From Chitinophagales bacterium (GTDB lineage: Bacteria; Bacteroidota; Bacteroidia; Chitinophagales; Chitinophagaceae): 64,000 bases of DNA. Below, piece after piece: positions 1 to 64,000 of the stretch. Made by a program: the position numbers and the translations under genes. Every line of letters starts with the position of its first letter. Position 1 is the stretch's first letter. Under the pieces are notes generated by a model that was not told the origin of the DNA, did not search any database, and saw only the letters and a program-made list of their open reading frames with translations. The DNA is taken from NCBI GenBank assembly GCA_026936105.1, contig JAIXKI010000033.1, positions 1 to 64,000 on the forward strand, read 5' to 3'.

Positions 1-1508
1 GGCCTACCCTGGTCAGCAACTGAGCGGGCAATGTTATGTGCATCAATATCCGCAACTCCACCCAGCTTAGCATTCATATACGCAAATGCATATTGCTGAA
101 TCCAGGTAGCGCTTGGCTTCCATGCTTCATTGAACAACTGGGATGTGATGGTAAGGTTATGAGATTCACCTGCATTTTCCTGGGTTGTATAACCGCGGAG
201 GAACCAATTTTTAGCCCTTAACTCCAGTTTATATTGCCCCATCTTCATATTCTTGAGTGAATAGCGCTGGCTTCCTGTATAAACCGTATTGCCTGTACCC
301 CAATATCCTTCCAGTATCGCTTCCAGTTTGTCGGTGAACTTATATTGCAGTGCTCCCGAAAGTTTAAAGTTCAAAGTGTTGGGGTCAACAACTTCTTTTT
401 CAGTATAGCCGGTTCTTGAAACCGGGATGCTGGCAGGTAAGCTGCTGATATAGCTTTGCCAGAATGGAACCTGTTGTGCGATCACATCCAGTACCTGTTT
501 TCTCAGATCTATAGATGTTTCATCACCATAAACATTCACACCGTCATAGTTAGGATCGGTGGTCCGGGTGCCTTTAATGACCTGTCCGGTTGTTCCCAAA
601 CGTTTATAATCACGGTAGTCATCGGCAAGCCAGTCCTGAGCTTGTATCAATTCGGAATTGATTTTGAAAGCGAATTTATCTGAAACTTTCTGAGCCCAGC
701 GAACTGACCAATTGTAATAAGGTGAAATGTTTCTTTCCCTTCCGTCCACATGCATCATTCCTTGTTTTATCTGTGCAGACAATCCCTGGTATTTGAACGG
801 GTCCTTACTGGTGATCAGCAAAGTTCCATTCATTCCACCGGGCCCGTACAAAGCTGATGATGCACCGGGAAGCAACTCCATATTGTCTATGTCCAATTCA
901 GTAAGGCCTATCACACTCCCTACCGAAAAGTTCAGCCCGGGCGCCTGGTTGTCCATACCATCAACGATCTGGTTAAACCTTGTATTTCCACTTCCTGCAA
1001 ATCCTCTCGTAGTCGGGGTTTTGAAAGTAAGCGATGAAGCGATCAGATCAACGCCTTTCACATTGGAAAGAACATCATAATAATTGGAAGCCGGAGCATT
1101 ACGGATGGCAATATTGCTGATACGTTCAATTGAAACAGGCGACTCCAGAATCCTTTCCGGCAATCGGGATGCGGACACTACCACATCCTGGCCAAGTGTG
1201 GAAACCTGTTCCATACTGACATTGACAGGTTGAGCCGCAGAAGTTACTGCAACTTCCTGCGTTGCAAACCCGATAGAGGAGAAAACCAATGTGACCGGCA
1301 GTTTTTCCACTTTAAGTTCAAATCTGCCTTGTTCTGAAGTGTAAGTTCCGGTAGTTCCTCCTTTCACAAGGACAGAAACTGCAGATACAACTTCATTGGT
1401 TGAACTGTTTTTTACAGTACCTGTGATTGTGATATTTTGGGAAAAAGCGGAACCGGAGATGAAGAGAGCCAATAATAAAATAATTGACCAGAGGTGGCAT
1501 TTTCTCAT
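1..1508 (-). CDS. TonB-dependent receptor, N-terminal part (truncated by window edge)
   Basis: Outer-membrane TonB-dependent receptor whose C-terminal barrel lies outside the window. Read on the minus strand from the ATG at 1508, the protein has a signal peptide ending in SAFSQ. A carboxypeptidase-regulatory-like domain follows (about residues 25-95, with the Bacteroidota SIGFATQEV-type ending). The plug domain comes next and includes RGFAGSGNTRFNQI and LPGASSALYGPGGMNG, then the start of the barrel. About 500 residues are visible. The plug and ALYGPGGMNG loop are clear family signatures. No SusD partner can be seen because its expected position is beyond the edge, so a SusC-type role can neither be claimed nor excluded. 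The substrate is unknown. The gene is divergent from purC across an AT-rich spacer. Confidence 0.9.
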   Translation of the reverse strand, partial: MRKCHLWSIILLLALFISGSAFSQNITITGTVKNSSTNEVVSAVSVLVKGGTTGTYTSEQGRFELKVEKLPVTLVFSSIGFATQEVAVTSAAQPVNVSMEQVSTLGQDVVVSASRLPERILESPVSIERISNIAIRNAPASNYYDVLSNVKGVDLIASSLTFKTPTTRGFAGSGNTRFNQIVDGMDNQAPGLNFSVGSVIGLTELDIDNMELLPGASSALYGPGGMNGTLLITSKDPFKYQGLSAQIKQGMMHVDGRERNISPYYNWSVRWAQKVSDKFAFKINSELIQAQDWLADDYRDYKRLGTTGQVIKGTRTTDPNYDGVNVYGDETSIDLRKQVLDVIAQQVPFWQSYISSLPASIPVSRTGYTEKEVVDPNTLNFKLSGALQYKFTDKLEAILEGYWGTGNTVYTGSQRYSLKNMKMGQYKLELRAKNWFLRGYTTQENAGESHNLTITSQLFNEAWKPSATWIQQYAFAYMNAKLGGVADIDAHNIARSVADQGR

Positions 1509-1643
1509 AATGGCAATTTTAGTTTTAAAATTCAATGGAAAAATAGCATTTCGTAGCTTAAAATAAAAATTTAATTTAAAAATAAAAAAGACCTGCCTGA
1601 ATATTTTATTTCGTCTTTTTGGCCTTCTCTTCGTTATTTTGGG
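1509..1643. other. Intergenic spacer between divergent TonB receptor and purC
   Basis: AT-rich 135-base spacer that must hold the promoters for both divergent genes. No perfect TAnnTTTG box was found by eye; a TATTTTG sequence ending just before the purC ATG is one base short of that motif. No terminator or riboswitch signature is visible. Confidence 0.4.
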
Positions 1644-2573
1644 ATGATGAGCCTATTATCTTTTCCCCGGCAAACTGCTTATTATAGTGGTAAAGTACGT
1701 GATGTGTACAGCATTGATGATCGCTGGCTGGTCATGATTGCATCCAACCGGATCTCTGCATTCGATGTGATTCTTCCCAGACATATTCCATTTAAAGGGC
1801 AAGTGTTGAACCAGATTGCTGCGTATATGCTGGAAGCAACAAAAGATATTTGTCCGAACTGGCTTGTAGATGTGCCGGCGCCCAATGTATCCATCGGTAA
1901 AAAATGTATCCCATTCAGAATTGAAATGGTGGTAAGAGGAAATCTGACAGGCCATGCATGGAGAACCTATTCCTCCGGGAAAAGAGAACTCTGCGGAATA
2001 AAAATGCCCGAAGGAATGAAAGAGAATGACCCCTTCCCCGCTCCGATCATTACTCCTTCCACCAAAGCCGAACAGGGTCATGATGAAGATATCAGCAAAG
2101 ATGAGATCATTGCCCGCGGACTGGCAACTACAGACGAATGGAATACATTAGAAGATTACGCTCTTAAGTTATTTAACAGAGGGAAAAAAATTGCATCAAA
2201 GAGAGGGCTTATTCTTGTTGACACAAAATATGAATTCGGGAAAATAGGTAATGAAATAATCCTGATGGACGAGATACACACGCCGGATTCTTCCAGGTAT
2301 TTTTATGCCGATGGCTTTGAAGAACGGCAAATGAAAGGGGAAAGACAGAAACAACTCAGTAAAGAATTTGTGAGAGAATGGCTGATTGAAAATAATTTTA
2401 TGGGTAAGGCAGGGCAAAGAGTACCTGAAATGAGCGATGAATGGGTCAACACCATTTCACAACGGTATATTGAATTATATGAAAAAGTGATTGGCGAAAA
2501 ATTTATTCCACAGCAATTAACAGAAGAAGATACCTATCAGCGTATCATTGAAAGCCTGAAAAAGCTGAATTAA
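1644..2573 (+). CDS. purC: Phosphoribosylaminoimidazole-succinocarboxamide (SAICAR) synthase
   Basis: Cytosolic enzyme of de novo purine synthesis that ligates aspartate to CAIR using ATP, giving SAICAR. The 309-residue protein begins with the family N-terminus ([10 protein letters not shown], then SNRISAFDV), followed by [11 protein letters not shown], the [10 protein letters not shown] substrate loop, and the LVDTKYEFG and [13 protein letters not shown] motifs. Length fits the longer type of PurC found in Bacteroidota. Two ATG codons are adjacent (1644 and 1647), so the start is uncertain by one residue. No other pur gene lies nearby. It converges with the hmuV stop, with three bases between the two stop codons. 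Confidence 0.97.
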
Positions 2574-2576
2574 ACT

Positions 2577-3353
2577 TCAGAATACCACCACGGGCTTTCT
2601 CCCATTCCCGGGATTCATGATGAATGAATCCATATCGAAAACATCTTTTATGATTGCGGAAGTGATCTCATTCTGATCCCCGATCTCATAAGTGATCCGG
2701 CCCTGCTTCATGAACAGGATGCGGTCTGCATAAGCCAGTGAGAGATTGACATCATGAAGTATGGCAATGACCGTGATATTTCTTTTGCACATATCTTTTG
2801 CCACCTGCAATAACTGATGCTGATATTTAAGATCAAGATGAGAGACCGGTTCATCAAGAAAAAGAAACCGGTTCTCATTTTCTCCTGTATCCCATATCTG
2901 AGCCAGTATCCGGCTCATGTGGATCTTCTGCATTTCACCACCGGATAAAGTATTGTAATCCCTTTCCATCAGATCTTCCGCCTGCATCACTGCCGTTGCC
3001 TTTTTACAAATCTCCTTATCTGTTTTAGAAGGTACTGTTTTAAAATAAGGATAGCGGCCCATCATCACCATATCGCTGGTAGCGATCGGAAAAGTGATAT
3101 TATACTGCTGAGACAGGACAGCTCTCATCCTGGCAATTTCATTCTGCGAATACTGGCTGAGTTCTTTATTGTGAAAAAATATTTTTCCTCCCGAAGGCTT
3201 CTGGCTTCCTGCCAGAATTTTTAAAATGGTGGACTTGCCTGCACCGTTAGGGCCCATGATCACATGAAAACGTTTCTCTTCGAAAGAAACGGAAGTTTCC
3301 TGCAGCAGAGTTTTGCTGTCCACTTTAAAAAATATGTTCTCCGCACTAAGCAT
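2577..3353 (-). CDS. hmuV: Heme/iron ABC transporter ATP-binding protein
   Basis: Cytoplasmic ATPase subunit that powers heme or iron-complex import through HmuU. The 258 residues hold a complete ABC cassette: Walker A GPNGAGKST (residues 34-42), a Q-loop region, signature LSGGEMQK, Walker B FLFLDEP followed by the D-loop SHLDLKYQ, and the switch histidine in AILHDVN. It is last in the minus-strand operon and its start overlaps the end of hmuU by 8 bases, a sign of translational coupling. Other FecE/BtuD-type metal-chelate ATPases look similar; the hmu assignment rests on the HmuTUV gene order and on the cognate TonB receptor upstream. Confidence 0.92.
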   Translation of the reverse strand: MLSAENIFFKVDSKTLLQETSVSFEEKRFHVIMGPNGAGKSTILKILAGSQKPSGGKIFFHNKELSQYSQNEIARMRAVLSQQYNITFPIATSDMVMMGRYPYFKTVPSKTDKEICKKATAVMQAEDLMERDYNTLSGGEMQKIHMSRILAQIWDTGENENRFLFLDEPVSHLDLKYQHQLLQVAKDMCKRNITVIAILHDVNLSLAYADRILFMKQGRITYEIGDQNEITSAIIKDVFDMDSFIMNPGNGRKPVVVF

Positions 3354-4410
3354 AAAAACCTCCTTGTTGTTGCTTGCGGCTGTTATTGATCAGAATGAAC
3401 AGAAACACCGGAGCCCCTACAAATGCGGTGATGATGCCGATCGGGAATTCTGATGGCGCCACCAATATACGGGAAACCATGTCTGCAAAATTCAATAGAA
3501 TAGCGCCGAGCAATGCTGATGCAATGATCAGAAACCGGTTGTCGGAGCTTTTCATCATTCTCAGCAAATGCGGAACGATCAGTCCAAGGAAACCGATCAC
3601 TCCGACTATGGAAGTGGCCATTGCTACAATGAATGTGTTGATGAGAATAACCTTCATTTTCAGTTTTTCCGCATTGATACCGAGATATCCTGCTTCCGTC
3701 TCTCCCAGTAATAACGCATTTAGCTGTTTACTGTATCTGATGCACACCAATATGCCGATGATGGTGGAAGCTCCCACTAATTCAACGGCCGGCCAATCTG
3801 CACCTGATATCGTTCCCAGGTTCCAGAATGTAATACTCCTTGCCTGAGGGTCTTTGGCTATGTAAGAAAAGAAGCCCGTTCCTCCGATAGCTAAAGCATT
3901 TATGGCAATGCCGGCAAGGAGCATGGTATTCACATTGGTCTTTCCAAAAACGCTGGACAGGCGATATACCAAAAGTGTAGCTACCAATCCACCTATAAAA
4001 GCAAATGACGGGAGAAGAAAAGGGCCGATAAAATCTGCGAACGGTCCTGCCAGCGAACTGCCGAATACAAAAACAAATGCGGCTCCGAAAGCAGCGCCTG
4101 CAGACGTGCCAACTAACCCCGGCTCCACGATCGGGTTTCGAAACAATGCCTGCATCAAAGCGCCTGAAACCGACAAGGCGGCTCCGACGAAAGCACAAAG
4201 GATCACCCTCGGTAACCTGATCTGAAAAAATAAAGCCTGCTGAATAGAATCCGGGTTATTATCCTGAGTGATGCCGAGCTTATGACCTAAGAATGTCATA
4301 ATATCACTGTAAGAAATATTGACCGCTCCCACTCTTGCAGAAATGATCAGGGAGATCATGAGAATGACGGACAAACCGATATAATAAAAACGGAAACTGA
4401 GTTTATTCAT
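3346..4410 (-). CDS. hmuU: FecCD-type heme/iron ABC transporter permease
   Basis: Inner-membrane permease of the BtuC/FecCD/HmuU family, 354 residues, rich in hydrophobic helices (about ten expected). Family hallmarks are RLPRVILCAFVGAALSVSGALMQALFRNP near residues 68-96, the LGINAEK coupling stretch, and IGFLGLIVPHLLRM near the C-terminal third. It accepts substrate from HmuT and is driven by HmuV. Its start lies 7 bases after the hmuT stop and its end overlaps hmuV, so the three form one transcript. The substrate (heme, siderophore or cobalamin) cannot be fixed from sequence alone; no cobalamin riboswitch was seen upstream. Confidence 0.93.
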   Translation of the reverse strand: MNKLSFRFYYIGLSVILMISLIISARVGAVNISYSDIMTFLGHKLGITQDNNPDSIQQALFFQIRLPRVILCAFVGAALSVSGALMQALFRNPIVEPGLVGTSAGAAFGAAFVFVFGSSLAGPFADFIGPFLLPSFAFIGGLVATLLVYRLSSVFGKTNVNTMLLAGIAINALAIGGTGFFSYIAKDPQARSITFWNLGTISGADWPAVELVGASTIIGILVCIRYSKQLNALLLGETEAGYLGINAEKLKMKVILINTFIVAMATSIVGVIGFLGLIVPHLLRMMKSSDNRFLIIASALLGAILLNFADMVSRILVAPSEFPIGIITAFVGAPVFLFILINNSRKQQQGGFYA

Positions 4411-4417
4411 CAGGAGA

Positions 4418-5281
4418 TCATTTTTGATGGATCAGTTTCATCAGCTTCAATACATTTTCCCCGGTACGTGGACCGAGGTAGATAAGATCATATTGCTCGA
4501 TCCGGTAAATACGGTTATTCTTTGCTGCCGGAGATAAAGAAATCCCGGGCAGATCCATAAATTTTCCCATGCTTCCCTGGAGGTCGAATCCAAAATCAGT
4601 GGCTAAAATCACATCAGGCTGAGTCATCGCAATCACTTCAGGGCTCAGGTCTCTCCATTTCTGTGCCGTATCTGTTGCGTTGATGCCTCCGGCCCATTCC
4701 AGCATCTGATTGGGAACTCCATTCCTGCTCATCACAAAATATTTATTTGCCGCCCGCCCAAAATGTACGATCAGCACCCTTGGTTTGTCTTTATAAGTCT
4801 TTCTTGCCGAGTCCAACCTTGCCATGTCGGCATCCAGTTTATCGCAAAGCTGCTGTCCTCTTTGTTCTTTATGAAAAATACCGGCAAGTTCCATGATCAG
4901 CGATTTGACGGAGTCTATGGTGTTGGCGCTTTTGAACTCACGGATAGGTATGCCCACTTTTTTTATCTGTTCCATTACTTGTGCAGGCGCCACATTTCCG
5001 TCATGCCATACTTCAGTCGGGTTCAGGGAAATGATTCCTTCACCACTCAAAGCCCGATGATAGCCTACTGTGGTTTTATTTTTCGTTTCGGGTGGATAGG
5101 TGCTGGAAATATCAATGCCCACCAATGCAGAATCGGCTCCCAGTGCATAAATGATCTCGTTGAGCTGCTTGGAGATGCTAACGATACGCATCTTTCCGGC
5201 AGTATCTTCCTGCTTCTTCCCGAACCGGTCGCAGGATAAAAATAAAACACCCGGTAACAACAGTATCAATAATCTTTTCAT
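4418..5281 (-). CDS. hmuT: Heme/iron ABC transporter substrate-binding lipoprotein
   Basis: Periplasmic binding protein (BtuF/HmuT fold) that hands heme or an iron complex to HmuU. The start at 5281 gives 287 residues beginning with a lipoprotein signal (MKRLLILLLPGVLFLSC), so the mature protein would be lipid-anchored at Cys17. A longer reading frame reaches 5353 but would put about 24 residues ahead of this signal, so it is rejected. Visible family features are RIVSISKQLNEIIYALGA, the GYHRALSGEGIISLNPTEVW block, VLIVHFGRA, and TQPDVILATDF near the C-terminus. A 13-bp inverted repeat separates it from the receptor gene upstream and may tune its expression. Confidence 0.88.
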   Translation of the reverse strand: MKRLLILLLPGVLFLSCDRFGKKQEDTAGKMRIVSISKQLNEIIYALGADSALVGIDISSTYPPETKNKTTVGYHRALSGEGIISLNPTEVWHDGNVAPAQVMEQIKKVGIPIREFKSANTIDSVKSLIMELAGIFHKEQRGQQLCDKLDADMARLDSARKTYKDKPRVLIVHFGRAANKYFVMSRNGVPNQMLEWAGGINATDTAQKWRDLSPEVIAMTQPDVILATDFGFDLQGSMGKFMDLPGISLSPAAKNNRIYRIEQYDLIYLGPRTGENVLKLMKLIHQK

Positions 5282-5296
5282 ATTTCTGTTTTTTAA

Positions 5297-5366
5297 AAAG
5301 GCTGTTTCAGATTTTATAACCTCGTAACTCTCCGCCCTGTTTCTCATGATCAATGAAACAGCCTTT
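5297..5366 (-). promoter_or_regulatory. 13-bp perfect inverted repeat between receptor and hmuT
   Basis: Arms at 5297-5309 and 5354-5366 (AAAGGCTGTTTCA and its exact complement) enclose a 44-base loop. On the transcript the hairpin begins just after the receptor stop codon at 5373 and ends 15 bases before the hmuT start. Its distal arm ends in a U-tract. It could be an intra-operon attenuator, an mRNA-processing or stability hairpin, or a partial terminator that sets receptor:transporter ratios. The structure is seen; the function is inference. Confidence 0.6.
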
Positions 5367-5372
5367 CATTTA

Positions 5373-7787
5373 TTAAAAATTATACTTCAGATTCAACTGG
5401 CCAAAATAATTGGCTTTTGCCGGTCCTGCCAGGTAAGCATCCGGAAGCTGGTTGATAAATACCATGATCGGGTATTTTGTTCCTGTGATATTGTTTACCC
5501 CTAAAGCAAGATCAAGATCAAAATGCACCGACAGGCTTTTTCTGTAACCCAGTTTTGCATTCAGCAAGCTATAACTCGATGTAAAGTTCAATCCATCCGA
5601 TGTGATCGGGAACTTGTCTTTATAGAAATAGGTCATATTCCCATAAAATCCATAGTGAGAAAGAACGTCAACACCAAGATTGCCTGTGAACTTAGGTACA
5701 CCGGCCACAGCTTTCCCGTCATAATGTACCAGGGAATCAGGATGAACTTTGCCTTTGAAATGGAAAGAATAATCCTTGTATTTAAAATTGGAATAAGTGA
5801 AATTGGCAAAGGGACGTACCGATTCAATGAATCCGGTGGCAGACTCATAAGCCGTGATCTTGATCAAAGCTTCGATGCCTTTATCATCCTGTTTTCCTGC
5901 ATTCACAACATAAGAGTATAAAGTAGTAGTACCGGCATTATCCAGTACATTCATATTGGCCATCTTATTGGAGAACACTGCATCGAAGAGCGCCAGTTGA
6001 TAACTGATCCTGTTATTCCACACCCGTCCTTTCGTTCCTATTTCAAACTGATTGCCGATTTCAGGTTTCAGATCCTTATCAATGACTCCAGTACCCGAAG
6101 CCACTCCTGATACATAAGGAATGTAAAAATAAGAACTGGTAGGCGCCTTATATCCTTTGCTGTAAGCAATATAAACAGAGTAGTTTTTGTTGAACACTTT
6201 ATTTACAGCCAGATGAGGAGATAACATATCATTATAGCTGGTTACAAAACGCGATGGTACCGTTGGCGAGAATGAATTCCTGTCCTGAAGATCTATTTTC
6301 ATGGTGCTCCATCCCAATCCTGCTGTAATGGAGAAATCATTGATGGTTGACAGAGTCCATTCCGTGAACAGGGATTTGGCGCTCGTAATACTGTATTTAT
6401 TTCCTGTCTGGCTGGAAATAATATAATACGGGTCGCCTACATTCCAGGTGCGGCCCGTACCTTGCGGGTCAGACATTCTGTAGCCAATGGTCTGAGCCAT
6501 TTGCCTTTGAGCTTCAACACCGGTAATTCCACTTAGCGTAACACCTTTGTCGAAACTGAAATTAGTATTGAACACCGACCTTAATCCATAGTTGATCGGG
6601 CTTTTATCGGCCCATCCAGCTGCAGAACTTGAATTATTGCTTACACCTGTTCCGAAGATCGTGGTTATGTTGGAAATCTTATTGGAAAAAGAATAATTGT
6701 TGGTAATCCCGGCTCTGAAACTGGTGATCTCAGAGTGGCCGTTTTGTTTGATGTAATTGATGTTCCCGAAAAAATCGTTGTTATTATATTGAGTAATCGT
6801 CAGCTCACCGTTCCTTTCATCATAACTTTTACTGTAACCGAAATAAACCGACACGGATTCTTTGTCTGTAGGATTCATGGTTCCTGTTACGTTCACAAAA
6901 TCTTTCTTTGATCCATTGTGAATGGTATAGCCATCCATTTTCTGATGACCATAATTCATCAAGATGGATCCATGCTCGCCGGCAGACTGAAATCTTGTTG
7001 TGTACCGCTGCAGGCCATAGGTTCCGGTCAATACATCCTGGCTGATAGAAGTTTTTCCTTTTTCGGGTTTGACGGTCTGCAGGTTTACGACGCCGGCAAT
7101 CGCCAGTCCGTATAAAGTTCCTGCAGGGCCTTTGGTCACTTCAACGTCGCCAACAGATCCGAAATCAATGTCATCCATCAATGTGATACCTTCGGCATCG
7201 GTAATCGGAATACCGTTTAAATAAACTTTGTACCCCTGTCCGTCAAAATTACTGCTGATCCTTGCAGTGCCTCCGCCTCCGTTTCCATAACCGCGGATGT
7301 TGAATTGCTGCCCTGATGAAACAGCACGCCTTGACATGGACACTCCCGGCACATTACCATTGATGGCATCATCCATGAACACACCAAGGCTGCGCTTAAG
7401 CTCAGGAGTGGTAAGCTTGGTGATGGAAGAAGGTTGGTATAAAATGGATTTATTCAGATTGGATGTGGAAGTGATCTCCACATTGTCCAGCGTCTGGCCT
7501 GATGTTTCCAGGGTTATTACCAGATACTCTCCGCAATCTTTTATAACATGAGAATAAGTTTCATAGCCTACAAAAGAAACTGTAAGTGTGGCGCCTTTCT
7601 TACACTCCACACTGAACCGCCCATCATTATCGGTAAGCGTCACTCCTTTTCCTGATAATGATATGGTGGCTTTTGAAAGAGGATTGTTTTTCAGCGCATC
7701 GGTCACCCTTCCGCTGATCATCGGTTGTGCATTGACAGTTATAGTCACAACTAATGATGAGATCATCAATAGTATAATACGTTTCAT
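5373..7787 (-). CDS. TonB-dependent receptor of the heme/iron operon
   Basis: Outer-membrane receptor of 804 residues. A signal peptide ends at VNAQ (residue 21). It is followed by a carboxypeptidase-regulatory-like domain (about 22-110, ending VSFVGYETY), a plug domain (about 120-235, with QFNIRGYGNGGG and GPAGTLYGLAIAGVVNLQT), and a 22-strand-type barrel finishing with the aromatic terminus NLKYNF. The position directly upstream of hmuT, hmuU and hmuV makes heme or a ferric siderophore the likely ligand. I see no unambiguous FRAP/NPNL heme-receptor motif, so heme is not proven. A hairpin lies on either side of the gene. Confidence 0.92.
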   Translation of the reverse strand: MKRIILLMISSLVVTITVNAQPMISGRVTDALKNNPLSKATISLSGKGVTLTDNDGRFSVECKKGATLTVSFVGYETYSHVIKDCGEYLVITLETSGQTLDNVEITSTSNLNKSILYQPSSITKLTTPELKRSLGVFMDDAINGNVPGVSMSRRAVSSGQQFNIRGYGNGGGGTARISSNFDGQGYKVYLNGIPITDAEGITLMDDIDFGSVGDVEVTKGPAGTLYGLAIAGVVNLQTVKPEKGKTSISQDVLTGTYGLQRYTTRFQSAGEHGSILMNYGHQKMDGYTIHNGSKKDFVNVTGTMNPTDKESVSVYFGYSKSYDERNGELTITQYNNNDFFGNINYIKQNGHSEITSFRAGITNNYSFSNKISNITTIFGTGVSNNSSSAAGWADKSPINYGLRSVFNTNFSFDKGVTLSGITGVEAQRQMAQTIGYRMSDPQGTGRTWNVGDPYYIISSQTGNKYSITSAKSLFTEWTLSTINDFSITAGLGWSTMKIDLQDRNSFSPTVPSRFVTSYNDMLSPHLAVNKVFNKNYSVYIAYSKGYKAPTSSYFYIPYVSGVASGTGVIDKDLKPEIGNQFEIGTKGRVWNNRISYQLALFDAVFSNKMANMNVLDNAGTTTLYSYVVNAGKQDDKGIEALIKITAYESATGFIESVRPFANFTYSNFKYKDYSFHFKGKVHPDSLVHYDGKAVAGVPKFTGNLGVDVLSHYGFYGNMTYFYKDKFPITSDGLNFTSSYSLLNAKLGYRKSLSVHFDLDLALGVNNITGTKYPIMVFINQLPDAYLAGPAKANYFGQLNLKYNF

Positions 7788-7821
7788 AAAATATTTTCTT
7801 GATTGATAAGTAAGAATAAAA

Positions 7822-7844
7822 AGCCCTTGCAGGTTTTGCCTGCA
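7822..7844 (-). terminator. Hairpin followed by a T-run upstream of the TonB receptor
   Basis: On the minus strand, TGCAGG and CCTGCA (7839-7844 and 7828-7833 on the plus strand) form a 6-bp stem with a 5-base loop. After a short GC stretch comes a TTTTT run. It lies between the stop of the 176-residue protein (7860) and the receptor start (7787). It may be a weak terminator or attenuator separating the two genes. The stem is short, so confidence is low. Confidence 0.35.
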
Positions 7845-7859
7845 GCATAAAAAAATTAT

Positions 7860-8390
7860 CTATGACTCACGGGGTGGAGGGGTCATCACTTCAAGATATG
7901 CATTAAAAGTATCAGAAACGGAATAAGGAATGGAATAATGATGCGTTGAGAAAGAAAGTATTTCCGGCGTTTCTGACTTTATAAAAGAAGTTTGTATCAG
8001 TTTCAGAAATAAAACCGATCTGCCTTTGGTGGAATTGTTGCCCTGGTTATCATTACTGATCTTCTGCATCAGTTTCATCAGGTCTCCTTCTTTCTTATCG
8101 TTGATGCAGCGGATGATGATCCGGTCACCCTCCGTTTTCTTTTCTATCAGGTCATAAAGTTCATCCTCATACCAGAACTCATGATCGTTTTCCCATTCCA
8201 TTTTATTCAATGACTTCTTGTCATTCATATCAAAATGAAATTCGGTCAGATTCCCCGGATCCGGGCTTGCCAGCAGGTACTCTTTCATTGCGGATTTTAA
8301 TTCCTGCTTTCTGATCTTATAAAAGATATAATAGCCCGAGCCATTCAGGAACAAAGCAAGTATCAGTATGGCTGAAAAAGTTTTCTTCAC
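7860..8390 (-). CDS. Unknown membrane-anchored protein, 176 residues
   Basis: Not recognised. One N-terminal hydrophobic segment (residues 5-25, AILILALFLNGSGYYIFY) suits a membrane anchor or uncleaved signal. The rest is a polar, probably periplasmic domain rich in acidic and aromatic residues, with no catalytic motif that I can identify. The last residues (MTPPPRES) are proline-rich. It sits 72 bases upstream of the heme/iron receptor on the same strand, so it may be co-transcribed and serve iron uptake, but that is only positional. The trhO gene lies 69 bases further upstream on the same strand. Confidence 0.75.
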   Translation of the reverse strand: MKKTFSAILILALFLNGSGYYIFYKIRKQELKSAMKEYLLASPDPGNLTEFHFDMNDKKSLNKMEWENDHEFWYEDELYDLIEKKTEGDRIIIRCINDKKEGDLMKLMQKISNDNQGNNSTKGRSVLFLKLIQTSFIKSETPEILSFSTHHYSIPYSVSDTFNAYLEVMTPPPRES

Positions 8391-8459
8391 AAACAGTTCA
8401 ATCAGCTAAAATACGCATAAAAGAAGCTACCATATCAATTTCAGTTTTTTCTTTATCTG

Positions 8460-9497
8460 TCAGTCGCGGCCGGTCAGCGTTTTAAGCCTTTGCCTTGATT
8501 TATTGAATATGTTTTTACCCTTATCAATCCCTTTCCTTATCTTCTTTTGTTCTTCCTGAGGAAGATGGATCATGTGCCGGCACTCTTCACTACAGCATCC
8601 CTCATATTTTTCCCGGCATTCATCACATTGAATGAATAAAAGATGGCAGGCATCGTTGGCGCAGTTCACATGAGTGTCGGCCGGTTTCCCGCATTGATGA
8701 CAGGTGGCAATGACATCATTGGTGACCCGCTCTCCCAGCCTTTCATCAAAAACAAAATTTTTACCAATAAAATTATTTTCAAGGCCCTGCTGCTTCACCT
8801 CATTCACATAGTTAATGATACCGCCTTCCAGGTGAAAAACATTTTTGAACCCATTGTGCAGCATCCAGGCGCTTGCCTTTTCACAGCGGATGCCGCCAGT
8901 GCAATACATGATGATGTTAGACTCTTTTTTATCCTTCATCATCTCCACTGCCATAGGAAGTTGCTGCCTGAAAGTATCCGATGGGATTTCAATTGCATTC
9001 CTGAAATGCCCCACTTCATATTCATAATGGTTTCTCATGTCAATGATCACTGTTTCGGGATTCTTTGTCATTTCATTCAACTCCGCAGCCGTTACATATC
9101 TCCCTTTTCGGAACATATCGAAGCCGGGATCTGTAATTCCGTCAGCCACAATTTTTTCACGCACTTTGATCCGCAACACCCAAAACGATTTTCCATTGTC
9201 ATCCACGGCTACGTTCAGGCGCAGGCCATCAAGAGGATTTATCGAATACAAATATTTTTTTAATGCTTCAAAATTTGATGCGGGCACACTGATCTGTGCA
9301 TTGATGCCTTCTTCAGCCACATAAACCCGTCCGAATACTTTGAGTGTATTCAATGCCCGGTAAAGTTCATCCCTGAATTTTTTCGGGTCATCCACTTTGA
9401 AATAGCAGTAAAAGGAAATAGTGGTGCGGGGTTCTTTCTCTTCCAGAAGACGTTGCTTCAACTCCTCGTTGGAGATACGGTTGTGTAATACTGACAT
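8460..9497 (-). CDS. trhO: tRNA uridine-34 hydroxylase, rhodanese-related (TrhO/YceA family)
   Basis: Catalyses oxygen-dependent 5-hydroxylation of uridine 34 in certain tRNAs. The protein follows the Escherichia coli YceA pattern closely as I recall it. The start at 9497 gives [13 protein letters not shown], matching the family N-terminus. Next come [20 protein letters not shown], the [13 protein letters not shown] block, the rhodanese domain with [14 protein letters not shown] and the catalytic cysteine in [14 protein letters not shown], then [12 protein letters not shown] and a C-terminal cysteine-rich metal-binding region ([33 protein letters not shown]). An upstream in-frame ATG at 9566 would add 23 residues unlike the family, so 9497 is preferred. 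345 residues. Confidence 0.95.
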
Positions 9498-9708
9498 GGT
9501 TTTGAAATTTGAATCCCTGATCGCCGGGATAATCTTAAATGATTGGTCAGTTGTATGCTGAACCAAATTTCAACGCAAAGGTAGCTCAATTGAAGTGAAC
9601 TATTTTTGATACCGTCATTGTTACGGACGGAATTTACTTTTTACGAAAACCATTTTGCCCGGAAAATGTTACATTGCCTCTGAGCTTCAACCAAAACAAC
9701 TAAGTGCC

Positions 9709-10110
9709 ATGAAATACCTGAGGATCATACAAACCGTTTTACTGGTGCTGATCGGCGCCGTTTCCTTATTTATGACCACCTCTGTTGTCTTTGACCTTTT
9801 CGGCATACGGGAAAAAGAAGGTAACTATGTTCCCTTCATCGTTTATACCAACATGGCATGCGCCATCATTTACCTGATCGCTGCATATATGAACCGTAAA
9901 CAACCTAAGCTGAGTTTTTTTCTTCTTGTGATCGCTTCTGTTGCATTGGTCGTTGCATTCATCAGCCTGATGATCTATATAAACAACGGCGGCATCCATG
10001 AGGCAAAGACCGTCAAAGCCATGGTATTCCGTATGGCATTTACCATTGTCATGGCAGTGGCCGGCTATGTGATCTGGAAAAAAGGTAGCAAAAAAATAAG
10101 CGTGAACTGA
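9709..10110 (+). CDS. Unknown four-helix membrane protein, 133 residues
   Basis: Not recognised. The ATG at 9709 (MKYLRIIQTVLLVLIGAVSLF) is taken as the start because it begins directly at a membrane segment; an in-frame start at 9655 would add 18 polar residues. Four hydrophobic helices are visible (about residues 5-25, 42-60, 68-90, 108-126), with a basic C-terminus KKGSKKISVN that suggests a cytoplasmic tail. No catalytic residues stand out. Divergent from trhO across 211 bases and convergent with the next small membrane gene, so it appears to be a single-gene unit. Confidence 0.7.
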   Translation: MKYLRIIQTVLLVLIGAVSLFMTTSVVFDLFGIREKEGNYVPFIVYTNMACAIIYLIAAYMNRKQPKLSFFLLVIASVALVVAFISLMIYINNGGIHEAKTVKAMVFRMAFTIVMAVAGYVIWKKGSKKISVN

Positions 10111-10134
10111 TCCCCATTCACTTTTTTACCTGTG

Positions 10135-10482
10135 TCAACTTTTTGAGGCACGAAGAAAAGATCCGCTGAGCGCTGCAAATCCTGCCACCAGTCCTCCGAT
10201 CAGAGCGGTCACTAATATCAGCAGATATTCATTGCCGCCCAGAGGTAAAACGGCAGCGATCTTTTTTGCCAATATGCCTTCATTCTTCATGTCAATCCAC
10301 CAGGCAATAATTCCCCAAAGCAGAAACACTCCGAGAAACCCGGATAAAAATGCCCTGCCTCCTTTTTGAGGAACAAGGGTCGCAATGATAAAAGCTGCGA
10401 GGGCAACACTCCACCATTGCAAATAGATTCCACCGAGAAGAGCAAGTAAGGCAGTCAAGATAATGGCAACAATTGATTTCAT
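10135..10482 (-). CDS. Small hydrophobic membrane protein, 115 residues
   Basis: Not recognised. The sequence holds about four membrane segments (MKSIVAIILTALLALLGGIY, VALAAFIIATLV, FLGVFLLWGIIAWW, LILVTALIGGLVAGFAAL) with short loops. There is no obvious cofactor or active site. It begins 25 bases after the stop of the penicillin-acylase-like gene on the same strand, so the two are probably co-transcribed. Its role there is unknown. Confidence 0.7.
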   Translation of the reverse strand: MKSIVAIILTALLALLGGIYLQWWSVALAAFIIATLVPQKGGRAFLSGFLGVFLLWGIIAWWIDMKNEGILAKKIAAVLPLGGNEYLLILVTALIGGLVAGFAALSGSFLRASKS

Positions 10483-10507
10483 CTTTCAGGTTTGTAATGT
10501 TCAAAAA

Positions 10508-12949
10508 TTAATTACTCAGGTTCAATGTCCATTGTACCCTTGTATCATTTGCTTCGGAACGTTTCATCATCCAAAGTTTATAATATTCGCCATGCGCCCA
10601 CTTCTCTACAAAATTGTCATAGAACCGGCTTCCGGGATTACCGCTTTCACCACCCGGGAATACCCCGTATGCTTCTGTATTTGATGTCAACTGAACGATC
10701 ATTCTCCAGCTTGGCCCGTGTGTATGCGTGGTTGCGTTAATAATATTTCCGTCACCTCCGACAGGAATGTGCTGCCGGGCAAAGGCCGTGATCGTTTTCA
10801 ATAGATGATAAATGGTGGGGTCTTCATGTTTGGTCCACTCCAGTTTACCTTCTTTATCCTCCTGTTCCAGTACGGGCAAAGCTTTATTGAAAGCTTCTGC
10901 CATGTCATCGTACAGGGTCTCTTTCTTTGGTGTGTTGATATTATCCACGTATTGATAAGCAGAATCTTTTAGCAAGGCTTCCAGCAAAGTCAGCGACTCC
11001 GGCATCAATCCTGCGGGCTTTACCCGGTCCAGTTCATCCTGATACACCACCACCATCAGGCTATCCCACCATGTCGTAAAGACCGTCTGCCCGGTGGAAT
11101 TGGGCCCTGCTTCAAGGTCCCAGTTCTTCACCATACCGAGATATTTTTTTCCACTATCGTTCAGCTCATTTTCTTTAATGTACTTCAGCATCAGCGGCCG
11201 TGCATCTTCTGCAAAGGAGTTGAAATAATCATATTGCAATTTCATCATGTCTTGTGCTGTGATCTGTTCCATGCCGGATAATTTCCGGGAAATGGTGATC
11301 CCTCTCATGGTGATATAATTCCCGGGTATAAAATACGGATAAGTAGAATCTACCGGCCTTTGATTAGAGCTTTCAATAAATCCGCTTTCAGGGTTCATCA
11401 CATGAGGGTTTTCCTTTTGAGGAATAAATCCCTGCCACATATAGCTGCTGTCTTCTCCGGGCATCACAAACAGTCCCTGTCCGTACCAGCGTGCAGGAAA
11501 TTTTGCCTGTTGCCATATGGCAATATTCCCATCTTTCGAAGCAAAGAGCATATTTTGCCCGGGGCACTGAAAGACCTGGATGGCTTTGTAATAATCATCA
11601 TAATTTTTGGCACGGTCAAGATTGAACCACATCAATCCTTCATTGGAAGGGTCATGTGCCGACCAACGGCAGGCGATCGCTTTTCCTTTGGAAAGATCAG
11701 TGGCAAAACTTTTATCATACATCACGGGCCCGAACACGGTGTAGGCAACGGTATCATAAACCGTATTGCCTCCTTTCACCTTAATTTCTTCCACCCTCAG
11801 GTTTGTCTTTTCCCACTTCCCATTAAACCAATATTCCTGCTTGCTGTCGTCTTTGAATTTGATCTCATAATAATCTTTTACATCTCTTTCCGCATTGGTA
11901 AATCCGAATGCAATGCTGTCATTGAAACCGATGATGACATTGGGAGAGCCGGGAAAACTGGCGCCATAAACATTCACGGTAGGAGAATTCAACTGCATTT
12001 CATACCAGATGGAAGGAAAGGTCAATTCAAGATGAGGATCATTACAAAGAATGGGCGAGCCGCTCTTTGTTTTCTTTCCCGCCACCGCCCAGTTATTACT
12101 CCCATTGTTAGGGTTGGGCATTCCGGTTTCTGTCACGTCTCCCAGAATATCTTTATTCAAAAAATACAGGGAGTCGGCAGTGGCCGGTTTTACTGGAACA
12201 ATGCCGGGAGGATCGAATTTCGTTCCTTTGGGTACGATCGGTACCAATGAATCAGGGATCTGCTTGTTCAATTGCATGAATTCATCAAAACTGAAAACCG
12301 ATTTCATATTGGTATTTGCCAGATCGGTTTCAAAGCCGGCAAGAGTCCGGCTCATTTGTTTCAGGAATAAAGCGATCTTCAGATTGCTCCACTCCTCCGG
12401 CTGATAATCCAAAAGCTTATACTCAAGAGGCATGGTGGCATACGTAAGAGAATGGATGTATGCATTTACGCCTGCGGTGTACGCATCGCAACCGCTCTTG
12501 CTCACAGGATCTGATTCCATTTCTTTCAATGCCCGCTCGGCAGCAAAGCCCATTCCCAACCTCCTTGTTTCCCGGTCGTAATGGATGAACCTGGGATCAT
12601 TGCCCAGATGTTCACTTATTCTTCCGGCAGCAGCAAAGGTCTGAAACTCCATTTGCCATAAACGGAATTTTGCGTGTATGTATCCCTGAGCGAAATAAAG
12701 ATCATCATCATTGTCGGCAAAAATGTGCGGCACCAGGCGTTCATCAAAATACACTTCCACCTTGCCTTTCAAACCGGATAATTTGATATCGTTTGAAAAA
12801 TCATAGTCAGTGGCTTCGGCATTTTGCCAGAATCCCTGTTGCGGACTTAAGAATTTTCCCATGGGAGGAACAGAACCCCATTTCTTATTCAAAGCAAAAA
12901 CAAGTCCTGCCGTTACAACAGCGGAAACAATAAAAGGAGCAATTCTCAT
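10508..12949 (-). CDS. Penicillin acylase family protein (S45 N-terminal nucleophile hydrolase)
   Basis: Secreted or periplasmic amidase of the penicillin amidase / acyl-homoserine-lactone acylase family. It is made as a precursor that cuts itself into two chains. An N-terminal hydrophobic segment (residues 4-20) serves as signal or anchor. The precursor has the typical A-chain motif YFAQGYIHAKFRLWQME (about 85-101). The predicted nucleophile is Ser284 in NNGSNNWAV, which becomes the B-chain N-terminus. The FPGSPNVIIGFNDSIAFGFTNAERDVKDYY oxyanion region follows. At 813 residues the length is normal for the family. Natural substrates vary widely (beta-lactams, N-acyl-homoserine lactones, acylated peptides) and cannot be decided here. 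Confidence 0.93.
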   Translation of the reverse strand: MRIAPFIVSAVVTAGLVFALNKKWGSVPPMGKFLSPQQGFWQNAEATDYDFSNDIKLSGLKGKVEVYFDERLVPHIFADNDDDLYFAQGYIHAKFRLWQMEFQTFAAAGRISEHLGNDPRFIHYDRETRRLGMGFAAERALKEMESDPVSKSGCDAYTAGVNAYIHSLTYATMPLEYKLLDYQPEEWSNLKIALFLKQMSRTLAGFETDLANTNMKSVFSFDEFMQLNKQIPDSLVPIVPKGTKFDPPGIVPVKPATADSLYFLNKDILGDVTETGMPNPNNGSNNWAVAGKKTKSGSPILCNDPHLELTFPSIWYEMQLNSPTVNVYGASFPGSPNVIIGFNDSIAFGFTNAERDVKDYYEIKFKDDSKQEYWFNGKWEKTNLRVEEIKVKGGNTVYDTVAYTVFGPVMYDKSFATDLSKGKAIACRWSAHDPSNEGLMWFNLDRAKNYDDYYKAIQVFQCPGQNMLFASKDGNIAIWQQAKFPARWYGQGLFVMPGEDSSYMWQGFIPQKENPHVMNPESGFIESSNQRPVDSTYPYFIPGNYITMRGITISRKLSGMEQITAQDMMKLQYDYFNSFAEDARPLMLKYIKENELNDSGKKYLGMVKNWDLEAGPNSTGQTVFTTWWDSLMVVVYQDELDRVKPAGLMPESLTLLEALLKDSAYQYVDNINTPKKETLYDDMAEAFNKALPVLEQEDKEGKLEWTKHEDPTIYHLLKTITAFARQHIPVGGDGNIINATTHTHGPSWRMIVQLTSNTEAYGVFPGGESGNPGSRFYDNFVEKWAHGEYYKLWMMKRSEANDTRVQWTLNLSN

Positions 12950-13154
12950 AATCAGTGGTTAATAAAGTTGTAAGTTAATAAAAACAGTAATCGGATTCAT
13001 TTTTTATTCTCCTGAATGCACATTTCTGCAATATGATCTCTTCACGGATCACTGTTTCATAAAATTTATTGCTTCAGAAAATTTATTATTCCACCCTGAT
13101 CCGGCCTCAGGCTTCCCGGATCATCTTTACCCGTCACATCTGTAAATTTGCAAA
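12950..13154. other. Divergent intergenic region between acylase and Crp/Fnr genes
   Basis: 205 AT-rich bases hold the promoters of two divergent units. The only recognisable element is a perfect -7 box at its right end, described separately. No terminator or repeat was seen. Confidence 0.4.
13143..13150 (+). promoter_or_regulatory. Bacteroidota -7 box (TAAATTTG) abutting the Crp/Fnr start
   Basis: A perfect match to TAnnTTTG ends only four bases before the ATG at 13155. If it is used, transcription would start at or next to the start codon, so the mRNA would be leaderless or nearly so. No convincing -33 TTG lies at the expected distance, which is compatible with activator-dependent use or with a chance match. 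Confidence 0.4.
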
Positions 13155-13778
13155 ATGAATGCTACGGATAAATTAACTGAGTTCGATGCCTCTCCGGGGA
13201 TCAAAGAAAAACTTTTGAAATACGGCACCGTTAAAACCTTTTCTGAAGGAGAGACCATTCTGAATGAAAATGCTTATATAAGATCCATCCCGATAGTGAT
13301 GAGCGGAAACGTGAAAGTGATACGCACTGATGATGAAGGAAGAGAGATCCTGCTGTACTATATCCGTTCGGGAGAAAGTTGCATCATGTCTTTTCTCGGC
13401 GGGCTGCATCAGGACACCAGCAAGGTAAGAGCCGTAGCAGAAGAGGAAGCCGAAGTATTATTCCTGCCGGTTGACAAGGTCAGTGAACTGATCAAACAAT
13501 ATCCCGAATGGCTGGACTATATTTTCCGGCTTTATCATAAACGGTTTGAAGAACTGCTGGACGTAGTGAATGCAGTTGCTTTCCGCAAAATGGATGAACG
13601 GCTGGTGAATTTCATCAAAAAGAAATCGGAGATCACCGGGGCAAAAACCCTGTATGTGACGCATGAACAACTGGCCAATGAGTTAGGCACTGCCCGGGTG
13701 GTGGTTTCCCGCCTGCTGAAGCAAATGGAAGATGAAGGACTGGTAAAACTGGGCCGCAACAAGATCACCGTTCTGTAA
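13155..13778 (+). CDS. Crp/Fnr family transcriptional regulator
   Basis: DNA-binding regulator of 207 residues. It has an N-terminal cyclic-nucleotide-binding-like beta barrel (about 15-130; GNVKVIRTDDEGREILLYYIRSGESCIMSFLGG) and a C-terminal winged helix (about 140-205; YVTHEQLANELGTARVVVSRLLKQMEDEGLVKL). The recognition helix ARVVVSRLLKQ is typical. There is no FNR-type N-terminal cysteine cluster, so an Fe-S sensor is unlikely. It lies first in a same-strand series with sulfur-transfer genes, 76 bases before the DUF2892 gene, and in Bacteroidota such regulators are often beside rhodanese/thioredoxin genes. Control of the downstream sulfur operon is likely but inferred. Confidence 0.92.
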   Translation: MNATDKLTEFDASPGIKEKLLKYGTVKTFSEGETILNENAYIRSIPIVMSGNVKVIRTDDEGREILLYYIRSGESCIMSFLGGLHQDTSKVRAVAEEEAEVLFLPVDKVSELIKQYPEWLDYIFRLYHKRFEELLDVVNAVAFRKMDERLVNFIKKKSEITGAKTLYVTHEQLANELGTARVVVSRLLKQMEDEGLVKLGRNKITVL

Positions 13779-13854
13779 CATTAGTATCTGAACATAAGGC
13801 CGCCTTGATCGAACTTTGCAAACAGATCATTGTTCATTCATAAATACAAACATT

Positions 13855-14073
13855 ATGAAATCAAATATCGGCTCTACAGATAAGATCGTCAGGATACTGC
13901 TGGCGATTGTCATTGCAGTTTTATATTTCACCAAAGTGATCTCCGGCACTACCGGTATCATTCTTCTGGTACTCGGTGTGATCCTGCTGCTGACGGCATT
14001 GATCAACTTTTGCCCTATATGGGCCATGCTGGGCATTAACACCAAAAAGAAAAAGGATAAAGCCGGAGTGTAA
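13855..14073 (+). CDS. DUF2892 (YgaP-like) small membrane protein
   Basis: 72 residues from the ATG at 13855 (MKSNIGSTDKIVRILLAIV). The N-terminal NIGSTDKIVRILL stretch, two membrane segments and the central FCPIWAMLGINTKKKK motif are typical of DUF2892, the inner-membrane domain fused to rhodanese in YgaP. Here it is encoded separately beside rhodanese genes. It may help anchor sulfur-transfer proteins or pass sulfur species at the membrane. An in-frame start at 13816 would add 13 residues that do not fit the family. Confidence 0.88.
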   Translation: MKSNIGSTDKIVRILLAIVIAVLYFTKVISGTTGIILLVLGVILLLTALINFCPIWAMLGINTKKKKDKAGV

Positions 14074-14105
14074 CAAAAGTTGCTGTTCAGGCATGATCAT
14101 CGTTT

Positions 14106-14113
14106 TACCTTTG
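14106..14113 (+). promoter_or_regulatory. Bacteroidota -7 box (TACCTTTG) before the MBL-rhodanese gene
   Basis: Perfect TAnnTTTG match 28 bases before the ATG at 14142, with a TTG at 14080-14082 that is 23 bases upstream and could be the -33 element. It would give the MBL-rhodanese-to-thioredoxin genes their own transcript in addition to any read-through from the DUF2892 gene. Confidence 0.5.
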
Positions 14114-14141
14114 CACACCATTAATTCAAGAAAGGATCATT

Positions 14142-15479
14142 ATGCAAATAAAGCAGTTTGAAGATAAAAGCCTGGCGCATTATTCCTATGCTATTCTCAG
14201 CAATGGAGAAATAGCATTGATAGACCCCGCCCGTGATCCGCAGCCCTATTATGATTTTGCAGAAAAGAACAAGGCAAGGATCGTTGCCGTGATCGAAACA
14301 CATCCTCATGCCGATTTTGTGAGCAGCCACCTGGAGGTTTCCCGGCATACAGGCGCTACCATTTATGTGAGCCGCCTGCTGGGTGCAGAATATGAACATC
14401 AGACATTCGATGAAGGCGATGCGATCATCCTGGGGCATATCACCCTGAAAGCATTGAACACTCCGGGTCATTCTCCGGACAGCATTTGCATTGTGGCGCT
14501 GGACGAGAAAGGAGAAGAAAAAGCGGTATTCACCGGCGACACTTTGTTTATCGGTGATTGCGGTCGCCCCGACCTGAGAGAAAAAGCAGGCGCTATCACT
14601 GCCGCAAAAACTGAGCTGGCCAGGCAGATGTATCATTCCCTTCACGAAAAGTTGATAAAGCTTCCCGATGCTGTGAAAGTTTATCCCACACACGGAGCAG
14701 GAAGCCTGTGCGGAAAAGGATTGAGCGAAGCGAATCACAGCACGATAAGAGCAGAAAAAATTTCCAACTGGAGCCTTCAGCTGATGAGTGAAGATGAGTT
14801 TGTAAAAAAATTACTGGAAGGCCAGCCTTTTATTCCCAAATATTTTCCTTTTGAAGTGGAGCTGAATAAAAAAGGTGCGGAAGACCTTGAAGAAAGTATT
14901 TCAAAGATCAAAAAGATCTCTGCCGGAGAGGTGAAGCAAATGGATCCTTCCATTACGATCATTGACACCAGGCCGCAGACAGATTTCAGGAACGGTCATC
15001 TGAAGAATGCGATCAATCTTGTAAAAGATAATTCTTTCGAAACCTGGCTGGGCAGCATCATCGCACCCGGAGAACCTTTTTACCTGATCGCTGCCAATGA
15101 AGCGGAGCTTGACCGGTTTATTGCCCGTGTGTCCAAAATAGGTTATGAGCAGCAGATCATTCTGGCAATAGCCGGAAATATCGGTGAAGTAAAAATGGAA
15201 TACTTCGATTCTGCAGAATTGAAAAAAAACAGCAGGGCTTTCACCATACTCGATATACGCAATCCGTCTGAAGTGGAAGAGCTCAAGGTTTTTCAGAATT
15301 CGATCAATATTCCTTTGTATGAACTGAGGGAGCGTGTGGGAGAAATTCCCGGCGATAAACCCATCGTGGTGCACTGTGCTGCCGGCTTTCGCAGTGCGGC
15401 AGGAAGCAGCATTGTACATTCAAGATTGGGCGGAGTGACAAAAGTGTATGACCTTGGAGAAGCCATAAAAACTTTTTAA
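14142..15479 (+). CDS. Metallo-beta-lactamase-fold persulfide dioxygenase-type protein fused to two rhodanese domains
   Basis: Predicted sulfur-metabolism enzyme of the ETHE1/CstB type: iron-dependent oxidation of a persulfide carried by glutathione, bacillithiol or coenzyme A, coupled to rhodanese sulfur transfer. 445 residues. The MBL domain (about 1-245) shows THPHADFVSSH (His54, His56, Asp58), His110 in TPGHSPDS, and Asp133 in TGDTLF, matching an ETHE1-like mono-iron site. Rhodanese domain 1 (about 262-345) lacks a catalytic cysteine: the usual loop reads LIAANEAEL. Rhodanese domain 2 (about 355-445) has Cys412 in VHCAAGFRSA. Its stop overlaps the next start (TAATG). Substrate thiol is inferred; a BshB1-like gene elsewhere in the window makes bacillithiol persulfide plausible. 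Confidence 0.92.
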   Translation: MQIKQFEDKSLAHYSYAILSNGEIALIDPARDPQPYYDFAEKNKARIVAVIETHPHADFVSSHLEVSRHTGATIYVSRLLGAEYEHQTFDEGDAIILGHITLKALNTPGHSPDSICIVALDEKGEEKAVFTGDTLFIGDCGRPDLREKAGAITAAKTELARQMYHSLHEKLIKLPDAVKVYPTHGAGSLCGKGLSEANHSTIRAEKISNWSLQLMSEDEFVKKLLEGQPFIPKYFPFEVELNKKGAEDLEESISKIKKISAGEVKQMDPSITIIDTRPQTDFRNGHLKNAINLVKDNSFETWLGSIIAPGEPFYLIAANEAELDRFIARVSKIGYEQQIILAIAGNIGEVKMEYFDSAELKKNSRAFTILDIRNPSEVEELKVFQNSINIPLYELRERVGEIPGDKPIVVHCAAGFRSAAGSSIVHSRLGGVTKVYDLGEAIKTF

Positions 15480-15709
15480 TGATGAATTTTCTGATCAAAC
15501 ACAAGCTTTGGGTGATCGGCATTGCATTGGGTGCCATCGGCGGATACCTGTATTATCATTTTGTCGGATGCGTGTCGGGCACCTGCCCTATCACTTCCCG
15601 TCCGGTCAACAGCACACTGTACGGTGCCCTGATGGGCGGATTGTTTTTAAACCTTTTCAAAAAAGAAACAAAGAAAGAAACACAAAAAGATAAAACAACA
15701 GAAGAATGA
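15479..15709 (+). CDS. Small membrane protein of DUF6132 type
   Basis: 76 residues. One N-terminal membrane segment (WVIGIALGAIGGYLYYHFVGC), a CVSGTCPITSRPVNSTLYGALMGG motif that I associate with DUF6132, a second hydrophobic stretch, and a strongly lysine/glutamate-rich tail. Two conserved-looking cysteines (CVSGTC) lie just after the first helix and could take part in thiol or persulfide exchange at the membrane. The start overlaps the preceding stop and its end overlaps the next start by four bases (ATGA), so it is translationally coupled within the sulfur operon. Family name is from memory. Confidence 0.75.
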   Translation: MMNFLIKHKLWVIGIALGAIGGYLYYHFVGCVSGTCPITSRPVNSTLYGALMGGLFLNLFKKETKKETQKDKTTEE

Positions 15710-15951
15710 AAGATCAAAAGACCATACTGGATGTAAGGACCAAAGAAGAATTCTCTTTTGACCATGTTGAAGGAAGCATCAATATTCCTCTGCATGAGAT
15801 CCCACATCATCTAGCAGAGATCAAAAAAATGCAAAAGCCTCTTGTCCTCTGCTGTGCCAGCGGCAACCGCAGCGGGCAGGCAATGGCTTACCTGAAAAGG
15901 CTGGGCATAGAATGCAGCAACGGGGGAAGCTGGCTGGATGTAAGTTTTTAA
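15706..15951 (+). CDS. Single-domain rhodanese
   Basis: Small sulfurtransferase of 81 residues, shorter than usual single-domain rhodaneses (about 100). It has ILDVRTKEEFSFDHVEGSINIPLHE and the active-site loop CCASGNRSG, with Cys50 as the predicted persulfide-carrying residue, and ends at GSWLDVSF. No signal peptide, so cytoplasmic. Overlaps the preceding gene by four bases and is followed 19 bases later by a second rhodanese with the same CCASG loop, suggesting an internal duplication. Confidence 0.93.
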   Translation: MKDQKTILDVRTKEEFSFDHVEGSINIPLHEIPHHLAEIKKMQKPLVLCCASGNRSGQAMAYLKRLGIECSNGGSWLDVSF

Positions 15952-15970
15952 CCAATAAATAAAAATTGAA

Positions 15971-16285
15971 ATGATACAATTGATCAAAAAGATCTTCGGA
16001 GCAGGACCAAAAACAGATTTTAAGGCTTTGGTGGAGAACGGCGCACAGATCGTGGATGTAAGAACTAAAGGAGAATTTCAGAGCGGGCATATCAAAGGAT
16101 CAATGAACATGCCTTTGTATGAACTTCCCGGGCTTGCAAAAAAACTAAAAAAAGACAAGCCGGTGATCACCTGCTGTGCATCGGGCATGCGCAGCGCTTC
16201 GGCAAAAAATATTTTAAAGTCACGCGGTTTTACCGAAGTGTACAACGGCGGAGGCTGGATGCGTCTTCAGAATAAAATCCGTTGA
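15971..16285 (+). CDS. Single-domain rhodanese, paralogue of the preceding gene
   Basis: 104 residues. An N-terminal amphipathic stretch (MIQLIKKIFGAGPKTDF) precedes a rhodanese fold with IVDVRTKGEFQSGHIKGSMNMPLYE and the active loop CCASGMRSAS, Cys69 being the predicted nucleophile. The C-terminus YNGGGWMRLQNKIR parallels CSNGGSWLDVSF in the neighbour. Probably a persulfide carrier working with the MBL-rhodanese fusion and thioredoxin. One base separates it from the next gene. Confidence 0.93.
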   Translation: MIQLIKKIFGAGPKTDFKALVENGAQIVDVRTKGEFQSGHIKGSMNMPLYELPGLAKKLKKDKPVITCCASGMRSASAKNILKSRGFTEVYNGGGWMRLQNKIR

Positions 16286-16286
16286 C

Positions 16287-16568
16287 ATGAGAGCTTTAAA
16301 ACAAAGACTGACAAGCGGGTGGAACTGGATCAGGGTGATCTATCTGGTTCTCGGCATTTCGGTGGTGATACAGTCCATCATGATCAGAGAATGGGTGGGT
16401 GCATTACTTGGAGGCTGGTTTGCCGTCATGGGATTGTTCGGGATGGCCTGCGCTTCGGGCAGTTGCTATGTCAGGAATTATAATGATTCAATGAGTCCAA
16501 AACAAATTTCAATAACCCAGGAAACGGATCCGGTAAAGACCGGGTACGAAGAAATCAAAGGAGCCTGA
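16287..16568 (+). CDS. Small membrane protein of the sulfur operon
   Basis: 93 residues with two predicted membrane segments ([17 protein letters not shown] and [18 protein letters not shown]) and a hydrophilic C-terminal tail of about 35 residues. The [10 protein letters not shown] motif places two cysteines at the end of the second helix, resembling the FCPI region of YgaP-type proteins, so a distant DUF2892-like relation is possible. One base after the rhodanese gene and two bases before thioredoxin, so it belongs to the operon. Specific role unknown. Confidence 0.78.
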
Positions 16569-16570
16569 TC

Positions 16571-16885
16571 ATGGAAACAAAAGAAAAACAAAAAACCTTT
16601 TCAGAAATCATCCGGTCAGATAAGCCGGTGCTGGTTGACTTTTCCGCCGAATGGTGCGGACCCTGTAAAATGATGAAGCCGATATTGGAAGAACTGAAGA
16701 CCAGGATCGGTGACAAAGCCACCATCATCAAAGTGGATGTGGATGAAAGCCCGCTGGTATCCAGTGTTTATCATATACAGGGAGTGCCCACGCTGATCCT
16801 CTTCAAAAACGGAGAGATCCTGTGGAGGCAATCCGGCGTGGTGCCCGCCAATTACCTGGAGCAGATCATCAACCAGCATCTGTAA
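16571..16885 (+). CDS. Thioredoxin
   Basis: Cytoplasmic dithiol reductase of 104 residues with the canonical active site WCGPCK (Cys29 and Cys32), preceded by LVDFSAE and followed by the cis-proline motif [12 protein letters not shown]. It is the last gene of the operon, just before a strong terminator. In this setting it probably reduces persulfides or disulfides formed on the rhodaneses and the fusion protein, releasing sulfide, rather than being the main housekeeping thioredoxin. Confidence 0.95.
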
Positions 16886-16906
16886 AAATAATTTTCCAAT
16901 TTCCGG

Positions 16907-16952
16907 AAAGTGATGCGCAGCCGTCAGGGTACTGTGCATCACTTTTTCTTTT
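16907..16952 (+). terminator. Strong intrinsic terminator after the sulfur operon
   Basis: A 14-bp stem (AAAGTGATGCGCAG at 16907-16920 with CTGTGCATCACTTT at 16932-16945, one G-U pair) with an 11-base loop, followed by TTCTTTT. It marks the 3' end of the thioredoxin transcript 22 bases after the stop codon. Confidence 0.85.
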
Positions 16953-17068
16953 ATCATTCCTGAAGAACAGGCTTTCTTAAAGGGAACTCCATAGTATCGG
17001 TTAAAGATGAAATTTTTACTGTTCACATCTTTTATTTTATTAATTTCATCCTTAAATTTTCAACCTAT

Positions 17069-17635
17069 ATGATAGCAGTAATAGTAGTTGTAGCCGTCAT
17101 CCTGCTCATAGCCATGTGGGTGGTGAGCTTATACAACGGCCTGGTACGCCTTCGCAACCGCAGGCAAAATGCATTTGCCGACATTGATGTGCAACTCAAA
17201 CAAAGACATGACCTGGTTCCGCAACTGGTAGACACAGTGAAAGGATATGCCACTCATGAAAGGGAATTGCTTACCAAGATTACGGAAGCACGTTCGGCAG
17301 CCATGAGCGCCCAGTCCATCAACGATAAAATTGCTGCCGAAACCCAACTGAGCACAGCGCTGCAGGGATTGAAAGTTGCCGTGGAAGCTTACCCCGACCT
17401 GAAAGCCAACCAGAACTTTTTGCAGTTGCAGAATGAACTGAGTGATATTGAAAACAAGCTGGCAGCGGCACGCCGCTTCTTCAATGGCGCCACTACCGAA
17501 TACAACAATGCGGTGGAATCTTTTCCCGGAAATCTTATCGCAAGGAATTTCGGATTCCAGCGTGAGGTCATGTTCGACCTGGGAACAGAAGGGCGGGCAC
17601 AACTGGATGAGCCGCCCAAGATCAGTTTCAATTAA
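17069..17635 (+). CDS. LemA family protein
   Basis: Membrane-anchored coiled-coil protein of 188 residues with one N-terminal transmembrane helix (residues 2-20) and a long helical domain. The family block LYNGLVRLRNRRQNAFADIDVQLKQRHDLVPQLVDTVKGYA is intact, as is the C-terminal FNGATTEYNNAVESFPGN motif. It is followed 26 bases later by an M48 protease gene, a pairing seen repeatedly in bacteria; the two probably act together in envelope quality control. LemA's molecular activity is not established. Confidence 0.95.
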   Translation: MIAVIVVVAVILLIAMWVVSLYNGLVRLRNRRQNAFADIDVQLKQRHDLVPQLVDTVKGYATHERELLTKITEARSAAMSAQSINDKIAAETQLSTALQGLKVAVEAYPDLKANQNFLQLQNELSDIENKLAAARRFFNGATTEYNNAVESFPGNLIARNFGFQREVMFDLGTEGRAQLDEPPKISFN

Positions 17636-17661
17636 TCAATCAGAAATCATGAGGTCAAGCC

Positions 17662-18645
17662 ATGCAATACGTCGGTATCCAGTCACAGATAAGCCGCAAT
17701 AATACCTATTCGATCTTATTGCTGATCGCTTTCCCGGCGCTTTTGCTGTTGCTCTATTTTTCCGTTGTCCTTTTCGCGGTGGGACATGAGACTTCAGTTT
17801 ACCCTTATGACACCGGTGTCAGACAGCCCTTTGTAAAAGTAAGCCCCGATGTGATCAGCACTTTTCTCAAAGGCCTCCCTTTTGTATTGGCAGCGGTTCT
17901 GATCTGGTTTCTTATTGCATATTCCGGCCATTCTTTTTTTATCCGCCTCGCCACATCCTCTTTTCCCTTGCAGAGAAAAGACAACATGCGGGTGTATAAT
18001 CTCGTGGAGAATCTCTGCATCCAGCTCGGCATGCCCACCCCTAAGATCTACATCATTGATGATAATTCGCTGAATGCTTTTGCCAGCGGTATTAATCAAA
18101 AATCTTATGCCATCACTTTATCGAGAGGCATCATTGACAAGCTGAATGATGACGAGTTGGAAGGCGTCATCGGGCATGAACTGACGCATATAAGAAACAA
18201 GGATACCAGGCTGCTGATCATCTCCATCATTTTCGTAGGCATCTTTGCTTTCCTTGCGCAACTGGCTTTAAGGAGCCTGCAGTTCAGCGGCAGAAGGAGC
18301 AGTAGCAGCAGGGAAAGAGGCGGTGGCGGCTATATCATACTCATTGCAGTTGCCGTGACGGCCATCTGTTATTTTCTTTCACTCTTCCTGCGTTTCGGCA
18401 TTTCAAGGAAAAGGGAATACATGGCAGACGCTGGCTCGGCGGAGATGACCAAAAAACCTTATGCCCTTGCCAGCGCTTTGCGGAAAATTGACAGCGACCC
18501 GCTGATTGAAGCGGTACACAGTGAAGATGTGGCCCAGTTGTTTATTGACAATCCGCAGGAGAAAAAGAAAAGATTCTTTGCCGGCCTTTTCGACACCCAT
18601 CCCCCTATTGAAAAAAGAATACAATTGCTGGAGCAGTTTGTATAA
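17662..18645 (+). CDS. M48 family membrane metalloprotease (HtpX-like)
   Basis: Zinc endopeptidase of 327 residues embedded in the inner membrane. Two N-terminal membrane helices (about 18-42 and 72-88) are followed by the catalytic domain. The zinc motif HELTH is at residues 172-176 (Glu173 catalytic), and the third ligand is expected in REYMADAGSAEM. Between helices 3 and 4 there is a serine/arginine/glycine-rich loop (GRRSSSSRERGGGG). The C-terminal DTHPPIEKRIQLL is family-typical. It likely degrades misfolded membrane proteins with its LemA neighbour. Ends 32 bases before the convergent pcm gene. Confidence 0.94.
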   Translation: MQYVGIQSQISRNNTYSILLLIAFPALLLLLYFSVVLFAVGHETSVYPYDTGVRQPFVKVSPDVISTFLKGLPFVLAAVLIWFLIAYSGHSFFIRLATSSFPLQRKDNMRVYNLVENLCIQLGMPTPKIYIIDDNSLNAFASGINQKSYAITLSRGIIDKLNDDELEGVIGHELTHIRNKDTRLLIISIIFVGIFAFLAQLALRSLQFSGRRSSSSRERGGGGYIILIAVAVTAICYFLSLFLRFGISRKREYMADAGSAEMTKKPYALASALRKIDSDPLIEAVHSEDVAQLFIDNPQEKKKRFFAGLFDTHPPIEKRIQLLEQFV

Positions 18646-18677
18646 AACACGTTAGCGCTTTCGGATAAAATTCTTTC

Positions 18678-19331
18678 TTACTTCTTCCCTTCTATCATTG
18701 GCACAAATGAGAACCGGTCAAATGTTTCTTCCTTCAGTGAACCGTTCTCCAGTTTGATTATGCGCATCATTTGCTGAACATCGCCGCTGCCCAAAGGCAA
18801 GACCATCATGCCCCCGGGTCTTAATTGTTCGATCAGCTTTTGGGGAATCTCCGGCGCTGCCGCCGTGATGATGATTTTATCAAAGGGGGCAAATTTGGGA
18901 AGGCCTTCATATCCATCACCATAAAAGAATTTTATGGTAGGATATTTTTTCAGAAACTGAAATGTCTTATTGTTTTCAAAAAGTTTTTTCTGCCGCTCAA
19001 TGGTAAACACATGAGCTCCCATCTCGGCCAGCACGCAAGCCTGGTAAGCGCTGCCGGTGCCGATCTCCAGCACTTTATCGAAATTCTTCACTTCAAGCAG
19101 TTGCGACTGATAGGCCACTGTATAAGGTTGTGAAATGGTCTGCCCTTCTCCTATTGGAAAAGCCCTGTCTTCATAAGCCGCTTCATCAAATGCGGAGTCA
19201 AGAAAAAAATGACGGGGAATGTTTCCGATTGCTTCCAGCACCCGTTCATCCGTGATCCCTTTGGAGCGTATGCCATCAGTAAGTTTTTTTCGTAATCCTT
19301 TATGCCGGTAAGTATCTTCGGTGGGTCTCAT
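18678..19331 (-). CDS. pcm: Protein-L-isoaspartate O-methyltransferase
   Basis: Repairs isoaspartyl residues in aged proteins using S-adenosylmethionine. The 217 residues contain IPRHFFLDSAFDEAAYEDRAFPIGEGQTISQPYTVA, the family-specific block ahead of the SAM site, then motif I VLEIGTGSAYQACVLAEMG, and FYGDGYEGLP and FDKIIITAAAPEIP downstream. Cytosolic. A textbook -33/-7 promoter lies immediately upstream of the start. Confidence 0.96.
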   Translation of the reverse strand: MRPTEDTYRHKGLRKKLTDGIRSKGITDERVLEAIGNIPRHFFLDSAFDEAAYEDRAFPIGEGQTISQPYTVAYQSQLLEVKNFDKVLEIGTGSAYQACVLAEMGAHVFTIERQKKLFENNKTFQFLKKYPTIKFFYGDGYEGLPKFAPFDKIIITAAAPEIPQKLIEQLRPGGMMVLPLGSGDVQQMMRIIKLENGSLKEETFDRFSFVPMIEGKK

Positions 19332-19340
19332 AATGATTTA

Positions 19341-19372
19341 CAAATATAAGTTCCTGCAAAGCCTTACCCAAA
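19341..19372 (-). promoter_or_regulatory. Promoter of pcm: TTTG, 20 bases, TATATTTG
   Basis: On the minus strand a -33 TTTG (19372-19369) and a perfect -7 box TATATTTG (19348-19341) are 20 bases apart, the normal spacing for the Bacteroidota primary sigma factor. The box ends 9 bases from the ATG, so the predicted leader is only a few bases long. Confidence 0.6.
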
Positions 19373-19390
19373 GATATCCGCCGGAATAAC

Positions 19391-19500
19391 TGAGTATCCG
19401 AAGATACTGGCCGTTATGTAATTGCAATTCCATTTCCGTCAACACCATCCCATCGCCTAAAGTGATATAATACTAATAAGGGACAGGATGTTCCGCATAG
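19391..19500 (+). repeat. Intergenic repeat copy A
   Basis: First and most divergent copy of the dispersed repeat family. It has the order head hairpin (AGTATC at 19393-19398, CGAA loop, GATACT), the TTATGTAATTGCAATTCCAT block, a degenerate ATCGCC-TAA-AGTGAT hairpin, and the tail GGGACAGGATGTTCCGCATA. Lies between pcm and the first carbohydrate enzyme. The remaining bases to 19653 show nothing recognisable. Confidence 0.65.
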
Positions 19501-19653
19501 AGGGAATATAGTGCAATAAATATTTAATGACACCGGGAAGGATTCAATAAAATTGACCGGTGCAGCTGTCAACTGTATCGGAAATTGGCATACTCCTAAT
19601 CATTTTGGCCTGGCCGGATATAGGCAAGAAAAATGGTTTGGTAAGATTCTGCT

Positions 19654-20697
19654 TCAAAAATGTTCTGCAATAAAATTCTTAAATGCTATTCCTGTGCTCC
19701 GTAAAGTTGTAGTACCTGTTTCGTGCAGTCCCCTTGCTGAAGTGCCGTCGCCGTCATACCAGATGGCATAAGGCATTTTTATGTCCAATATGGCCTGCAT
19801 CATAGCCGAAGTTATCGCCGGATCCATATTGTCCTGCCCGTATTCATTGGTAATTACATTTTTCCCGGTCGCTCTCTTCAGATAATTCACCGTTTCTTTA
19901 AAGGCATCCATATTCAAAAATGAAGCGGTGGAAGAAAAATTGTCCGCGATGGGTTCATACCAGTGCAGATTCACAAAATCCAGGTTCAATATTTTATACT
20001 GCGAAATCAGATATTCTGCATTGCTCACTTTTCCGGCCAGATATGGATGGTTGGCTAATGCCGGCAGATCTGCGATAACAGACGGCGACATAGTCCGCGA
20101 TGCAAAGTTTGCTGCAGAGTCTGTCAAACCCCTCGCCATATAATCTTTCCAGACCAGAAAGAAGATCTCAGATGTAATTCCGCCATTGGTGACCTTTAGC
20201 CCCTGCTGGTGTGCTACATCAATTGCAGCTTGTAACTCAGAAATATAATCACTCAAAGGTCCGGTGTGATACTGATAGGTGTTTTCTTCATTTTCCACTA
20301 CTATCGATTCAGGGCGATAAACAGAGAGAAGATTGGACAATTTTGCCTTGTATGCTGCAATGTCTGTTGGAAATGGCGCTGGGTTTCCGGCTACAGCCCG
20401 ATCATTATTCACATTTAAAATCATTTTATAACCTTTCGCTATTCTTGCATCGTAGCCTGCATCGTTTGCTCCATTCCAGGTGGACAATAAAATAGCATAG
20501 CGTAAATAAGGTACGCGATATTGATCTGCCACTGCAAGTTTAAAAGTTGTATTGTTGGTGCCGGGAGTCGTGTCATTTACCAATACTCCGAAAGGATTGG
20601 AAAAGGTGGTTTTATCGGATGGATTAATTGGCGAATTCTTTTTACATGAAATGATTAAAAGTGTGCTAAAAATAATTAACAATGAATTTTTCATCAT
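19654..20697 (-). CDS. Secreted TIM-barrel glycoside hydrolase-like lipoprotein
   Basis: 347 residues with a lipoprotein signal (lipobox LIISC, Cys18), so probably tethered in the envelope. The fold appears to be a clan GH-A type TIM barrel. Asn136-Glu137 in VVENEENTY fits the acid/base at the end of strand 4, and Glu285 in NVITNEYGQ fits the nucleophile at the end of strand 7. FVNLHWYEP is also typical between them. I cannot assign the family number or substrate. It is the last gene of a three-gene minus-strand set (GH-like lipoprotein, beta-helix protein, this one), 38 bases after the beta-helix stop. ATG codons at 20697 and 20694 are both possible. Confidence 0.72.
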   Translation of the reverse strand: MMKNSLLIIFSTLLIISCKKNSPINPSDKTTFSNPFGVLVNDTTPGTNNTTFKLAVADQYRVPYLRYAILLSTWNGANDAGYDARIAKGYKMILNVNNDRAVAGNPAPFPTDIAAYKAKLSNLLSVYRPESIVVENEENTYQYHTGPLSDYISELQAAIDVAHQQGLKVTNGGITSEIFFLVWKDYMARGLTDSAANFASRTMSPSVIADLPALANHPYLAGKVSNAEYLISQYKILNLDFVNLHWYEPIADNFSSTASFLNMDAFKETVNYLKRATGKNVITNEYGQDNMDPAITSAMMQAILDIKMPYAIWYDGDGTSARGLHETGTTTLRSTGIAFKNFIAEHF

Positions 20698-20734
20698 TTG
20701 ATTCGTAATATGGAATAGTTAAAATTTATTTTTC

Positions 20735-22483
20735 CTATTGCCGCTGTTTGTTCTCACGTTTTTCTTCATTCCTATTCCTTCTGTTGCCTCCCCCTCGTAT
20801 ATCTGATGCCGAATTTAGAAATTGATTATTACTTGTAGTTAGATTAGAATTTTTTGAAATCAAATTGGAATTAGCTGCTATTACATGATCCAACGTTGCA
20901 TTATTAGTATTCATGAAAATAAAATCACCCGATGCTACCGACATATTGTTTAACTGAAGCCCACTAATGTTTCTTACGGCAAAACCTGCTCCTAATATGC
21001 TTTCATTTGCTTTCTTGCCGGCCTTTTTAGCATGTTTTCTTGCATTCCCACCTACAAGACCGTCCACAGAAACACGGTTTCCTGTTACAATACCGCAATA
21101 AGTAACATTATCAAAAACTATATTTCTATTGATATCCGAAAATTGATTTTCACCATAAATTGTAGTAAACAATCCGATTTTTGAAACATTTAATGTAAAG
21201 TTCTTAATGGTAATATTTTCTGATGCATACCCTTCATTATCGCCAATGGAAATACCTACGCTGGAGTTTACATAATGTGGGAAGTTGATATCCACATCGT
21301 GTATGTTGATATTTTTTGCTTGCGACAACAAAATAATATTTTCTCCTGCCCAATCACCATCTGCTTTTATATTGTACATTTCAATATTGTGTGTGCCGTC
21401 ATTAATAATAATAAAAGATGAAGCAAAATCAGATGCAGGACTGGGCAGGAATTTCCATACTACATCATGCACCGAATTATTGCTGGCTCCATAACCAAAA
21501 TCTACCAATTTCTTTTTCGCATGTAATTCCAGGTTGCTGAACTCGCATCTTGTAAACATATTACCGCCAATGGTGTTATAGGCTGAGATATAAAGATTTT
21601 CAAACTTACTGTTAAATGCGCCTCCCGGCTGCCACACACCGGTGAGACTATTTTTCATATCTTCTCTTGATATGGGTTGATTAGTCACTTCGTTTGTCTG
21701 AGCCTGCGTAAAGCTCATGTCGTGGATATAAATATTTTTTGAAGTGGCATTCCTGATCTTCAAAGATTTGTTTTGCGATTGTGTATTATTAATGTTGACA
21801 ATGACCGGAGCAGCGCCATCTTTGCTATCCAGATTTACTGAAAACGGATAAGTAAACTTTATCACGCCATTAGATATGCCTGATATCTCATTCAACTCCA
21901 TATTATGAAACCGGCTTTTCTTATCTTTTGTACCATGATTAAACCTGCCGCTACCCAATACTACTATTTCACCTTTATTAAGCTTTGATGCATTTGCAGG
22001 GTTTTTTAATATTACCTGTTGGTCATTCAGTTTTGCATCCTGAATTTCATATTGGTCAATTCCATCCTGAAAAATATTTGTATTATCGCCTGCTCCGTAA
22101 GTGCTGAAAAGAAAAATAGTCCCATGCAGAAAGTGTCCGCTTATCGGATCTACATTCCTGATTTCACTTTTATCTTTTCCGTCGCCATAGATTTCAATAT
22201 TGTTGCCCACAAAAATTCCGTCACCTGCGAAGGCATAAAACTCAGGCGGATTGGGTATATACAACTTTCCGCCCCCTTTGGCGTTCAGGTACGCAATCGC
22301 TTTGTGCAAAGCTGCCGTATCCTCTTTAAGGGATGCAACGCCCAGCCCTTTAGCGCCAAAGCTCATCAGATTAATGGTTTCGGTAGCAGGTGCTTGTTGC
22401 ATTAAGATGTTTTCTCTTTCTTGATTTTGTGATTTGCAGAAAGTAGTCATTGTCAGGATTATTATCAATGATAGCGATTTCAT
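20735..22483 (-). CDS. Secreted right-handed beta-helix protein (pectate-lyase-like superfamily)
   Basis: 582 residues. A signal peptide (MKSLSLIIILTMTTFCKSQ) is followed by a start typical of pectate-lyase-3/GH28-like proteins: INLMSFGAKG, KEDTAALHKAIAYLNAKGGGKLYIP. About 400 residues of parallel beta-helix repeats follow (ENITIKNFTLN, KNINIHDVDIN, HNIEMYNIKADG). It probably binds or cleaves a polysaccharide; no catalytic set can be named. The C-terminus is an unusual basic Gly/Asn/Arg/Lys-rich tail (GGGNRRNRNEEKRENKQRQ) that resembles a stretch in the divergent enzyme at 23844-25238. The gene lies between two TIM-barrel enzymes on the same strand. Confidence 0.8.
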   Translation of the reverse strand: MKSLSLIIILTMTTFCKSQNQERENILMQQAPATETINLMSFGAKGLGVASLKEDTAALHKAIAYLNAKGGGKLYIPNPPEFYAFAGDGIFVGNNIEIYGDGKDKSEIRNVDPISGHFLHGTIFLFSTYGAGDNTNIFQDGIDQYEIQDAKLNDQQVILKNPANASKLNKGEIVVLGSGRFNHGTKDKKSRFHNMELNEISGISNGVIKFTYPFSVNLDSKDGAAPVIVNINNTQSQNKSLKIRNATSKNIYIHDMSFTQAQTNEVTNQPISREDMKNSLTGVWQPGGAFNSKFENLYISAYNTIGGNMFTRCEFSNLELHAKKKLVDFGYGASNNSVHDVVWKFLPSPASDFASSFIIINDGTHNIEMYNIKADGDWAGENIILLSQAKNINIHDVDINFPHYVNSSVGISIGDNEGYASENITIKNFTLNVSKIGLFTTIYGENQFSDINRNIVFDNVTYCGIVTGNRVSVDGLVGGNARKHAKKAGKKANESILGAGFAVRNISGLQLNNMSVASGDFIFMNTNNATLDHVIAANSNLISKNSNLTTSNNQFLNSASDIRGGGNRRNRNEEKRENKQRQ

Positions 22484-22516
22484 TATTACTCTTTTAAATT
22501 CATAAAAAGTAAATTT

Positions 22517-23653
22517 CTATTTGCCAGCCTGCGCTTCAAGCCTGCTGTCATACGACTGTAGCTCACTCAGGGAAATATAGTTGGTCAATTGATTGGGCGG
22601 AACGGGTGTTTCAATAGCTCCTGCTCCCAATGAAATTCCTTTTTCTATAGTACTTCTTAAATCGGACAATTTATCAATAGTCGCTGTCTGATAGTAAATG
22701 GGTACCCCTTGTGTATTGTGAACAGTTTTCATGTATCCGCTTATATCGTACATCAAACCGCCCGGTAACCAATCATCGGCGCCTTGAGCATTATCATCAC
22801 GCAGTGAGTTATTTCCTAATACGGCCTGCTTACCTAAAGTGGCCACCATATAATCAATCACAGATTTAGTTGGAGCCGCATCTCTGGTTACACCGGGTGG
22901 CATTGCTATATTAATAAACTCATTAAATGCCATACTGATTCTTGTCTTCTTCCACACTTTCATCGCATCAATGGTACTTCGTATTGCTGCAAGGTCTTTC
23001 TCTGCCGTCCATCCGGCATTGATATAACTGGTGGAATTGGTTCCCGTTGGACCTCCATTCCCCGCATACCGGATGAATGCCTCACCATATAAAGCGCCGG
23101 TGCCTCCGTTTACAATCTCTCTCACCTCTGGAACATTGTCATAAAGGGCGGCAAGCTTTGCCTGAAAAGAGGCATACGCATTTAAAAACTCGGGTTGCCA
23201 GAACTTTGGCATCAAAGAATCGGAAGGGCTGGTAGCAACGGCCGCCAAATCGGTAAGCAGTGTAAAACTTCCGCTTTGTGTTTTTACCCAATCAGGAGAA
23301 GCCACGCCGTACATCACCCGGATTTTGATATTCATATTCAGTCCCGGATTGGCATTGTTTTGTTGTTGTGCATAATTAATCGCGTCATCTATCAGATTTG
23401 GTCTTACAATATCGCCGTTAGCATTGGGTTGCAGATCACGCCAGGCTACTCTTACCACCACGCAGTTTGCTATTTTCATTATATCAGGCGAAGCCGGGGG
23501 AGTTAAAAAAAGATTGCTGTAATTTCTGTTGGTAAGCCCTGCCGCCTGTGGTTTTAATTCATTTTGGTAGCCTGTTCCATTTATTTTGTCTTTTTTGCAT
23601 GACGTTAATAAGAAAAAGGCGAAAATGCAGAAAATGGAATAGATAAATCGCAT
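22517..23653 (-). CDS. Secreted lipoprotein, probable TIM-barrel glycoside hydrolase-like
   Basis: 378 residues with lipobox LLTSC (Cys19) and the SCKKDK start common in Bacteroidota lipoproteins. VVVRVAWRDLQPNANGDIV resembles the strand-1/2 region of clan GH-A and GH42/GH35-like barrels. IKIRVMYGVASPDWV and RISMAFNEFINIA suggest further barrel strands, the latter with an Asn-Glu pair. The family cannot be named with confidence and catalytic activity is not shown. First gene of the minus-strand set; divergent from the enzyme at 23844 across 190 bases. Confidence 0.6.
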   Translation of the reverse strand: MRFIYSIFCIFAFFLLTSCKKDKINGTGYQNELKPQAAGLTNRNYSNLFLTPPASPDIMKIANCVVVRVAWRDLQPNANGDIVRPNLIDDAINYAQQQNNANPGLNMNIKIRVMYGVASPDWVKTQSGSFTLLTDLAAVATSPSDSLMPKFWQPEFLNAYASFQAKLAALYDNVPEVREIVNGGTGALYGEAFIRYAGNGGPTGTNSTSYINAGWTAEKDLAAIRSTIDAMKVWKKTRISMAFNEFINIAMPPGVTRDAAPTKSVIDYMVATLGKQAVLGNNSLRDDNAQGADDWLPGGLMYDISGYMKTVHNTQGVPIYYQTATIDKLSDLRSTIEKGISLGAGAIETPVPPNQLTNYISLSELQSYDSRLEAQAGK

Positions 23654-23843
23654 ACTCAGTATCGAAGGGAGATTTTAGGTATTTGATGGCATCTTTATAA
23701 ATAGGTTTAATATGTTGTGCTAAAAACTTTTATTATTCATTGTATGAAAAGGAATATTGAAGAGGCATTATTTTTATTCCGTTAAACCTAAAGTTCCATC
23801 TGTCAGTCAGAAATACAATTCACATACCTAAAAAAAAGCAATT

Positions 23844-25238
23844 ATGAAAAAAATCAGAACTCATGCTCTATTTGTTTCTTTGGCTTCTTTATTGATTGCT
23901 TTTATTACTTACGGGTTTTCGGGCTTTCACAATGAAAAGAACAATGCAGATTCTTTTTTTAAAGATTATCGGACTTCATCAACCTTGAATGGTAAAGCAG
24001 GAAATGCAATCAGTAACATTAATGTGCCAAAGGTTAAAAAGGCAAGCAGCACACCTGCCAGGACAACTATTCAAAATAATAAAACAATCCAATCCGGTTT
24101 TCATAAAGTAGAGTTTGGTTTCAACATCGGCTTTTTACAAGACTACCGGGCAAATCAACAGATGTATGAAAATGCACTCAAAAGAATTCAGAGTGACGGC
24201 ATTCATGACCTGCGGGTTTATGAGCTGTTTACCAATGGTATTACACAACAGCCCGGAACTGCTGAACGGCTTGTAGAACACCTTGTTCACAATAACCGAT
24301 TCAATGTATTGCTTTGTTTATCCAATTTTCCAAACATTTCGTCTATTCAATATAAAACGACTGACAGGCCTGATTACAAGAACTCAGATGAAAAACAAAA
24401 TTTTACCAACAGATATCCTCCAGTAAACTTTGATGCCTATCAGAATTACCTGACCAACTTTATAGACTCGCTTCAGAAAAAGAATGTGTTGCAAAATGTG
24501 AGTTTTGAAATCGGAAATGAGCCTGATTCAAAAAGATTTTTCTGGGGTTCTCCTGATGATTTTATCAAAATTGCAAAATCAACTGCAGCAGCTCTTGAAA
24601 ACTATCAGAGGCCGGTTTACTGTTGTGGCTTTACTGCAGAATTTGCCAACGGAGGAGCAGCGCAACGACATGAATATCTTGACCTGATTCAGGATTCTGA
24701 TTTCAGGAAAAAAGTAAACTTATCTTTCCACTTTTACCAAAACAATAAATTTGAAATTCAGCACACAGATTTACCCGGTTTGAAAAACTCCATCATCACT
24801 GAGTTTAATTTTTATGCAAACATGAAAAAAGGTTCAGACAAGCTTGATATTGCCAATTCGCCGTTATTTGGTTCTCTGCTTATACAAATGCTTGACTTCG
24901 CCTATAAAAATGATATCAATAAAATTTATCTCTTCAAACTCATTGATGTAGCCAATAAAGAAGGGGCATTGGGTTTCTTTGATGAAAACGGAAATCCCAA
25001 GCCTGCATATAATGAATTTCTTAAAGTATTTAATGTTGTAAAAGATGGCTTCCGGGCAGAAGAAAGTGGTTCAGAAATAAAACTGATCGGTGCGAATCAG
25101 ACTATTGTCTATTCAAAGACTGAAGGAGTTTATACGAATCAGATATCAGGCAGAAATGGAGGCGGCAACAAGAGAAGAAATGTAAATAAAAATGCCACGG
25201 GTTTTTTCATGGGCGACTGGAAGGTTGTGAACAACTAA
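23844..25238 (+). CDS. Secreted TIM-barrel glycoside hydrolase-like protein
   Basis: 464 residues. The N-terminal hydrophobic segment (residues 8-26) is a signal or anchor, followed by a low-complexity linker to about residue 85. The barrel has Asn225-Glu226 in FEIGNEPDS as a clan GH-A acid/base and Glu320 in IITEFNFY as a candidate nucleophile; HDLRVYELF and LSFHFYQNN are compatible strands. The C-terminus carries a Gly/Asn/Arg-rich patch (GRNGGGNKRRNVNKN) similar to the tail of the neighbouring beta-helix protein. Divergent from the other three enzymes and likely part of the same polysaccharide function; no SusC/SusD pair is beside it. Substrate unknown. Confidence 0.72.
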   Translation: MKKIRTHALFVSLASLLIAFITYGFSGFHNEKNNADSFFKDYRTSSTLNGKAGNAISNINVPKVKKASSTPARTTIQNNKTIQSGFHKVEFGFNIGFLQDYRANQQMYENALKRIQSDGIHDLRVYELFTNGITQQPGTAERLVEHLVHNNRFNVLLCLSNFPNISSIQYKTTDRPDYKNSDEKQNFTNRYPPVNFDAYQNYLTNFIDSLQKKNVLQNVSFEIGNEPDSKRFFWGSPDDFIKIAKSTAAALENYQRPVYCCGFTAEFANGGAAQRHEYLDLIQDSDFRKKVNLSFHFYQNNKFEIQHTDLPGLKNSIITEFNFYANMKKGSDKLDIANSPLFGSLLIQMLDFAYKNDINKIYLFKLIDVANKEGALGFFDENGNPKPAYNEFLKVFNVVKDGFRAEESGSEIKLIGANQTIVYSKTEGVYTNQISGRNGGGNKRRNVNKNATGFFMGDWKVVNN

Positions 25239-25391
25239 ATTGTCAACTTTAGTTTTTATTGATAATAAAATATCTGGCAATGTTTATTTCGGATAAGCAG
25301 AAAAAAGACCATTGGTATGTAAATCAGCAGATGTATGAACTAAAAAACATGTTATAATCCAGAGAGAGTATTTACAATAACTTTTTCTTTC

Positions 25392-26852
25392 CTACCACTG
25401 AGAATCCTCACCTTTCTGTACCAATACAAATAATCCATCTTCATTGACATATCCTTTTTTATAAACAGCCATACGGTTTTTATCAAGGCCTATCATAACT
25501 TCGGCGTATGCCAATCCGGAAACCGGGTCAAAAGGTTTTATTTCATCAAATACAGGTAACACGGTTTTTCCTGTTGCCAGATTTATAAACCCAATGACAC
25601 CACCATGTTTGACTATAGGATTTAAATAATGACCTGAAGTAAAAAACAACTTTGGTGATTTTGGATTATACATGCTGCTAAGTCCATTATATTTATCAAC
25701 ATGGGCATCTTCCGGAGCGCCGTAAGAGCGGAAGAAATCTTTTGTAGAAATGAGTTTTAAATCTTTCGTGAGAAAATAGTTATACGAATAGGCCATTCCG
25801 TAAGGCTCAAAGTCATTGAATACGCCATATTTTGCTTCATCAGCATCTGTCTGTTTAAAAACAATTTCTCCTTTTTTATTGATAAAGGCATAGTCAAAGG
25901 AAGATTTATCTTTGGGTTCTACCCTCGCATATCCCTGCGAAAAATTATGTGGCCTGATGGAAAATGTATAAGGTATTACCAGTTCTCCTTTTGTATTGAT
26001 GAAGCCATATTTCACATAACCAAACTGATCCTTTTGGCCAACCATAGCCATTCCATCCGTAAATAAACCGGCATCATCAAATTCAGTATTTGTAATCCTT
26101 TTCCCTGAAAGAGTAGTATAAAAATATTTCCCATTGTGAGACCTGAGGGCTATGCCTTCGCTGATAGCAGCAGGGCTGCCATCGTCATGGATAATTTGAT
26201 ATTTTTTGCCATCTTTTGTAACAACAGTCTGAATATCCTGGTAACTATCACGCGCCCTCACATCACACATTAAAATTTCACCCGACGGCCTCCAGTTATT
26301 ATTGCCTTCAATGTATTCCAGTATTTTTCCCTTGGAATTGAGATAACCACTCTTACTAAGTCCGTCATAAAAATAAAAAAAACCGTTATTAAACATATAC
26401 CCGTTTGGCAGATCGTACGTCGCACCTTCCAATCTTAAATTATATTTATTGTAGGGAATAATAAAATTTCCGGCGGTATCTATCAGTGCGTACGCAGACC
26501 CTTTTCTGATAATCGCCGCTCCGTCATTAAAGGAAAACATTTCATCTGCTACAATCGTTTTTGCATTGGGAGCAAGCTGGCCCAATTTGGGTAGAAAGGC
26601 CTTGCCTATGGACTTAGATGTACTTTTGGTATTTGCATTATTATTGGCTTGTTGATTCGTAATGGCTTTCCCGTTATCTCCTTTATTGGGATTCTCTTTA
26701 TCAGTACTTTTTTTCTTGTGAAAAATATCGCTTAAAGCGTGAGCCACATTCTGAATAGATTGATTGATTTCTTCGGATTTTTTCTGTGCATTCACTTCTG
26801 GTGAGACGAATAGCAAAACTGAAAACAAAATGGAACAAGAACGTCTAATCAT
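25392..26852 (-). CDS. WG-repeat containing secreted protein
   Basis: 486 residues from the ATG at 26852, which opens a signal peptide ending in VNAQ; an upstream in-frame start at 26933 would add 27 residues and is rejected. After a low-complexity Asn/Lys-rich linker (about 35-85), the protein is built of WG (KWG/Leptospira) repeats: YALIDTAGNFIIPYNKY, YGFINTKGELVIPYTF, YAFINKKGEIVF, IGFINLATGKTVLPVFDEI. These repeats form a beta-structure usually thought to mediate binding; no enzymatic motif is seen. It lies just outside the carbohydrate-enzyme cluster and may or may not belong to it. Confidence 0.85.
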   Translation of the reverse strand: MIRRSCSILFSVLLFVSPEVNAQKKSEEINQSIQNVAHALSDIFHKKKSTDKENPNKGDNGKAITNQQANNNANTKSTSKSIGKAFLPKLGQLAPNAKTIVADEMFSFNDGAAIIRKGSAYALIDTAGNFIIPYNKYNLRLEGATYDLPNGYMFNNGFFYFYDGLSKSGYLNSKGKILEYIEGNNNWRPSGEILMCDVRARDSYQDIQTVVTKDGKKYQIIHDDGSPAAISEGIALRSHNGKYFYTTLSGKRITNTEFDDAGLFTDGMAMVGQKDQFGYVKYGFINTKGELVIPYTFSIRPHNFSQGYARVEPKDKSSFDYAFINKKGEIVFKQTDADEAKYGVFNDFEPYGMAYSYNYFLTKDLKLISTKDFFRSYGAPEDAHVDKYNGLSSMYNPKSPKLFFTSGHYLNPIVKHGGVIGFINLATGKTVLPVFDEIKPFDPVSGLAYAEVMIGLDKNRMAVYKKGYVNEDGLFVLVQKGEDSQW

Positions 26853-27402
26853 GTCAATAGCTGTTTTAAAATAAAAAATCAGTATCCTCAAAATGAGGAT
26901 TAAAGTCTTGGGTTCAGAAGGTTGGAAAAACAATAACAGAATCAGGTATAGTGGAACTGGAGAGTTATTCTGAAATTACTTTTTTTCTTATTGGTTTATC
27001 AAATTTACAAAACAAGCAAATATGATTTATAAATTTTTCGTTTGGTTAATAAATATTTGGGGTATTGGTAAAATTTAATCCCGCTTATTAAACCAAAGCT
27101 TTGTGTAAATTTATTTTAGGGCAAGACAGTCTCCTCCGCAGGGGCTCGTCGTTATGTAACTACCATTCCATTTCGCTAAACTCCGTTTCATCGCTTAAAG
27201 CGATAAAATAATGATGCGGGATAGGATGTCTCGCATACCAAGACATCAGCGGCACTGTTTTCCAGGCATCGTACATATTTCAAAGCTCAGAAAGTCAATT
27301 TAGTGAAATGCTTAATTGACCAGTAACTTCATTATGAGATTTCCTCATGTTTTATTACTTTGTGTTTCAATCACTTGAAAAATAATAAATGCTTACCTGA
27401 AA
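26853..27402. other. 550-base intergenic region before the helicase
   Basis: Holds repeat copy B (listed separately). The remaining sequence is AT-rich with no convincing coding potential. TTACTTTG near 27355 is one mismatch from the TAnnTTTG box and is the best helicase promoter candidate, but it is weak. Confidence 0.4.
27124..27237 (+). repeat. Intergenic repeat copy B (left flank of helicase)
   Basis: Close relative of copy C on the far side of the helicase gene. The two share a GGCTCGTCGTTATGTAACTA block, the ATCGCT-TAA-AGCGAT hairpin and the tail ending in ATGTCTCGCATA, with only a few differences. Same orientation as all other copies. Confidence 0.8.
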
Positions 27403-30400
27403 ATGCATACAGTTGCATTTATTGATACGGAGATTGAGCCATTAAGCCGGAAAATTCTTGACATTGGCAGTGTCAGGAGTGACGGAAGTTTATTTCATAA
27501 AAATTCGTTAGCTGAGTTCATTTCATTTTTAAACGGATCACAATACGTTTGCGGGCATAATATTCTCAATCACGACATAAAGTATGTCGGCAATGCTTTG
27601 ACTGATGCAGGAATTAACCCCGAAAACATCATTGACACTTTATTTCTCTCCCCTCTATTATTTCCAACAAAGCCTTATCATGCCTTACTCAAAGACGATA
27701 AGCTTCAAACGGAGGATACGAATAATCCTTTGAACGATTCGATCAAGGCAAAAGACCTGTTCTACGACGAAATAGCTGCCTTCAGACAGGCTGATGAAGA
27801 TCTCAAACAGATCTTTTATCTGCTGCTGAAAGATAAGAAAGAGTTCTCTTCTTTCTTTCGCTTTACCGGATATACAAGTCTGGAAACAGATATAGAAAAT
27901 TTGATCCGCAAAAAATTTCAAAACAAAATATGCGATCATGCCGTCCTCTCAAAAATAATATCAGAACACCCTATTGAACTTGCTTATTGTTTATCGCTTA
28001 TTCATTCCTTTATCACTCACAGTAAGATCCGTTCGGTCACACCACCCTGGGTGTTGAAAAACTATCCCAAAGTTGAGCAGATCATGTTTTGGTTGCGGAA
28101 CAAACCTTGTGTAAGCGGATGTGTTTATTGCAACAATGTATTTGATATTCACAAAGGCCTGAAAAATTTTTTTGGCTTTGATTCATTCCGCATCTATGGC
28201 GGCGAGCCGCTGCAGGAAAAGGCAGTGAAGGCTGCCGTGAACAACAAATCAATTCTTGCTTTGTTCCCGACCGGCGGCGGTAAGTCAATCACTTTCCAGG
28301 TACCCGCTTTAATGAGCGGTGAGAGCTGCAACGGCCTGACCGTTGTAATTTCTCCGTTACAGTCACTGATGAAAGACCAGGTTGACAATCTGGAAAAAAA
28401 CGGTATCACCGAAGCCGTTACCATCAACGGCTTGCTTGATCCGATTGAAAGGGCTAAATCATTTGAGCGGGTAGAGAATGGTTCTGCTTCCATTCTTTAC
28501 ATCTCGCCGGAATCATTGCGTTCACGAACAATCGAACGATTGCTTTTGGATAGAAAGGTGGTCCGGTTTGTTATTGACGAAGCACATTGCTTTTCTTCAT
28601 GGGGACAGGACTTCAGAGTTGATTACCTGTATATCGGCGATTTCATCAAAGCGATCCGGGAAAAGAAAAACCTTGAAGAGGGAATCCCCGTTTCCTGTTT
28701 TACTGCAACAGCCAAGCAAAAAGTGATCGAAGATATCAGGGATTATTTCCGGGAAAAGTTGTCTGTTGAACTTGAACTTTTCACTTCCAATGCATCAAGA
28801 ACCAACCTCCATTATAAAGTATTTGAAAAGAAAGATGAAGAAGAAAAATACCAGGCACTCAGGGATTTGATCGAAGAAAAGAATTGCCCCACTATCGTTT
28901 ATGTTTCACGAACACGGAAAGCCTATTCTCTTGCAAAGAGATTGACTGAAGATGGTTTCAATGCAAGACCCTATCACGGTAAAATGGATATGACCGAAAA
29001 AACGGAAAATCAAAATGCCTTCATGTCCGGCGATGTTTCGATCATGGTTGCCACTTCTGCCTTCGGCATGGGTGTTGACAAAAAAGATGTTGGCATGGTG
29101 GTCCATTATGAAATATCTGATTCTCTTGAAAACTATGTCCAGGAAGCGGGAAGGGCCGGCAGAGACGAGAATATAAGCGCCGATTGTTATGTATTATTCA
29201 ACGAAGAGGATCTCAGCAAGCATTTTATCCTGTTGAATCAAACCAAGCTTTCCATCAAAGAGATCCAGCAAGTGTGGAAAGCCATAAAAGATATTACAAA
29301 ATTCCGTTTAACAGTTTCAAACTCCGCTTTGGAAATTGCAAGAAAAGCGGGATGGGATGACAATGTTGTCGAGATCGAGACAAGGGTTACTACGGCTATC
29401 GCAGCCCTGGAAGATGCAGGGTATCTGAAACGCGGACAAAACATGCCAAGGATTTTTGCAAACAGCATACTCTCCAGGAATGCCCAGGAAGCCATTGATA
29501 AGATCAATAAGTCTGAAAAATTTGAAGAAAATCAGAAGATCAAAGGGATCCGTATCATCAAGAAGCTCTTCTCCAGTAAAAACAGAAAACAATCAACAGA
29601 TGAAGCTGCAGAGTCGCGGGTAGATTATCTCAGCGACCATTTAGGGATCGTCCGTGAAGAAGTGATCAACATCATCAATCTTCTTCGGGAAGAGAAGATT
29701 TTGGCAGATGCAAAAGACCTGACCGCTTTCATCAAGAAAAGCGATAATAAAAACCGCTCGCTTAATATCGTTGAATCTTACTGCAAGATCGAGAACTTTC
29801 TGCTCCAGGTTTTTGAAGAACAGGAAAAGACATTTCATATTAAGGAATTGAATGAAGAAGCAGAACAAAAAGGATGTGAAAATGTAAGCGTCAACAAATT
29901 AAAGACCCTTATCAATTTCTGGACGATTAAGAATTGGATCAAGCGGCACAATCTTGAATACTCAAAGAACCTGATCGCAGTGCTTTCTCTTTACCCGAAA
30001 GAGGAGTTAAAGGAAAAGCTGAAAAAGCGGCATGAACTGGCAAAATTCATTGTAGATTATCTCTACGGAAAAATTAATTCAGGCACTTCAGAAGATGAAC
30101 CGGAAAAGGAGGAAGTACTGGTCGAATTCTCTGTTCAGGAACTGAAAGTTGAATTTGAGAGGTATCCCAAACTCTTTAAAACGAATGTTTCCTTTGACGA
30201 CATAGAAGATGCTCTTTTTTATCTTTCCAGAATTGAGGCTATAAGTATTGAAGGTGGTTTCCTGGTCGTGTACAACCGCCTGACCATAGAGCGGCTTGAG
30301 AAAGACACCAAAAAACGTTATAAGGTCGAAGATTATCAAAAGCTGAATCAGTTTTATGAAAATAAGATACAGCAAATCCACATTGTGGGCGAATATGCAA

Positions 30401-32217
30401 AAAAGATGATCAGCGATTACAAAGACGCTTTGCAATTTGTGGATGACTATTTCCGCTTGAACTACAGTTCATTCATTAATAAATATTTCAAAGGGAGCCG
30501 GCTGAATGAAATCAAACGCAACCTGACACCTTCCAAGTTCAGGAAATTATTCGGAGAACTTTCACCGGCGCAATTGAAAATAATAAATGACCGTGAAGCG
30601 AAATACATAGTTGTGGCAGCAGGTCCGGGCAGTGGAAAGACCAGAGTGTTGGTTCATAAGCTCGCTTCCTTGCTATTGATGGAAGATGTAAAGCATGAAC
30701 AATTACTCATGTTAACTTTTTCAAGGGCAGCAGCAACAGAATTTAAAAAGCGTCTCCTGGTGCTCATCGGCAATGCAGCCAACTTTGTGGAAATAAAAAC
30801 TTTTCATTCCTATTGCTTTGATCTGTTGGGAAAGGTTGGAACCCTGGAAAAATCAGATGAGATTCTGAAAAAGACGGTCGAAAGAATTAAAAGTAAAGAA
30901 GTGGAAGCCAGCCGTATCACTAAAACCGTTTTAGTGATTGATGAAGCACAAGACATGGATGAAGATGAATTCAGTTTGATAAATACTTTGATGGAGCAAA
31001 ATGAAGATATGAGAGTGATCGCCGTTGGAGATGATGACCAGAATATTTATGAGTTCAGGGGAGCAAGCTCAAAGTATCTTGAACAGTTCATTAAAGTGAA
31101 CAAAGCAGTAAAATATGAGTTGATAGAGAATTACAGGAGCAAAGCCAACCTTGTAGCATTTACAAATCAATTTGTAAAAAAGATCCTTCACCGGCTGAAA
31201 GCTACTCCGATCATTGCAAAACAACCGGACAACGGAAAATTGAAACTGGTCCGTTATCAAAGCAGTCACCTTATTAACCCACTGGTTCGAGACATACTCA
31301 GTACCGGGCTTACAGGAACTACCTGCGTTCTCACAAAGAAGAATGAAGAAGCTTTGCAAATAACCGGTTTGCTTTTGAAACACCATATGAAAGCCAAATT
31401 GATACAGACAAATGACAACTTCAGTTTATACAATCTTTCAGAGGTAAGGTTTTTTCTCAGACGATTGGACCTGGCAGATGATGTTTTCATAATCAGTGAT
31501 GAAGTTTGGGTAAGAGCCAAACGGGAGTTGGTGGAGAATTTCCGAAACAGCGCCATGCTGGATGTATGCAATAACATTATTAAAGATTTTGAAGCGGTCA
31601 ACCCCAAAAAGAAATACAAATCTGATTTTGAAGTATTCATCCGCGAATCTAGGCTGGAAGATTTCATTAATAAGAACGGAGAAACCATTTTCGTTTCTAC
31701 CATCCATAAAGCCAAGGGAAAAGAATTTGATAATGTTTTCCTGATGCTTGAAAACTTCAGCACTGCAACTGATGAGACCAAACGGCAGTTATATGTCGCC
31801 ATGACAAGAGCCAGACAGAATCTGACCATACATCTGAACTCAAATTTTCTTGATGATATTTCAGCTGAAGGCCTGGAACGGATTCAGGACAGAAATATTT
31901 ATACACCGCCATCCGAATTGGTAATGCATCTGACTCACAAAGATGTTTGGCTGGGCTACTTCTTCAGTAAACAATATTATATATCGCAACTTCAAAGTGG
32001 TGTTGAATTAAAACCGGATGGAGACGTGTGCCTGAATTCAAAAGGGCAATCTGTTTTGAAATTCTCTAAGCAATTTGCAAAAGATATCGGGTCCATGAAG
32101 CAAAAGGGTTTTGCATTAAAAAGAGTCGTTGTGAATTTCATAGTGTATTGGAAGGGAGAGGACTCTCAACGGGAAGTGAAAATCATTCTTCCGGAAGTGC
32201 ATTTTGAGAAAAAGTAG
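27403..32217 (+). CDS. DEDDh exonuclease-RecQ helicase-UvrD helicase triple fusion
   Basis: 1604-residue DNA-processing protein. Residues 1-100 are a compact DnaQ-like 3'-5' exonuclease with a complete DEDDh set: Asp8 and Glu10 (IDTE), Asp58 (HNILNHD), and His93 and Asp98 (HALLKD). A linker follows with a Cys cluster (CVSGCVYC, 236-243). Residues about 265-600 are a RecQ-type SF2 helicase: PTGGGKS (289-295), DEAH (392-395), SCFTATA, QEAGRAGRD. A long middle region (600-1050) has winged-helix-like stretches (one near 740-770). Residues 1050-1480 are a UvrD/Rep SF1 helicase: GPGSGKT (1074-1080), DEAQD (1180-1184), GDDDQNIYEFRGA, STIHKAKGKEFDNVF, LYVAMTRARQ. All motor motifs look intact. A role in repair or defence is inference. 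It stands alone between two near-identical repeats. Confidence 0.93.
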   Translation: MHTVAFIDTEIEPLSRKILDIGSVRSDGSLFHKNSLAEFISFLNGSQYVCGHNILNHDIKYVGNALTDAGINPENIIDTLFLSPLLFPTKPYHALLKDDKLQTEDTNNPLNDSIKAKDLFYDEIAAFRQADEDLKQIFYLLLKDKKEFSSFFRFTGYTSLETDIENLIRKKFQNKICDHAVLSKIISEHPIELAYCLSLIHSFITHSKIRSVTPPWVLKNYPKVEQIMFWLRNKPCVSGCVYCNNVFDIHKGLKNFFGFDSFRIYGGEPLQEKAVKAAVNNKSILALFPTGGGKSITFQVPALMSGESCNGLTVVISPLQSLMKDQVDNLEKNGITEAVTINGLLDPIERAKSFERVENGSASILYISPESLRSRTIERLLLDRKVVRFVIDEAHCFSSWGQDFRVDYLYIGDFIKAIREKKNLEEGIPVSCFTATAKQKVIEDIRDYFREKLSVELELFTSNASRTNLHYKVFEKKDEEEKYQALRDLIEEKNCPTIVYVSRTRKAYSLAKRLTEDGFNARPYHGKMDMTEKTENQNAFMSGDVSIMVATSAFGMGVDKKDVGMVVHYEISDSLENYVQEAGRAGRDENISADCYVLFNEEDLSKHFILLNQTKLSIKEIQQVWKAIKDITKFRLTVSNSALEIARKAGWDDNVVEIETRVTTAIAALEDAGYLKRGQNMPRIFANSILSRNAQEAIDKINKSEKFEENQKIKGIRIIKKLFSSKNRKQSTDEAAESRVDYLSDHLGIVREEVINIINLLREEKILADAKDLTAFIKKSDNKNRSLNIVESYCKIENFLLQVFEEQEKTFHIKELNEEAEQKGCENVSVNKLKTLINFWTIKNWIKRHNLEYSKNLIAVLSLYPKEELKEKLKKRHELAKFIVDYLYGKINSGTSEDEPEKEEVLVEFSVQELKVEFERYPKLFKTNVSFDDIEDALFYLSRIEAISIEGGFLVVYNRLTIERLEKDTKKRYKVEDYQKLNQFYENKIQQIHIVGEYAKKMISDYKDALQFVDDYFRLNYSSFINKYFKGSRLNEIKRNLTPSKFRKLFGELSPAQLKIINDREAKYIVVAAGPGSGKTRVLVHKLASLLLMEDVKHEQLLMLTFSRAAATEFKKRLLVLIGNAANFVEIKTFHSYCFDLLGKVGTLEKSDEILKKTVERIKSKEVEASRITKTVLVIDEAQDMDEDEFSLINTLMEQNEDMRVIAVGDDDQNIYEFRGASSKYLEQFIKVNKAVKYELIENYRSKANLVAFTNQFVKKILHRLKATPIIAKQPDNGKLKLVRYQSSHLINPLVRDILSTGLTGTTCVLTKKNEEALQITGLLLKHHMKAKLIQTNDNFSLYNLSEVRFFLRRLDLADDVFIISDEVWVRAKRELVENFRNSAMLDVCNNIIKDFEAVNPKKKYKSDFEVFIRESRLEDFINKNGETIFVSTIHKAKGKEFDNVFLMLENFSTATDETKRQLYVAMTRARQNLTIHLNSNFLDDISAEGLERIQDRNIYTPPSELVMHLTHKDVWLGYFFSKQYYISQLQSGVELKPDGDVCLNSKGQSVLKFSKQFAKDIGSMKQKGFALKRVVVNFIVYWKGEDSQREVKIILPEVHFEKK

Positions 32218-32228
32218 TCTTTTTTCCG

Positions 32229-32339
32229 GACGAGTCTCCGCAGTGGCTCGTCGTTATGTAACTACAATTCCATTTCTGTCAACATCGTTTCATCGCTTAA
32301 AGCGATAAAATAATGATGCGGGACAGGATGTCTCGCATA
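32229..32339 (+). repeat. Intergenic repeat copy C (right flank of helicase)
   Basis: Best-preserved copy. Three hairpins are visible: GACGAG (32229-32234) with CTCGTC (32247-32252); ATCGCT (32292-32297), TAA loop, AGCGAT; and ATGCGGGACA (32316-32325), GGA loop, TGTCTCGCAT, 10 bp with one G-T pair. It starts 11 bases after the helicase stop and could double as its terminator region. Confidence 0.85.
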
Positions 32340-32422
32340 ACGGGGTTATTTTTGGGGGTGAGGACAATAAGGAATGGGTCTTCAAAAAAAATTGATCTAC
32401 AAAATTTAAACATTAAAAAATA

Positions 32423-32593
32423 ATGAAAAAGAATTTACTGTTTATCGGATTAGGTGTCGTGCTAATGGCAGTTTCCTTTTATAATTTCACTTTTAAAATA
32501 GACAATAAAGGTCATTATTTCGGAAACGGGATCATTTGCGGCATCGGCCTGAGCATACTGGTGGTTCAGTTTTTGAAACTAAGAAAAAAATAA
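32423..32593 (+). CDS. Hypothetical 56-residue two-helix membrane protein
   Basis: Short gene starting at an ATG after an A-rich leader. The product begins MKKNLLFIGLGVVLMAVSFYNF, has a short polar turn (KIDNKGHYFGNG), a second hydrophobic segment (IICGIGLSILVVQF) and a basic end (LKLRKK). The topology (two helices with a positive tail) and good codon use support a real gene, but I know no homologue. It is the only gene between repeat copies C and D. It could be a small membrane accessory of the helicase module or an unrelated resident. Confidence 0.6.
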   Translation: MKKNLLFIGLGVVLMAVSFYNFTFKIDNKGHYFGNGIICGIGLSILVVQFLKLRKK

Positions 32594-32654
32594 TGAGATA
32601 ATAAACTTCCTTCGCCTTGGTTCATTTCATACGAACCACTTAATGTTCCCAATC

Positions 32655-32766
32655 GAGCTTCCGCAAGGACTCATCGTCAGGTAACTGCAATTTCAAATCC
32701 GTCAACATTGCTCAAAGCGATATAATAGTGATGCGGAACAATTAGCAGAGCAGTATGCTTCGCATA
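32655..32766 (+). repeat. Intergenic repeat copy D
   Basis: Shares TTCCGCA(A)GGACTC, CGTCAGGTAACTGCAATTTC, CAAAGCGATATAATAGTGATGCGG and the terminal CGCATAGC with the family. The tail hairpin carries extra bases (AATTAGCAGAGCAG region), an indel compared with copy C. The rest of the 32594-32831 gap shows nothing else. Confidence 0.65.
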
Positions 32767-32831
32767 GCTGAGAACACGAAACAAAGGCTGCACCTGTCAT
32801 TCCCTTTGATCATTGTTCAATATAAGCCTTA

Positions 32832-34127
32832 TTAAAAATACATGTCAAAACCGGAGTCGCCTTCAAATCTCGGGTTTACAAAATTATTGAGTTTGGAACC
32901 AAAGCGATAACTGATTCCGAAGCTGGTGTAATAGTTGTACCCTGAAGCAAGCTGCCTTCTTCGTGTCAGCACTTCCTGCTCGGTGGCATCTTCTTTCGGC
33001 AGGAATACCTGGTCTCTTGTCAGGCCACCGAATGCAGCAATGTGAAATGACAATCCCCCGGTTATCCTGACATCAAAAAATCCGTTTATTCCCAGGTTGA
33101 AAAAATTCCAGTTGTTCAGAAAATTCTGAGAGCTGATGCCGAAAGAGGCAGTACCCCATTTCTGATTGAGTGTAAGATTGGCTTCGGCCCTTTGATAAGG
33201 AAGTGTTTCCCTCAACTTATCATAGATCGTGGTATCATAATACCGGTTATAGAAAACGCCTAACTTGTAACTGATCGTAAATAATTTGTTGTTGACTTCG
33301 CTGTAGGGATAAAAATCATACTCAATTCCCGCATCAGCAGATACCTGGTTTTTATAATTCGAAAATGTAGCCTGGTAATAATTGGCATCATATGCCCAGC
33401 TCCAGTGACTGTTAATACTCCTGACCAGGCTGTGTGAGAAACTAATATTGTGATTATTGACCGTATATTTTTCTGTTGACCCGTTATCATCATCGTATTT
33501 AAAAACCGACCTGTTTTTTCCTGCATTCGCTGAAAAACTTATTTTTATCTTATCGGTCACCCGGCTGGCAGAAAGATTGCCATTATAGCTAAGGTTATTA
33601 TAATTAGCATCAGCGTTCATATTTCCGTTGGCGCTCACCCGGTAAACCCAGAAATTCCATGGATCTTTTTGTTCCGTATTGGTGTTTCCCGTCTTCTGAC
33701 TTTCCGGTTTTTTCATGTTGATGATCACATTTTTGGCAGATGGGGTTTTGGCTATATACGGGGCAAGCCCGAGTTTTATATAGCCCACTAAAAAATCTCT
33801 GGTTTCATATTCGGTGGCATTGGCATCAGAAACAAAATGCAGGGTGTCTTTCATTCCCGCAAAAAAGTTCTGGCCAAAAAAGATGAGCTGATATTTTTCT
33901 CCGCCGCCGCCTGTCATCTGGCTTGTGATCAGGACATGCACCTCTGCTGCTACATGATCCAGAGAGAAATCAACCAAAGTGATTTCTGACCGGATAAAAT
34001 CCATATTGCACCAGGTGCCGGAGCAGTCAATGAACACTTTTAATCTTTCAGGAGGTTTGTTTTCGTTTTGGGCAGATGCGGTTATTGCCGAAAATGTAAG
34101 GCTTAATGCCAGCAGGATTGATTTCAT
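32832..34127 (-). CDS. Secreted protein with probable C-terminal outer-membrane beta-barrel, function unknown
   Basis: 431 residues from the ATG at 34127, which starts a good signal peptide (MKSILLALSLTFSAITASAQ); an upstream in-frame start at 34283 would bury that signal after 52 residues. Mature part: a soluble N-terminal domain (about 30-150; VFIDCSGTWCNMDFIRSEITLVDF, then HVAAEVHVLITSQ) with two cysteines that could pair, followed by about 230 residues of alternating aromatic/polar strands typical of a small outer-membrane barrel (SLVRSINSHWSWAYDANYY, ISYRFGSKL). It ends in aromatic MYF. I recall similar proteins in Bacteroidota but no function. Flanked by repeats D and E. Confidence 0.7.
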   Translation of the reverse strand: MKSILLALSLTFSAITASAQNENKPPERLKVFIDCSGTWCNMDFIRSEITLVDFSLDHVAAEVHVLITSQMTGGGGEKYQLIFFGQNFFAGMKDTLHFVSDANATEYETRDFLVGYIKLGLAPYIAKTPSAKNVIINMKKPESQKTGNTNTEQKDPWNFWVYRVSANGNMNADANYNNLSYNGNLSASRVTDKIKISFSANAGKNRSVFKYDDDNGSTEKYTVNNHNISFSHSLVRSINSHWSWAYDANYYQATFSNYKNQVSADAGIEYDFYPYSEVNNKLFTISYKLGVFYNRYYDTTIYDKLRETLPYQRAEANLTLNQKWGTASFGISSQNFLNNWNFFNLGINGFFDVRITGGLSFHIAAFGGLTRDQVFLPKEDATEQEVLTRRRQLASGYNYYTSFGISYRFGSKLNNFVNPRFEGDSGFDMYF

Positions 34128-34283
34128 ATAATGGTTTTGGCAGCAGGAAAATATCTGTAAATGTTTTCTATGGTTTCTGAATACCCGGCTATTCTCCTGC
34201 CATAATAAAAGTGAAGAATATTTTTTAAACCGGAATGTTAAACTTATCAGAACGTATGTATTACTTTGTAAAAGGCCTTTCAC

Positions 34284-34704
34284 TGTGACAAGCGGAAGAA
34301 AGAAGACTGATTAAAAAATGTTGTGCCTATCATCCTTAGGTTACTGCCAGCTTATAAGGTCTTTTAGTTTCTAAATCCTGTTTCACCACTCTCCCACTCT
34401 TCGAAACTTTCGGTTTCGGGAATTTGTTCCGTCGTTTAAGGCGATACAAGGTTGATGCAGGCGGGATGCCCCTTGCATAGTTGAGCTGGCGATATTAAAA
34501 GGTAACGTCAGTTACTTTTCCATTGTTCAGCTTCAGTTTAGCCGATGAACCACTCCAGTCAGCAGAAATTTCAGCAATTTCTTGTAAATTTAATCAGCAG
34601 CGTTATAGGGAGGCGGCGCTTTTAATACTACCCCATCGTCAATGGTTCAGCGTTGGTGGTCTTTGGTGCAGACCTGAATGAATGATGATTGAATCAAAAA
34701 AACA
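34284..34704. other. Intergenic region holding repeat E
   Basis: 421 bases between a divergent pair. Repeat copy E lies at 34379-34480. The remainder has short untranslatable stretches and no recognisable promoter or RNA gene. Confidence 0.4.
34379..34480 (+). repeat. Intergenic repeat copy E
   Basis: Contains the optional TTCGAAACT hairpin of the family in a form with changed right arm (GGTTTCGG), a middle hairpin TCGTT-TAA-GGCGA that keeps pairing through G-T wobbles, and a degenerate tail (GATGCAGGCGGGATGCCCC, TTGCATAG). The head module is not recognisable. Confidence 0.55.
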
Positions 34705-35190
34705 ATGAAGAAGTTCCGTAAAATACTGATCATTACCTGCTGGACGATCTTCCTGCTGACATCTTGTAAAAAAGGTAGCAATAGTGAATTATTAAAGCCG
34801 GATTATCTCATTTTCGGACACTTTTACGGACTATGTACCGGAGAACGATGCATTGAAATTTTTAAACTGGAACAGGACAAACTCTTTGAAGATACCAGGG
34901 ATCAATATCCGGGTAGAAGTGATTTCTATACCGGGAGCTTTGTTCAGCTATCGCAGCAAGAGTTTACCATCACCAAAGATCTGATCCATTATTTTCCACG
35001 GGATCTGCTTGACGAAAAAGGAGCTGTCATTGGTCAACCGGATGCCGGAGACTGGGGCGGGCTTTATATCGAGTATAAATTTTTGGGGCTCAGAAAATTC
35101 TGGTTGCTGGACCAGATGAAAAGCAATGTTCCTTTAAAATATCACAACTTCATTGACAAGGTGAATGAAAAAATTGCACAATTAAAATAG
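34705..35190 (+). CDS. Hypothetical lipoprotein, 161 residues
   Basis: Not recognised. A lipoprotein signal (LLTSC, Cys21, followed by KKGS) is clear. The mature domain of about 140 residues contains DYLIFGHFYGLCTGERCIEIF, with two cysteines five residues apart, and WGGLYIEYKFLGLRKFWLLDQM. No enzyme motif. The CTGERC pair may form a disulfide or bind metal. It stands alone between repeats E and F and is probably envelope-anchored. Confidence 0.75.
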   Translation: MKKFRKILIITCWTIFLLTSCKKGSNSELLKPDYLIFGHFYGLCTGERCIEIFKLEQDKLFEDTRDQYPGRSDFYTGSFVQLSQQEFTITKDLIHYFPRDLLDEKGAVIGQPDAGDWGGLYIEYKFLGLRKFWLLDQMKSNVPLKYHNFIDKVNEKIAQLK

Positions 35191-35239
35191 CTTTGCCCGG
35201 CAATAACTGATTTTATTTCAGGCGGAACAAATCTCTTTC

Positions 35240-35465
35240 TTCCCAGCAACGTCTCCCATCAAGCCATGTGTGCTAGCCGGGTCGTTGCGTCAGGTTATCT
35301 ATTACTTCCATTTTTTACAAACACAATATCCTCCATTTCCCAAATATTCTTTACCGGGTAAATACCCTGTTTTTTGTAGGCTTGGTATAAAGGTACAGCG
35401 TTATGCTATTGTTCACGCAACGCCCTGCTTGCGCACAGAGCCGGGGGAGGAGACGTTGCTGGGAA
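35240..35465 (+). repeat. Repeat copy F with 17-bp terminal inverted repeats (MITE-like)
   Basis: TTCCCAGCAACGTCTCC at 35240-35256 is repeated exactly in inverse orientation at 35449-35465, enclosing a 226-bp element without a coding gene. The left half (about 105 bases) is shared with copy G, and through CGTCAGGTTATCTATTACTTCCAT it is related to the family core. No clear target-site duplication is visible. The overall form is that of a miniature inverted-repeat element. Flanking bases in the 35191-35587 gap show nothing else. Confidence 0.7.
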
Positions 35466-35587
35466 AAGATAGCCGAGTTTACAATTTTAACCTTGAGTAT
35501 GAGATACATATTGGCGTCTCAAATGAATAATTCAATTCAATAGCATTATTTTTCTGATTCTAATCCTGTATACGATTATTCAGATTC

Positions 35588-37321
35588 TTAAAAATACTTC
35601 GAAATATATACTTTATTAAAATTTCTCGCAGCATGTGATTGCCGAATAAAAATCAATCCGTCAAAATTTTTCAACGACGCTGAAGTAGTCATTGGCATCG
35701 TGGAAGAAAATACGGAACCAAAAGAATGCATTGGGTAATCTTTTGAATAACTTTTTATGGCTTCAGGGTGGTTATTCCTAAAATCAATATAAAAATTTTC
35801 TTTCCCGGTTTGATTCAGGTACCAGGGAAGTGATTTTTCAGGCGGATTGCCAATGGTAACCTTATCCCAATCTTTTGATATAGTACCTATATCTAAATTC
35901 TTTGATTGAAAAGTACCCGAAAAAAATTCAAAGCCCATCGCATAATATTTATTTCCCAGTACTCGGGCAAGGTAACTTCCCATCATCCCCTCTCTTTTTT
36001 CTATATGTCCATTATGTGCCCACACCATCGCCTTCATACCGGGATACCGGCTTAAAAGTTGAAGAATATTTTGAGCCATATAATAATCCCGAATAGATAT
36101 GTTTTCACCTTTGTAAGACTCTATTTGCTGAACAATAAGTTTTATATTCATAAGATTTTTATCATACAATTCATTCCCGGATTGGTAACGATATTGCCCT
36201 TCATTCATGACCAGATCGCTTAGCACCTTTAATCCCGGCTGATATGCAGCTTCATAAATTGACTTACCTTCCTCGAACCGGTTTATATCATTTACTAATT
36301 TCTCTGCTGTATCAAGCCTCATGTTCAGGCTGTCCAGGTTTACCGGTGGCTTAACATTAAGAGATGAATAAAATTGTTTCAATTCTTTCCATCCCATATC
36401 ATTGATCTGGAGGTCATATCCGAAGAATTTAATTTTTTTCGCTTCTGAAACAGATTGGTTATACGTTCTCATCCATTTTATCAGGTCTCTCATTTCATCA
36501 ACCCGCCATGTAATAAAACCCTGAATAGCTGTAGCAGTATCCAGATTTCCTTTTCCATATAACACATAGTCGTTTATATAACGGCAACGGGTAGCGCTGG
36601 CTTCAAGTAAAAAAGATGTAAACCCCATCTCTTTCACTAAAAATTCGAACACCCGGTGTTTGAATCTGAAAAACTCACTGGTGCCGTGTGTTGCCTCACC
36701 CAATCCCACTACCTGCACATTTTTCCATATCCATTTAAGAGGTTGGAGATCATCAAAGCCGTGCCCGGCATCTATGTTCTTTATTTCATGACTACTTTGA
36801 TCTATCCACGAGATAAATTCGGCATCTTCTTTATGGTCTTTTTCCAGCTTTTGTTTGTATTCACCGGCAGTGAGTATGGTGATACCGGTAATGGTATATA
36901 CCCCCTGGTTTTGATCCGCCCATGATGATTTGACAGAGTCAGGGAGATTGAGATCTTCAGGTATTAAAAAAGGATAAATTTTCAACTTATAAGATCCGGT
37001 TTGTGCAGCATCAATTGAAACCGGAAACGATTCATATCCTTCATTCAATGAAAATGACTTGATATTCTTCCCTGAATTATCAATGAGATCAACTTTTACA
37101 ATAACCGTTTTTTGATTCACAATGCATGTGGCATTTTCACCTTTTTTAAGGTCAATGATATACTCATGCTCCTCGCCTCTTGTCAGTTTTCTCTCAAAAG
37201 TTTTGCCGGTTTGCAAATAGGATGTCTGGCCATAAGTAAATACTCCAAACCCAATAAGAAGTAAAGATAATATAAAACATGTTCGTTTGAAATAAAATAT
37301 CTTTTCCCAAAAACGTCCCAT
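35588..37321 (-). CDS. Erythromycin esterase family protein
   Basis: 577 residues from the ATG at 37321, which begins a signal peptide or anchor (FILSLLLIGFGVFTYGQ); an earlier in-frame start at 37396 would add 25 residues. The N-terminal 150 residues look like a beta-sandwich, pre-peptidase-like domain (FERKLTRGEEHEYIIDLKKGE). The EreA/EreC-type domain follows: VVGLGEATHGTSEFFRFKHRVFEFL with the conserved Glu and His of the active site, LLEASATRCRYINDY, MRTYN, and MVWAHNGHIEKREGMMGSYL. Related enzymes hydrolyse macrolide lactones, but most family members have unknown substrates. Resistance should not be assumed. Bracketed by repeats F and G, which share a head. Confidence 0.88.
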   Translation of the reverse strand: MGRFWEKIFYFKRTCFILSLLLIGFGVFTYGQTSYLQTGKTFERKLTRGEEHEYIIDLKKGENATCIVNQKTVIVKVDLIDNSGKNIKSFSLNEGYESFPVSIDAAQTGSYKLKIYPFLIPEDLNLPDSVKSSWADQNQGVYTITGITILTAGEYKQKLEKDHKEDAEFISWIDQSSHEIKNIDAGHGFDDLQPLKWIWKNVQVVGLGEATHGTSEFFRFKHRVFEFLVKEMGFTSFLLEASATRCRYINDYVLYGKGNLDTATAIQGFITWRVDEMRDLIKWMRTYNQSVSEAKKIKFFGYDLQINDMGWKELKQFYSSLNVKPPVNLDSLNMRLDTAEKLVNDINRFEEGKSIYEAAYQPGLKVLSDLVMNEGQYRYQSGNELYDKNLMNIKLIVQQIESYKGENISIRDYYMAQNILQLLSRYPGMKAMVWAHNGHIEKREGMMGSYLARVLGNKYYAMGFEFFSGTFQSKNLDIGTISKDWDKVTIGNPPEKSLPWYLNQTGKENFYIDFRNNHPEAIKSYSKDYPMHSFGSVFSSTMPMTTSASLKNFDGLIFIRQSHAARNFNKVYISKYF

Positions 37322-37479
37322 TATTTGCCAACAGTGTTGGTTGGGGAAATAGTTTTTATTTATTGTTTCTAAATTTTGTATAATCACATCTTTCATATTT
37401 CAAAATTTTTATACGTTTATCTTATCAACATTGTTTGAAGTTACAACGATATTCTTATCATACAATACTCCTACTCGTA

Positions 37480-37674
37480 TTCTTCCCAGCAATGTCTTCC
37501 ACCGAGCCATGTGTGATAGCCGGAATGTTGCGTCAGGTCATCTATTACTTCCATTTTTTTCAAACACAATATCCACCATTTCCCTCCGCTCTTCGAAACT
37601 TCCAGTTTCGAAAATTTAGGAAATCTCATAAGTGATAAAACAATGGTTCGGGTCAGGATGTCTCGCATAGCTGA
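37480..37674 (+). repeat. Intergenic repeat copy G
   Basis: Composite copy. The head (37480-37584) matches copy F: TCCCAGCAATGTCTTCCACC, AGCCATGTGTGATAGCCGG, GTCAGGTCATCTATTACTTCC. It is followed by the TTCGAAACT-TCC-AGTTTCGAA hairpin (37592-37612), a degraded middle hairpin, and the family tail GGTCAGGATGTCTCGCATAGCTG. It links the F-type head to the B/C-type tail. Remaining bases of the 37322-37747 gap show nothing recognisable. Confidence 0.75.
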
Positions 37675-37747
37675 ATTTATTTCTCTTTCACGTGATCCTT
37701 ATAAGTGATCAGCAACCCGAATATTTACTAAGGATACCGGAATAAAC

Positions 37748-38638
37748 TTACCTCTTTTTAATTGTAACAGCTTTTTTGAATACTTGGAACACTCTCCGGG
37801 CAAATAAAACCAACAGGTACATAAGCAACCCTGTTATCAAACCGATTATCAAACCTGACAATAGTTCCGGGATATTTCCAGCCAGGTGATGCAGGTAAGT
37901 AATATTGTGCAAAAACAATCCTCCAGCCACCATAAGAAGTGCGATGGTCCCGATAACACCCAGCATTTTAATAATTACCGGCAATGATTTTACAAAAATC
38001 CGGCCTATCACGCCCAAAAATCCTGACCCACCGGTTTTTTTTATTAAGCCGTAACCTACATCGTCCATCCTGACAATAAGCGCCACTATTCCGTAAACAC
38101 CTATCGTAGCAACAATGGCAATAATAGAAACCGTGGTAATCCTTAACCATAATTCTTTTTCCAGTACGGTGCTTAAAGCAATAATTACAATTTCAAGAGA
38201 GAGTATAAAATCTGTCCGGATGGCCTCTCTTATTTTCTTTTTTTCGGCATCTTCATTTCTTTCAATCAATTCTGGTTGGCGATATTCGGATTTTTTGTGA
38301 TGCCGGTGAAAAAAGAAATCAATAATCTTCTCCATTCCTTCATAGGCCAGGTATGCACCGCCAACCATTAAAATGACCGTGATGGCAACCGGGAGATACA
38401 CATTGAGCAGAAATACCAAAGGTATTATAATCACTTTGTTCAGAAACGAACCTTTTGTAATTGCCCAGAGAACCGGGATTTCCCTTGAGGACAGGAAGCC
38501 TGTGGATTTTTCTGCATTCACGGCAAGATCATCACCTAAAATCCCTGCTGTCTTTTGTGAAGCGACTTTCGCAGCTAAAGCCACGTCATCCATTAATGCC
38601 CCGATATCGTCTAAAAGAGCAAAAAAACCTGATGCCAT
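37748..38638 (-). CDS. DUF808 family inner-membrane protein (YedI-like)
   Basis: 296 residues starting with the family signature MASGFFALLDDIGALMDDVALAAKVASQKTAGILGDDLAVNAEK. Membrane segments follow: FLNVYLPVAITVILMVGGAYLAYEG, then several helices in the C-terminal half, including the glycine-rich GLITGLLMYLLVLFARR. It matches the family length of about 300. The biochemical role is not known. Divergent or isolated from neighbours; a gap of 298 bases separates it from the oxidoreductase upstream. Confidence 0.93.
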   Translation of the reverse strand: MASGFFALLDDIGALMDDVALAAKVASQKTAGILGDDLAVNAEKSTGFLSSREIPVLWAITKGSFLNKVIIIPLVFLLNVYLPVAITVILMVGGAYLAYEGMEKIIDFFFHRHHKKSEYRQPELIERNEDAEKKKIREAIRTDFILSLEIVIIALSTVLEKELWLRITTVSIIAIVATIGVYGIVALIVRMDDVGYGLIKKTGGSGFLGVIGRIFVKSLPVIIKMLGVIGTIALLMVAGGLFLHNITYLHHLAGNIPELLSGLIIGLITGLLMYLLVLFARRVFQVFKKAVTIKKR

Positions 38639-38936
38639 GATTAAATTTGTGGAACAAATTTATTGAAAAGAAAATTTAGCAGCTAAATTATTCAACCAAA
38701 TCATTTTGGATAAAGTGGCTTCAACTAAAGCTGTCTTAAAAGTAATTTCTTTAAATAACCAGTTTGCCATTCTCAAACGCAAAATCAGGATACGAAATGG
38801 AAACACCATTACTAAATTTAAAACAAATCCTATGATCCTGTCTCAATAATTATCTTTAAAAAATTTTTTGCAAAGACCGTAGTCAAAAATTTTATTACTG
38901 CCGGCGTGAACATCGCTTTCCACTAACTTCTTATTG

Positions 38937-40616
38937 TCAAATATTGGCAACCAAATCAAAATACTCGTCATCTTCATTTTTTCCGCCAAATCCTTTCCCT
39001 ATCGTTTTAGGGGATGTTATAAACTCAATAGACTCAATCCATTTAACCATTTTGTATCCCAACTGATTTTCTATTCGTAATCTTAAAGGAGCGCCATGTA
39101 TTATTGAGAGAGGCTGATAGTTCATTTCCCATGCAAGAATAGATCCCGGTTCCTTACAATTTTCGATGCTATGAGTGTCATAATAAATGCCACCATAAAG
39201 ACCTTCTCCAAAAGAATAAAACGCAACAGCCTGAACTTCCTTTAAAGGCTTCACCTTTTCAATTATCTTGGTCAACGGTATTCCTTTCCATTCAGCAACT
39301 CCGGACCAGCCCTGGATGCAATGATGCAATGTTATCGTTTCTTCTTCTGCCATAGCCCTTAATTCATCAATTGAAAATTCTGCAGGGTTTTCAACCAATC
39401 CGCCAACTTTGAGTTTGTAGTCTTTAAAATCGGTTGCCGCAAGTTGCTTCCATTTATCTGAGGAGGGCATAGTGCCATTGGGCCAGAAGTAAGGCGAAAT
39501 ATGTTTACTGGTATAATGAACCCTGGGTTTGAACAGATTCATTGAATGTATCCACAGTGTTTCATTAAATGTTTTCTGTGCCCTTTGCAGGCTTCGGGGG
39601 CGATGCCATGAAATCCAGAGCGCTGCATAACACAACCAGGTAACAAACAGAATAATCAGAATTCCGATCAACATTCCGGTATTGGATAAATTGTCCGTGC
39701 CAAGAATTATGTGATTCATATTTTGCCTGAACCCGGTTGTTATCACTAAAGTCACATGTATAATAATGAAGGCCACATAGGCTATCATGACCAGGAAATG
39801 AACAGACCGGGCTGCCTGCCGGTTACCAAAAAGCCGGGGATACCAATGAAACCTGCTGTCAATGGCAGGTGACATAGCCAGGCCTGTAAGAATGGCCAAA
39901 GGAGCCATAATAAAAATAACAGCGAAATAGGCAAGTTGCTGCAATGCATTATAATAATAGAAGCCATCCGGCTCAAACGGGAAATTAAAAGTTACATAGT
40001 GTACAAACACATTCCATGCATCCGGAATGATTTGCCAGGAACGGGGAACCAGCCGTTCCCACTGATTTGTAGTACATAATAAAATAACAAAAATGGCACC
40101 GTTTAAAATAAAAAAAGGCACTGCCAGGAAATGCCAGTTACGTGCTAACCCTACAGAATGACGATACCCGGGCAAGCCGATAACCGGACTGATATAACGG
40201 GCATCATCTTTGGCGGTCCATATTTTATCTTTGGGTACTTTAACAGGGGTAAATCGCAGCCACTCTGAATTTAATCTGCAGCCTTCATTAAAATAAAGCC
40301 TGGGATGATCCATCAAAATGGACAAACCGCTTCTGATAATGAGAGTTAAGAATAAAAAATTTGCCCAATGAGCAATACGTATCCAGGCCGGGAAGCCTCT
40401 TGGTCCTGAAATTTTTTCAGGAGGAAAATTCAATGATGGATCAGCAGGCAATCCAGACACCAGATATTGTATCCATGCAATAGTGACTGGCGCTATAAAA
40501 ACCACAGCCAGTATAACCCATACATAGGGTTTGAAAATAAATGCCAGCCTGCGATCTTCAGGATAAAGGAATTTCCGTTCTCTATCACCTAAATGTGCAA
40601 TCATTCTTTTTATCAT
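38937..40616 (-). CDS. Cytochrome b fused to a molybdopterin oxidoreductase domain
   Basis: 559 residues. The N-terminal two-thirds (about 25-370) is a membrane cytochrome b561/hydrogenase-b-like region with repeated hydrophobic helices and heme-ligand candidate histidines (RIAHWANFLFLTLI, HFLVMIAYVAFIIIHVTLV). The C-terminal part (about 390-555) is a sulfite-oxidase/YedY-type molybdopterin domain. LRAMAEEETITLHHCIQGWSGVAEWKGIPL contains the cysteine expected to ligate Mo, and PGSILAWEMNYQPLSIIHGAPLRLRIENQLGYKMVKWI closes the fold. This unites in one chain what YedY and YedZ do as two proteins: repair-type or respiratory oxidoreduction at the membrane. No Tat signal is visible. Substrate unknown. 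Confidence 0.88.
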   Translation of the reverse strand: MIKRMIAHLGDRERKFLYPEDRRLAFIFKPYVWVILAVVFIAPVTIAWIQYLVSGLPADPSLNFPPEKISGPRGFPAWIRIAHWANFLFLTLIIRSGLSILMDHPRLYFNEGCRLNSEWLRFTPVKVPKDKIWTAKDDARYISPVIGLPGYRHSVGLARNWHFLAVPFFILNGAIFVILLCTTNQWERLVPRSWQIIPDAWNVFVHYVTFNFPFEPDGFYYYNALQQLAYFAVIFIMAPLAILTGLAMSPAIDSRFHWYPRLFGNRQAARSVHFLVMIAYVAFIIIHVTLVITTGFRQNMNHIILGTDNLSNTGMLIGILIILFVTWLCYAALWISWHRPRSLQRAQKTFNETLWIHSMNLFKPRVHYTSKHISPYFWPNGTMPSSDKWKQLAATDFKDYKLKVGGLVENPAEFSIDELRAMAEEETITLHHCIQGWSGVAEWKGIPLTKIIEKVKPLKEVQAVAFYSFGEGLYGGIYYDTHSIENCKEPGSILAWEMNYQPLSIIHGAPLRLRIENQLGYKMVKWIESIEFITSPKTIGKGFGGKNEDDEYFDLVANI

Positions 40617-40771
40617 AAATTTCTATATCCTTTTTCTTCCATACCGAATCTCCGTATATAATGATTACCATCCGGTGCCTCACATAATGAATATCTAAAA
40701 TTTCAAAATTAGGCTAATGATCCGGCGGCAGCTGGAGTAACTATGCTACATAATGAATCGCATTACCAGGT

Positions 40772-41260
40772 TTATGTTGCAAAACTGTTTCGAAAAACCC
40801 TTTTATGTATCAGCATTAGTGGCAGGCTTATCATGACAATAAGAACCAGAATCGCCTTTACCACTTTCCAGAGTATTAGCGGGGCGGCAGGAGGCGTATT
40901 GCTGAGCGGTAAAATTACCTGGGTGGTAACTGCCCACATAAATATACCGTAGATAATAACCACCGGCACCGGGTATCTCCTAACAAAATTCCATCTGCGA
41001 TACATAAAATAAAAAAGAAAGGTAAAACTGTAAGCAATGATGAAATGAAACAGTAAGCCCCAAAGCATCATACTACTGCTACGGGTAAATGCAGATTGAC
41101 CAAACACACCGCTTGCAATAAATCTCAGCAAACCTTCAGGCCCTTTGCCTGTGGCAATGTAATAATCTGTGCAGGCCGCCAGGATATCTAATGTTCCGAC
41201 AAGTAAGCCCGACAGCAAAATGAACTTTACAGTATTTGTTTTGGTAGTTTGCAAACTCAT
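40772..41260 (-). CDS. Hypothetical four-helix membrane protein
   Basis: 162 residues from the ATG at 41260 (a TTG three codons upstream is also in frame). Four hydrophobic helices: FILLSGLLVGTLDILAAC, LWGLLFHFIIAYSFTFLFYFMY, VPVVIIYGIFMWAVTTQVIL, and ILVLIVMISLPLMLI. The pattern GLLVGTLDI ... SGVFGQSAF ... GLLFHF resembles YagU/DUF1440-like membrane proteins, but that is weak. Same strand as, and upstream of, the cytochrome b-molybdopterin fusion; 155 bases separate them. Confidence 0.72.
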   Translation of the reverse strand: MSLQTTKTNTVKFILLSGLLVGTLDILAACTDYYIATGKGPEGLLRFIASGVFGQSAFTRSSSMMLWGLLFHFIIAYSFTFLFYFMYRRWNFVRRYPVPVVIIYGIFMWAVTTQVILPLSNTPPAAPLILWKVVKAILVLIVMISLPLMLIHKRVFRNSFAT

Positions 41261-41678
41261 AAATACCAAATTGAAAACAGAACTTTAAAGATGGGTGGAA
41301 AATGAAGGTACATATAAATATGTGGTTCTGAAATTTTCTGTTTCGAAATCTTTTCCCATACCAGTCTCCGCAGGGACTCGTCGCGAGGTAGCTACAATTT
41401 CATATCAGTTTATAACGCTCTTCGAAACTTTCAGTTTCGAAAATTTATTACATCAGCTAATAGAGTCAATACATTGATGAGAGGTATTCTCCTTACAAAG
41501 TTGAATTTTTCATGGAGCAAAAAATTAGCTTCCCTCCTATTCGCTACCTTTTTCTTCAACAATAACTTTGGTTTTCTGCCAACACACAATATCAACCAAA
41601 AAAAATCAAAGAAGCTGTTATTGTCCGGCCATCAAAAAGATTACGATATTTGTGTATTCATAAAATGGCAATAAGAAG
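41261..41678. other. Divergent intergenic region holding repeat H
   Basis: 418 bases between the membrane protein and the Crp/Fnr gene. Repeat copy H occupies the middle. GATATTTG at 41645-41652, one mismatch from the -7 consensus, is the best promoter candidate for the regulator. A short open frame inside (about 66 codons) has no recognisable features and overlaps the repeat. Confidence 0.4.
41362..41503 (+). repeat. Intergenic repeat copy H
   Basis: Head AGTCTCCGCAGGGACTCGTC, nearly identical to copy I, then GAGGTAGCTACAATTTCATATC, then a perfect TTCGAAACT-TTC-AGTTTCGAA hairpin (41421-41441). The middle and tail modules are strongly degraded (about 41450-41503). Confidence 0.7.
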
Positions 41679-42260
41679 ATGAATGATTTGCTTTTTCAAA
41701 AAATAAAAGAATATGTAAAGTTGCAAGAAGGGGAAATCGAGCTTCTGGACAATTATTTTCAATGCAAACAAATTTTAAAAGGAGATTTTCTTTTCAAAGA
41801 AGGCGATGCGGTAAATTATGCAATTTTTGTAAAATCAGGTTTATTCAGAACTTATGTCGTAGATGAACAGGGAACAGAACATATTATGCAGTTTGCTCTT
41901 CCCGGATGGTGGACAGGAGATTTGGGAAGTTTTATTTCCGGTGAAACCACTAAGTTTTTTGTAGAAGCTTTAGAAAATTCGGAAGTTCTTACCATTTCAA
42001 AAAAATCCTGGGATGAATTGTTAGATAAAGCACCTTTCTATTTGGATTATCATCGTAAACTTCTTGAAAGAGGATTGGTTGCCACACAAAACAGGCTACT
42101 CGAAGCCTATTCTACGGATGCTACCAAAAAATACCTTCATCTTATAGAATCTTTTCCCGATATCTTACAGCGTGTTCCACTGTACATGATTGCCTCCTAT
42201 CTGGGAATGAGCAGAGAGACACTCAGCCGAGTACGAAGCCAATTATCCTTTGAAAAGTAG
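41679..42260 (+). CDS. Crp/Fnr family transcriptional regulator
   Basis: 193 residues. Cyclic-nucleotide-binding-like domain (about 20-125; CKQILKGDFLFKEGDAVNYAIFVKSGLFRTYVVDEQGTEHIMQFALPGWW) and a C-terminal winged helix (about 145-193; LYMIASYLGMSRETLSRVRSQL) with the recognition helix SRETLSRVR. No iron-sulfur cysteines. It is a short-HTH variety common in Bacteroidota. It lies 89 bases upstream of the outer-membrane/YceI genes, and a perfect palindrome in that gap sits where a class II activator would bind. Regulation of the downstream genes is therefore likely, but inferred. Confidence 0.92.
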   Translation: MNDLLFQKIKEYVKLQEGEIELLDNYFQCKQILKGDFLFKEGDAVNYAIFVKSGLFRTYVVDEQGTEHIMQFALPGWWTGDLGSFISGETTKFFVEALENSEVLTISKKSWDELLDKAPFYLDYHRKLLERGLVATQNRLLEAYSTDATKKYLHLIESFPDILQRVPLYMIASYLGMSRETLSRVRSQLSFEK

Positions 42261-42279
42261 GCTCATCTCCTTTTTACGA

Positions 42280-42325
42280 TTGTGACTTAAGTCAATGGAC
42301 AATCTTTTGACCCGGGATAGCTTTG
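42280..42325 (+). promoter_or_regulatory. Candidate Crp/Fnr operator plus -7 box
   Basis: TGACTTAAGTCA (42283-42294) is a perfect 12-bp palindrome within TTGTGACTTAAGTCAA, similar in form to Crp/Fnr boxes. A perfect -7 box TAGCTTTG follows at 42318-42325. If transcription starts about five bases after the box, the operator centre is near -41.5, the classic class II activator position; no -33 TTTG sits at the proper distance. The predicted leader is about 20 bases. Confidence 0.6.
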
Positions 42326-42349
42326 TGTCTGAAGATTTAAGCACACAGG

Positions 42350-43099
42350 ATGAAATACACAAAAAACAAGATACAGGATTTACACATCCAACCACGATTA
42401 GCTAAAATAGCCCGCTCTTTTTTAAGTAATCTATTATTTTTATTAGCCGTAGGCTTTATGAACCCCGCCCTTGCTCAGCAACGCGGTGAGGGTCATAACG
42501 AAGGAAATAATCCGCCAAGTCCGGTTATTGTTGAATCCTTAATAGGGAATAACGGCGTAAACCTAGAGACTGTTTTTTCAAAGAAATTTAATCCGGGCAG
42601 TCGCTTTGGAGTTTTTGGTATCGTTGATTTGTATGGCGTTTATAAGGCAAATGAACAATCATTTAAAAATCAAAATATGTCTCAAACCCAATTAACTTAT
42701 CGAATAGTAAAGGGGTTAGATGTAAGTGCCGGCGCTTTCTTTGAAAAGCATTCAGGCTTTCGGCCTACTGCGGGGTTGCAATACAATCTTTTTGCAGGTG
42801 ATTTTCATTTGTTAGTAGCGCCAAGAATTGATTTAAGCCAAACCTACAATGGTGAATTGTTGGGGTTTGTGGAGTACACGCCAAAAATTGGAAATGACTG
42901 GCGGTTATATTCTCGTGCACAAGGAATGTATAACAGGGATTTGAAAAATGGGCTACATTCTATTAGCTATGTTTGGGGAAGACTTGGAGTTTCCTATAAG
43001 ACCTGTCGTTTTGGAGTTGGAGCCAATTTTAATTCCTTTGGGCCCATGAAAATGAAGGAGAACAATTATGGGTTATTCGCAGGTGTCCTGCTTTTCTAA
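42350..43099 (+). CDS. Outer-membrane protein of unknown function
   Basis: 249 residues. A long positively charged N-terminus precedes a hydrophobic signal (FLSNLLFLLAVGFMNPALAQQ), with cleavage expected after ALA. The mature part alternates in the manner of an eight-to-ten strand beta-barrel (GSRFGVFGIVDLYGVYK, LTYRIVKGLDVSAGAFFEK, FHLLVAPRIDLSQTYNG, WGRLGVSYKTCRFGVGANFNSF) and ends in LLF. No ligand can be inferred. First gene after the candidate class II promoter, 38 bases before the YceI gene. Confidence 0.7.
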   Translation: MKYTKNKIQDLHIQPRLAKIARSFLSNLLFLLAVGFMNPALAQQRGEGHNEGNNPPSPVIVESLIGNNGVNLETVFSKKFNPGSRFGVFGIVDLYGVYKANEQSFKNQNMSQTQLTYRIVKGLDVSAGAFFEKHSGFRPTAGLQYNLFAGDFHLLVAPRIDLSQTYNGELLGFVEYTPKIGNDWRLYSRAQGMYNRDLKNGLHSISYVWGRLGVSYKTCRFGVGANFNSFGPMKMKENNYGLFAGVLLF

Positions 43100-43137
43100 G
43101 AGCATTATTTATCAATAAAAATAAAATCAAACCAAAG

Positions 43138-43683
43138 ATGAGTAAAATCAAATGGGTGGGAGACCCGGTTCACTCCCAGATTCAGTTTTCAGTAAGACAC
43201 ATGGTCATCTCAAAAATCCGTGGTGAATTTAAACAATGGGAAGCTTTTGCAGAAACCAATGGAGATAACATGGAAGATGCTGAAATTTCTTTTCAGGCAA
43301 CTACTGCCAGTGTAGATACCGGAAGTGAATACAGGGATAATGACCTGAGGTCGGACAAGGGATTATTTCAAACAGAGCAGTTTCCTTACATGATTTTTAA
43401 ATCAACTTCTTTCAAGAAAAAAAATGAAGAAGACTATGTGCTGACCGGCGATTTGACGATCAGAGATGTAACGAAATCAATTACACTGGATGTGGAATTC
43501 GGCGGCATTATTACCGACCCGTATGGAATGCGCCGGGCTGGGTTTTCCGTTACAGGTAAGTTGAATCGTAAAGATTACGGCATGACCTATAACCAATTGA
43601 TAGAAACAGGCGGCGCCGTGGTTGGTGAAACCATCAATATTGACATCCATATTGAATTTACGCATCAGGCAGAAGGCAAATAA
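43138..43683 (+). CDS. YceI family protein
   Basis: 181 residues with the lipocalin-like YceI fold. The start is WVGDPVHSQIQFSVRHMVISKIRGEFKQW, the family's D-x-HS-xx-F-x-V-x-H pattern. FQATTASVDTGSEYRDNDLRS, FKSTSFKKKN, LTGDLTIRDVTKSITLDVEFGG and GFSVTGKLNRKDYGMTYN follow. Members bind isoprenoid or other hydrophobic ligands. No signal peptide is seen here, so this copy would be cytoplasmic, unlike Escherichia coli YceI. A terminator follows the gene. Confidence 0.95.
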   Translation: MSKIKWVGDPVHSQIQFSVRHMVISKIRGEFKQWEAFAETNGDNMEDAEISFQATTASVDTGSEYRDNDLRSDKGLFQTEQFPYMIFKSTSFKKKNEEDYVLTGDLTIRDVTKSITLDVEFGGIITDPYGMRRAGFSVTGKLNRKDYGMTYNQLIETGGAVVGETINIDIHIEFTHQAEGK

Positions 43684-43698
43684 GTGTTTTATGAACTT

Positions 43699-43732
43699 GA
43701 GTACCAGCTGAAGAATCGGGTGGTACTCTTTT
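43699..43732 (+). terminator. Intrinsic terminator after the YceI gene
   Basis: GAGTACCA (43699-43706) pairs perfectly with TGGTACTC (43721-43728) around a 14-base loop, followed directly by TTTT. It separates the OMP-YceI transcript from the NmrA/MFS genes. Confidence 0.7.
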
Positions 43733-43775
43733 ATCAAACAATAGTTGAGGCATATAATCACCGGGAGTAATAAAT

Positions 43776-44648
43776 ATGGATAAAAAGCCTGTTATAACAG
43801 TCATCGGCAGTACCGGAACCATCGGTAGTGAACTAGTTGACTTGCTGTCAAAATCAGGTGCAACAGTTCGTGCAGTACTAAGAAACATCAACCGTGTAAG
43901 AGAAATCCACGGAGTGGTATGGGTACAGGCTGATGTGAGCGATGCCTCTTTGCTGGAAGCGACTTTAGCCGGAACTGACCGTTTGTTTTTATTAACAGGC
44001 AATCGTGCAGGTTTTGGAAAAACTCAAATTGAAATTATTAAAACTGCTGAGTGTTTGGGTGTGAAACATTTGGTGAAGCTTTCTGCTTTGGGAGCCAGTC
44101 CACGAACAAAATCAGGATTGGCATTAGAGCATTGGGAAGCAGAACAGGCTTTAGAAAATACCAAAATGACCTGGACCATTTTAAGGCCACACGCTTTTAT
44201 GCAAAACTGGTTGGGCGAAGAAGCAAAAACCGTTAAGGAAGAAGGCGCCATTTATGCGGCCATTGGTGAAGGAAAAGTTCCGTTTATTGATGCCCGTGAT
44301 ATTGCTGCTGTAGCTGCCGAAGCTCTATTATACCCGGAAAAACATCAGGGACAACGCTACGTGTTAACCGGAGGTGAAGCTATAGGTTTTCAAAAATTGG
44401 CTGAAGCGCTATCAAAAGCTATTGGTAAACCGGTTGTTTATAAATCCTTATCAATGGAAGAAATGCGGACACGGATGGAACAACAAGGCATTCCCACAAA
44501 ATCAATAGACTCTCTTTTGGCTTTGGCGGCTTATCAAAAAGCAGGAGGAGCAACAGAAAGAACATCTGACAGCGTCCAGGAAATACTGAATCGTCCACCA
44601 CATTCTGTTGAAGATTTTGCCAAAGATTATCGGGAGTATTTTCTATAA
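43776..44648 (+). CDS. NmrA-like NAD(P)-binding protein (atypical SDR)
   Basis: 290 residues with an N-terminal Rossmann nucleotide motif VIGSTGTIGSELVDLL (residues 7-22), VQADVSDASLLEATLAGTDRLFLLTG, and HLVKLSALGASPRTKSGLALEHWEAEQALENTKMTWTILRPHAFMQNWL, the layout of NmrA/QOR2-like reductases. The YxxxK catalytic pair of classical SDRs is not evident, so it may sense NADP or reduce quinones. Upstream of an MFS exporter on the same strand, 16 bases apart. Substrate unknown. Confidence 0.9.
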   Translation: MDKKPVITVIGSTGTIGSELVDLLSKSGATVRAVLRNINRVREIHGVVWVQADVSDASLLEATLAGTDRLFLLTGNRAGFGKTQIEIIKTAECLGVKHLVKLSALGASPRTKSGLALEHWEAEQALENTKMTWTILRPHAFMQNWLGEEAKTVKEEGAIYAAIGEGKVPFIDARDIAAVAAEALLYPEKHQGQRYVLTGGEAIGFQKLAEALSKAIGKPVVYKSLSMEEMRTRMEQQGIPTKSIDSLLALAAYQKAGGATERTSDSVQEILNRPPHSVEDFAKDYREYFL

Positions 44649-44664
44649 ATTACGAATTCGTCAG

Positions 44665-45891
44665 ATGAATAAGAACACACCTGTAAAGCATATCGGGAAA
44701 TCCTTTTTAATCGTACTCCTTGGTTTATTGGCTGCGTTAAGCACACTAACCATTGCTATGTACATTCCGGGATTTCATGAAATGGCAGCGCACTTCAAAG
44801 TAGATGAAAGTAAGATTGCTTTTACCCTGACGTCTTATTTTATCGGTATTACCATCGGTCAGTTGATTTACGGACCTATCATAGACCATTTTGGCCGAAG
44901 GAAACCACTGATAATTTCTTTGCTGGTTTATATTCTCACATCTGTCCTTTGCTCGGTTGCCGATTCCTTAGATATGATGATTACGGTACGATTCCTTCAG
45001 GCTTTGGGCGCAAGTGCCGGAATGGTTTCCGCATTGGCAATCATCACAGATGTTTTTGAACCCCATCAAAGAGCAAAAGCTTTTTCTTTGGTGATGACGG
45101 TTTTGGGCGTTGCCCCGGTTGTTTCTCCCACTTTAGGCAGCTTTTTTGTAGCCGCTTATAATTGGGAAGCTGTTTTTTATGCATTGACGGGTTATGGGAT
45201 GATACTCACTTTTCTTATTTTCTTTTTTCTGCCTGAAACTATTAAGTACCAAACCACAGAAAAGTTGGATACAAAAGGCGTATTGAACAATTATGCCGCC
45301 GTTGTCAAAAACAAAACTTTTAGTTTGTATGCTGTTGGAGGTAGTTTGGCCAATTCCATTATTTTCACCTTTGTGGCGGCTTCTCCCGCTGTATTTATGG
45401 GGCATTATAAAATCGCCCCCAAACAGTTTGCACTTTTATATGGCATCACCACCATTGGCGCTATGGCCGGAAATTACCTGAATGGTATTTTGGTCAAAAA
45501 GATTCATTACCAAAAAATGATGATGATAGGTTCAGTCTGCTTATCGGTCCTGACCATTGTGTTTGGTACTGCGGCCTGGTTGATGAATGATTTTCCTGTA
45601 GAAATGCTTATTGTCTCTTTGTTTCTGATATTGTTAACTGTTGGGCTAATCTATCCGAATACCGTCACTTCAGCGCTGTCACCCTTTAAAGAGTTATCCG
45701 GTTCGGCCTCCGCAATGAACGGCTCGCTGATGATGGGAATGAGTGCGCTCCTCACAGCTGTGGTAGGTGCATTTGACTCTGCTGCGCCAATAACTATGTT
45801 TGCAATAATGGTTGTCGCCGGTCTTTTGGTTTTTATCTTTCTGCAAATTGCCAAACGATTTGTACAACAGATGAATGATAAAAACGGATAA
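44665..45891 (+). CDS. MFS drug-efflux transporter, Bcr/CflA type
   Basis: 408 residues from the ATG at 44665; an upstream TTG frame overlaps the previous gene and is not used. Twelve hydrophobic helices. Typical drug:H+ antiporter motifs are GQLIYGPIIDHFGRRKPLI (motif A, G-x-L-x-x-P-x-x-D-x-x-G-R-R) and FLQALGASAGMVSALAIITDVF. Exports unknown small molecules, consistent with a stress or detoxification role beside YceI and NmrA-like proteins. One base separates it from the BshB1-like gene, so the two are co-transcribed. Confidence 0.93.
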   Translation: MNKNTPVKHIGKSFLIVLLGLLAALSTLTIAMYIPGFHEMAAHFKVDESKIAFTLTSYFIGITIGQLIYGPIIDHFGRRKPLIISLLVYILTSVLCSVADSLDMMITVRFLQALGASAGMVSALAIITDVFEPHQRAKAFSLVMTVLGVAPVVSPTLGSFFVAAYNWEAVFYALTGYGMILTFLIFFFLPETIKYQTTEKLDTKGVLNNYAAVVKNKTFSLYAVGGSLANSIIFTFVAASPAVFMGHYKIAPKQFALLYGITTIGAMAGNYLNGILVKKIHYQKMMMIGSVCLSVLTIVFGTAAWLMNDFPVEMLIVSLFLILLTVGLIYPNTVTSALSPFKELSGSASAMNGSLMMGMSALLTAVVGAFDSAAPITMFAIMVVAGLLVFIFLQIAKRFVQQMNDKNG

Positions 45892-45892
45892 A

Positions 45893-46612
45893 ATGAAATT
45901 AGATATTTTGGCTTTCGGTGTGCATCCCGATGATGTGGATTTCAGTTGTGCCGGTACCTTGCTGCGACATATTGAGTTAGGAAAAAAAGCAGGCATCATT
46001 GATTTAACCGCAGGCGAAATGGGTACCCGTGGAAGTGGCCCGCTTCGGTTGGAAGAAGCACAGAAAGCAGCAAAGATTTTGGGAGTAGAAGTGCGGGAAA
46101 ATTTAAGATTTGAGGATGCTTTTTTTAGTAACGATAAGGAACATATTCTTGAAGTCATAAAGATGATCCGCAAGTATCAGCCCGAAATTGTTTTGGCAAA
46201 TGCGATTAGAGACCGTCATCCCGACCATGGTAGAGCCGCTAAATTACTTTACGATGCTTGTTTTTATTCCGGATTGATTAGAATTGAAACTTCGATTGAT
46301 GGTGAACAGCAGGAAGCCTGGCGACCCAAAGCGGTTTATCATTACATTCAGGACAGAGACATTAAGCCTGATTTTTTAGTAGATATCACTCCGTATTTTG
46401 ATAAAAAGATAGAAGCTATCCTTTCTTTTTCATCCCAGTTTTATAATCCGGAGAAAAAAGATTTACCCATAAGTACGCTTTCCGAAAAAGGATTTTTAGA
46501 TATGTTCAAAGGCCGTGCACGGCATTACGGCAGAGAAGCCAATTTTGAAAAAGCCGAAGGCTTCACCGTGGAAAGAACACCGGGAGTAAATAATTTGTTT
46601 GATCTTTTATAA
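45893..46612 (+). CDS. Bacillithiol biosynthesis deacetylase BshB1-like (PIG-L family)
   Basis: 239 residues from the ATG at 45893 (MKLDILAFGVHPDDVDFSCAG). PIG-L/LmbE-type zinc N-deacetylase with the metal motif HPDD and the second histidine motif RHPDHG (IRDRHPDHGRAAKLLYDACFYSG). LTAGEMGTRGSGPLRLEEAQKAAKILGV matches the BshB1 subfamily, which removes acetyl from N-acetylglucosaminyl-malate in bacillithiol synthesis. BshA and BshC are not in the window, and an extra copy beside an efflux gene could instead act on bacillithiol conjugates, as Bca-type amidases do. Gene symbol withheld for that reason. Confidence 0.85.
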   Translation: MKLDILAFGVHPDDVDFSCAGTLLRHIELGKKAGIIDLTAGEMGTRGSGPLRLEEAQKAAKILGVEVRENLRFEDAFFSNDKEHILEVIKMIRKYQPEIVLANAIRDRHPDHGRAAKLLYDACFYSGLIRIETSIDGEQQEAWRPKAVYHYIQDRDIKPDFLVDITPYFDKKIEAILSFSSQFYNPEKKDLPISTLSEKGFLDMFKGRARHYGREANFEKAEGFTVERTPGVNNLFDLL

Positions 46613-46621
46613 TCTGGTAAA

Positions 46622-47083
46622 ATGAAAAAAACCAAAAATCCAGAAGATGTTCCCAAACTTTTCGCAGAATATTGGAACCAGCGCAGACCGGATTTAATGG
46701 CAGCGCTTTTTGAAGAAGATGCCGACTTTATCAATGTAGTTGGCTTGTGGTGGAACAACCGTCAAGATATTTTTAAAGCCCACGACTATGGTTTAAAAGT
46801 AATTTTTAAAGATTCAACCCTGTCTATTACTAAGCTCAAAACCAAAATGCTTTCCGAAAAATCAGCAGTTGTCCACACCAAAATGAAATTAGAAGGTCAA
46901 ACAGGAATTTCAGGTGAGAAGGGTGGATTGAGACACACTGTATTTTCATTTATTGTTAGAAAAGATACTGAAGGCTCCTGGTGGGCTGTTTCTGCTCAAA
47001 ACACTGACATAGTAAGTGGCGTAGAAACATACATCAGAACAAGGGACGGAAGTCTAAAACCGGTAGATTACCGTAAAAAATAA
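46622..47083 (+). CDS. SnoaL-like / SgcJ-EcaC family protein (NTF2 fold)
   Basis: 153 residues in an NTF2-like cone fold. It begins with a helix (DVPKLFAEYWNQRRPDLMAALFEEDADFINVVGLWWNNRQDI) that is the typical start of the SgcJ/EcaC/DUF4440 group, then strands around STLSITKLKTKMLSEKSAVVHTKMKLEG and HTVFSFIVRKDTEGSWWAVSAQNTDI. The function within this broad family is not predictable. Last gene of the unit, nine bases after the BshB1-like gene. Confidence 0.85.
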   Translation: MKKTKNPEDVPKLFAEYWNQRRPDLMAALFEEDADFINVVGLWWNNRQDIFKAHDYGLKVIFKDSTLSITKLKTKMLSEKSAVVHTKMKLEGQTGISGEKGGLRHTVFSFIVRKDTEGSWWAVSAQNTDIVSGVETYIRTRDGSLKPVDYRKK

Positions 47084-47184
47084 ATCTGTTGAATTGAAAT
47101 AAACATCCGTCTCTAATAACCATACACATTTGCAAGTCACATGAAGCCACACCACAAACCAAAACTTCCGGTACCGAAGATTTA

Positions 47185-47481
47185 TTTCATCAATAAAAAC
47201 GATAGATTAGCTATACGGGATAAGATGTTCCGCAAAGCTTAGGTCTCCGCAGGGACTCGTCGTCAGGTAACTGCAATTCAATTTCTGTCAACGCTGTTTC
47301 ACCCCTCGCTTTTCGAAACTTCCAGTTTCGAAATCCTATTCCATCGCTTTCAGCGATACATTTCCCTTCATCATTCCATAATCACAATTTCACCCCTCGC
47401 TTTTCGAAACTTCCAGTTTCGAAATCCTATTCTATCGCTTTCAGCAATACATTTCCCTTCATCATTTCATAATCACAATTT
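47185..47481 (+). repeat. Intergenic repeat copy I with 91-bp tandem duplication
   Basis: A degenerate tail module (47185-47242), then a full head (GTCTCCGCAGGGACTCGTCG) and core (TCAGGTAACTGCAATTC). Then come two tandem 91-bp units, 47300-47390 and 47391-47481, that differ at about three positions. Each unit has the TTCGAAACT-TCC-AGTTTCGAA hairpin and an ATCGCT-TTC-AGC(G/A)AT hairpin. The second unit runs into the last codons of the phosphoglucomutase gene (stop at 47473-47475), so the first unit carries a copy of that gene end. Confidence 0.85.
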
Positions 47482-49194
47482 CATATCCCCTATCACCGCC
47501 TTTATCTTTTCTTCCAGTTGCCGGTTCACTTTTTCAAAATCGGCTGCTTTTTCCAGCACGGTGTTTACGCTGAAATAAAATTTGATCTTAGGCTCCGTAC
47601 CACTTGGCCGGGCTGATATGCTGGTGCCGTCTTCCAGTATAAATTGCAACACATTGCTCTTAGGCAATTCTATCTTCCATTCCTCGCCAGTTTTCAGGTT
47701 CTTTCCTTTCTGTAGTTCGTAGTCCAGCTGTTTCAACACAGCAGAACCGTTGATGGAAGCAGGAGGATTCTTACGGTATGTTTCCATCATGGCGGCTATC
47801 TGCTGCTGTCCGTCCATTCCTTTTTTGGTGATAGACACCAGTTGCTCTTTATAAAATCCGTATTGCACATAGAGGTCTATCATCTTTTCATACAGGCTTC
47901 TGCCCTTTTCTTTTTCATAAGCTGCCATCTCGCAGAGCAATGCCACAGCGCTGATGCCGTCCTTATCCCTTATCTTGTCTCCGATCATAAGTCCGAAACT
48001 TTCTTCACCGCCGATAATATAATTTTCTTTTTTCTCCTTCTGCCTGATCAGGTCGGCTATCCATTTAAAACCGGTGAGCACATGATAGCAGGCCACTCCA
48101 TTCGCTTGCGCTATCCTGCCGATCATCGGGGTAGTTACAATGGTGGTGATCACCATGTCATTGGGTTTTGCAATTCCTTTTGTCTTCCTGGCTTCGATCA
48201 GGTAATTAAAAGCAAGAACCGCGGTCTGGTTCCCGTTCATCAGCACCCATTTGCCATGCAGGTCTTTTACGCCAATGGCAATACGGTCGGCATCCGGGTC
48301 GGTGCCGCATAAAATATCGGCATCCGTTTTTTCCGCCAGCTTCAGTCCGAAACTCATCGCTTCACTCTCTTCGGGATTGGGATACACCACCGTCGGAAAA
48401 TTTCCATCCGGTGTCTTCTGCTCTTCCACAACAGAAACATTTTTAAAACCAAAACGCTCCAGCACCTGCGGCACCAGTTTTATTCCGGTTCCGTGTATGG
48501 GAGTGTAAACGATCTTCAGGTCACTATGCCTGGAGATCACTTCGGGATAAACACTCAGCCCTTTTACCATTTCTATATAAGCCTCATCAATCTCTTTTCC
48601 GATGATGGTGATGTTGGAATCATTACCCGTCCATTTCACATCATTCACTGAAACGATCTTCTGCACTTCACGGATCACATTCTTATCATGAGGCGGCACC
48701 AGTTGCGAACCATCATCCCAATATGCTTTATAACCGTTATACTCTTTCGGGTTATGGGAAGCGGTGCATACCACTCCACCCTGGCATTTCAGATGTCGGA
48801 TGGCAAAAGACAATTCAGGCGTGGGGCGCAGGTCTTCAAACAAAAAAACTTTTATCCCGTTAGCTGCAAACACATGAGCTGCCGTTTCTGCAAAAAAGCG
48901 ACTGTTGTTCCTGCTGTCGTGTGCTATCGCCACCTTTACACCACTGGGGAAACATTGCTTCAGATAATTGGCATATCCCTGTGTGGCCATGCCCACGGTG
49001 TATTTATTCATCCGGTTGGTGCCCACGCCCATGACGCCGCGGAGGCCTCCGGTTCCGAATTCAAGGTCTTTATAAAAAGCTTCTGTAAGTTCCTGCGGAT
49101 TTTCATTCTGCAAACGGATGATCTCATCTTTGGTGGCCCGGTCAAAATCTCCATTGAGCCATGCATTTACTTTTGTCTGAATTGCTGTGTCCAT
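47473..49194 (-). CDS. Phosphoglucomutase/phosphomannomutase family sugar-phosphate mutase
   Basis: Interconverts hexose 1- and 6-phosphates. 573 residues in the four-domain alpha-D-phosphohexomutase fold. The phosphoserine loop is VVCTASHNPKEYNG (Ser146), the metal loop is CGTDPDADRIAIG, the sugar-binding loop is GGEESFG, and the C-terminal phosphate-binding loop is SARPSGTEPKIKFYF. Length and the N-terminal FGTGGLRGVMGVGTNRMN fit the PgcA/PgmB-like long subgroup. Cytosolic. Its 3' end is duplicated in repeat I. A divergent promoter region separates it from the next gene. Confidence 0.95.
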   Translation of the reverse strand: MDTAIQTKVNAWLNGDFDRATKDEIIRLQNENPQELTEAFYKDLEFGTGGLRGVMGVGTNRMNKYTVGMATQGYANYLKQCFPSGVKVAIAHDSRNNSRFFAETAAHVFAANGIKVFLFEDLRPTPELSFAIRHLKCQGGVVCTASHNPKEYNGYKAYWDDGSQLVPPHDKNVIREVQKIVSVNDVKWTGNDSNITIIGKEIDEAYIEMVKGLSVYPEVISRHSDLKIVYTPIHGTGIKLVPQVLERFGFKNVSVVEEQKTPDGNFPTVVYPNPEESEAMSFGLKLAEKTDADILCGTDPDADRIAIGVKDLHGKWVLMNGNQTAVLAFNYLIEARKTKGIAKPNDMVITTIVTTPMIGRIAQANGVACYHVLTGFKWIADLIRQKEKKENYIIGGEESFGLMIGDKIRDKDGISAVALLCEMAAYEKEKGRSLYEKMIDLYVQYGFYKEQLVSITKKGMDGQQQIAAMMETYRKNPPASINGSAVLKQLDYELQKGKNLKTGEEWKIELPKSNVLQFILEDGTSISARPSGTEPKIKFYFSVNTVLEKAADFEKVNRQLEEKIKAVIGDMKL

Positions 49195-49235
49195 GATCTG
49201 TTTAACTGTTGGTCGGTAAAATTAATTATCAGCTG

Positions 49236-49243
49236 CAAATCTA
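49236..49243 (-). promoter_or_regulatory. -7 box (TAGATTTG) for the phosphoglucomutase gene
   Basis: Reverse strand perfect TAnnTTTG match 41 bases before the ATG at 49194, giving a leader of about 36 bases. No good -33 TTTG was found at 17-23 bases. Confidence 0.4.
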
Positions 49244-49260
49244 CTTCAAACAATCAAACG

Positions 49261-49268
49261 TATTTTTG
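49261..49268 (+). promoter_or_regulatory. -7 box (TATTTTTG) for the DUF2279 gene
   Basis: Perfect TAnnTTTG match ending five bases before the ATG at 49274, again predicting a leaderless or very short leader mRNA. It may be chance in AT-rich DNA. Confidence 0.35.
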
Positions 49269-49273
49269 TTTTT

Positions 49274-50257
49274 ATGAGGTCATCACCTGTGCAAAGCCCG
49301 GCTGTTGTTGCGTCGCACTCTTCATCGTCCGGTAAAAAGCCCGGCATCTTTTTTATTTTACTTCTTGCTTTCCATTTTTCCGTTGCACAGGATACAACGC
49401 ATCAGATAAATTTTTCCGGCCGCCAATGGCTCATTGGCAGCGCCAATGTAGCTGGTTATGGCGGTTCACTCATCATCCTGGGCAATACCTGGTATAAAAA
49501 TTATCCGCGGAATTCATTTCACACCTTTAATGACGACAATGAATGGCTGCAGATGGATAAGCTCGGCCATGGCTGGACGGCGTACAATACCGGCCGTGCC
49601 TCGGCAGCCATGTGGAAGTGGGCCGGGCTGAATGATAAACGTTCAACATGGATCGGCGGGCTCAGCGGTGCAGCCTATCTTACCGTCATAGAATTCCTCG
49701 ACGGGCATTCGGCAGAATGGGGATGGAGTTGGGGCGACATGGCCGCCAATATTTTCGGTTCCGGGCTTTTCATCAGCCAGCAATTAGGATGGAAAGAACA
49801 GCGTATTCAATATAAATTCTCTTTTCACCGAAAAGATTATAATGATCCTTCACTGGAGAAAAGAAGCGATGATCTCTTTGGCAGCAGCTGGTATGAGCGT
49901 ATGCTGAAAGATTACAATTCGCAGACCTACTGGCTCAGCTTCAACCTGAAATCCTTTTTCAAAGAAAGTAATTTACCAGGCTGGCTGAATATTTCGGCAG
50001 GCTATGGTGCGGATGGAATGTTTGGCGGCTTTGATAATGTAGCCAGGGATAAGGACGGCAACATTATTTTCGACCGCAGGGATATTCCGAGGGTCAGGCA
50101 GTTTTATGTAGCCCCTGATATTGATTTCACAAAGATCAGAACCAAAAGCAAATTCCTGAAAACGGTCTTCTTTGCTTTGAATGCATTCAAATGCCCCTCT
50201 CCCGCCATCATGATCAATTCAAAAGGGAAGCTGAAAGTGTATGCGATTTATTTTTAA
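49274..50257 (+). CDS. DUF2279 family (YfiM-like) envelope protein
   Basis: 327 residues. A serine-rich N-terminus precedes a signal-like segment (FFILLLAFHFSVAQ). The mature part matches DUF2279: WLQMDKLGHGWTAYNTGRASAAMWKWAGL, with a conserved Lys-x-x-His-x-x-x-Ala pattern, then EFLDGHSAEWGWSWGDMAANIFGSGLFISQQ. The C-terminal half contains beta-rich stretches (YWLSFNLKSFF, NISAGYGADGMFGG). Probably an outer-membrane or periplasmic protein of unknown function. Confidence 0.82.
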   Translation: MRSSPVQSPAVVASHSSSSGKKPGIFFILLLAFHFSVAQDTTHQINFSGRQWLIGSANVAGYGGSLIILGNTWYKNYPRNSFHTFNDDNEWLQMDKLGHGWTAYNTGRASAAMWKWAGLNDKRSTWIGGLSGAAYLTVIEFLDGHSAEWGWSWGDMAANIFGSGLFISQQLGWKEQRIQYKFSFHRKDYNDPSLEKRSDDLFGSSWYERMLKDYNSQTYWLSFNLKSFFKESNLPGWLNISAGYGADGMFGGFDNVARDKDGNIIFDRRDIPRVRQFYVAPDIDFTKIRTKSKFLKTVFFALNAFKCPSPAIMINSKGKLKVYAIYF

Positions 50258-50360
50258 AAATCCAAAAATCAAATTCCAAATTCCCAAAAGTCAAAATTCA
50301 AAAAATACACTCTCATTCACCCTCACCCTCAACCTTAACCTCAACCTCCTCCACCAACTC

Positions 50361-50852
50361 CTATTGCAAATACGCTCCCAGCACTTTCTCTTTATCCACT
50401 TCCACAACGATATGCTCCTGCAAAGTGGTAGAAACGGAAAGCCCGACATAATCGGAACGTACGGGAAAAGAATTATGGCTTCTCTCCACCAGCACCAGCG
50501 TCTGGATCTTCTTAGGATGAAAATCAAGAAAAGGTTTTAAAGAATATAGGATCGTCCTTCCGCTGTCTGCTACATCATCAATGACGATCACTACTTTCCC
50601 ATCCGGATTAATTTTTTTACTTAAAGTGACCTTCCCTGGTTTTCTTTTATCCAATTTGATAGATACCAGGTCGGTTTTAATAGCAGCATACTCCGAAAGC
50701 ATTTCCCGGATCACTTTTGCCACAACGGTGCCGTTTTGCCAGATGCCGGCAAGGATTAGTTGTTTCTCTTCACTGTTGTTCTCAACGATCTCCAGCGCCA
50801 TACGGCGTAATTTTTTTTCTGCTACTTCCTGCGAAAGAATATAATTTTTCAT
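50361..50852 (-). CDS. Phosphoribosyltransferase-domain protein (PyrR/type I PRTase-like)
   Basis: 163 residues from the ATG at 50852. Type I phosphoribosyltransferase fold with the PRPP-binding motif VVIVIDDVADSGRTILYSL and a DKRKPGKVT flexible-loop region. RMALEIVENNSEEKQLILAGIWQNGTVVA resembles PyrR and Bacteroidota proteins annotated as phosphoribosyltransferase family. Whether it acts as uracil PRTase, pyrimidine regulator or something else cannot be decided. Divergent from the Fe-S protein gene across 87 bases. Confidence 0.88.
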   Translation of the reverse strand: MKNYILSQEVAEKKLRRMALEIVENNSEEKQLILAGIWQNGTVVAKVIREMLSEYAAIKTDLVSIKLDKRKPGKVTLSKKINPDGKVVIVIDDVADSGRTILYSLKPFLDFHPKKIQTLVLVERSHNSFPVRSDYVGLSVSTTLQEHIVVEVDKEKVLGAYLQ

Positions 50853-50939
50853 CAAGAGATGTTTAGAAATTTAAATCTTACAGAACTTTAGAAGCTTTAT
50901 ACTGAACAAGCCGTAAATTAGCGAATCCAATCCAGCGTT

Positions 50940-52253
50940 ATGCAAATCGTCCAACAAATTTTATTCATACTGCTCAGCATTACTGCAATCTGGCTGTTCA
51001 CAAAGAAAGTAAAAGAGATACGCCGCAATATCTTAATGGGCAGGGAAGAAGACACCAACGTAAGCAAATCAGAACGCTGGAGAAATGTACTGCTGCTTGC
51101 TTTCGGGCAAAAGAAAATGTTCCGCAACCCATTGGTGGCGGTGCTTCATTTTTTTGTGTATGCAGGTTTCTTGATTATCAACGTAGAGATACTGGAGATC
51201 ATACTTGACGGCATACTGGGCAGGCACAGGATGTTTGCTCCTTCGATAGGAAGCCTGTACGGAATCCTGATCGGATGTTTTGAAATATTAGCTGTCCTGG
51301 TGATCATCGGCTGTGCCGTTTTCCTGGTCCGCAGGAATATCATCAAACTGAAACGCTTTATCAGCAAAGACCTCGACGGCTGGCCCCGCAGTGATGCCAA
51401 CTACATCCTGATCACAGAGATCATCCTGATGAGCTTGTTTCTTACCATGAACACTGCTGATGAAGTGTTGCAGTCAAGAGGAGCCGAACATTATTTTCAT
51501 ACCGGCAATTTCTGGATTACCGGGTACCTCACTCCCGCACTTAATGATCTTTCCACCTCATCACTGATCTTCCTGGAAAGATCATGCTGGTGGCTGCATA
51601 TCATAGGAGTGTTTTCTTTCCTGAATTATCTTCCTTATTCCAAGCACCTGCATATCATTCTTGCATTCCCCAATTCATACTATGCAAGGCCGGAACCGAA
51701 AGGAAAGATGGTGAACATGCCCGACGTGCAGAAAGAGGTTTTATATGCCATGCAGCCGGAGACAGTTCCGGCCGGAAGCGAAGCAGCTCCACCCAAGCGC
51801 TTCGGTGCAAAAGATGTTTTCGATCTGAGCTGGAAAAATCTATTGGATGCTTACACCTGCACCGAATGCGGAAGATGCTCTGCTGCCTGTCCTGCCACTC
51901 AAACAGGAAAACTGTTATCACCGCGGAAGATCATGATGAACACCCGCGACCGCATGGAAGAAGTGGGAAGGAATATTGATAAGAACGGATCTTTTGTTGA
52001 CGATGGCAAATCTTTAATGCATAATTATATTACAGAAGAAGAGTTGCGTGCCTGCACCACCTGCAATGCCTGCGTGGAAGAATGTCCTGTCAGCATCAGT
52101 CCTCTGGATATCATCCTTCAGATGCGGCGCTACCTGGTGATGGAAGAAAGCAATGCGCCGCAGGAATGGACGACCATGTTCGGTAATATCGAAAACAACT
52201 TCGCTCCCTGGAAATTCTCTCCTGATGAAAGAGACAGATGGGTGGAGGGATGA
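50940..52253 (+). CDS. Membrane-bound [4Fe-4S] oxidoreductase subunit (heterodisulfide-reductase-like)
   Basis: 437 residues. The N-terminal half has about six membrane helices (LFILLSITAIWLFTKKV, VAVLHFFVYAGFLIINVEILEII, ILAVLVIIGCAVFLV, SCWWLHIIGVFSFLNYLPYSKHLHI), like the NarI/HdrE cytochrome-b-type subunits. The C-terminal half has two [4Fe-4S] sites: CTECGRCSAACPA and CTTCNACVEECPVSI. Such proteins pass electrons between quinones and a soluble cysteine-rich (CCG-domain) partner; in many Bacteroidota the next gene is that partner, but here none follows. The role in respiration or fatty-acid/lactate oxidation is therefore unassigned. Confidence 0.88.
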   Translation: MQIVQQILFILLSITAIWLFTKKVKEIRRNILMGREEDTNVSKSERWRNVLLLAFGQKKMFRNPLVAVLHFFVYAGFLIINVEILEIILDGILGRHRMFAPSIGSLYGILIGCFEILAVLVIIGCAVFLVRRNIIKLKRFISKDLDGWPRSDANYILITEIILMSLFLTMNTADEVLQSRGAEHYFHTGNFWITGYLTPALNDLSTSSLIFLERSCWWLHIIGVFSFLNYLPYSKHLHIILAFPNSYYARPEPKGKMVNMPDVQKEVLYAMQPETVPAGSEAAPPKRFGAKDVFDLSWKNLLDAYTCTECGRCSAACPATQTGKLLSPRKIMMNTRDRMEEVGRNIDKNGSFVDDGKSLMHNYITEEELRACTTCNACVEECPVSISPLDIILQMRRYLVMEESNAPQEWTTMFGNIENNFAPWKFSPDERDRWVEG

Positions 52254-52528
52254 GTGATTGATTGATGAAGTATCCCTGCTTGTTGGCAAAATAATAACCT
52301 TATTACCTCAGTAATAAAAAGATTATACTCAAAACAATCTTATTACCTAAAAGCTAATCGCTGTTTTTTGTGAGGAACGAGACCTATAGGTTTATCATTT
52401 ACTAACTTAAAGACATGCATGAAATCAAGCTTCCTAAAATCAAAACCGCATATTGGTCGTTAGTAAATTATTTTCGGTATTCCAACAATGGATCGCAGGT
52501 AAAATCTTTCTTTTTGCAGGAAACATAT
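52254..52528. other. Convergent intergenic region after the Fe-S gene
   Basis: 275 bases between convergent genes. Two CTTATTACCT repeats occur (about 52299-52308 and 52339-52350). No hairpin with a T-run, no coding potential of note. Confidence 0.35.
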
Positions 52529-53008
52529 TTATCGTGGACCTCCCTTCTCCATAAATTTTCCCAGTTTTCTTCTTGCTGATTTTTGTACTCCCTTTCTCAT
52601 CAGGCTTGTCCAGCCGAACAAAGTTCCTTTCCAGCCTAATGCCTGTGCCATCCAGGCGCTGAGACTGAATGCATCTGTGTGCTCCACGATCTTATTATCA
52701 TTTATACGCATAAATGCTTTTACCCGGGTCTCCACTTTTCTTCCTGTACCCGGAAAAGTATAGACTGCTTTCCATTGGCAGGTAAAATATTCATCATCGT
52801 CTGTTTGAATATCAGAATATGTCAGAGAAAAATCTTTGGCGCTGCTGCAAAGCATTTTCCACATTGCTTTTACTTCATCACCCTGCAATAATCCAAATAC
52901 GGGATCATTGAAAGCAATGTCATCGCTGTAGCAGTCATTCATTGCCGCATGATCCAGTTTTTGAAATGCAGAATAAAATCTATTGATGATCTCTTTTTTG
53001 TCGTTCAT
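52529..53008 (-). CDS. SnoaL-like / NTF2-like protein
   Basis: 159 residues from the ATG at 53008; the in-frame start at 53053 would add 15 residues. NTF2-like fold: IINRFYSAFQKLDHAAMNDCYSDDIAFNDPVFGLLQGDEVKAMW is the canonical opening of SnoaL-type polyketide-cyclase-like proteins, followed by EYFTCQWKAVYTFPGTGRKVETRVKAFMRINDNKIVEHTDAF. The C-terminal 30 residues are unusually basic (MRKGVQKSARRKLGKFMEKG). Substrate unknown. Divergent from the first CocE/NonD gene across 62 bases. Confidence 0.85.
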   Translation of the reverse strand: MNDKKEIINRFYSAFQKLDHAAMNDCYSDDIAFNDPVFGLLQGDEVKAMWKMLCSSAKDFSLTYSDIQTDDDEYFTCQWKAVYTFPGTGRKVETRVKAFMRINDNKIVEHTDAFSLSAWMAQALGWKGTLFGWTSLMRKGVQKSARRKLGKFMEKGGPR

Positions 53009-53070
53009 ATAATTTTTGCCCTTTAATAGGTCAGAATGCCTAAATTTAAGCATCCAAAACTAAATACATT

Positions 53071-54975
53071 ATGGCACGAAAAATTTTCCCCTTCATTTTT
53101 TTATTGATTCCTTACCTCGCAATTGCGCAGATGAACTCACAGGATTCAGCGTGGATCCGTGAAAATTATTACAAAAAAGAAGTGTACATACCCATGCGGG
53201 ACGGAATAAAGCTGTTCACTTCCATTTACCTGCCCAAAGACACTACGGAGAATCATCCGATACTGATGCAGCGTACTCCTTATTCCTGCGCACCATATGG
53301 GGAGCAAAACTTCAGCGCCCGGTTGTGGATGTCACACTATCGTTATTATGCCAGAGAAAATTACATTTTCGTTACCCAGGATGTCCGTGGCCGTTGGATG
53401 AGCGAAGGGGAATTTGTGGATGTGCGCCCTTTTAATCCGGATAAAAAAACGAATAATGATATTGATGAAGCCAGCGATACTTATGATGCCATTGACTGGA
53501 TGGTAAAAAATCTTCCATACAATAATGGCAAGGTCGGGGTCATGGGTATTTCTTATCCCGGGTTTTATTCTACCATGGCTGCATTGAGCGGGCATCCTGC
53601 TTTGAAAGCAGTAAGTCCGCAGGCGCCGGTGACTGATTGGTTCCAGGGAGATGACTTCCATCACAACGGAGCCTTCTTTGTAATGGATGGATTCAGTTTT
53701 TATTCAGGCGGTTTTGGTTTCCCCAGGCCAAAACCTACTACTGTTGGACCACGACCAACTTTAAAACTTCCGATGAATGACAACTATCAGACTTATTTAC
53801 AGATCGGGGCGCTAAAAAATTTTATGAAGCTTACCGGCGACAGCATAGCATTCTGGAAAGAATTGTATCAACACCCGAACAGGGATGCCTGGTGGGAAGC
53901 AAGAGATCCGAGGAATTTTGTTACCAACGTAAAGCCGGCAATGCTGGAAGTGGGCGGATTGTTTGATGCAGAAGATTGCTTCGGCGCCTGGAATCTTTAT
54001 AAAGCCATTGAAAAGAAAAACCCTTCTTCAAATTTCAACAAAATTGTAATGGGCCCATGGTATCACGGACAGTGGGCTTCGCAGGATGGTACAAAACTGG
54101 GCCATGTGAAATTTGATTCCAACACCGCTTTCTGGTATCAGAACAATATCGAAATGCCATTCTTCAATTATTTTCTGAAAGATAAAGGTGATATTTCTTA
54201 CCTGGCAGAAGCCAATGTTTTCATGACAGGCACCAATGAATGGAAACATTATGATCAATGGCCTCCTGCCAATTCGCAGCCCACTTCAATTTACCTGGGT
54301 GATAACGGCAGTTTATCATGGAACGCACCAACCGCAAAGAAAAGTTTTTCAGAATATGTAAGTGATCCCGAACATCCGGTTCCCTATACAGAAGACGTTC
54401 ACTTTTTCAGAACAAGGGAATATATGGACGATGACCAGCGCTTTGCATCACGCAGGCCTGATGTATTGACCTTTGAAACAGGAGTACTGGACCAGGATCT
54501 TACATTGGCAGGAGTTGTCACTGCCGATCTGAAAGTAAGCCTCAGCACCACTGATGCCGATTTCATTGTTAAGATCATTGACGTTTTCCCTGATGACTTC
54601 AGGTATCCCGGCACTACATTTCAATTTGGACGTACTGCCGGCGGAACCTACCCGATGGGAGGTTATCAAATGCTGGTGCGTGGCGAGATCATGAGAGGCA
54701 GATTCAGGAACAGCTTTGCCAATCCGGAAGCTTTTAAACCCAACAAAGTGGAAACGGTAAAATATAATCTGCCGGATATCTCTCATACATTCAAAAAAGG
54801 ACACCGGCTGATGATACAAATACAAAGCAGCTGGTTCCCTCTGGCAGACCGCAACCCGCAGCAGTTTGTGGACATATATGAATGTGATGATAAGGATTTC
54901 ATTAAATCCACTATCCGTGTATTTCATGATGCGGCCAATGCAAGCAATATCATTTTACCGGTACTAAAGAACTGA
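53071..54975 (+). CDS. CocE/NonD family hydrolase, copy 1
   Basis: 634-residue secreted alpha/beta hydrolase of the X-Pro dipeptidyl-peptidase (S15)/cocaine-esterase family. Signal peptide ends at AIAQ (residue 20). The nucleophile is predicted as Ser161 in GISYPGFYS, with Asp299 in GLFDAED and His332 in GPWYHG completing the triad. YDAIDWM, RTPYSCAPYG and QDVRGRWMSEGEF are family motifs. The C-terminal 230 residues form the jelly-roll domain (DFIVKIIDVFPDD, KGHRLMIQIQSSWFP). Likely esterase or aminoacyl/peptide hydrolase in the periplasm. Two bases separate it from a paralogue. Confidence 0.94.
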   Translation: MARKIFPFIFLLIPYLAIAQMNSQDSAWIRENYYKKEVYIPMRDGIKLFTSIYLPKDTTENHPILMQRTPYSCAPYGEQNFSARLWMSHYRYYARENYIFVTQDVRGRWMSEGEFVDVRPFNPDKKTNNDIDEASDTYDAIDWMVKNLPYNNGKVGVMGISYPGFYSTMAALSGHPALKAVSPQAPVTDWFQGDDFHHNGAFFVMDGFSFYSGGFGFPRPKPTTVGPRPTLKLPMNDNYQTYLQIGALKNFMKLTGDSIAFWKELYQHPNRDAWWEARDPRNFVTNVKPAMLEVGGLFDAEDCFGAWNLYKAIEKKNPSSNFNKIVMGPWYHGQWASQDGTKLGHVKFDSNTAFWYQNNIEMPFFNYFLKDKGDISYLAEANVFMTGTNEWKHYDQWPPANSQPTSIYLGDNGSLSWNAPTAKKSFSEYVSDPEHPVPYTEDVHFFRTREYMDDDQRFASRRPDVLTFETGVLDQDLTLAGVVTADLKVSLSTTDADFIVKIIDVFPDDFRYPGTTFQFGRTAGGTYPMGGYQMLVRGEIMRGRFRNSFANPEAFKPNKVETVKYNLPDISHTFKKGHRLMIQIQSSWFPLADRNPQQFVDIYECDDKDFIKSTIRVFHDAANASNIILPVLKN

Positions 54976-54977
54976 CC

Positions 54978-56867
54978 ATGAATAATAAAGTTTTAAAATT
55001 TTTATCCGTACCGCTTTTTACTTTATGTATCTTCAACGCCTGCGCCCAGCCTGCAGGTGACCAGCAATTCATAAAGGATAATTATACAAAAAGAGAGGTG
55101 AGGATCACCATGCGTGACGGGGTGAAACTGTTCACTTCCATCTATGAGCCAAAAGACAGATCGGTCACCTATCCTATCCTGATGCAAAGGACGCCTTACT
55201 CCTGCTCCCCTTACGGTGAGGACAATTATCCAAGGAGGCTCGGTCCTAATGTTGACCTGATGAAAGAGAAATATATTTTTGTTTACCAGGATGTGCGTGG
55301 AAGATATAAAAGTGAAGGCGTTTTTCAGGAAGTGACTCCAGCGGTTGATAATAAAAAATCCCCGTCCACAGGACAGGCCGGGAGCAAGGATGTGGATGAG
55401 AGCAGCGACACCTATGATGCGATTGAATGGCTGTTGAAAAACACAAATAACAATGGCAAGGTAGGATTGTATGGAATTTCTTACCCGGGATTTTATGCAA
55501 CCGCATCCCTGCCCGATGCGCATCCTGCCATCAAAGCTGTTTCACCCCAGGCACCGGTGACTGATGAATTCATCGGAGATGATTGCAATCATAATGGCGC
55601 TTACTTTCTGCTGGACAATTTCGGGTTTTACAGTTATTTCGACGGAGAAAGAAACGAGGCCGGCGATAACTACAAACCTTTGTTTACTGTAAAGTATAAC
55701 AATGCCTACCAGTTCTTCCTTGACATGGGTACTTTGAAAGAAGCCAATGGCCCCAAATATTTTGACGGCAAAGGGATCTGGGGACAGACATTGCAACATG
55801 ACACTTATGATGAGTTCTGGCAATCCAGAAATATAAGGCCTCATTTGAAAAACGTGAAGCCTGCCGTGCTGGTCGTTGGAGGATGGTTCGATGCTGAAGA
55901 CATGTTCGGAGCTCTGAGAACTTATGAAGCGATTGAAAAACAGACTCCCGATAATGATAACCGTATCATCATGGGACCGTGGACACACGGAGGATGGGCG
56001 GGCAACTCCTGGACAAAATTCGGGAGCTATGATTTCGGGAGCAACCTGAATGAATATTACAGAAAGATCGAAACCGGCTTCTTTGATCATTATCTGAAGG
56101 GAAAAGGCGATTTCAAACTGGCGGAAGCAACTGTTTTTGAAACGGGAACCAACAAATGGAAAGAATACCCCGCCTGGCCGCCAAAAAATGCGATCAATAC
56201 TTCTTTTTATTTTCAGGATGAAGGGAAGCTTTCCACTAAAAAACCGGACCAGAATAGCGGCTACACAGCTTATGTTAGCAATCCTGACCGGCCGGTTCCG
56301 TACACCAACGGAGTACATGCCCGAAGAAATAATGAATACCTGGTAGAAGACCAGAGGTTCGCAGAGAAATATCCGGAGGTGGTCACTTTCAAATCTGATG
56401 TGCTTGCCAACGATCTGACAGTGACAGGAAGATTAAGGGCAAATTTATTTGTGTCCACCACCGGAACGGATGCTGATTTTATCGTAAAACTGATAGATGT
56501 GCTGCCGGATGATGAACCCAATCCTGATCCTAATCCAGGAAACTTTCAGATGGGAGGCTTTGAGAGAATGGTGAGAGCCGAAGTGTTCAGGGGAAAATTC
56601 AGAAACAGTTATGAAAAACCTGAACCGTTTACTCCCGGAAAGGTGGAAGAAGTGTCTTTTGACCTGAATGAGATAGCGCATACATTCAGGAAAGGGCACC
56701 GTATCATGGTGCAGGTGCAAAGCAGTTGGTTTCCCATCGTTGACAGGAACCCGCAAAAATTCATGAAGATCCCTGAAGCTGATAAAAGTGATTTTCAAAC
56801 TGCAACGATAAGGATCTATCATGATGCCATGCACGCAAGCAACATCATGCTTCCGTTGTTGAAATAA
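54978..56867 (+). CDS. CocE/NonD family hydrolase, copy 2
   Basis: 629 residues, paralogous to the gene just upstream and clearly a tandem duplication: MRDGVKLFTSIY, RTPYSCSPYG, DTYDAIEWLL and HPAIKAVSPQAPVTDEF are shared. Nucleophile Ser168 in YGISYPGFY, aspartate in GGWFDAEDMF, histidine in GPWTHGGW. The N-terminus is a signal peptide around NACAQ; a cysteine there could allow lipid attachment, but the lipobox is poor. Compared with copy 1 it has an insertion near residues 122-138 (KKSPSTGQAGSKDVDE) and a shorter linker before the jelly roll. Substrate specificity may have diverged. Confidence 0.94.
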   Translation: MNNKVLKFLSVPLFTLCIFNACAQPAGDQQFIKDNYTKREVRITMRDGVKLFTSIYEPKDRSVTYPILMQRTPYSCSPYGEDNYPRRLGPNVDLMKEKYIFVYQDVRGRYKSEGVFQEVTPAVDNKKSPSTGQAGSKDVDESSDTYDAIEWLLKNTNNNGKVGLYGISYPGFYATASLPDAHPAIKAVSPQAPVTDEFIGDDCNHNGAYFLLDNFGFYSYFDGERNEAGDNYKPLFTVKYNNAYQFFLDMGTLKEANGPKYFDGKGIWGQTLQHDTYDEFWQSRNIRPHLKNVKPAVLVVGGWFDAEDMFGALRTYEAIEKQTPDNDNRIIMGPWTHGGWAGNSWTKFGSYDFGSNLNEYYRKIETGFFDHYLKGKGDFKLAEATVFETGTNKWKEYPAWPPKNAINTSFYFQDEGKLSTKKPDQNSGYTAYVSNPDRPVPYTNGVHARRNNEYLVEDQRFAEKYPEVVTFKSDVLANDLTVTGRLRANLFVSTTGTDADFIVKLIDVLPDDEPNPDPNPGNFQMGGFERMVRAEVFRGKFRNSYEKPEPFTPGKVEEVSFDLNEIAHTFRKGHRIMVQVQSSWFPIVDRNPQKFMKIPEADKSDFQTATIRIYHDAMHASNIMLPLLK

Positions 56868-56895
56868 AATCGTAACTTTAAGAAACTGCGATCTT

Positions 56896-57141
56896 ATGAA
56901 TCCAATTATTTTTTTCCCCGAAAATGATGAGCAACTGAAAAAGCTCTAGGCAATTGCGAAGGATTTGAAAATAACGGCAACATCATTGGATGACGAAGAA
57001 AAGAAAAAATTAGGAAGTATCTTATTGGCTAATCTCAGGAAGAAGAACTTAAAAACACAAGCATCCATGGAAGATATCATTTCCGTAGTGGAGGAAGTAA
57101 GAACGGAAAAGTTTTATGGTAAAAAAGATAATAATCGCTGA
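56896..57141 (+). pseudogene. Antitoxin-like gene with an in-frame amber stop
   Basis: Reading from the ATG at 56896 gives 82 codons, with TAG at 56947-56949 (codon 18) as the only internal stop. Apart from it the frame reads as an acidic/basic helical protein (FFPENDEQLKKL, TATSLDDEEKKKLGSIL, EEVRTEKFYGKK). Size, context and overlap with the downstream PIN frame fit the antitoxin half of a toxin-antitoxin pair. The amber codon would end the product at residue 17. Other possibilities are a sequencing error or readthrough. Confidence 0.6.
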
Positions 57142-57532
57142 CACGAACCGGTGGATCAGTCTTGTTATCGGAAAATTTGATAATGATTTCGCCGGCATCC
57201 TGGAGCATGAAGAATTCGAGTTTTATTCATGCCATGAGATTGAAGAAGAGATACGGATTACATTCTGAAAATCTAAACTTCAAAAATTCTTATCGCCGGA
57301 TATCCTGAATATATTCTGGTCATCTTTTCATTTAAGGACAATACGCATAAATGTTGTCTCCGAAATCTCCGTCTGTCGTGATCCTAAAGACAATTTTTTA
57401 TTAGCACTCGCTAAAGATACAAAGGCGGACTATCTGATCACGGGTGACAAAGATCTGCTTGAACTTAAACAATTTGATAGGACTATTATTTGTACCTTAG
57501 CAGATTTCATCAAAATTCATATTCATAAATGA
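57116..57532 (+). pseudogene. PIN-domain toxin gene (COG1569-like) with an in-frame opal stop
   Basis: Frame of 139 codons from the ATG at 57116, interrupted only by TGA at 57266-57268 (codon 51). The translation otherwise follows a PIN toxin: IADTNRWISLVIGKF (first acidic metal ligand), HEIEEEI, CRDPKDNFLLALA, KADYLITGDKDLLEL (further acidic ligands). It overlaps the antitoxin frame by 26 bases and its final TGA overlaps the ATG of the first hexosaminidase (ATGA). The pair is dead unless the stops are errors or are read through. Confidence 0.7.
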
Positions 57533-59127
57533 GAACTCTGATCTCTCTTGTTTTTGCTCTGTGCTTTATAACTGTTTCTTCCCAGTCAATAAACATCATC
57601 CCCAAACCGGTTGAAATGAAATCAGGCACAGGTGAATTTATTTTATCTGGTAAAACATCTATTCTCCTTGGCAAAGACGCTGATAAACATTCTGCTGATT
57701 TTTTCAATGATTACCTGAAAAAATTTTATGGATTAGAATTAAAGAGCGTTAAAGAGGCAAAAGAAAACTTTATTTCATTCAGCCATAAAAATGAGAACAG
57801 CGCCAAAGATCCCGAAGGCTATCATTTAATGGTCAACAAAAGTTCAGTTTCATTGTCGGGGAACACTGCGGCAGGAACTTTCAGGGGAGTTCAAACTCTG
57901 ATCCAGCTTTTGCCAACGAATCTTAAAACGGCAGCGGGTGATCCGCAACTAAAAATTCCTTCCGTGACGATCACAGACTTTCCCCGCTTTTCTTACCGAG
58001 GGATGCATCTCGATGTCAGCCGCCATTTCTTTTCTGTTGACTACGTAAAAAGATATATTGATTTTATCGCACTGCATAAGATGAATTATTTTCACTGGCA
58101 CCTGACCGATGACCAGGGCTGGAGAATTGAGATAAAGAAATACCCTAAACTGACAGAGATTGGAGCATGGAGGGACGGAACGATAATCGGCAAATATCCG
58201 GGCACCGGAAATGACGGCATCCGTTATGGCGGATATTATACCCAGGAACAGATTAAAGAAATTGTAAAATATGCATCCGACCGTTTTATCACTGTCGTTC
58301 CTGAAATTGATATACCGGGCCACGATATGGCTGCCCTTGCGGCTTATCCGCAATTGGGTACCAGGCCGGACAGCGTTTACCGGGTGGCACAGACCTGGGG
58401 CATCTTCGGAAAATTCAATAATGTGCTCTCCCCTACGGAATATACATTTCATTTTATGGAAGATGTTCTGAACGAAGTGATGCAACTGTTTCCTTCTAAA
58501 TACATTCATATAGGCGGTGACGAAGTGAGTAAGATCTGGTGGCAAAACAGTGAGTTCTGCCGGCAATTGATGAAGGAAAAAGGGATGAAAGATGCGCATG
58601 AATTACAAAGTTATTTTATCCAGCGGATAGAAAAATTTGTGAACAGTAAAGGAAGAACGATTATCGGCTGGGATGAGATACTGGAAGGGGGCCTGGCCCC
58701 CAACGCTGTTGTGATGAGCTGGCGGGGCGAAAAAGGAGGTATTGAAGCTGCTAAACAAAATCATTATGTGATCATGACACCAGATAATCCTCTTTACCTG
58801 AACCGTTCTCAACTGAAAAACGATGACTCGCTGACTGCAGGCGGGTATAATCCCACAGTGAACGTGTATAACTATGATCCGGTTCCTAAAGAATTGAATA
58901 CCCAACAGTCAAAATACATTTTAGGAGCACAGGGGAATTTGTGGACAGAATATATCAGTAATGAAAGAAAAGTGGAATATATGATCTTTCCCCGCATCAG
59001 CGCATTGAGTGAAGTGGTCTGGAGCCGGAAAGAAGACCGTAACTGGAATGATTTTAAAAAAAGAATGGCAACACAATATAAAAGATATGATCTTTGGCAG
59101 GTAAATTATTGTAAAACCCCTCTATGA
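57529..59127 (+). CDS. Beta-N-acetylhexosaminidase, GH20, copy 1
   Basis: 532-residue secreted exo-hexosaminidase that removes terminal GlcNAc or GalNAc by substrate-assisted catalysis. Signal peptide (to SSQS, about residue 20), N-terminal GH20b domain (about 22-150; INIIPKPVEMKSGTGEF), then the catalytic TIM barrel. Motifs: YRGMHLDVSRHFFSVDYVKRYID, KMNYFHWHLTDDQGWRIEIKKYPKL, and the catalytic pair Asp331-Glu332 in HIGGDEVSKIWW. EVVPEIDIPGHDMA and GWDEILEGGLAP are also present. Its start overlaps the PIN remnant, and its end overlaps copy 2. Confidence 0.97.
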   Translation: MRTLISLVFALCFITVSSQSINIIPKPVEMKSGTGEFILSGKTSILLGKDADKHSADFFNDYLKKFYGLELKSVKEAKENFISFSHKNENSAKDPEGYHLMVNKSSVSLSGNTAAGTFRGVQTLIQLLPTNLKTAAGDPQLKIPSVTITDFPRFSYRGMHLDVSRHFFSVDYVKRYIDFIALHKMNYFHWHLTDDQGWRIEIKKYPKLTEIGAWRDGTIIGKYPGTGNDGIRYGGYYTQEQIKEIVKYASDRFITVVPEIDIPGHDMAALAAYPQLGTRPDSVYRVAQTWGIFGKFNNVLSPTEYTFHFMEDVLNEVMQLFPSKYIHIGGDEVSKIWWQNSEFCRQLMKEKGMKDAHELQSYFIQRIEKFVNSKGRTIIGWDEILEGGLAPNAVVMSWRGEKGGIEAAKQNHYVIMTPDNPLYLNRSQLKNDDSLTAGGYNPTVNVYNYDPVPKELNTQQSKYILGAQGNLWTEYISNERKVEYMIFPRISALSEVVWSRKEDRNWNDFKKRMATQYKRYDLWQVNYCKTPL

Positions 59128-61403
59128 TTACATCAGTAATGAAAAGAATCCTTTTCACAAGTTTGATCTTTACCTCTTTTTTTGTCCGTGCCCAGGAAAT
59201 AAACATTATCCCCGAGCCCGTATCAGTGAAGCAAACAAAAAACAATGCTTTTGTTTTCATCAATGCTGGCACTCCGATCGTAGTGGATGGTGATGCATTC
59301 GATAAGTCAGTAAACTTTCTGAACGATTATCTCACCCGTTTCTACCGCATCAAGTTAAGGACCACTCCTACACCGATAGGCAATAATGTGATCCGGCTTA
59401 CCTTTTCCAATCCATTTACTACCGTTCAGAACGGATATAAATTGACGGTGGATGGCAACGGGATAACCATTGCAGGCGACAATGCAAATTCTGTCTTTAA
59501 CGGTATCCAGACCCTAATCCAGTTGCTACCTGCTCCCGGAAGCTCACTGCGTTTGCCGGTTCCTTACTGCGAAATAACAGACTATCCCCGCTTTTCATAC
59601 CGTGGAATGCATCTGGATTGCTGCCGTCACTTTTTTCCCATTGATTATATAAAAAAATATATTGATTTCCTTGCTCTGCACAAGATGAATTATTTTCACT
59701 GGCATCTGACCGATGATCAGGGCTGGAGAATTGAAATAAAAAAATATCCCAAACTCACCCAGGTGGGCGGATGGCGAAACGGAACCATTATCGGCCGTTA
59801 TCCGGGCACAGGTAATGACAGTATTCACTATGGAGGATTCTATACTCAGGAACAAATAAAGGAAATTGTAAGATATGCGGCTGACCGTTACATCACAGTA
59901 GTACCTGAGATCGAAATGCCCGGCCATGCTATGGCTGCTCTGGCTGCTTATCCATATTTGGGATGTACCAAAGGGCCTTATGAAGTACAACAAACATGGG
60001 GAGTTTTTGATGATGTATTCTGTGCAGGCAATGATTCCACCTATACATTTTTGCAGGGTGTTTTGGATGAGGTCATGTCACTTTTCCCGTCGAAGTATAT
60101 TCACATCGGCGGAGATGAATGTCCCAAAACAAGATGGAAGACTTGTCCTGTTTGTCAAAAAAGGATCAAGACTGAAAAACTGAAAGATGAAAATGCTTTA
60201 CAGAGTTATTTCATTCAGCGCATTGAAAAATATGTGAACAGTAAAGGAAGATCCATCATCGGATGGGATGAGATACTGGAAGGCGGACTGGCGCCCAATG
60301 CCACAGTGATGAGCTGGCGCGGCGAACAAGGCGGCATATCAGCTGCCGTTCAGAACCATGATGTGATTATGACTCCCGGCGACTGGTGCTACCTGGACAA
60401 ATCGCAAAGTGAACATGAAGATTCCATCACTATTGGCGGTTATCTCCCGGTCAGCAAGGTGTACAGCTATGAACCGGTTCCTGCCTCTCTTACCGCTGAT
60501 CAGGCAAAACATATTCTGGGCGCTCAGGGAAATGTGTGGACCGAATACATCGGTAACACAAAAAAACTCGAATACATGCTGTTTCCCCGAATGAGCGCAT
60601 TAAGTGAAGTGTTATGGAGTCAGAAGATGAATCGTGATTGGAGTGATTTTGAAAGAAGGTTATTGGCAGAATTCCGCAGATATGATCTGTGGAAAGTGAA
60701 CTACAGTGATGCATACTTTGAACTGAATACCTCTGTCCTTCCCGATTCCAATCATGATGGTATTTTATGGAAGATAGAGAACAAATTCAATAAGCCTATG
60801 TTCATGACCTTCGAAGGCACAGACTCCACATGGGGATACAACGGCCCCCAACTGATACAAAACACGGTGAAAGCAAGGGGCTTTTTCAACATAGACAACC
60901 GTACTGTGGAAGTGAAACAAAACTTTTATTTCAACAAGGCCACGGGTAAAAATATTGCGTTAGCTAAAGAACCATCAAAAAACTATCCCGGTGATGGCGC
61001 CTTCACTTTGGTTGACGGAATCCAAAATGACAAAGGAATGGATCGCCCCTCTCAATTGCTGGGTTTTATCGGAAACGACTGTGATGCCATCATTGATCTG
61101 GGGAGTCCCCAATATTTGAGTAATGTCAACTTTCATACTTTAAAAGATACCGGGAACTGGATCTGGCCTCCCAAATATGTGGAGGTATTTATTTCAGATG
61201 ACGGGAAAAATTTTTCATCGGTAAAAAGATCGGACGATTTTTCTTCAACCGGCAGAACAAATGTTGTTTTCAAAGTCAATTTCGGCCTTGTAAAGACACG
61301 GTATATAAGAGTGCTGGCAAAAAACACAGGTGTCATACCTAATGGAAATCCTGGAGCAGGCTATGAATCATGGCTTTTTGCTGATGAGATAGAAATAAAT
61401 TAA
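59124..61403 (+). CDS. Beta-N-acetylhexosaminidase, GH20, copy 2, with C-terminal carbohydrate-binding-like domain
   Basis: 759 residues, a tandem paralogue of copy 1 with the same architecture and catalytic Asp331-Glu332 in HIGGDECPKTRW. It is longer by a C-terminal region of about 220 residues: a linker beta domain (FEGTDSTWGYNGPQLIQ) and an F5/8-type discoidin-like domain (KNIALAKEPSKNYPGDGAFTLVDG, DAIIDLGSPQYLSNVNFHTLKD, VEVFISDDGKNF, RYIRVLAKNTG). The ATG at 59124 overlaps the copy 1 stop by four bases; an ATG at 59139 directly before the signal helix (MKRILFTSLIF) is an alternative start. Probably acts on chitooligosaccharides or glycans; the extra domain may bind them. Confidence 0.96.
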   Translation: MITSVMKRILFTSLIFTSFFVRAQEINIIPEPVSVKQTKNNAFVFINAGTPIVVDGDAFDKSVNFLNDYLTRFYRIKLRTTPTPIGNNVIRLTFSNPFTTVQNGYKLTVDGNGITIAGDNANSVFNGIQTLIQLLPAPGSSLRLPVPYCEITDYPRFSYRGMHLDCCRHFFPIDYIKKYIDFLALHKMNYFHWHLTDDQGWRIEIKKYPKLTQVGGWRNGTIIGRYPGTGNDSIHYGGFYTQEQIKEIVRYAADRYITVVPEIEMPGHAMAALAAYPYLGCTKGPYEVQQTWGVFDDVFCAGNDSTYTFLQGVLDEVMSLFPSKYIHIGGDECPKTRWKTCPVCQKRIKTEKLKDENALQSYFIQRIEKYVNSKGRSIIGWDEILEGGLAPNATVMSWRGEQGGISAAVQNHDVIMTPGDWCYLDKSQSEHEDSITIGGYLPVSKVYSYEPVPASLTADQAKHILGAQGNVWTEYIGNTKKLEYMLFPRMSALSEVLWSQKMNRDWSDFERRLLAEFRRYDLWKVNYSDAYFELNTSVLPDSNHDGILWKIENKFNKPMFMTFEGTDSTWGYNGPQLIQNTVKARGFFNIDNRTVEVKQNFYFNKATGKNIALAKEPSKNYPGDGAFTLVDGIQNDKGMDRPSQLLGFIGNDCDAIIDLGSPQYLSNVNFHTLKDTGNWIWPPKYVEVFISDDGKNFSSVKRSDDFSSTGRTNVVFKVNFGLVKTRYIRVLAKNTGVIPNGNPGAGYESWLFADEIEIN

Positions 61404-61449
61404 TTTTCACGGATCAGCTAGAGCTTCAGTGAGCATCATTGCAATCTTT

Positions 61450-61457
61450 TATCTTTG
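61450..61457 (+). promoter_or_regulatory. -7 box (TATCTTTG) before nagB
   Basis: Perfect TAnnTTTG match 21 bases before the ATG at 61479. Leader of about 17 bases. No TTTG at the -33 distance, so either the promoter is activator-dependent or the match is fortuitous. Confidence 0.45.
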
Positions 61458-61478
61458 CCTTAAAATATTATTTTTTTG

Positions 61479-63407
61479 ATGGCAAAGAAAACCACTTCAA
61501 TTGACCTTTCTGACAGTTTTGAAAAGATCCCGGTAAAGATCTTCCCTGACCTTAAACAAGGCTCAAAGTTTGTAGCACATCAGATCGCTGCAATGATACG
61601 GGCCAAACAAAAGAAAAATGAGAAATGCGTTTTGGGATTGGCCACCGGATCCACACCCAAATCCATGTATGCAGAACTGGTACGGATGCACAAAGAAGAA
61701 AAGCTGAGTTTTAAAAATGTGATCACATTTAATCTCGATGAATACTATCCGATAGACAATGATGCTTTGCAGAGTTACAACCGTTTCATGCACTTCAACC
61801 TTTTTGATCATATTGATATCAACCCGAAAAATATTCATATCCCCAACGGTGAGGTCAGAAAAGAAGATATCAAATCCCATTGCCGTGAATATGAAAAAAA
61901 GATAGAAGAAGCAGGGGGCATTGATCTTCAGATCCTCGGTATCGGTAACAATGGCCATATCGGCTTCAACGAACCGGGTTCTGCCATCTATTCAAAAACA
62001 AGGCTGATCACCCTGGACAACTCAACACGCATTGCCAATTCTTACGAGTTTGCCAATATTTCCGAAGTACCGAGGCTGGCCATCACCATGGGTATCGGCA
62101 CCATCATGAAAGCAAAAAAGATCATACTGATGGCATGGGGCGAGAACAAAGCCCCTGTTATGCAAAAAGCAGTGGAAGGCGACGATACAGAACATGTACC
62201 GGCTTCTTTGCTGCAAAATCATGACGATGTCACATTTGTTATAGATGAACTGGCAGCTTCACAACTGACCAGAATAAAATCCCCCTGGCTTACCGGCGAT
62301 TGCGAGTGGACACCAAAAATGATCAAGAAAGCTGTGGTCAATATGGCTTTGAAATTGAATAAACCGGTCTTAAGCCTCACCAATACTGATTACAACGAAT
62401 ACGGGTTGAGTGATCTTCTTGTAGAAAAGGGCGATGCCTATGAGATCAACCTGCAGGTATATTATATGCTTCGCGATTCGATAACGGGCTGGCCTGCCGG
62501 AAAGCCGAATGCAGTATTACCCGGCCATCCGGAACGCTCCGAACCCTATCCGAAAAGAGTGATCATTTTTTCTCCGCACCCAGATGATGATATCATCAGC
62601 ATGGGCGGAACTTTCCAGCGGTTGCACGACCAGGGGAATGACGTACATGTGGCATACCAGACATCGGGAAACATTGCAGTAACAGATGAATTTGTCACTC
62701 GGTTCCTGGACTTTGCCGTAGGTTTTGAAGAGATAGCCGGAATTAATACCGGAAAAGCCAGAAAGATACTGGATGAAGCCAGAAAATTTTTGTCAAAGAA
62801 AAAATCTAACCAGGTGGATACTCCAAAGATCCGTTCCATAAAAGGATTGATCCGGCGGGGTGAAGCTAAAGCAACCTGCCGTTATGTAGGTATTAAAGAA
62901 AGCAATATTCATTTTCTCAATCTTCCATTTTATGAAACAGGGACTATAGAAAAAAGACCAATGGGAGAAAAGGATATCAGGATCACAATGGAGCTGCTGA
63001 GAAAAATAAAACCACACCAGGTTTTTTGCGCAGGCGATCTGTCAGACCCGCATGGTACGCATAAGGTTTGCCTTGATATAACTCTGGAGGCTATGCGTAG
63101 GTTAAAAGAAGACGGCGATGAATGGATCAAAGACTGCTGGCTTTGGCTTTATAAAGGAGCCTGGCAGGAATGGAATATTGAAGAAATTGAAATGGCAATA
63201 CCTATGAGTCCGGACCAGGTGCTCAAGAAGAGGTTCGGAATTTTTATCCATCAGTCACAAAAAGACATGGTGCCCTTCCAGGGAAGCGATTCCAGGGAAT
63301 TCTGGCAGCGGGCAGAAGAACGTAATGCAAATACTGCTAATTTGTACGCCGCTTTAGGGCTTACCCACTATGCGGCGATGGAAGCTTTTGTACGTTGGTA
63401 TTATTAA
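61479..63407 (+). CDS. nagB: Glucosamine-6-phosphate deaminase fused to a PIG-L (LmbE-like) deacetylase domain
   Basis: 642 residues from the ATG at 61479 (a TTG one codon upstream is in frame). The N-terminal NagB domain (about 20-275) has LATGSTPKSMY, FNLDEYYPI (active-site Asp) and GIGNNGHIGFNEPGS (catalytic His and Glu), converting glucosamine-6-P to fructose-6-P and ammonia. From about residue 361 a PIG-L domain begins: VIIFSPHPDDDIISMGG, with a second histidine motif SDPHGTHKVC. PIG-L proteins remove N-acetyl groups with zinc. Such long NagB proteins are widespread in Bacteroidota and the second domain could supply an upstream deacetylation, but its substrate is not proven. Cytosolic. 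It follows the GH20 pair and completes an amino-sugar module. Confidence 0.93.
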   Translation: MAKKTTSIDLSDSFEKIPVKIFPDLKQGSKFVAHQIAAMIRAKQKKNEKCVLGLATGSTPKSMYAELVRMHKEEKLSFKNVITFNLDEYYPIDNDALQSYNRFMHFNLFDHIDINPKNIHIPNGEVRKEDIKSHCREYEKKIEEAGGIDLQILGIGNNGHIGFNEPGSAIYSKTRLITLDNSTRIANSYEFANISEVPRLAITMGIGTIMKAKKIILMAWGENKAPVMQKAVEGDDTEHVPASLLQNHDDVTFVIDELAASQLTRIKSPWLTGDCEWTPKMIKKAVVNMALKLNKPVLSLTNTDYNEYGLSDLLVEKGDAYEINLQVYYMLRDSITGWPAGKPNAVLPGHPERSEPYPKRVIIFSPHPDDDIISMGGTFQRLHDQGNDVHVAYQTSGNIAVTDEFVTRFLDFAVGFEEIAGINTGKARKILDEARKFLSKKKSNQVDTPKIRSIKGLIRRGEAKATCRYVGIKESNIHFLNLPFYETGTIEKRPMGEKDIRITMELLRKIKPHQVFCAGDLSDPHGTHKVCLDITLEAMRRLKEDGDEWIKDCWLWLYKGAWQEWNIEEIEMAIPMSPDQVLKKRFGIFIHQSQKDMVPFQGSDSREFWQRAEERNANTANLYAALGLTHYAAMEAFVRWYY

Positions 63408-63461
63408 CAGGAGATTGTTTTAAAATTTATTCAGTCGTTATTATCTTTAAAAAAAATAACT

Positions 63462-64000
63462 ATGGCACTATTCAAATCAAGTAATCCTGCCATGCAGGAA
63501 AAAGCTTTTGACGGAACGATATTTCAGGGGATGGCATCTTCTCAGGCCATGACGGTGAATGGTACGCTGAACCGCTTTGGCTTCCTGTTCCTGATGATGA
63601 TGGGCTCCTGCTTTTTTGCATGGACACAATTTTACAAGGGAAGCAATCCCATGCCCATGCTAATGATCGGCGTTTTCGGAGGCCTCATTGTGGCAATGGT
63701 CATCATCTTTAAAAGAAAATGGGCCCCCTATCTGGCGCCTGCTTACGCTTTGCTGGAAGGCCTTTTTGTGGGTGCTGTTTCCGCTTATTATGATTATACC
63801 TTCAAGACAAGTTATCCCGGATTGGTCATGCAGGCTGTCGGACTGACCCTGATCGTTGCCATGGTGATGTTCATGATCTACCGTTTCCGCATCATCCGGG
63901 TTACGGAAAAATTCAGAACGATCGTGATCATAGCTACGATCAGTATTGCCGTATTCTATTTTATACAATGGATCGCCTTCTTATTCCATGCCAACATCGG
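63462..64000 (+). CDS. Bax inhibitor-1/YccA family membrane protein (truncated by window edge)
   Basis: First 179 residues of an integral membrane protein, continuing past 64000. MALFKSSNPAMQEKAF and TVNGTLNRFGFLFLMMMGSCFFAW are the typical N-terminus of Bacteroidota BI-1 proteins. Further membrane helices follow: MLMIGVFGGLIVAMVIIF, APAYALLEGLFVGAVSAYY, and VMQAVGLTLIVAMVMFMIYRF. The EG(L/I)FVGAVS motif is diagnostic of the family. YccA-type members bind and inhibit membrane proteases. It starts 54 bases after the nagB stop on the same strand; TATCTTTA at 63442-63449 is one mismatch from the -7 box. Confidence 0.9.
   Translation, partial: MALFKSSNPAMQEKAFDGTIFQGMASSQAMTVNGTLNRFGFLFLMMMGSCFFAWTQFYKGSNPMPMLMIGVFGGLIVAMVIIFKRKWAPYLAPAYALLEGLFVGAVSAYYDYTFKTSYPGLVMQAVGLTLIVAMVMFMIYRFRIIRVTEKFRTIVIIATISIAVFYFIQWIAFLFHANI

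Follow-up and report, generated by a model that had tools for sequence, protein, structure and literature searches.

The nine intergenic repeats described here appear to be shared joints for gene exchange between two related bacteria, since they lie at places at which gene blocks have been exchanged, lost or relocated between the two. The window is a stretch of 64,000 nucleotides from the genome of a Chitinophagales bacterium (G000), and the relative is another genome of the same genus (G001). We consider it likely that the repeats are BIME-like mosaics of REP sequences and that homologous recombination between REPs on the same strand exchanges the modules they enclose. The repeat unit and its structure, its association with REP-associated transposase genes, the breakpoints, and the differing content and order of the modules were observed directly.

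All nine places in the window are intergenic repeats on the plus strand, as the preliminary description had it (Table 1). They are mosaics of the sequence modules M1, M2, M3 and M4, built from two-hairpin units. M1 is a AGTCTCCGCAGGGACT hairpin plus GTCAGGTAACTGCAATT, M2 a hairpin TTCGAAAC..GTTTCGAA, M3 the hairpin ATCGCTTRAAGCGAT and M4 the hairpin GCGRGRC..GYCYCGC; repeats A, B, C and D have the make-up M1-M3-M4. Repeat F is the weakest member of the nine because it has only a 105-bp element in common with G and is unmatched by the M3-M4 covariance model, which did not match H either. This model, built from 22 copies of G000 (five from the window), has 25 matches with E below 1e-10 in that genome. 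At E<=0.01 neither 1-19.4 kb nor 47.5-64 kb of the window has a match, in agreement with the earlier description, which saw no copies at 1-19.3 kb and 47.5-64 kb. The 28-kb region proposed as the repeat's place does hold all copies of the window; the genome search suggested for detecting clusters showed that the family itself is genome-wide and clustered, and it is found in all four genomes examined of the genus.

The REP unit consists of two hairpins, CTCTGCGARRC..GYYTCGCAG - TATTC - YRTTGC..RGCAA(C). Across 53 copies, compensatory pair changes gave 64 cells with both sides changed, compared to 16.5 +/- 7.7 in shuffled data, and 0 of 500 shuffles reached that number. M2-M3 and M3-M4 are one unit read on opposite strands with M3 common to both. 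Like a REP family, the repeats are many-copy short intergenic palindromes with a conserved structure, and the model matches both strands at offset places, as in BIMEs and REPINs, where two inverted REPs form the unit. By eye, no GT[AG]G tetranucleotide lies beside either hairpin in the 53-copy consensus, and the canonical GTAG REP was rejected for want of this stem-foot. CGTC follows the M1 hairpin, which makes M1 at most a candidate CGTC-tagged REP; M1 had no match at E<=0.01 in the RAYT loci examined. An Rfam scan of the window at gathering thresholds gave 0 matches, and no tRNA genes were found in it. At window positions 19300-38000, neither promoter-like sites (58 versus 54.0 in shuffles) nor terminator-like sites (12 versus 15.6) were in excess.

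Table 1. Repeats, enclosed modules and conserved flanks in the window.
Feature	Positions	Strand	Evidence or remark
PCMT (protein-L-isoaspartate O-methyltransferase), left conserved flank	18678..19331	-	Pfam PF01135, E 1e-54
Repeat A, M1-M3-M4	19392..19504	+	G001 collinearity stops at 19500
Module A-B, ORFs of 347, 582, 378, 464 and 513 aa (513-aa: WG repeats)	19505..27133		Pfam
Repeat B, M1-M3-M4	27134..27239	+	G001 alignment resumes at 27237
Module B-C, one 1604-aa DEAD + UvrD helicase ORF (27403-32217 +)	27240..32230		Pfam
Repeat C, M1-M3-M4	32231..32344	+	Break versus G001 at 32225/32232
Module C-D, 56-aa ORF (32423-32593 +)	32345..32653		Across helicase gene in G001
Repeat D, M1-M3-M4	32654..32773	+	Break versus G001 at 32710-32736
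Module D-E, 483-aa DUF481 protein (-)	32774..34395		Pfam
Repeat E, M2-M3-M4	34396..34486	+	Alignment to G001 runs through it, uniquely among the nine
Module E-F, 161-aa ORF (+)	34487..35237		ORF list
Repeat F, 105-bp element common only to G, 90% identity	35238..35341	+	G001 alignment stops at 35236
Module F-G, 602-aa erythromycin-esterase family protein (-)	35342..37480		Pfam
Repeat G, 'F' element + M2-M3-M4	37481..37677	+	G001 alignment resumes at 37586
Module G-H, DUF808 protein, molybdopterin oxidoreductase + cytochrome b561, 165-aa ORF, all (-)	37678..41328		Pfam, ORFs
Repeat H, M2-like, M1, M2	41329..41453	+	G001 insertion here
Module H-I, Crp-like, NmrA-like, MFS, PIG-L and other ORFs (+)	41454..47160		Pfam, ORFs
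Repeat I, M2-M3-M4, M1, then two tandem 91-bp M2-M3	47161..47478	+	G001 insertion here
Phosphoglucomutase/phosphomannomutase, right conserved flank	47473..49194	-	Pfam PF02878-PF02880

In relatives, an intact REP-associated tyrosine transposase (RAYT, NF047646) has units of this repeat family on its flanks, which makes the window repeats REP/BIME-type elements of a Bacteroidota RAYT clade; they lack the canonical GTAG foot. Three of the four proteins scanned match the NF047646 equivalog above its cut-off (E 5e-31 to 4e-29), and the fourth, from another subfamily, falls just below it. In the close RAYT clade (L115-L123, L133), a plus-strand model match starts no more than 100 bp downstream of the gene at 9 of 10 loci and a minus-strand match no more than 100 bp upstream at 7 of 10; at L123 the unit is visible by eye. 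The catalytic motifs NH[IV]H and YIH[EN]NP (HuH and Tyr) are conserved in the four aligned proteins. Among 147 genomes of the family, a close RAYT (A2 E<=1e-70, a cut picked after the table was seen) is present in 13 of the 25 with R1 hits and in 10 of the 122 without (p 2e-6), and any RAYT (E<=1e-6) in 21 of 25 and 74 of 122, respectively (p 0.04). A RAYT with cognate units is encoded in G001 and in G003, another relative. Our searches of G000 found no intact cognate RAYT, and its three RAYT remnants have no repeat model match beside them. The G000 copies may therefore be relics. That no transposase is visible, as first described, is true of the window and, as far as our searches of G000 showed, of an intact cognate enzyme in that genome; it is the relatives that carry it.

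Like the known REP/BIME systems with a RAYT (TnpA-REP; Bacteroidetes subclass 2.6, Bertels group 5), the family combines scattered intergenic palindromes with a flanking HuH-Tyr transposase gene that has both catalytic motifs. It differs in its atypical two-hairpin unit with a TATTC spacer, in lacking the GT[AG]G foot and in having copies at module boundaries. The fit to the motif table for subclass 2.6 (group 5), as given in the accessible part of PMC6006769, is partial, with WT/WR here versus WQ and YIHENP/YIHNNP versus YIH[QN]NP.

Eight of the nine window repeats are synteny breaks relative to G001. The 7.7-kb module A-B is missing from G001; no nucleotide match to it was reported in G001, G002 or G003, and its GC content is 37.9% compared to 43-44% outside the array. 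The module with the 56-aa gene (window 32232-32736) is 88% identical to G001 C2:8437-7933, where it precedes the helicase block, and helicase module B-C is 94% identical in G001 C2 and is placed there after it. On G001 C10, 9.7 kb of other genes precede the block that follows repeat G. At repeat H, G001 has a 3.1-kb insertion with the repeat plus about 70 bp on both sides, and at repeat I a 1.6-kb insertion between M1-M3-M4 copies. The end of the G001 alignment at 35236, at repeat F, is near a G001 contig end. The window's break at 52.27 kb has no REP within 150 bp. Modules G-H and H-I are each 95% identical to G001, and the shared modules 88-95%; the left flank is 77-80% identical. G003 lacks the array, and 1.7 kb separate its PCMT and phosphoglucomutase genes. 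The content between these two genes differs among G000, G001 and G003, with the G001 flanks on separate contigs. The suggested check, whether genes between repeats come and go as units, finds A-B missing in G001, the whole array absent from G003 and C-D moved.

Both G001 and G003 are MAGs, and a number of G001 contigs stop at a REP or close to one, as might be expected if contigs of co-resident strains had been misjoined at REPs during metagenome assembly. Such an artefact is very unlikely. G000 C21 and G001 C2 each join flank DNA of 77-80% identity and module DNA of 88-95% identity on one contig, G003 independently shows the array-less site, and the junction REPs show divergence between genomes.

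Over all the stretches compared, 22 of 58 internal alignment-block ends between G000 and G001 lie within 150 bp of a G000 REP (1.2% expected, p 4e-27; intergenic control 6.2%, p 2e-12), and 5 of 24 REP loci are collinear with G001 versus 77 of 96 control intergenic points (p 9e-8), p-values that are optimistic because the compared stretches were chosen for containing REPs, block ends are paired, and G001 contigs frequently terminate at a REP or close by. The count of 58 leaves out alignments under 500 bp and merges overlapping palindromic matches on opposite strands; for 32 of these ends, the 150 bp to either side contain no REP. Just one of 33 G000 REP loci is spanned by a single alignment to the G001 DNA compared, and at that locus both genomes have the REP. 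No filled/empty insertion pair (REP ends, target-site duplication) was found when the 33 loci were compared with G001. One REP-to-REP block of 13.9 kb is 95% identical (G000 C26:19074-32993, G001 C41:28668-14808) and has different neighbours in the two genomes. Over 628 windows, again leaving out alignments under 500 bp, mean identity is 92% within 1 kb of a REP versus 84% beyond 5 kb, and one 20-kb stretch away from REPs is 72-77% identical. High identity is not confined to REPs: among windows lying beyond 5 kb of a REP, 17-22% still reach at least 92%.

These arrangements resemble an integron, in which the repeats would be recombinase sites and modules would move as circles of gene plus site. 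As in an integron array, modules lie between structured sites on the same strand and are gained, lost and reordered, and the 56-aa-gene module, which in both genomes ends on the right with an M1-type repeat, changes place. A site-specific cassette system is nevertheless highly improbable: none of the nine repeats has an ordered RYYYAAC/GTTRRRY attC core pair (30-130 bp apart, either strand), no integrase is among the 19 window proteins scanned with Pfam, and repeats are genome-wide and flank RAYT genes in relatives. Alignment ends also do not fall at one fixed nucleotide; they scatter between roughly 120 bp ahead of the REP model match and roughly 140 bp past it (neighbouring copies aside). 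The cassette array of the preliminary description holds for behavior but not for core sites or a fixed crossover, and its remark that no integrase is visible agrees with the window proteins scanned. Its other suggestion, a REP-seeded recombination zone, is supported by modules gained, lost or reordered at the repeats and by REP-type units flanking RAYT genes in relatives.

Copies on the same stretch agree in strand in all 38 pairs in G000 and all 59 in G001. They are also more similar within stretches than between them (0.789 versus 0.730 in G000, 0.816 versus 0.743 in G001; p 0.0005 each), after 3 of 33 and 2 of 47 loci were excluded. Strand is not uniform over long range, and in other genera both strands occur on one contig (e.g. 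G012 C3, G105 C55). A common orientation had been suggested to reflect replication polarity, whereby REP insertion into single-stranded DNA of the lagging strand would set orientation and the breaks would be incidental. IS200/IS605-type enzymes do favor the lagging-strand template, according to the accessible text of PMC6006769. Raw GC skew was not informative, but gene-strand-controlled GC3 skew was clear per contig. By that measure, REP orientation opposes the leading strand in only 8 of 12 areas and matches it in the other 4 (p 0.39), and on G000 C32 a REP is on the minus strand at 63 kb and on the plus strand at 233 kb under the same skew sign. Orientation is uniform within stretches but split relative to replication, and polarity as its cause is highly improbable.

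Instead, a RAYT nicking the two-hairpin units in single-stranded DNA would have spread the REP copies, the copying presumably being the work of that enzyme. Once dispersed, the REPs would offer portable homology: same-strand copies could recombine either inside one chromosome or with DNA of related cells, and the enclosed module would be deleted, inserted, moved or replaced. The window region would be one exchange zone between the PCMT and phosphoglucomutase genes. Since a module can be gained or released without inversion only between REPs of the same strand, arrays would stay uniform in strand and neighboring copies alike. The exchanges were presumably made by homologous recombination and not by the RAYT, between lineages that we infer exchange DNA.

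It is also possible, though unlikely, that the RAYT drives mobility directly, its REP endonuclease cutting two same-strand REPs and freeing or inserting the DNA between them. An HuH/Tyr enzyme with cognate units is at hand in G001 and G003, and uniform strand suits a single-strand mechanism. However, modules were exchanged in G000, where the searches found no intact cognate RAYT, modules can be as long as 14 kb, and REP orientation does not follow the replication strand. The repeated stretch at H, a REP plus about 70 bp, is explained by homologous recombination. Likewise doubtful is an integrase-free cassette system in which the RAYT of related cells nicks two same-strand REPs and frees the module, which would make RAYT and REP a means of single-strand accessory-gene exchange in Bacteroidota.

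Homologous recombination between same-strand REPs, as proposed for the NIME arrays of Neisseria, would be the best mechanism. Going by the available parts of the sources, neisserial dRS3/RS arrays adjoin variable genes and are thought to promote recombination with acquired DNA (PMC3898611), and NIMEs are linked to the largest number of rearrangements (PMC9778887). Neisserial minimal mobile elements (MME) place different whole-gene cassettes between two conserved genes, likewise here between PCMT and phosphoglucomutase. The present repeats differ from NIMEs in sequence and phylum, in their strand-uniform arrays and in a RAYT clade flanked by the unit, whereas CGTC repeats, dRS3 among them, are not associated with transposase genes (PMC3733652). 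Placement in Pseudomonas is the opposite, many strain-specific genes being in REP deserts (PMC3390384, available part). Among the results listed by our literature searches, judged by titles and abstract openings, no study treats this Bacteroidota REP family as exchange joints, and no paper in the collection searched pairs Chitinophagaceae with repetitive extragenic palindromic sequences.

A Bacteroidota REP family marks the sites of entry, exit and relocation of accessory modules between two species of one genus, and a host-level effect of REPs, as exchange junctions, becomes testable. The 'atypical' REP unit of a Bacteroidota RAYT clade gains a sequence definition. If the RAYT-driven reading were true, uniform strand would be a signature of single-strand module exchange.

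All nine intergenic repeats of the preliminary description (A-I) were found in the window, and all are on the same strand. They are mosaics of sequence modules, of which M2, M3 and M4 form hairpins. At E≤0.01, all window copies detected by a covariance model of M3-M4, built on 22 copies, lie within 19.4-47.5 kb, leaving 1-19.3 and 47.5-64 kb empty as had been described. The array has a GC content of 39.2% versus 43.9 and 43.4% outside. In 53 aligned copies, two stems are paired in 93.3% of cells versus 87.9% in shuffles, a fraction biased towards structure as the copies were chosen with the model. Both sides had changed in 64 cells compared to 16.5 in shuffles, a value reached by none of 500 shuffles, and shifting the partner columns by 1-3 lowers pairing to 26-49%. 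Read by eye, forward M2-M3 and backward M3-M4 are both the REP unit CTCTGCGARRC..GYYTCGCAG - TATTC - YRTTGC..RGCAAC, so M2-M3-M4 is two facing units with a common M3. DNA resembling the 105-bp 'F' element is present at several places in the relative G002 (contigs C32, C1, and C15), and the element may be a separate repeat family.

Make-up and positions of the features discussed (G000, the genome of the window; G001, a relative of the same genus)
Feature	Sequence	Coordinates	Description
Repeats A, B, C, D	window		M1-M3-M4
Repeat E	window		M2-M3-M4
Repeat F	window		105-bp 'F' element, nothing else
Repeat G	window		105-bp 'F' element and M2-M3-M4
Repeat H	window		M1-M2
Repeat I	window		M2-M3-M4, then M1, then two tandem M2-M3
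'F' element copies	window	35238-35341; 37481-37585	direct repeat, 90%, either side of the erythromycin-esterase module
High-identity stretch	window	27237-52265	94-95% identity G000/G001
1604-aa protein	window	27403-32217 (+)	DEAD/helicase-C half and UvrD half
WG-repeat proteins	window; G000 C26	25392-26933; 14502-17393	two different REP-bounded modules
Small ORFs	C28 cluster (locus L001)	9688-10358; 10330-10614	between REPs, a pair of 108-aa HTH-like and 113-aa RelE-like, by eye; 94-aa ORF beginning in REP-derived sequence
Shared block	G000 C26; G001 C41	19074-32993; 28668-14808	95% identical over 12.8 kb, 97% over 1 kb
RAYT remnants L114, L113	G000 C2	39194-39313; 39762-39881	568-bp tandem duplication; second-subfamily RAYT with an internal deletion
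Site of the G001 RAYT	G000 C32	61.6-64.3 kb	other DNA

Modules are missing, reordered or different at the repeats between G000 and G001, bearing out the expected presence and absence of modules between relatives. The window can be aligned to G001 C2 and C10, with breaks at eight of the nine repeats; the alignment passes through E only. The left flank up to repeat A is 77-80% identical. G001 lacks the 7.7-kb module A-B, for which the scored candidates in G001, G002 and G003 (40 of 140, 106, and 93 first-look candidates) gave no nucleotide match. After A, G001 continues with the 56-aa-gene module at 88% identity, the helicase module at 94%, and D onward at 93%; G000 has module A-B, the helicase module, the 56-aa-gene module and D. 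Between F and G, G000 has the esterase module and G001 9.7 kb of other genes (ECF sigma, glycosyltransferases, DUF5686), with C2-to-C10 continuity across F uncertain because C2 ends there. G001 is longer by 3.1 kb at H, with the repeat and ~70 bp at each side of the extra DNA, and by 1.6 kb at I, where the extra DNA lies between two M1-M3-M4 copies. In G003 (82% complete), the flank genes for PCMT and phosphoglucomutase are 1.7 kb apart on C9, and the DNA between them contains two other genes but no model match. The model also finds nothing next to the two flanks in G002, whose contigs, however, stop at these points.

The high-identity stretch continues past the array into phosphoglucomutase and the next genes, while PCMT and the DNA leftwards are 77-80% identical. 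The import seems to take in core genes. In the DNA compared, collinearity is lost in all three relatives at ~52.25 kb (52.27 kb versus G001), with no REP-model match at that break. PADLOC matches the 1604-aa protein best to helicase components from other systems (DpdF, PsyrT, GajB), only a lead towards a role in defence. In the C28 cluster, the two small ORFs look like a toxin-antitoxin pair, and a 94-aa ORF begins in REP-derived sequence.

On the genome-wide scale, 906 kb of G000 with 33 REP loci and 512 kb of G001 with 47, all picked around REPs, were compared. The collinear blocks have 58 internal ends. A G000 REP lies no more than 150 bp from 22 of them (expected 1.2%) and a G001 REP from 25 (expected 2.7%); 26 are that close to a REP of either genome, and 32 to none. 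Only 6.2% of intergenic bases are that close to a REP, and the enrichment still holds against this control (p 2e-12). Of 24 REP loci alignable on one flank or both, five stay collinear, versus 77 of 96 control intergenic points >3 kb from any REP (p 9e-8). For the remaining nine REP loci (33 in all) and 154 control points (250 in all), the compared G001 DNA contains no flank. The block shared by G000 C26 and G001 C41 has unlike neighbours in the two genomes, and G001 C9 joins both C26 flanks across 0.9 kb containing a REP. Across 628 aligned 500-bp windows, mean identity falls from 92% up to 1 kb from a REP to 89-90% between 1 and 5 kb, and to 84% farther away. A 20-kb C9 stretch, picked before its identity was known, is 72-77% identical. 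Since 17-22% of the windows >5 kb away reach 92% identity or more as well, the neighborhood of REPs is enriched in recent common ancestry without being its only place. We read the enrichment, from alignments, as probable exchange between lineages.

The family is not private to the window region, which forms positions 1-64000 of contig C21 in G000. In G000 (3.6 Mb, 37 contigs, 99.9% complete) the model has 67 matches at E≤1, counting opposite-strand palindromic shadows, and all four genomes compared from the genus have matches (59, 72, 8, and 43 at E≤0.01). With stricter filters, it is present in 25 of 147 genomes of the bacterial family. The distribution is genome-wide, with the copies in clusters.

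A Pfam Y1_Tnp search gave 18 matches in the three relatives and none in G000. The genes on G001 C11 and G003 C17 are surrounded by tandem and inverted copies of the REP unit; at the other loci of this set the model, covering 13 of 15 source sequences, matched only in L074, ~1.2 kb from the gene. NCBIfam identifies these two proteins and that of G001 C17 as REP-associated tyrosine transposases (RAYTs). From a RAYT scan across genomes, 39 of the best 80 loci and three G000 remnants were searched with the model. In a close clade of ten loci (L115-L123 and L133), matches start within 100 bp of the gene downstream on the plus strand in nine and upstream on the minus strand in seven; in L123 the REP unit is visible by eye. 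The other 29 loci and the three remnants had no model match. At E≤1e-70, a threshold set once the table had been seen, a close RAYT is encoded in 13 of the 25 family genomes with REP-model matches and 10 of the 122 without (p 2e-6), and any RAYT (E≤1e-6) in 21 and 74, respectively (p 0.04). No transposase had been visible in the window; no intact RAYT of the close clade was found in G000, while its relatives have RAYTs. G000 has one divergent RAYT carrying two in-frame stops. The L114/L113 remnants carry their own hairpins (TATCCTGAG..CTCAGGATA, by eye), seemingly a REPtron reduced to its ends. In G002, with few repeat copies, the RAYT match is in two adjoining pieces in different frames.

Copies >400 bp apart in the same stretch share a strand in 38 of 38 pairs in G000 and 59 of 59 in G001, and copies are more alike within a stretch than between stretches (p 0.0005 in each genome). 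Long-range exceptions are C32 (minus at 63 kb, plus at 233 kb) and weak matches on C1 and C9. Replication polarity had been offered as a cause of the common orientation. Third-position GC skew agrees in sign between plus- and minus-strand genes in all 12 areas, giving each a clear leading strand. The REPs run against it in eight areas and with it in four (C9, C2, C31, and C32 near 63 kb; p 0.39), which does not support that explanation. In other genera, matches on opposite strands share a contig (G012 C3, G105 C55), so strand uniformity is established only for the genus of G000.

On the features tested, the repeats are not canonical GTAG REPs, nor is the array an integron, the stricter sense of the cassette array first suggested. 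Among known systems, the probable kin are Bacteroidetes RAYTs of subclass 2.6 (group 5), whose flanking structures are 'atypical' (PMC6006769). In behavior, the repeats resemble the NIME arrays and minimal mobile elements of Neisseria (PMC3898611, PMC9778887). Many strain-specific genes of Pseudomonas are located in REP deserts, according to PMC3390384; the association in G000 and G001 is the reverse.

In the simplest account, the REPs were seeded by a RAYT, and recombination between REPs on the same strand, sharing ~100-230 bp of sequence, would remove, insert, and move modules. Possibly the RAYT itself drives module movement, but no intact close-clade RAYT was found in G000. The REP units, their association with RAYTs, the breaks, the moved blocks and the contrast in identity are observed. 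From these we infer homologous recombination to be the agent of module exchange, with DNA exchange between lineages as its likely source. Under recombination between REPs, the strand would be preserved both when a circle carrying a module and a repeat is inserted and when foreign DNA replaces a module, and arrays would therefore grow in one orientation.
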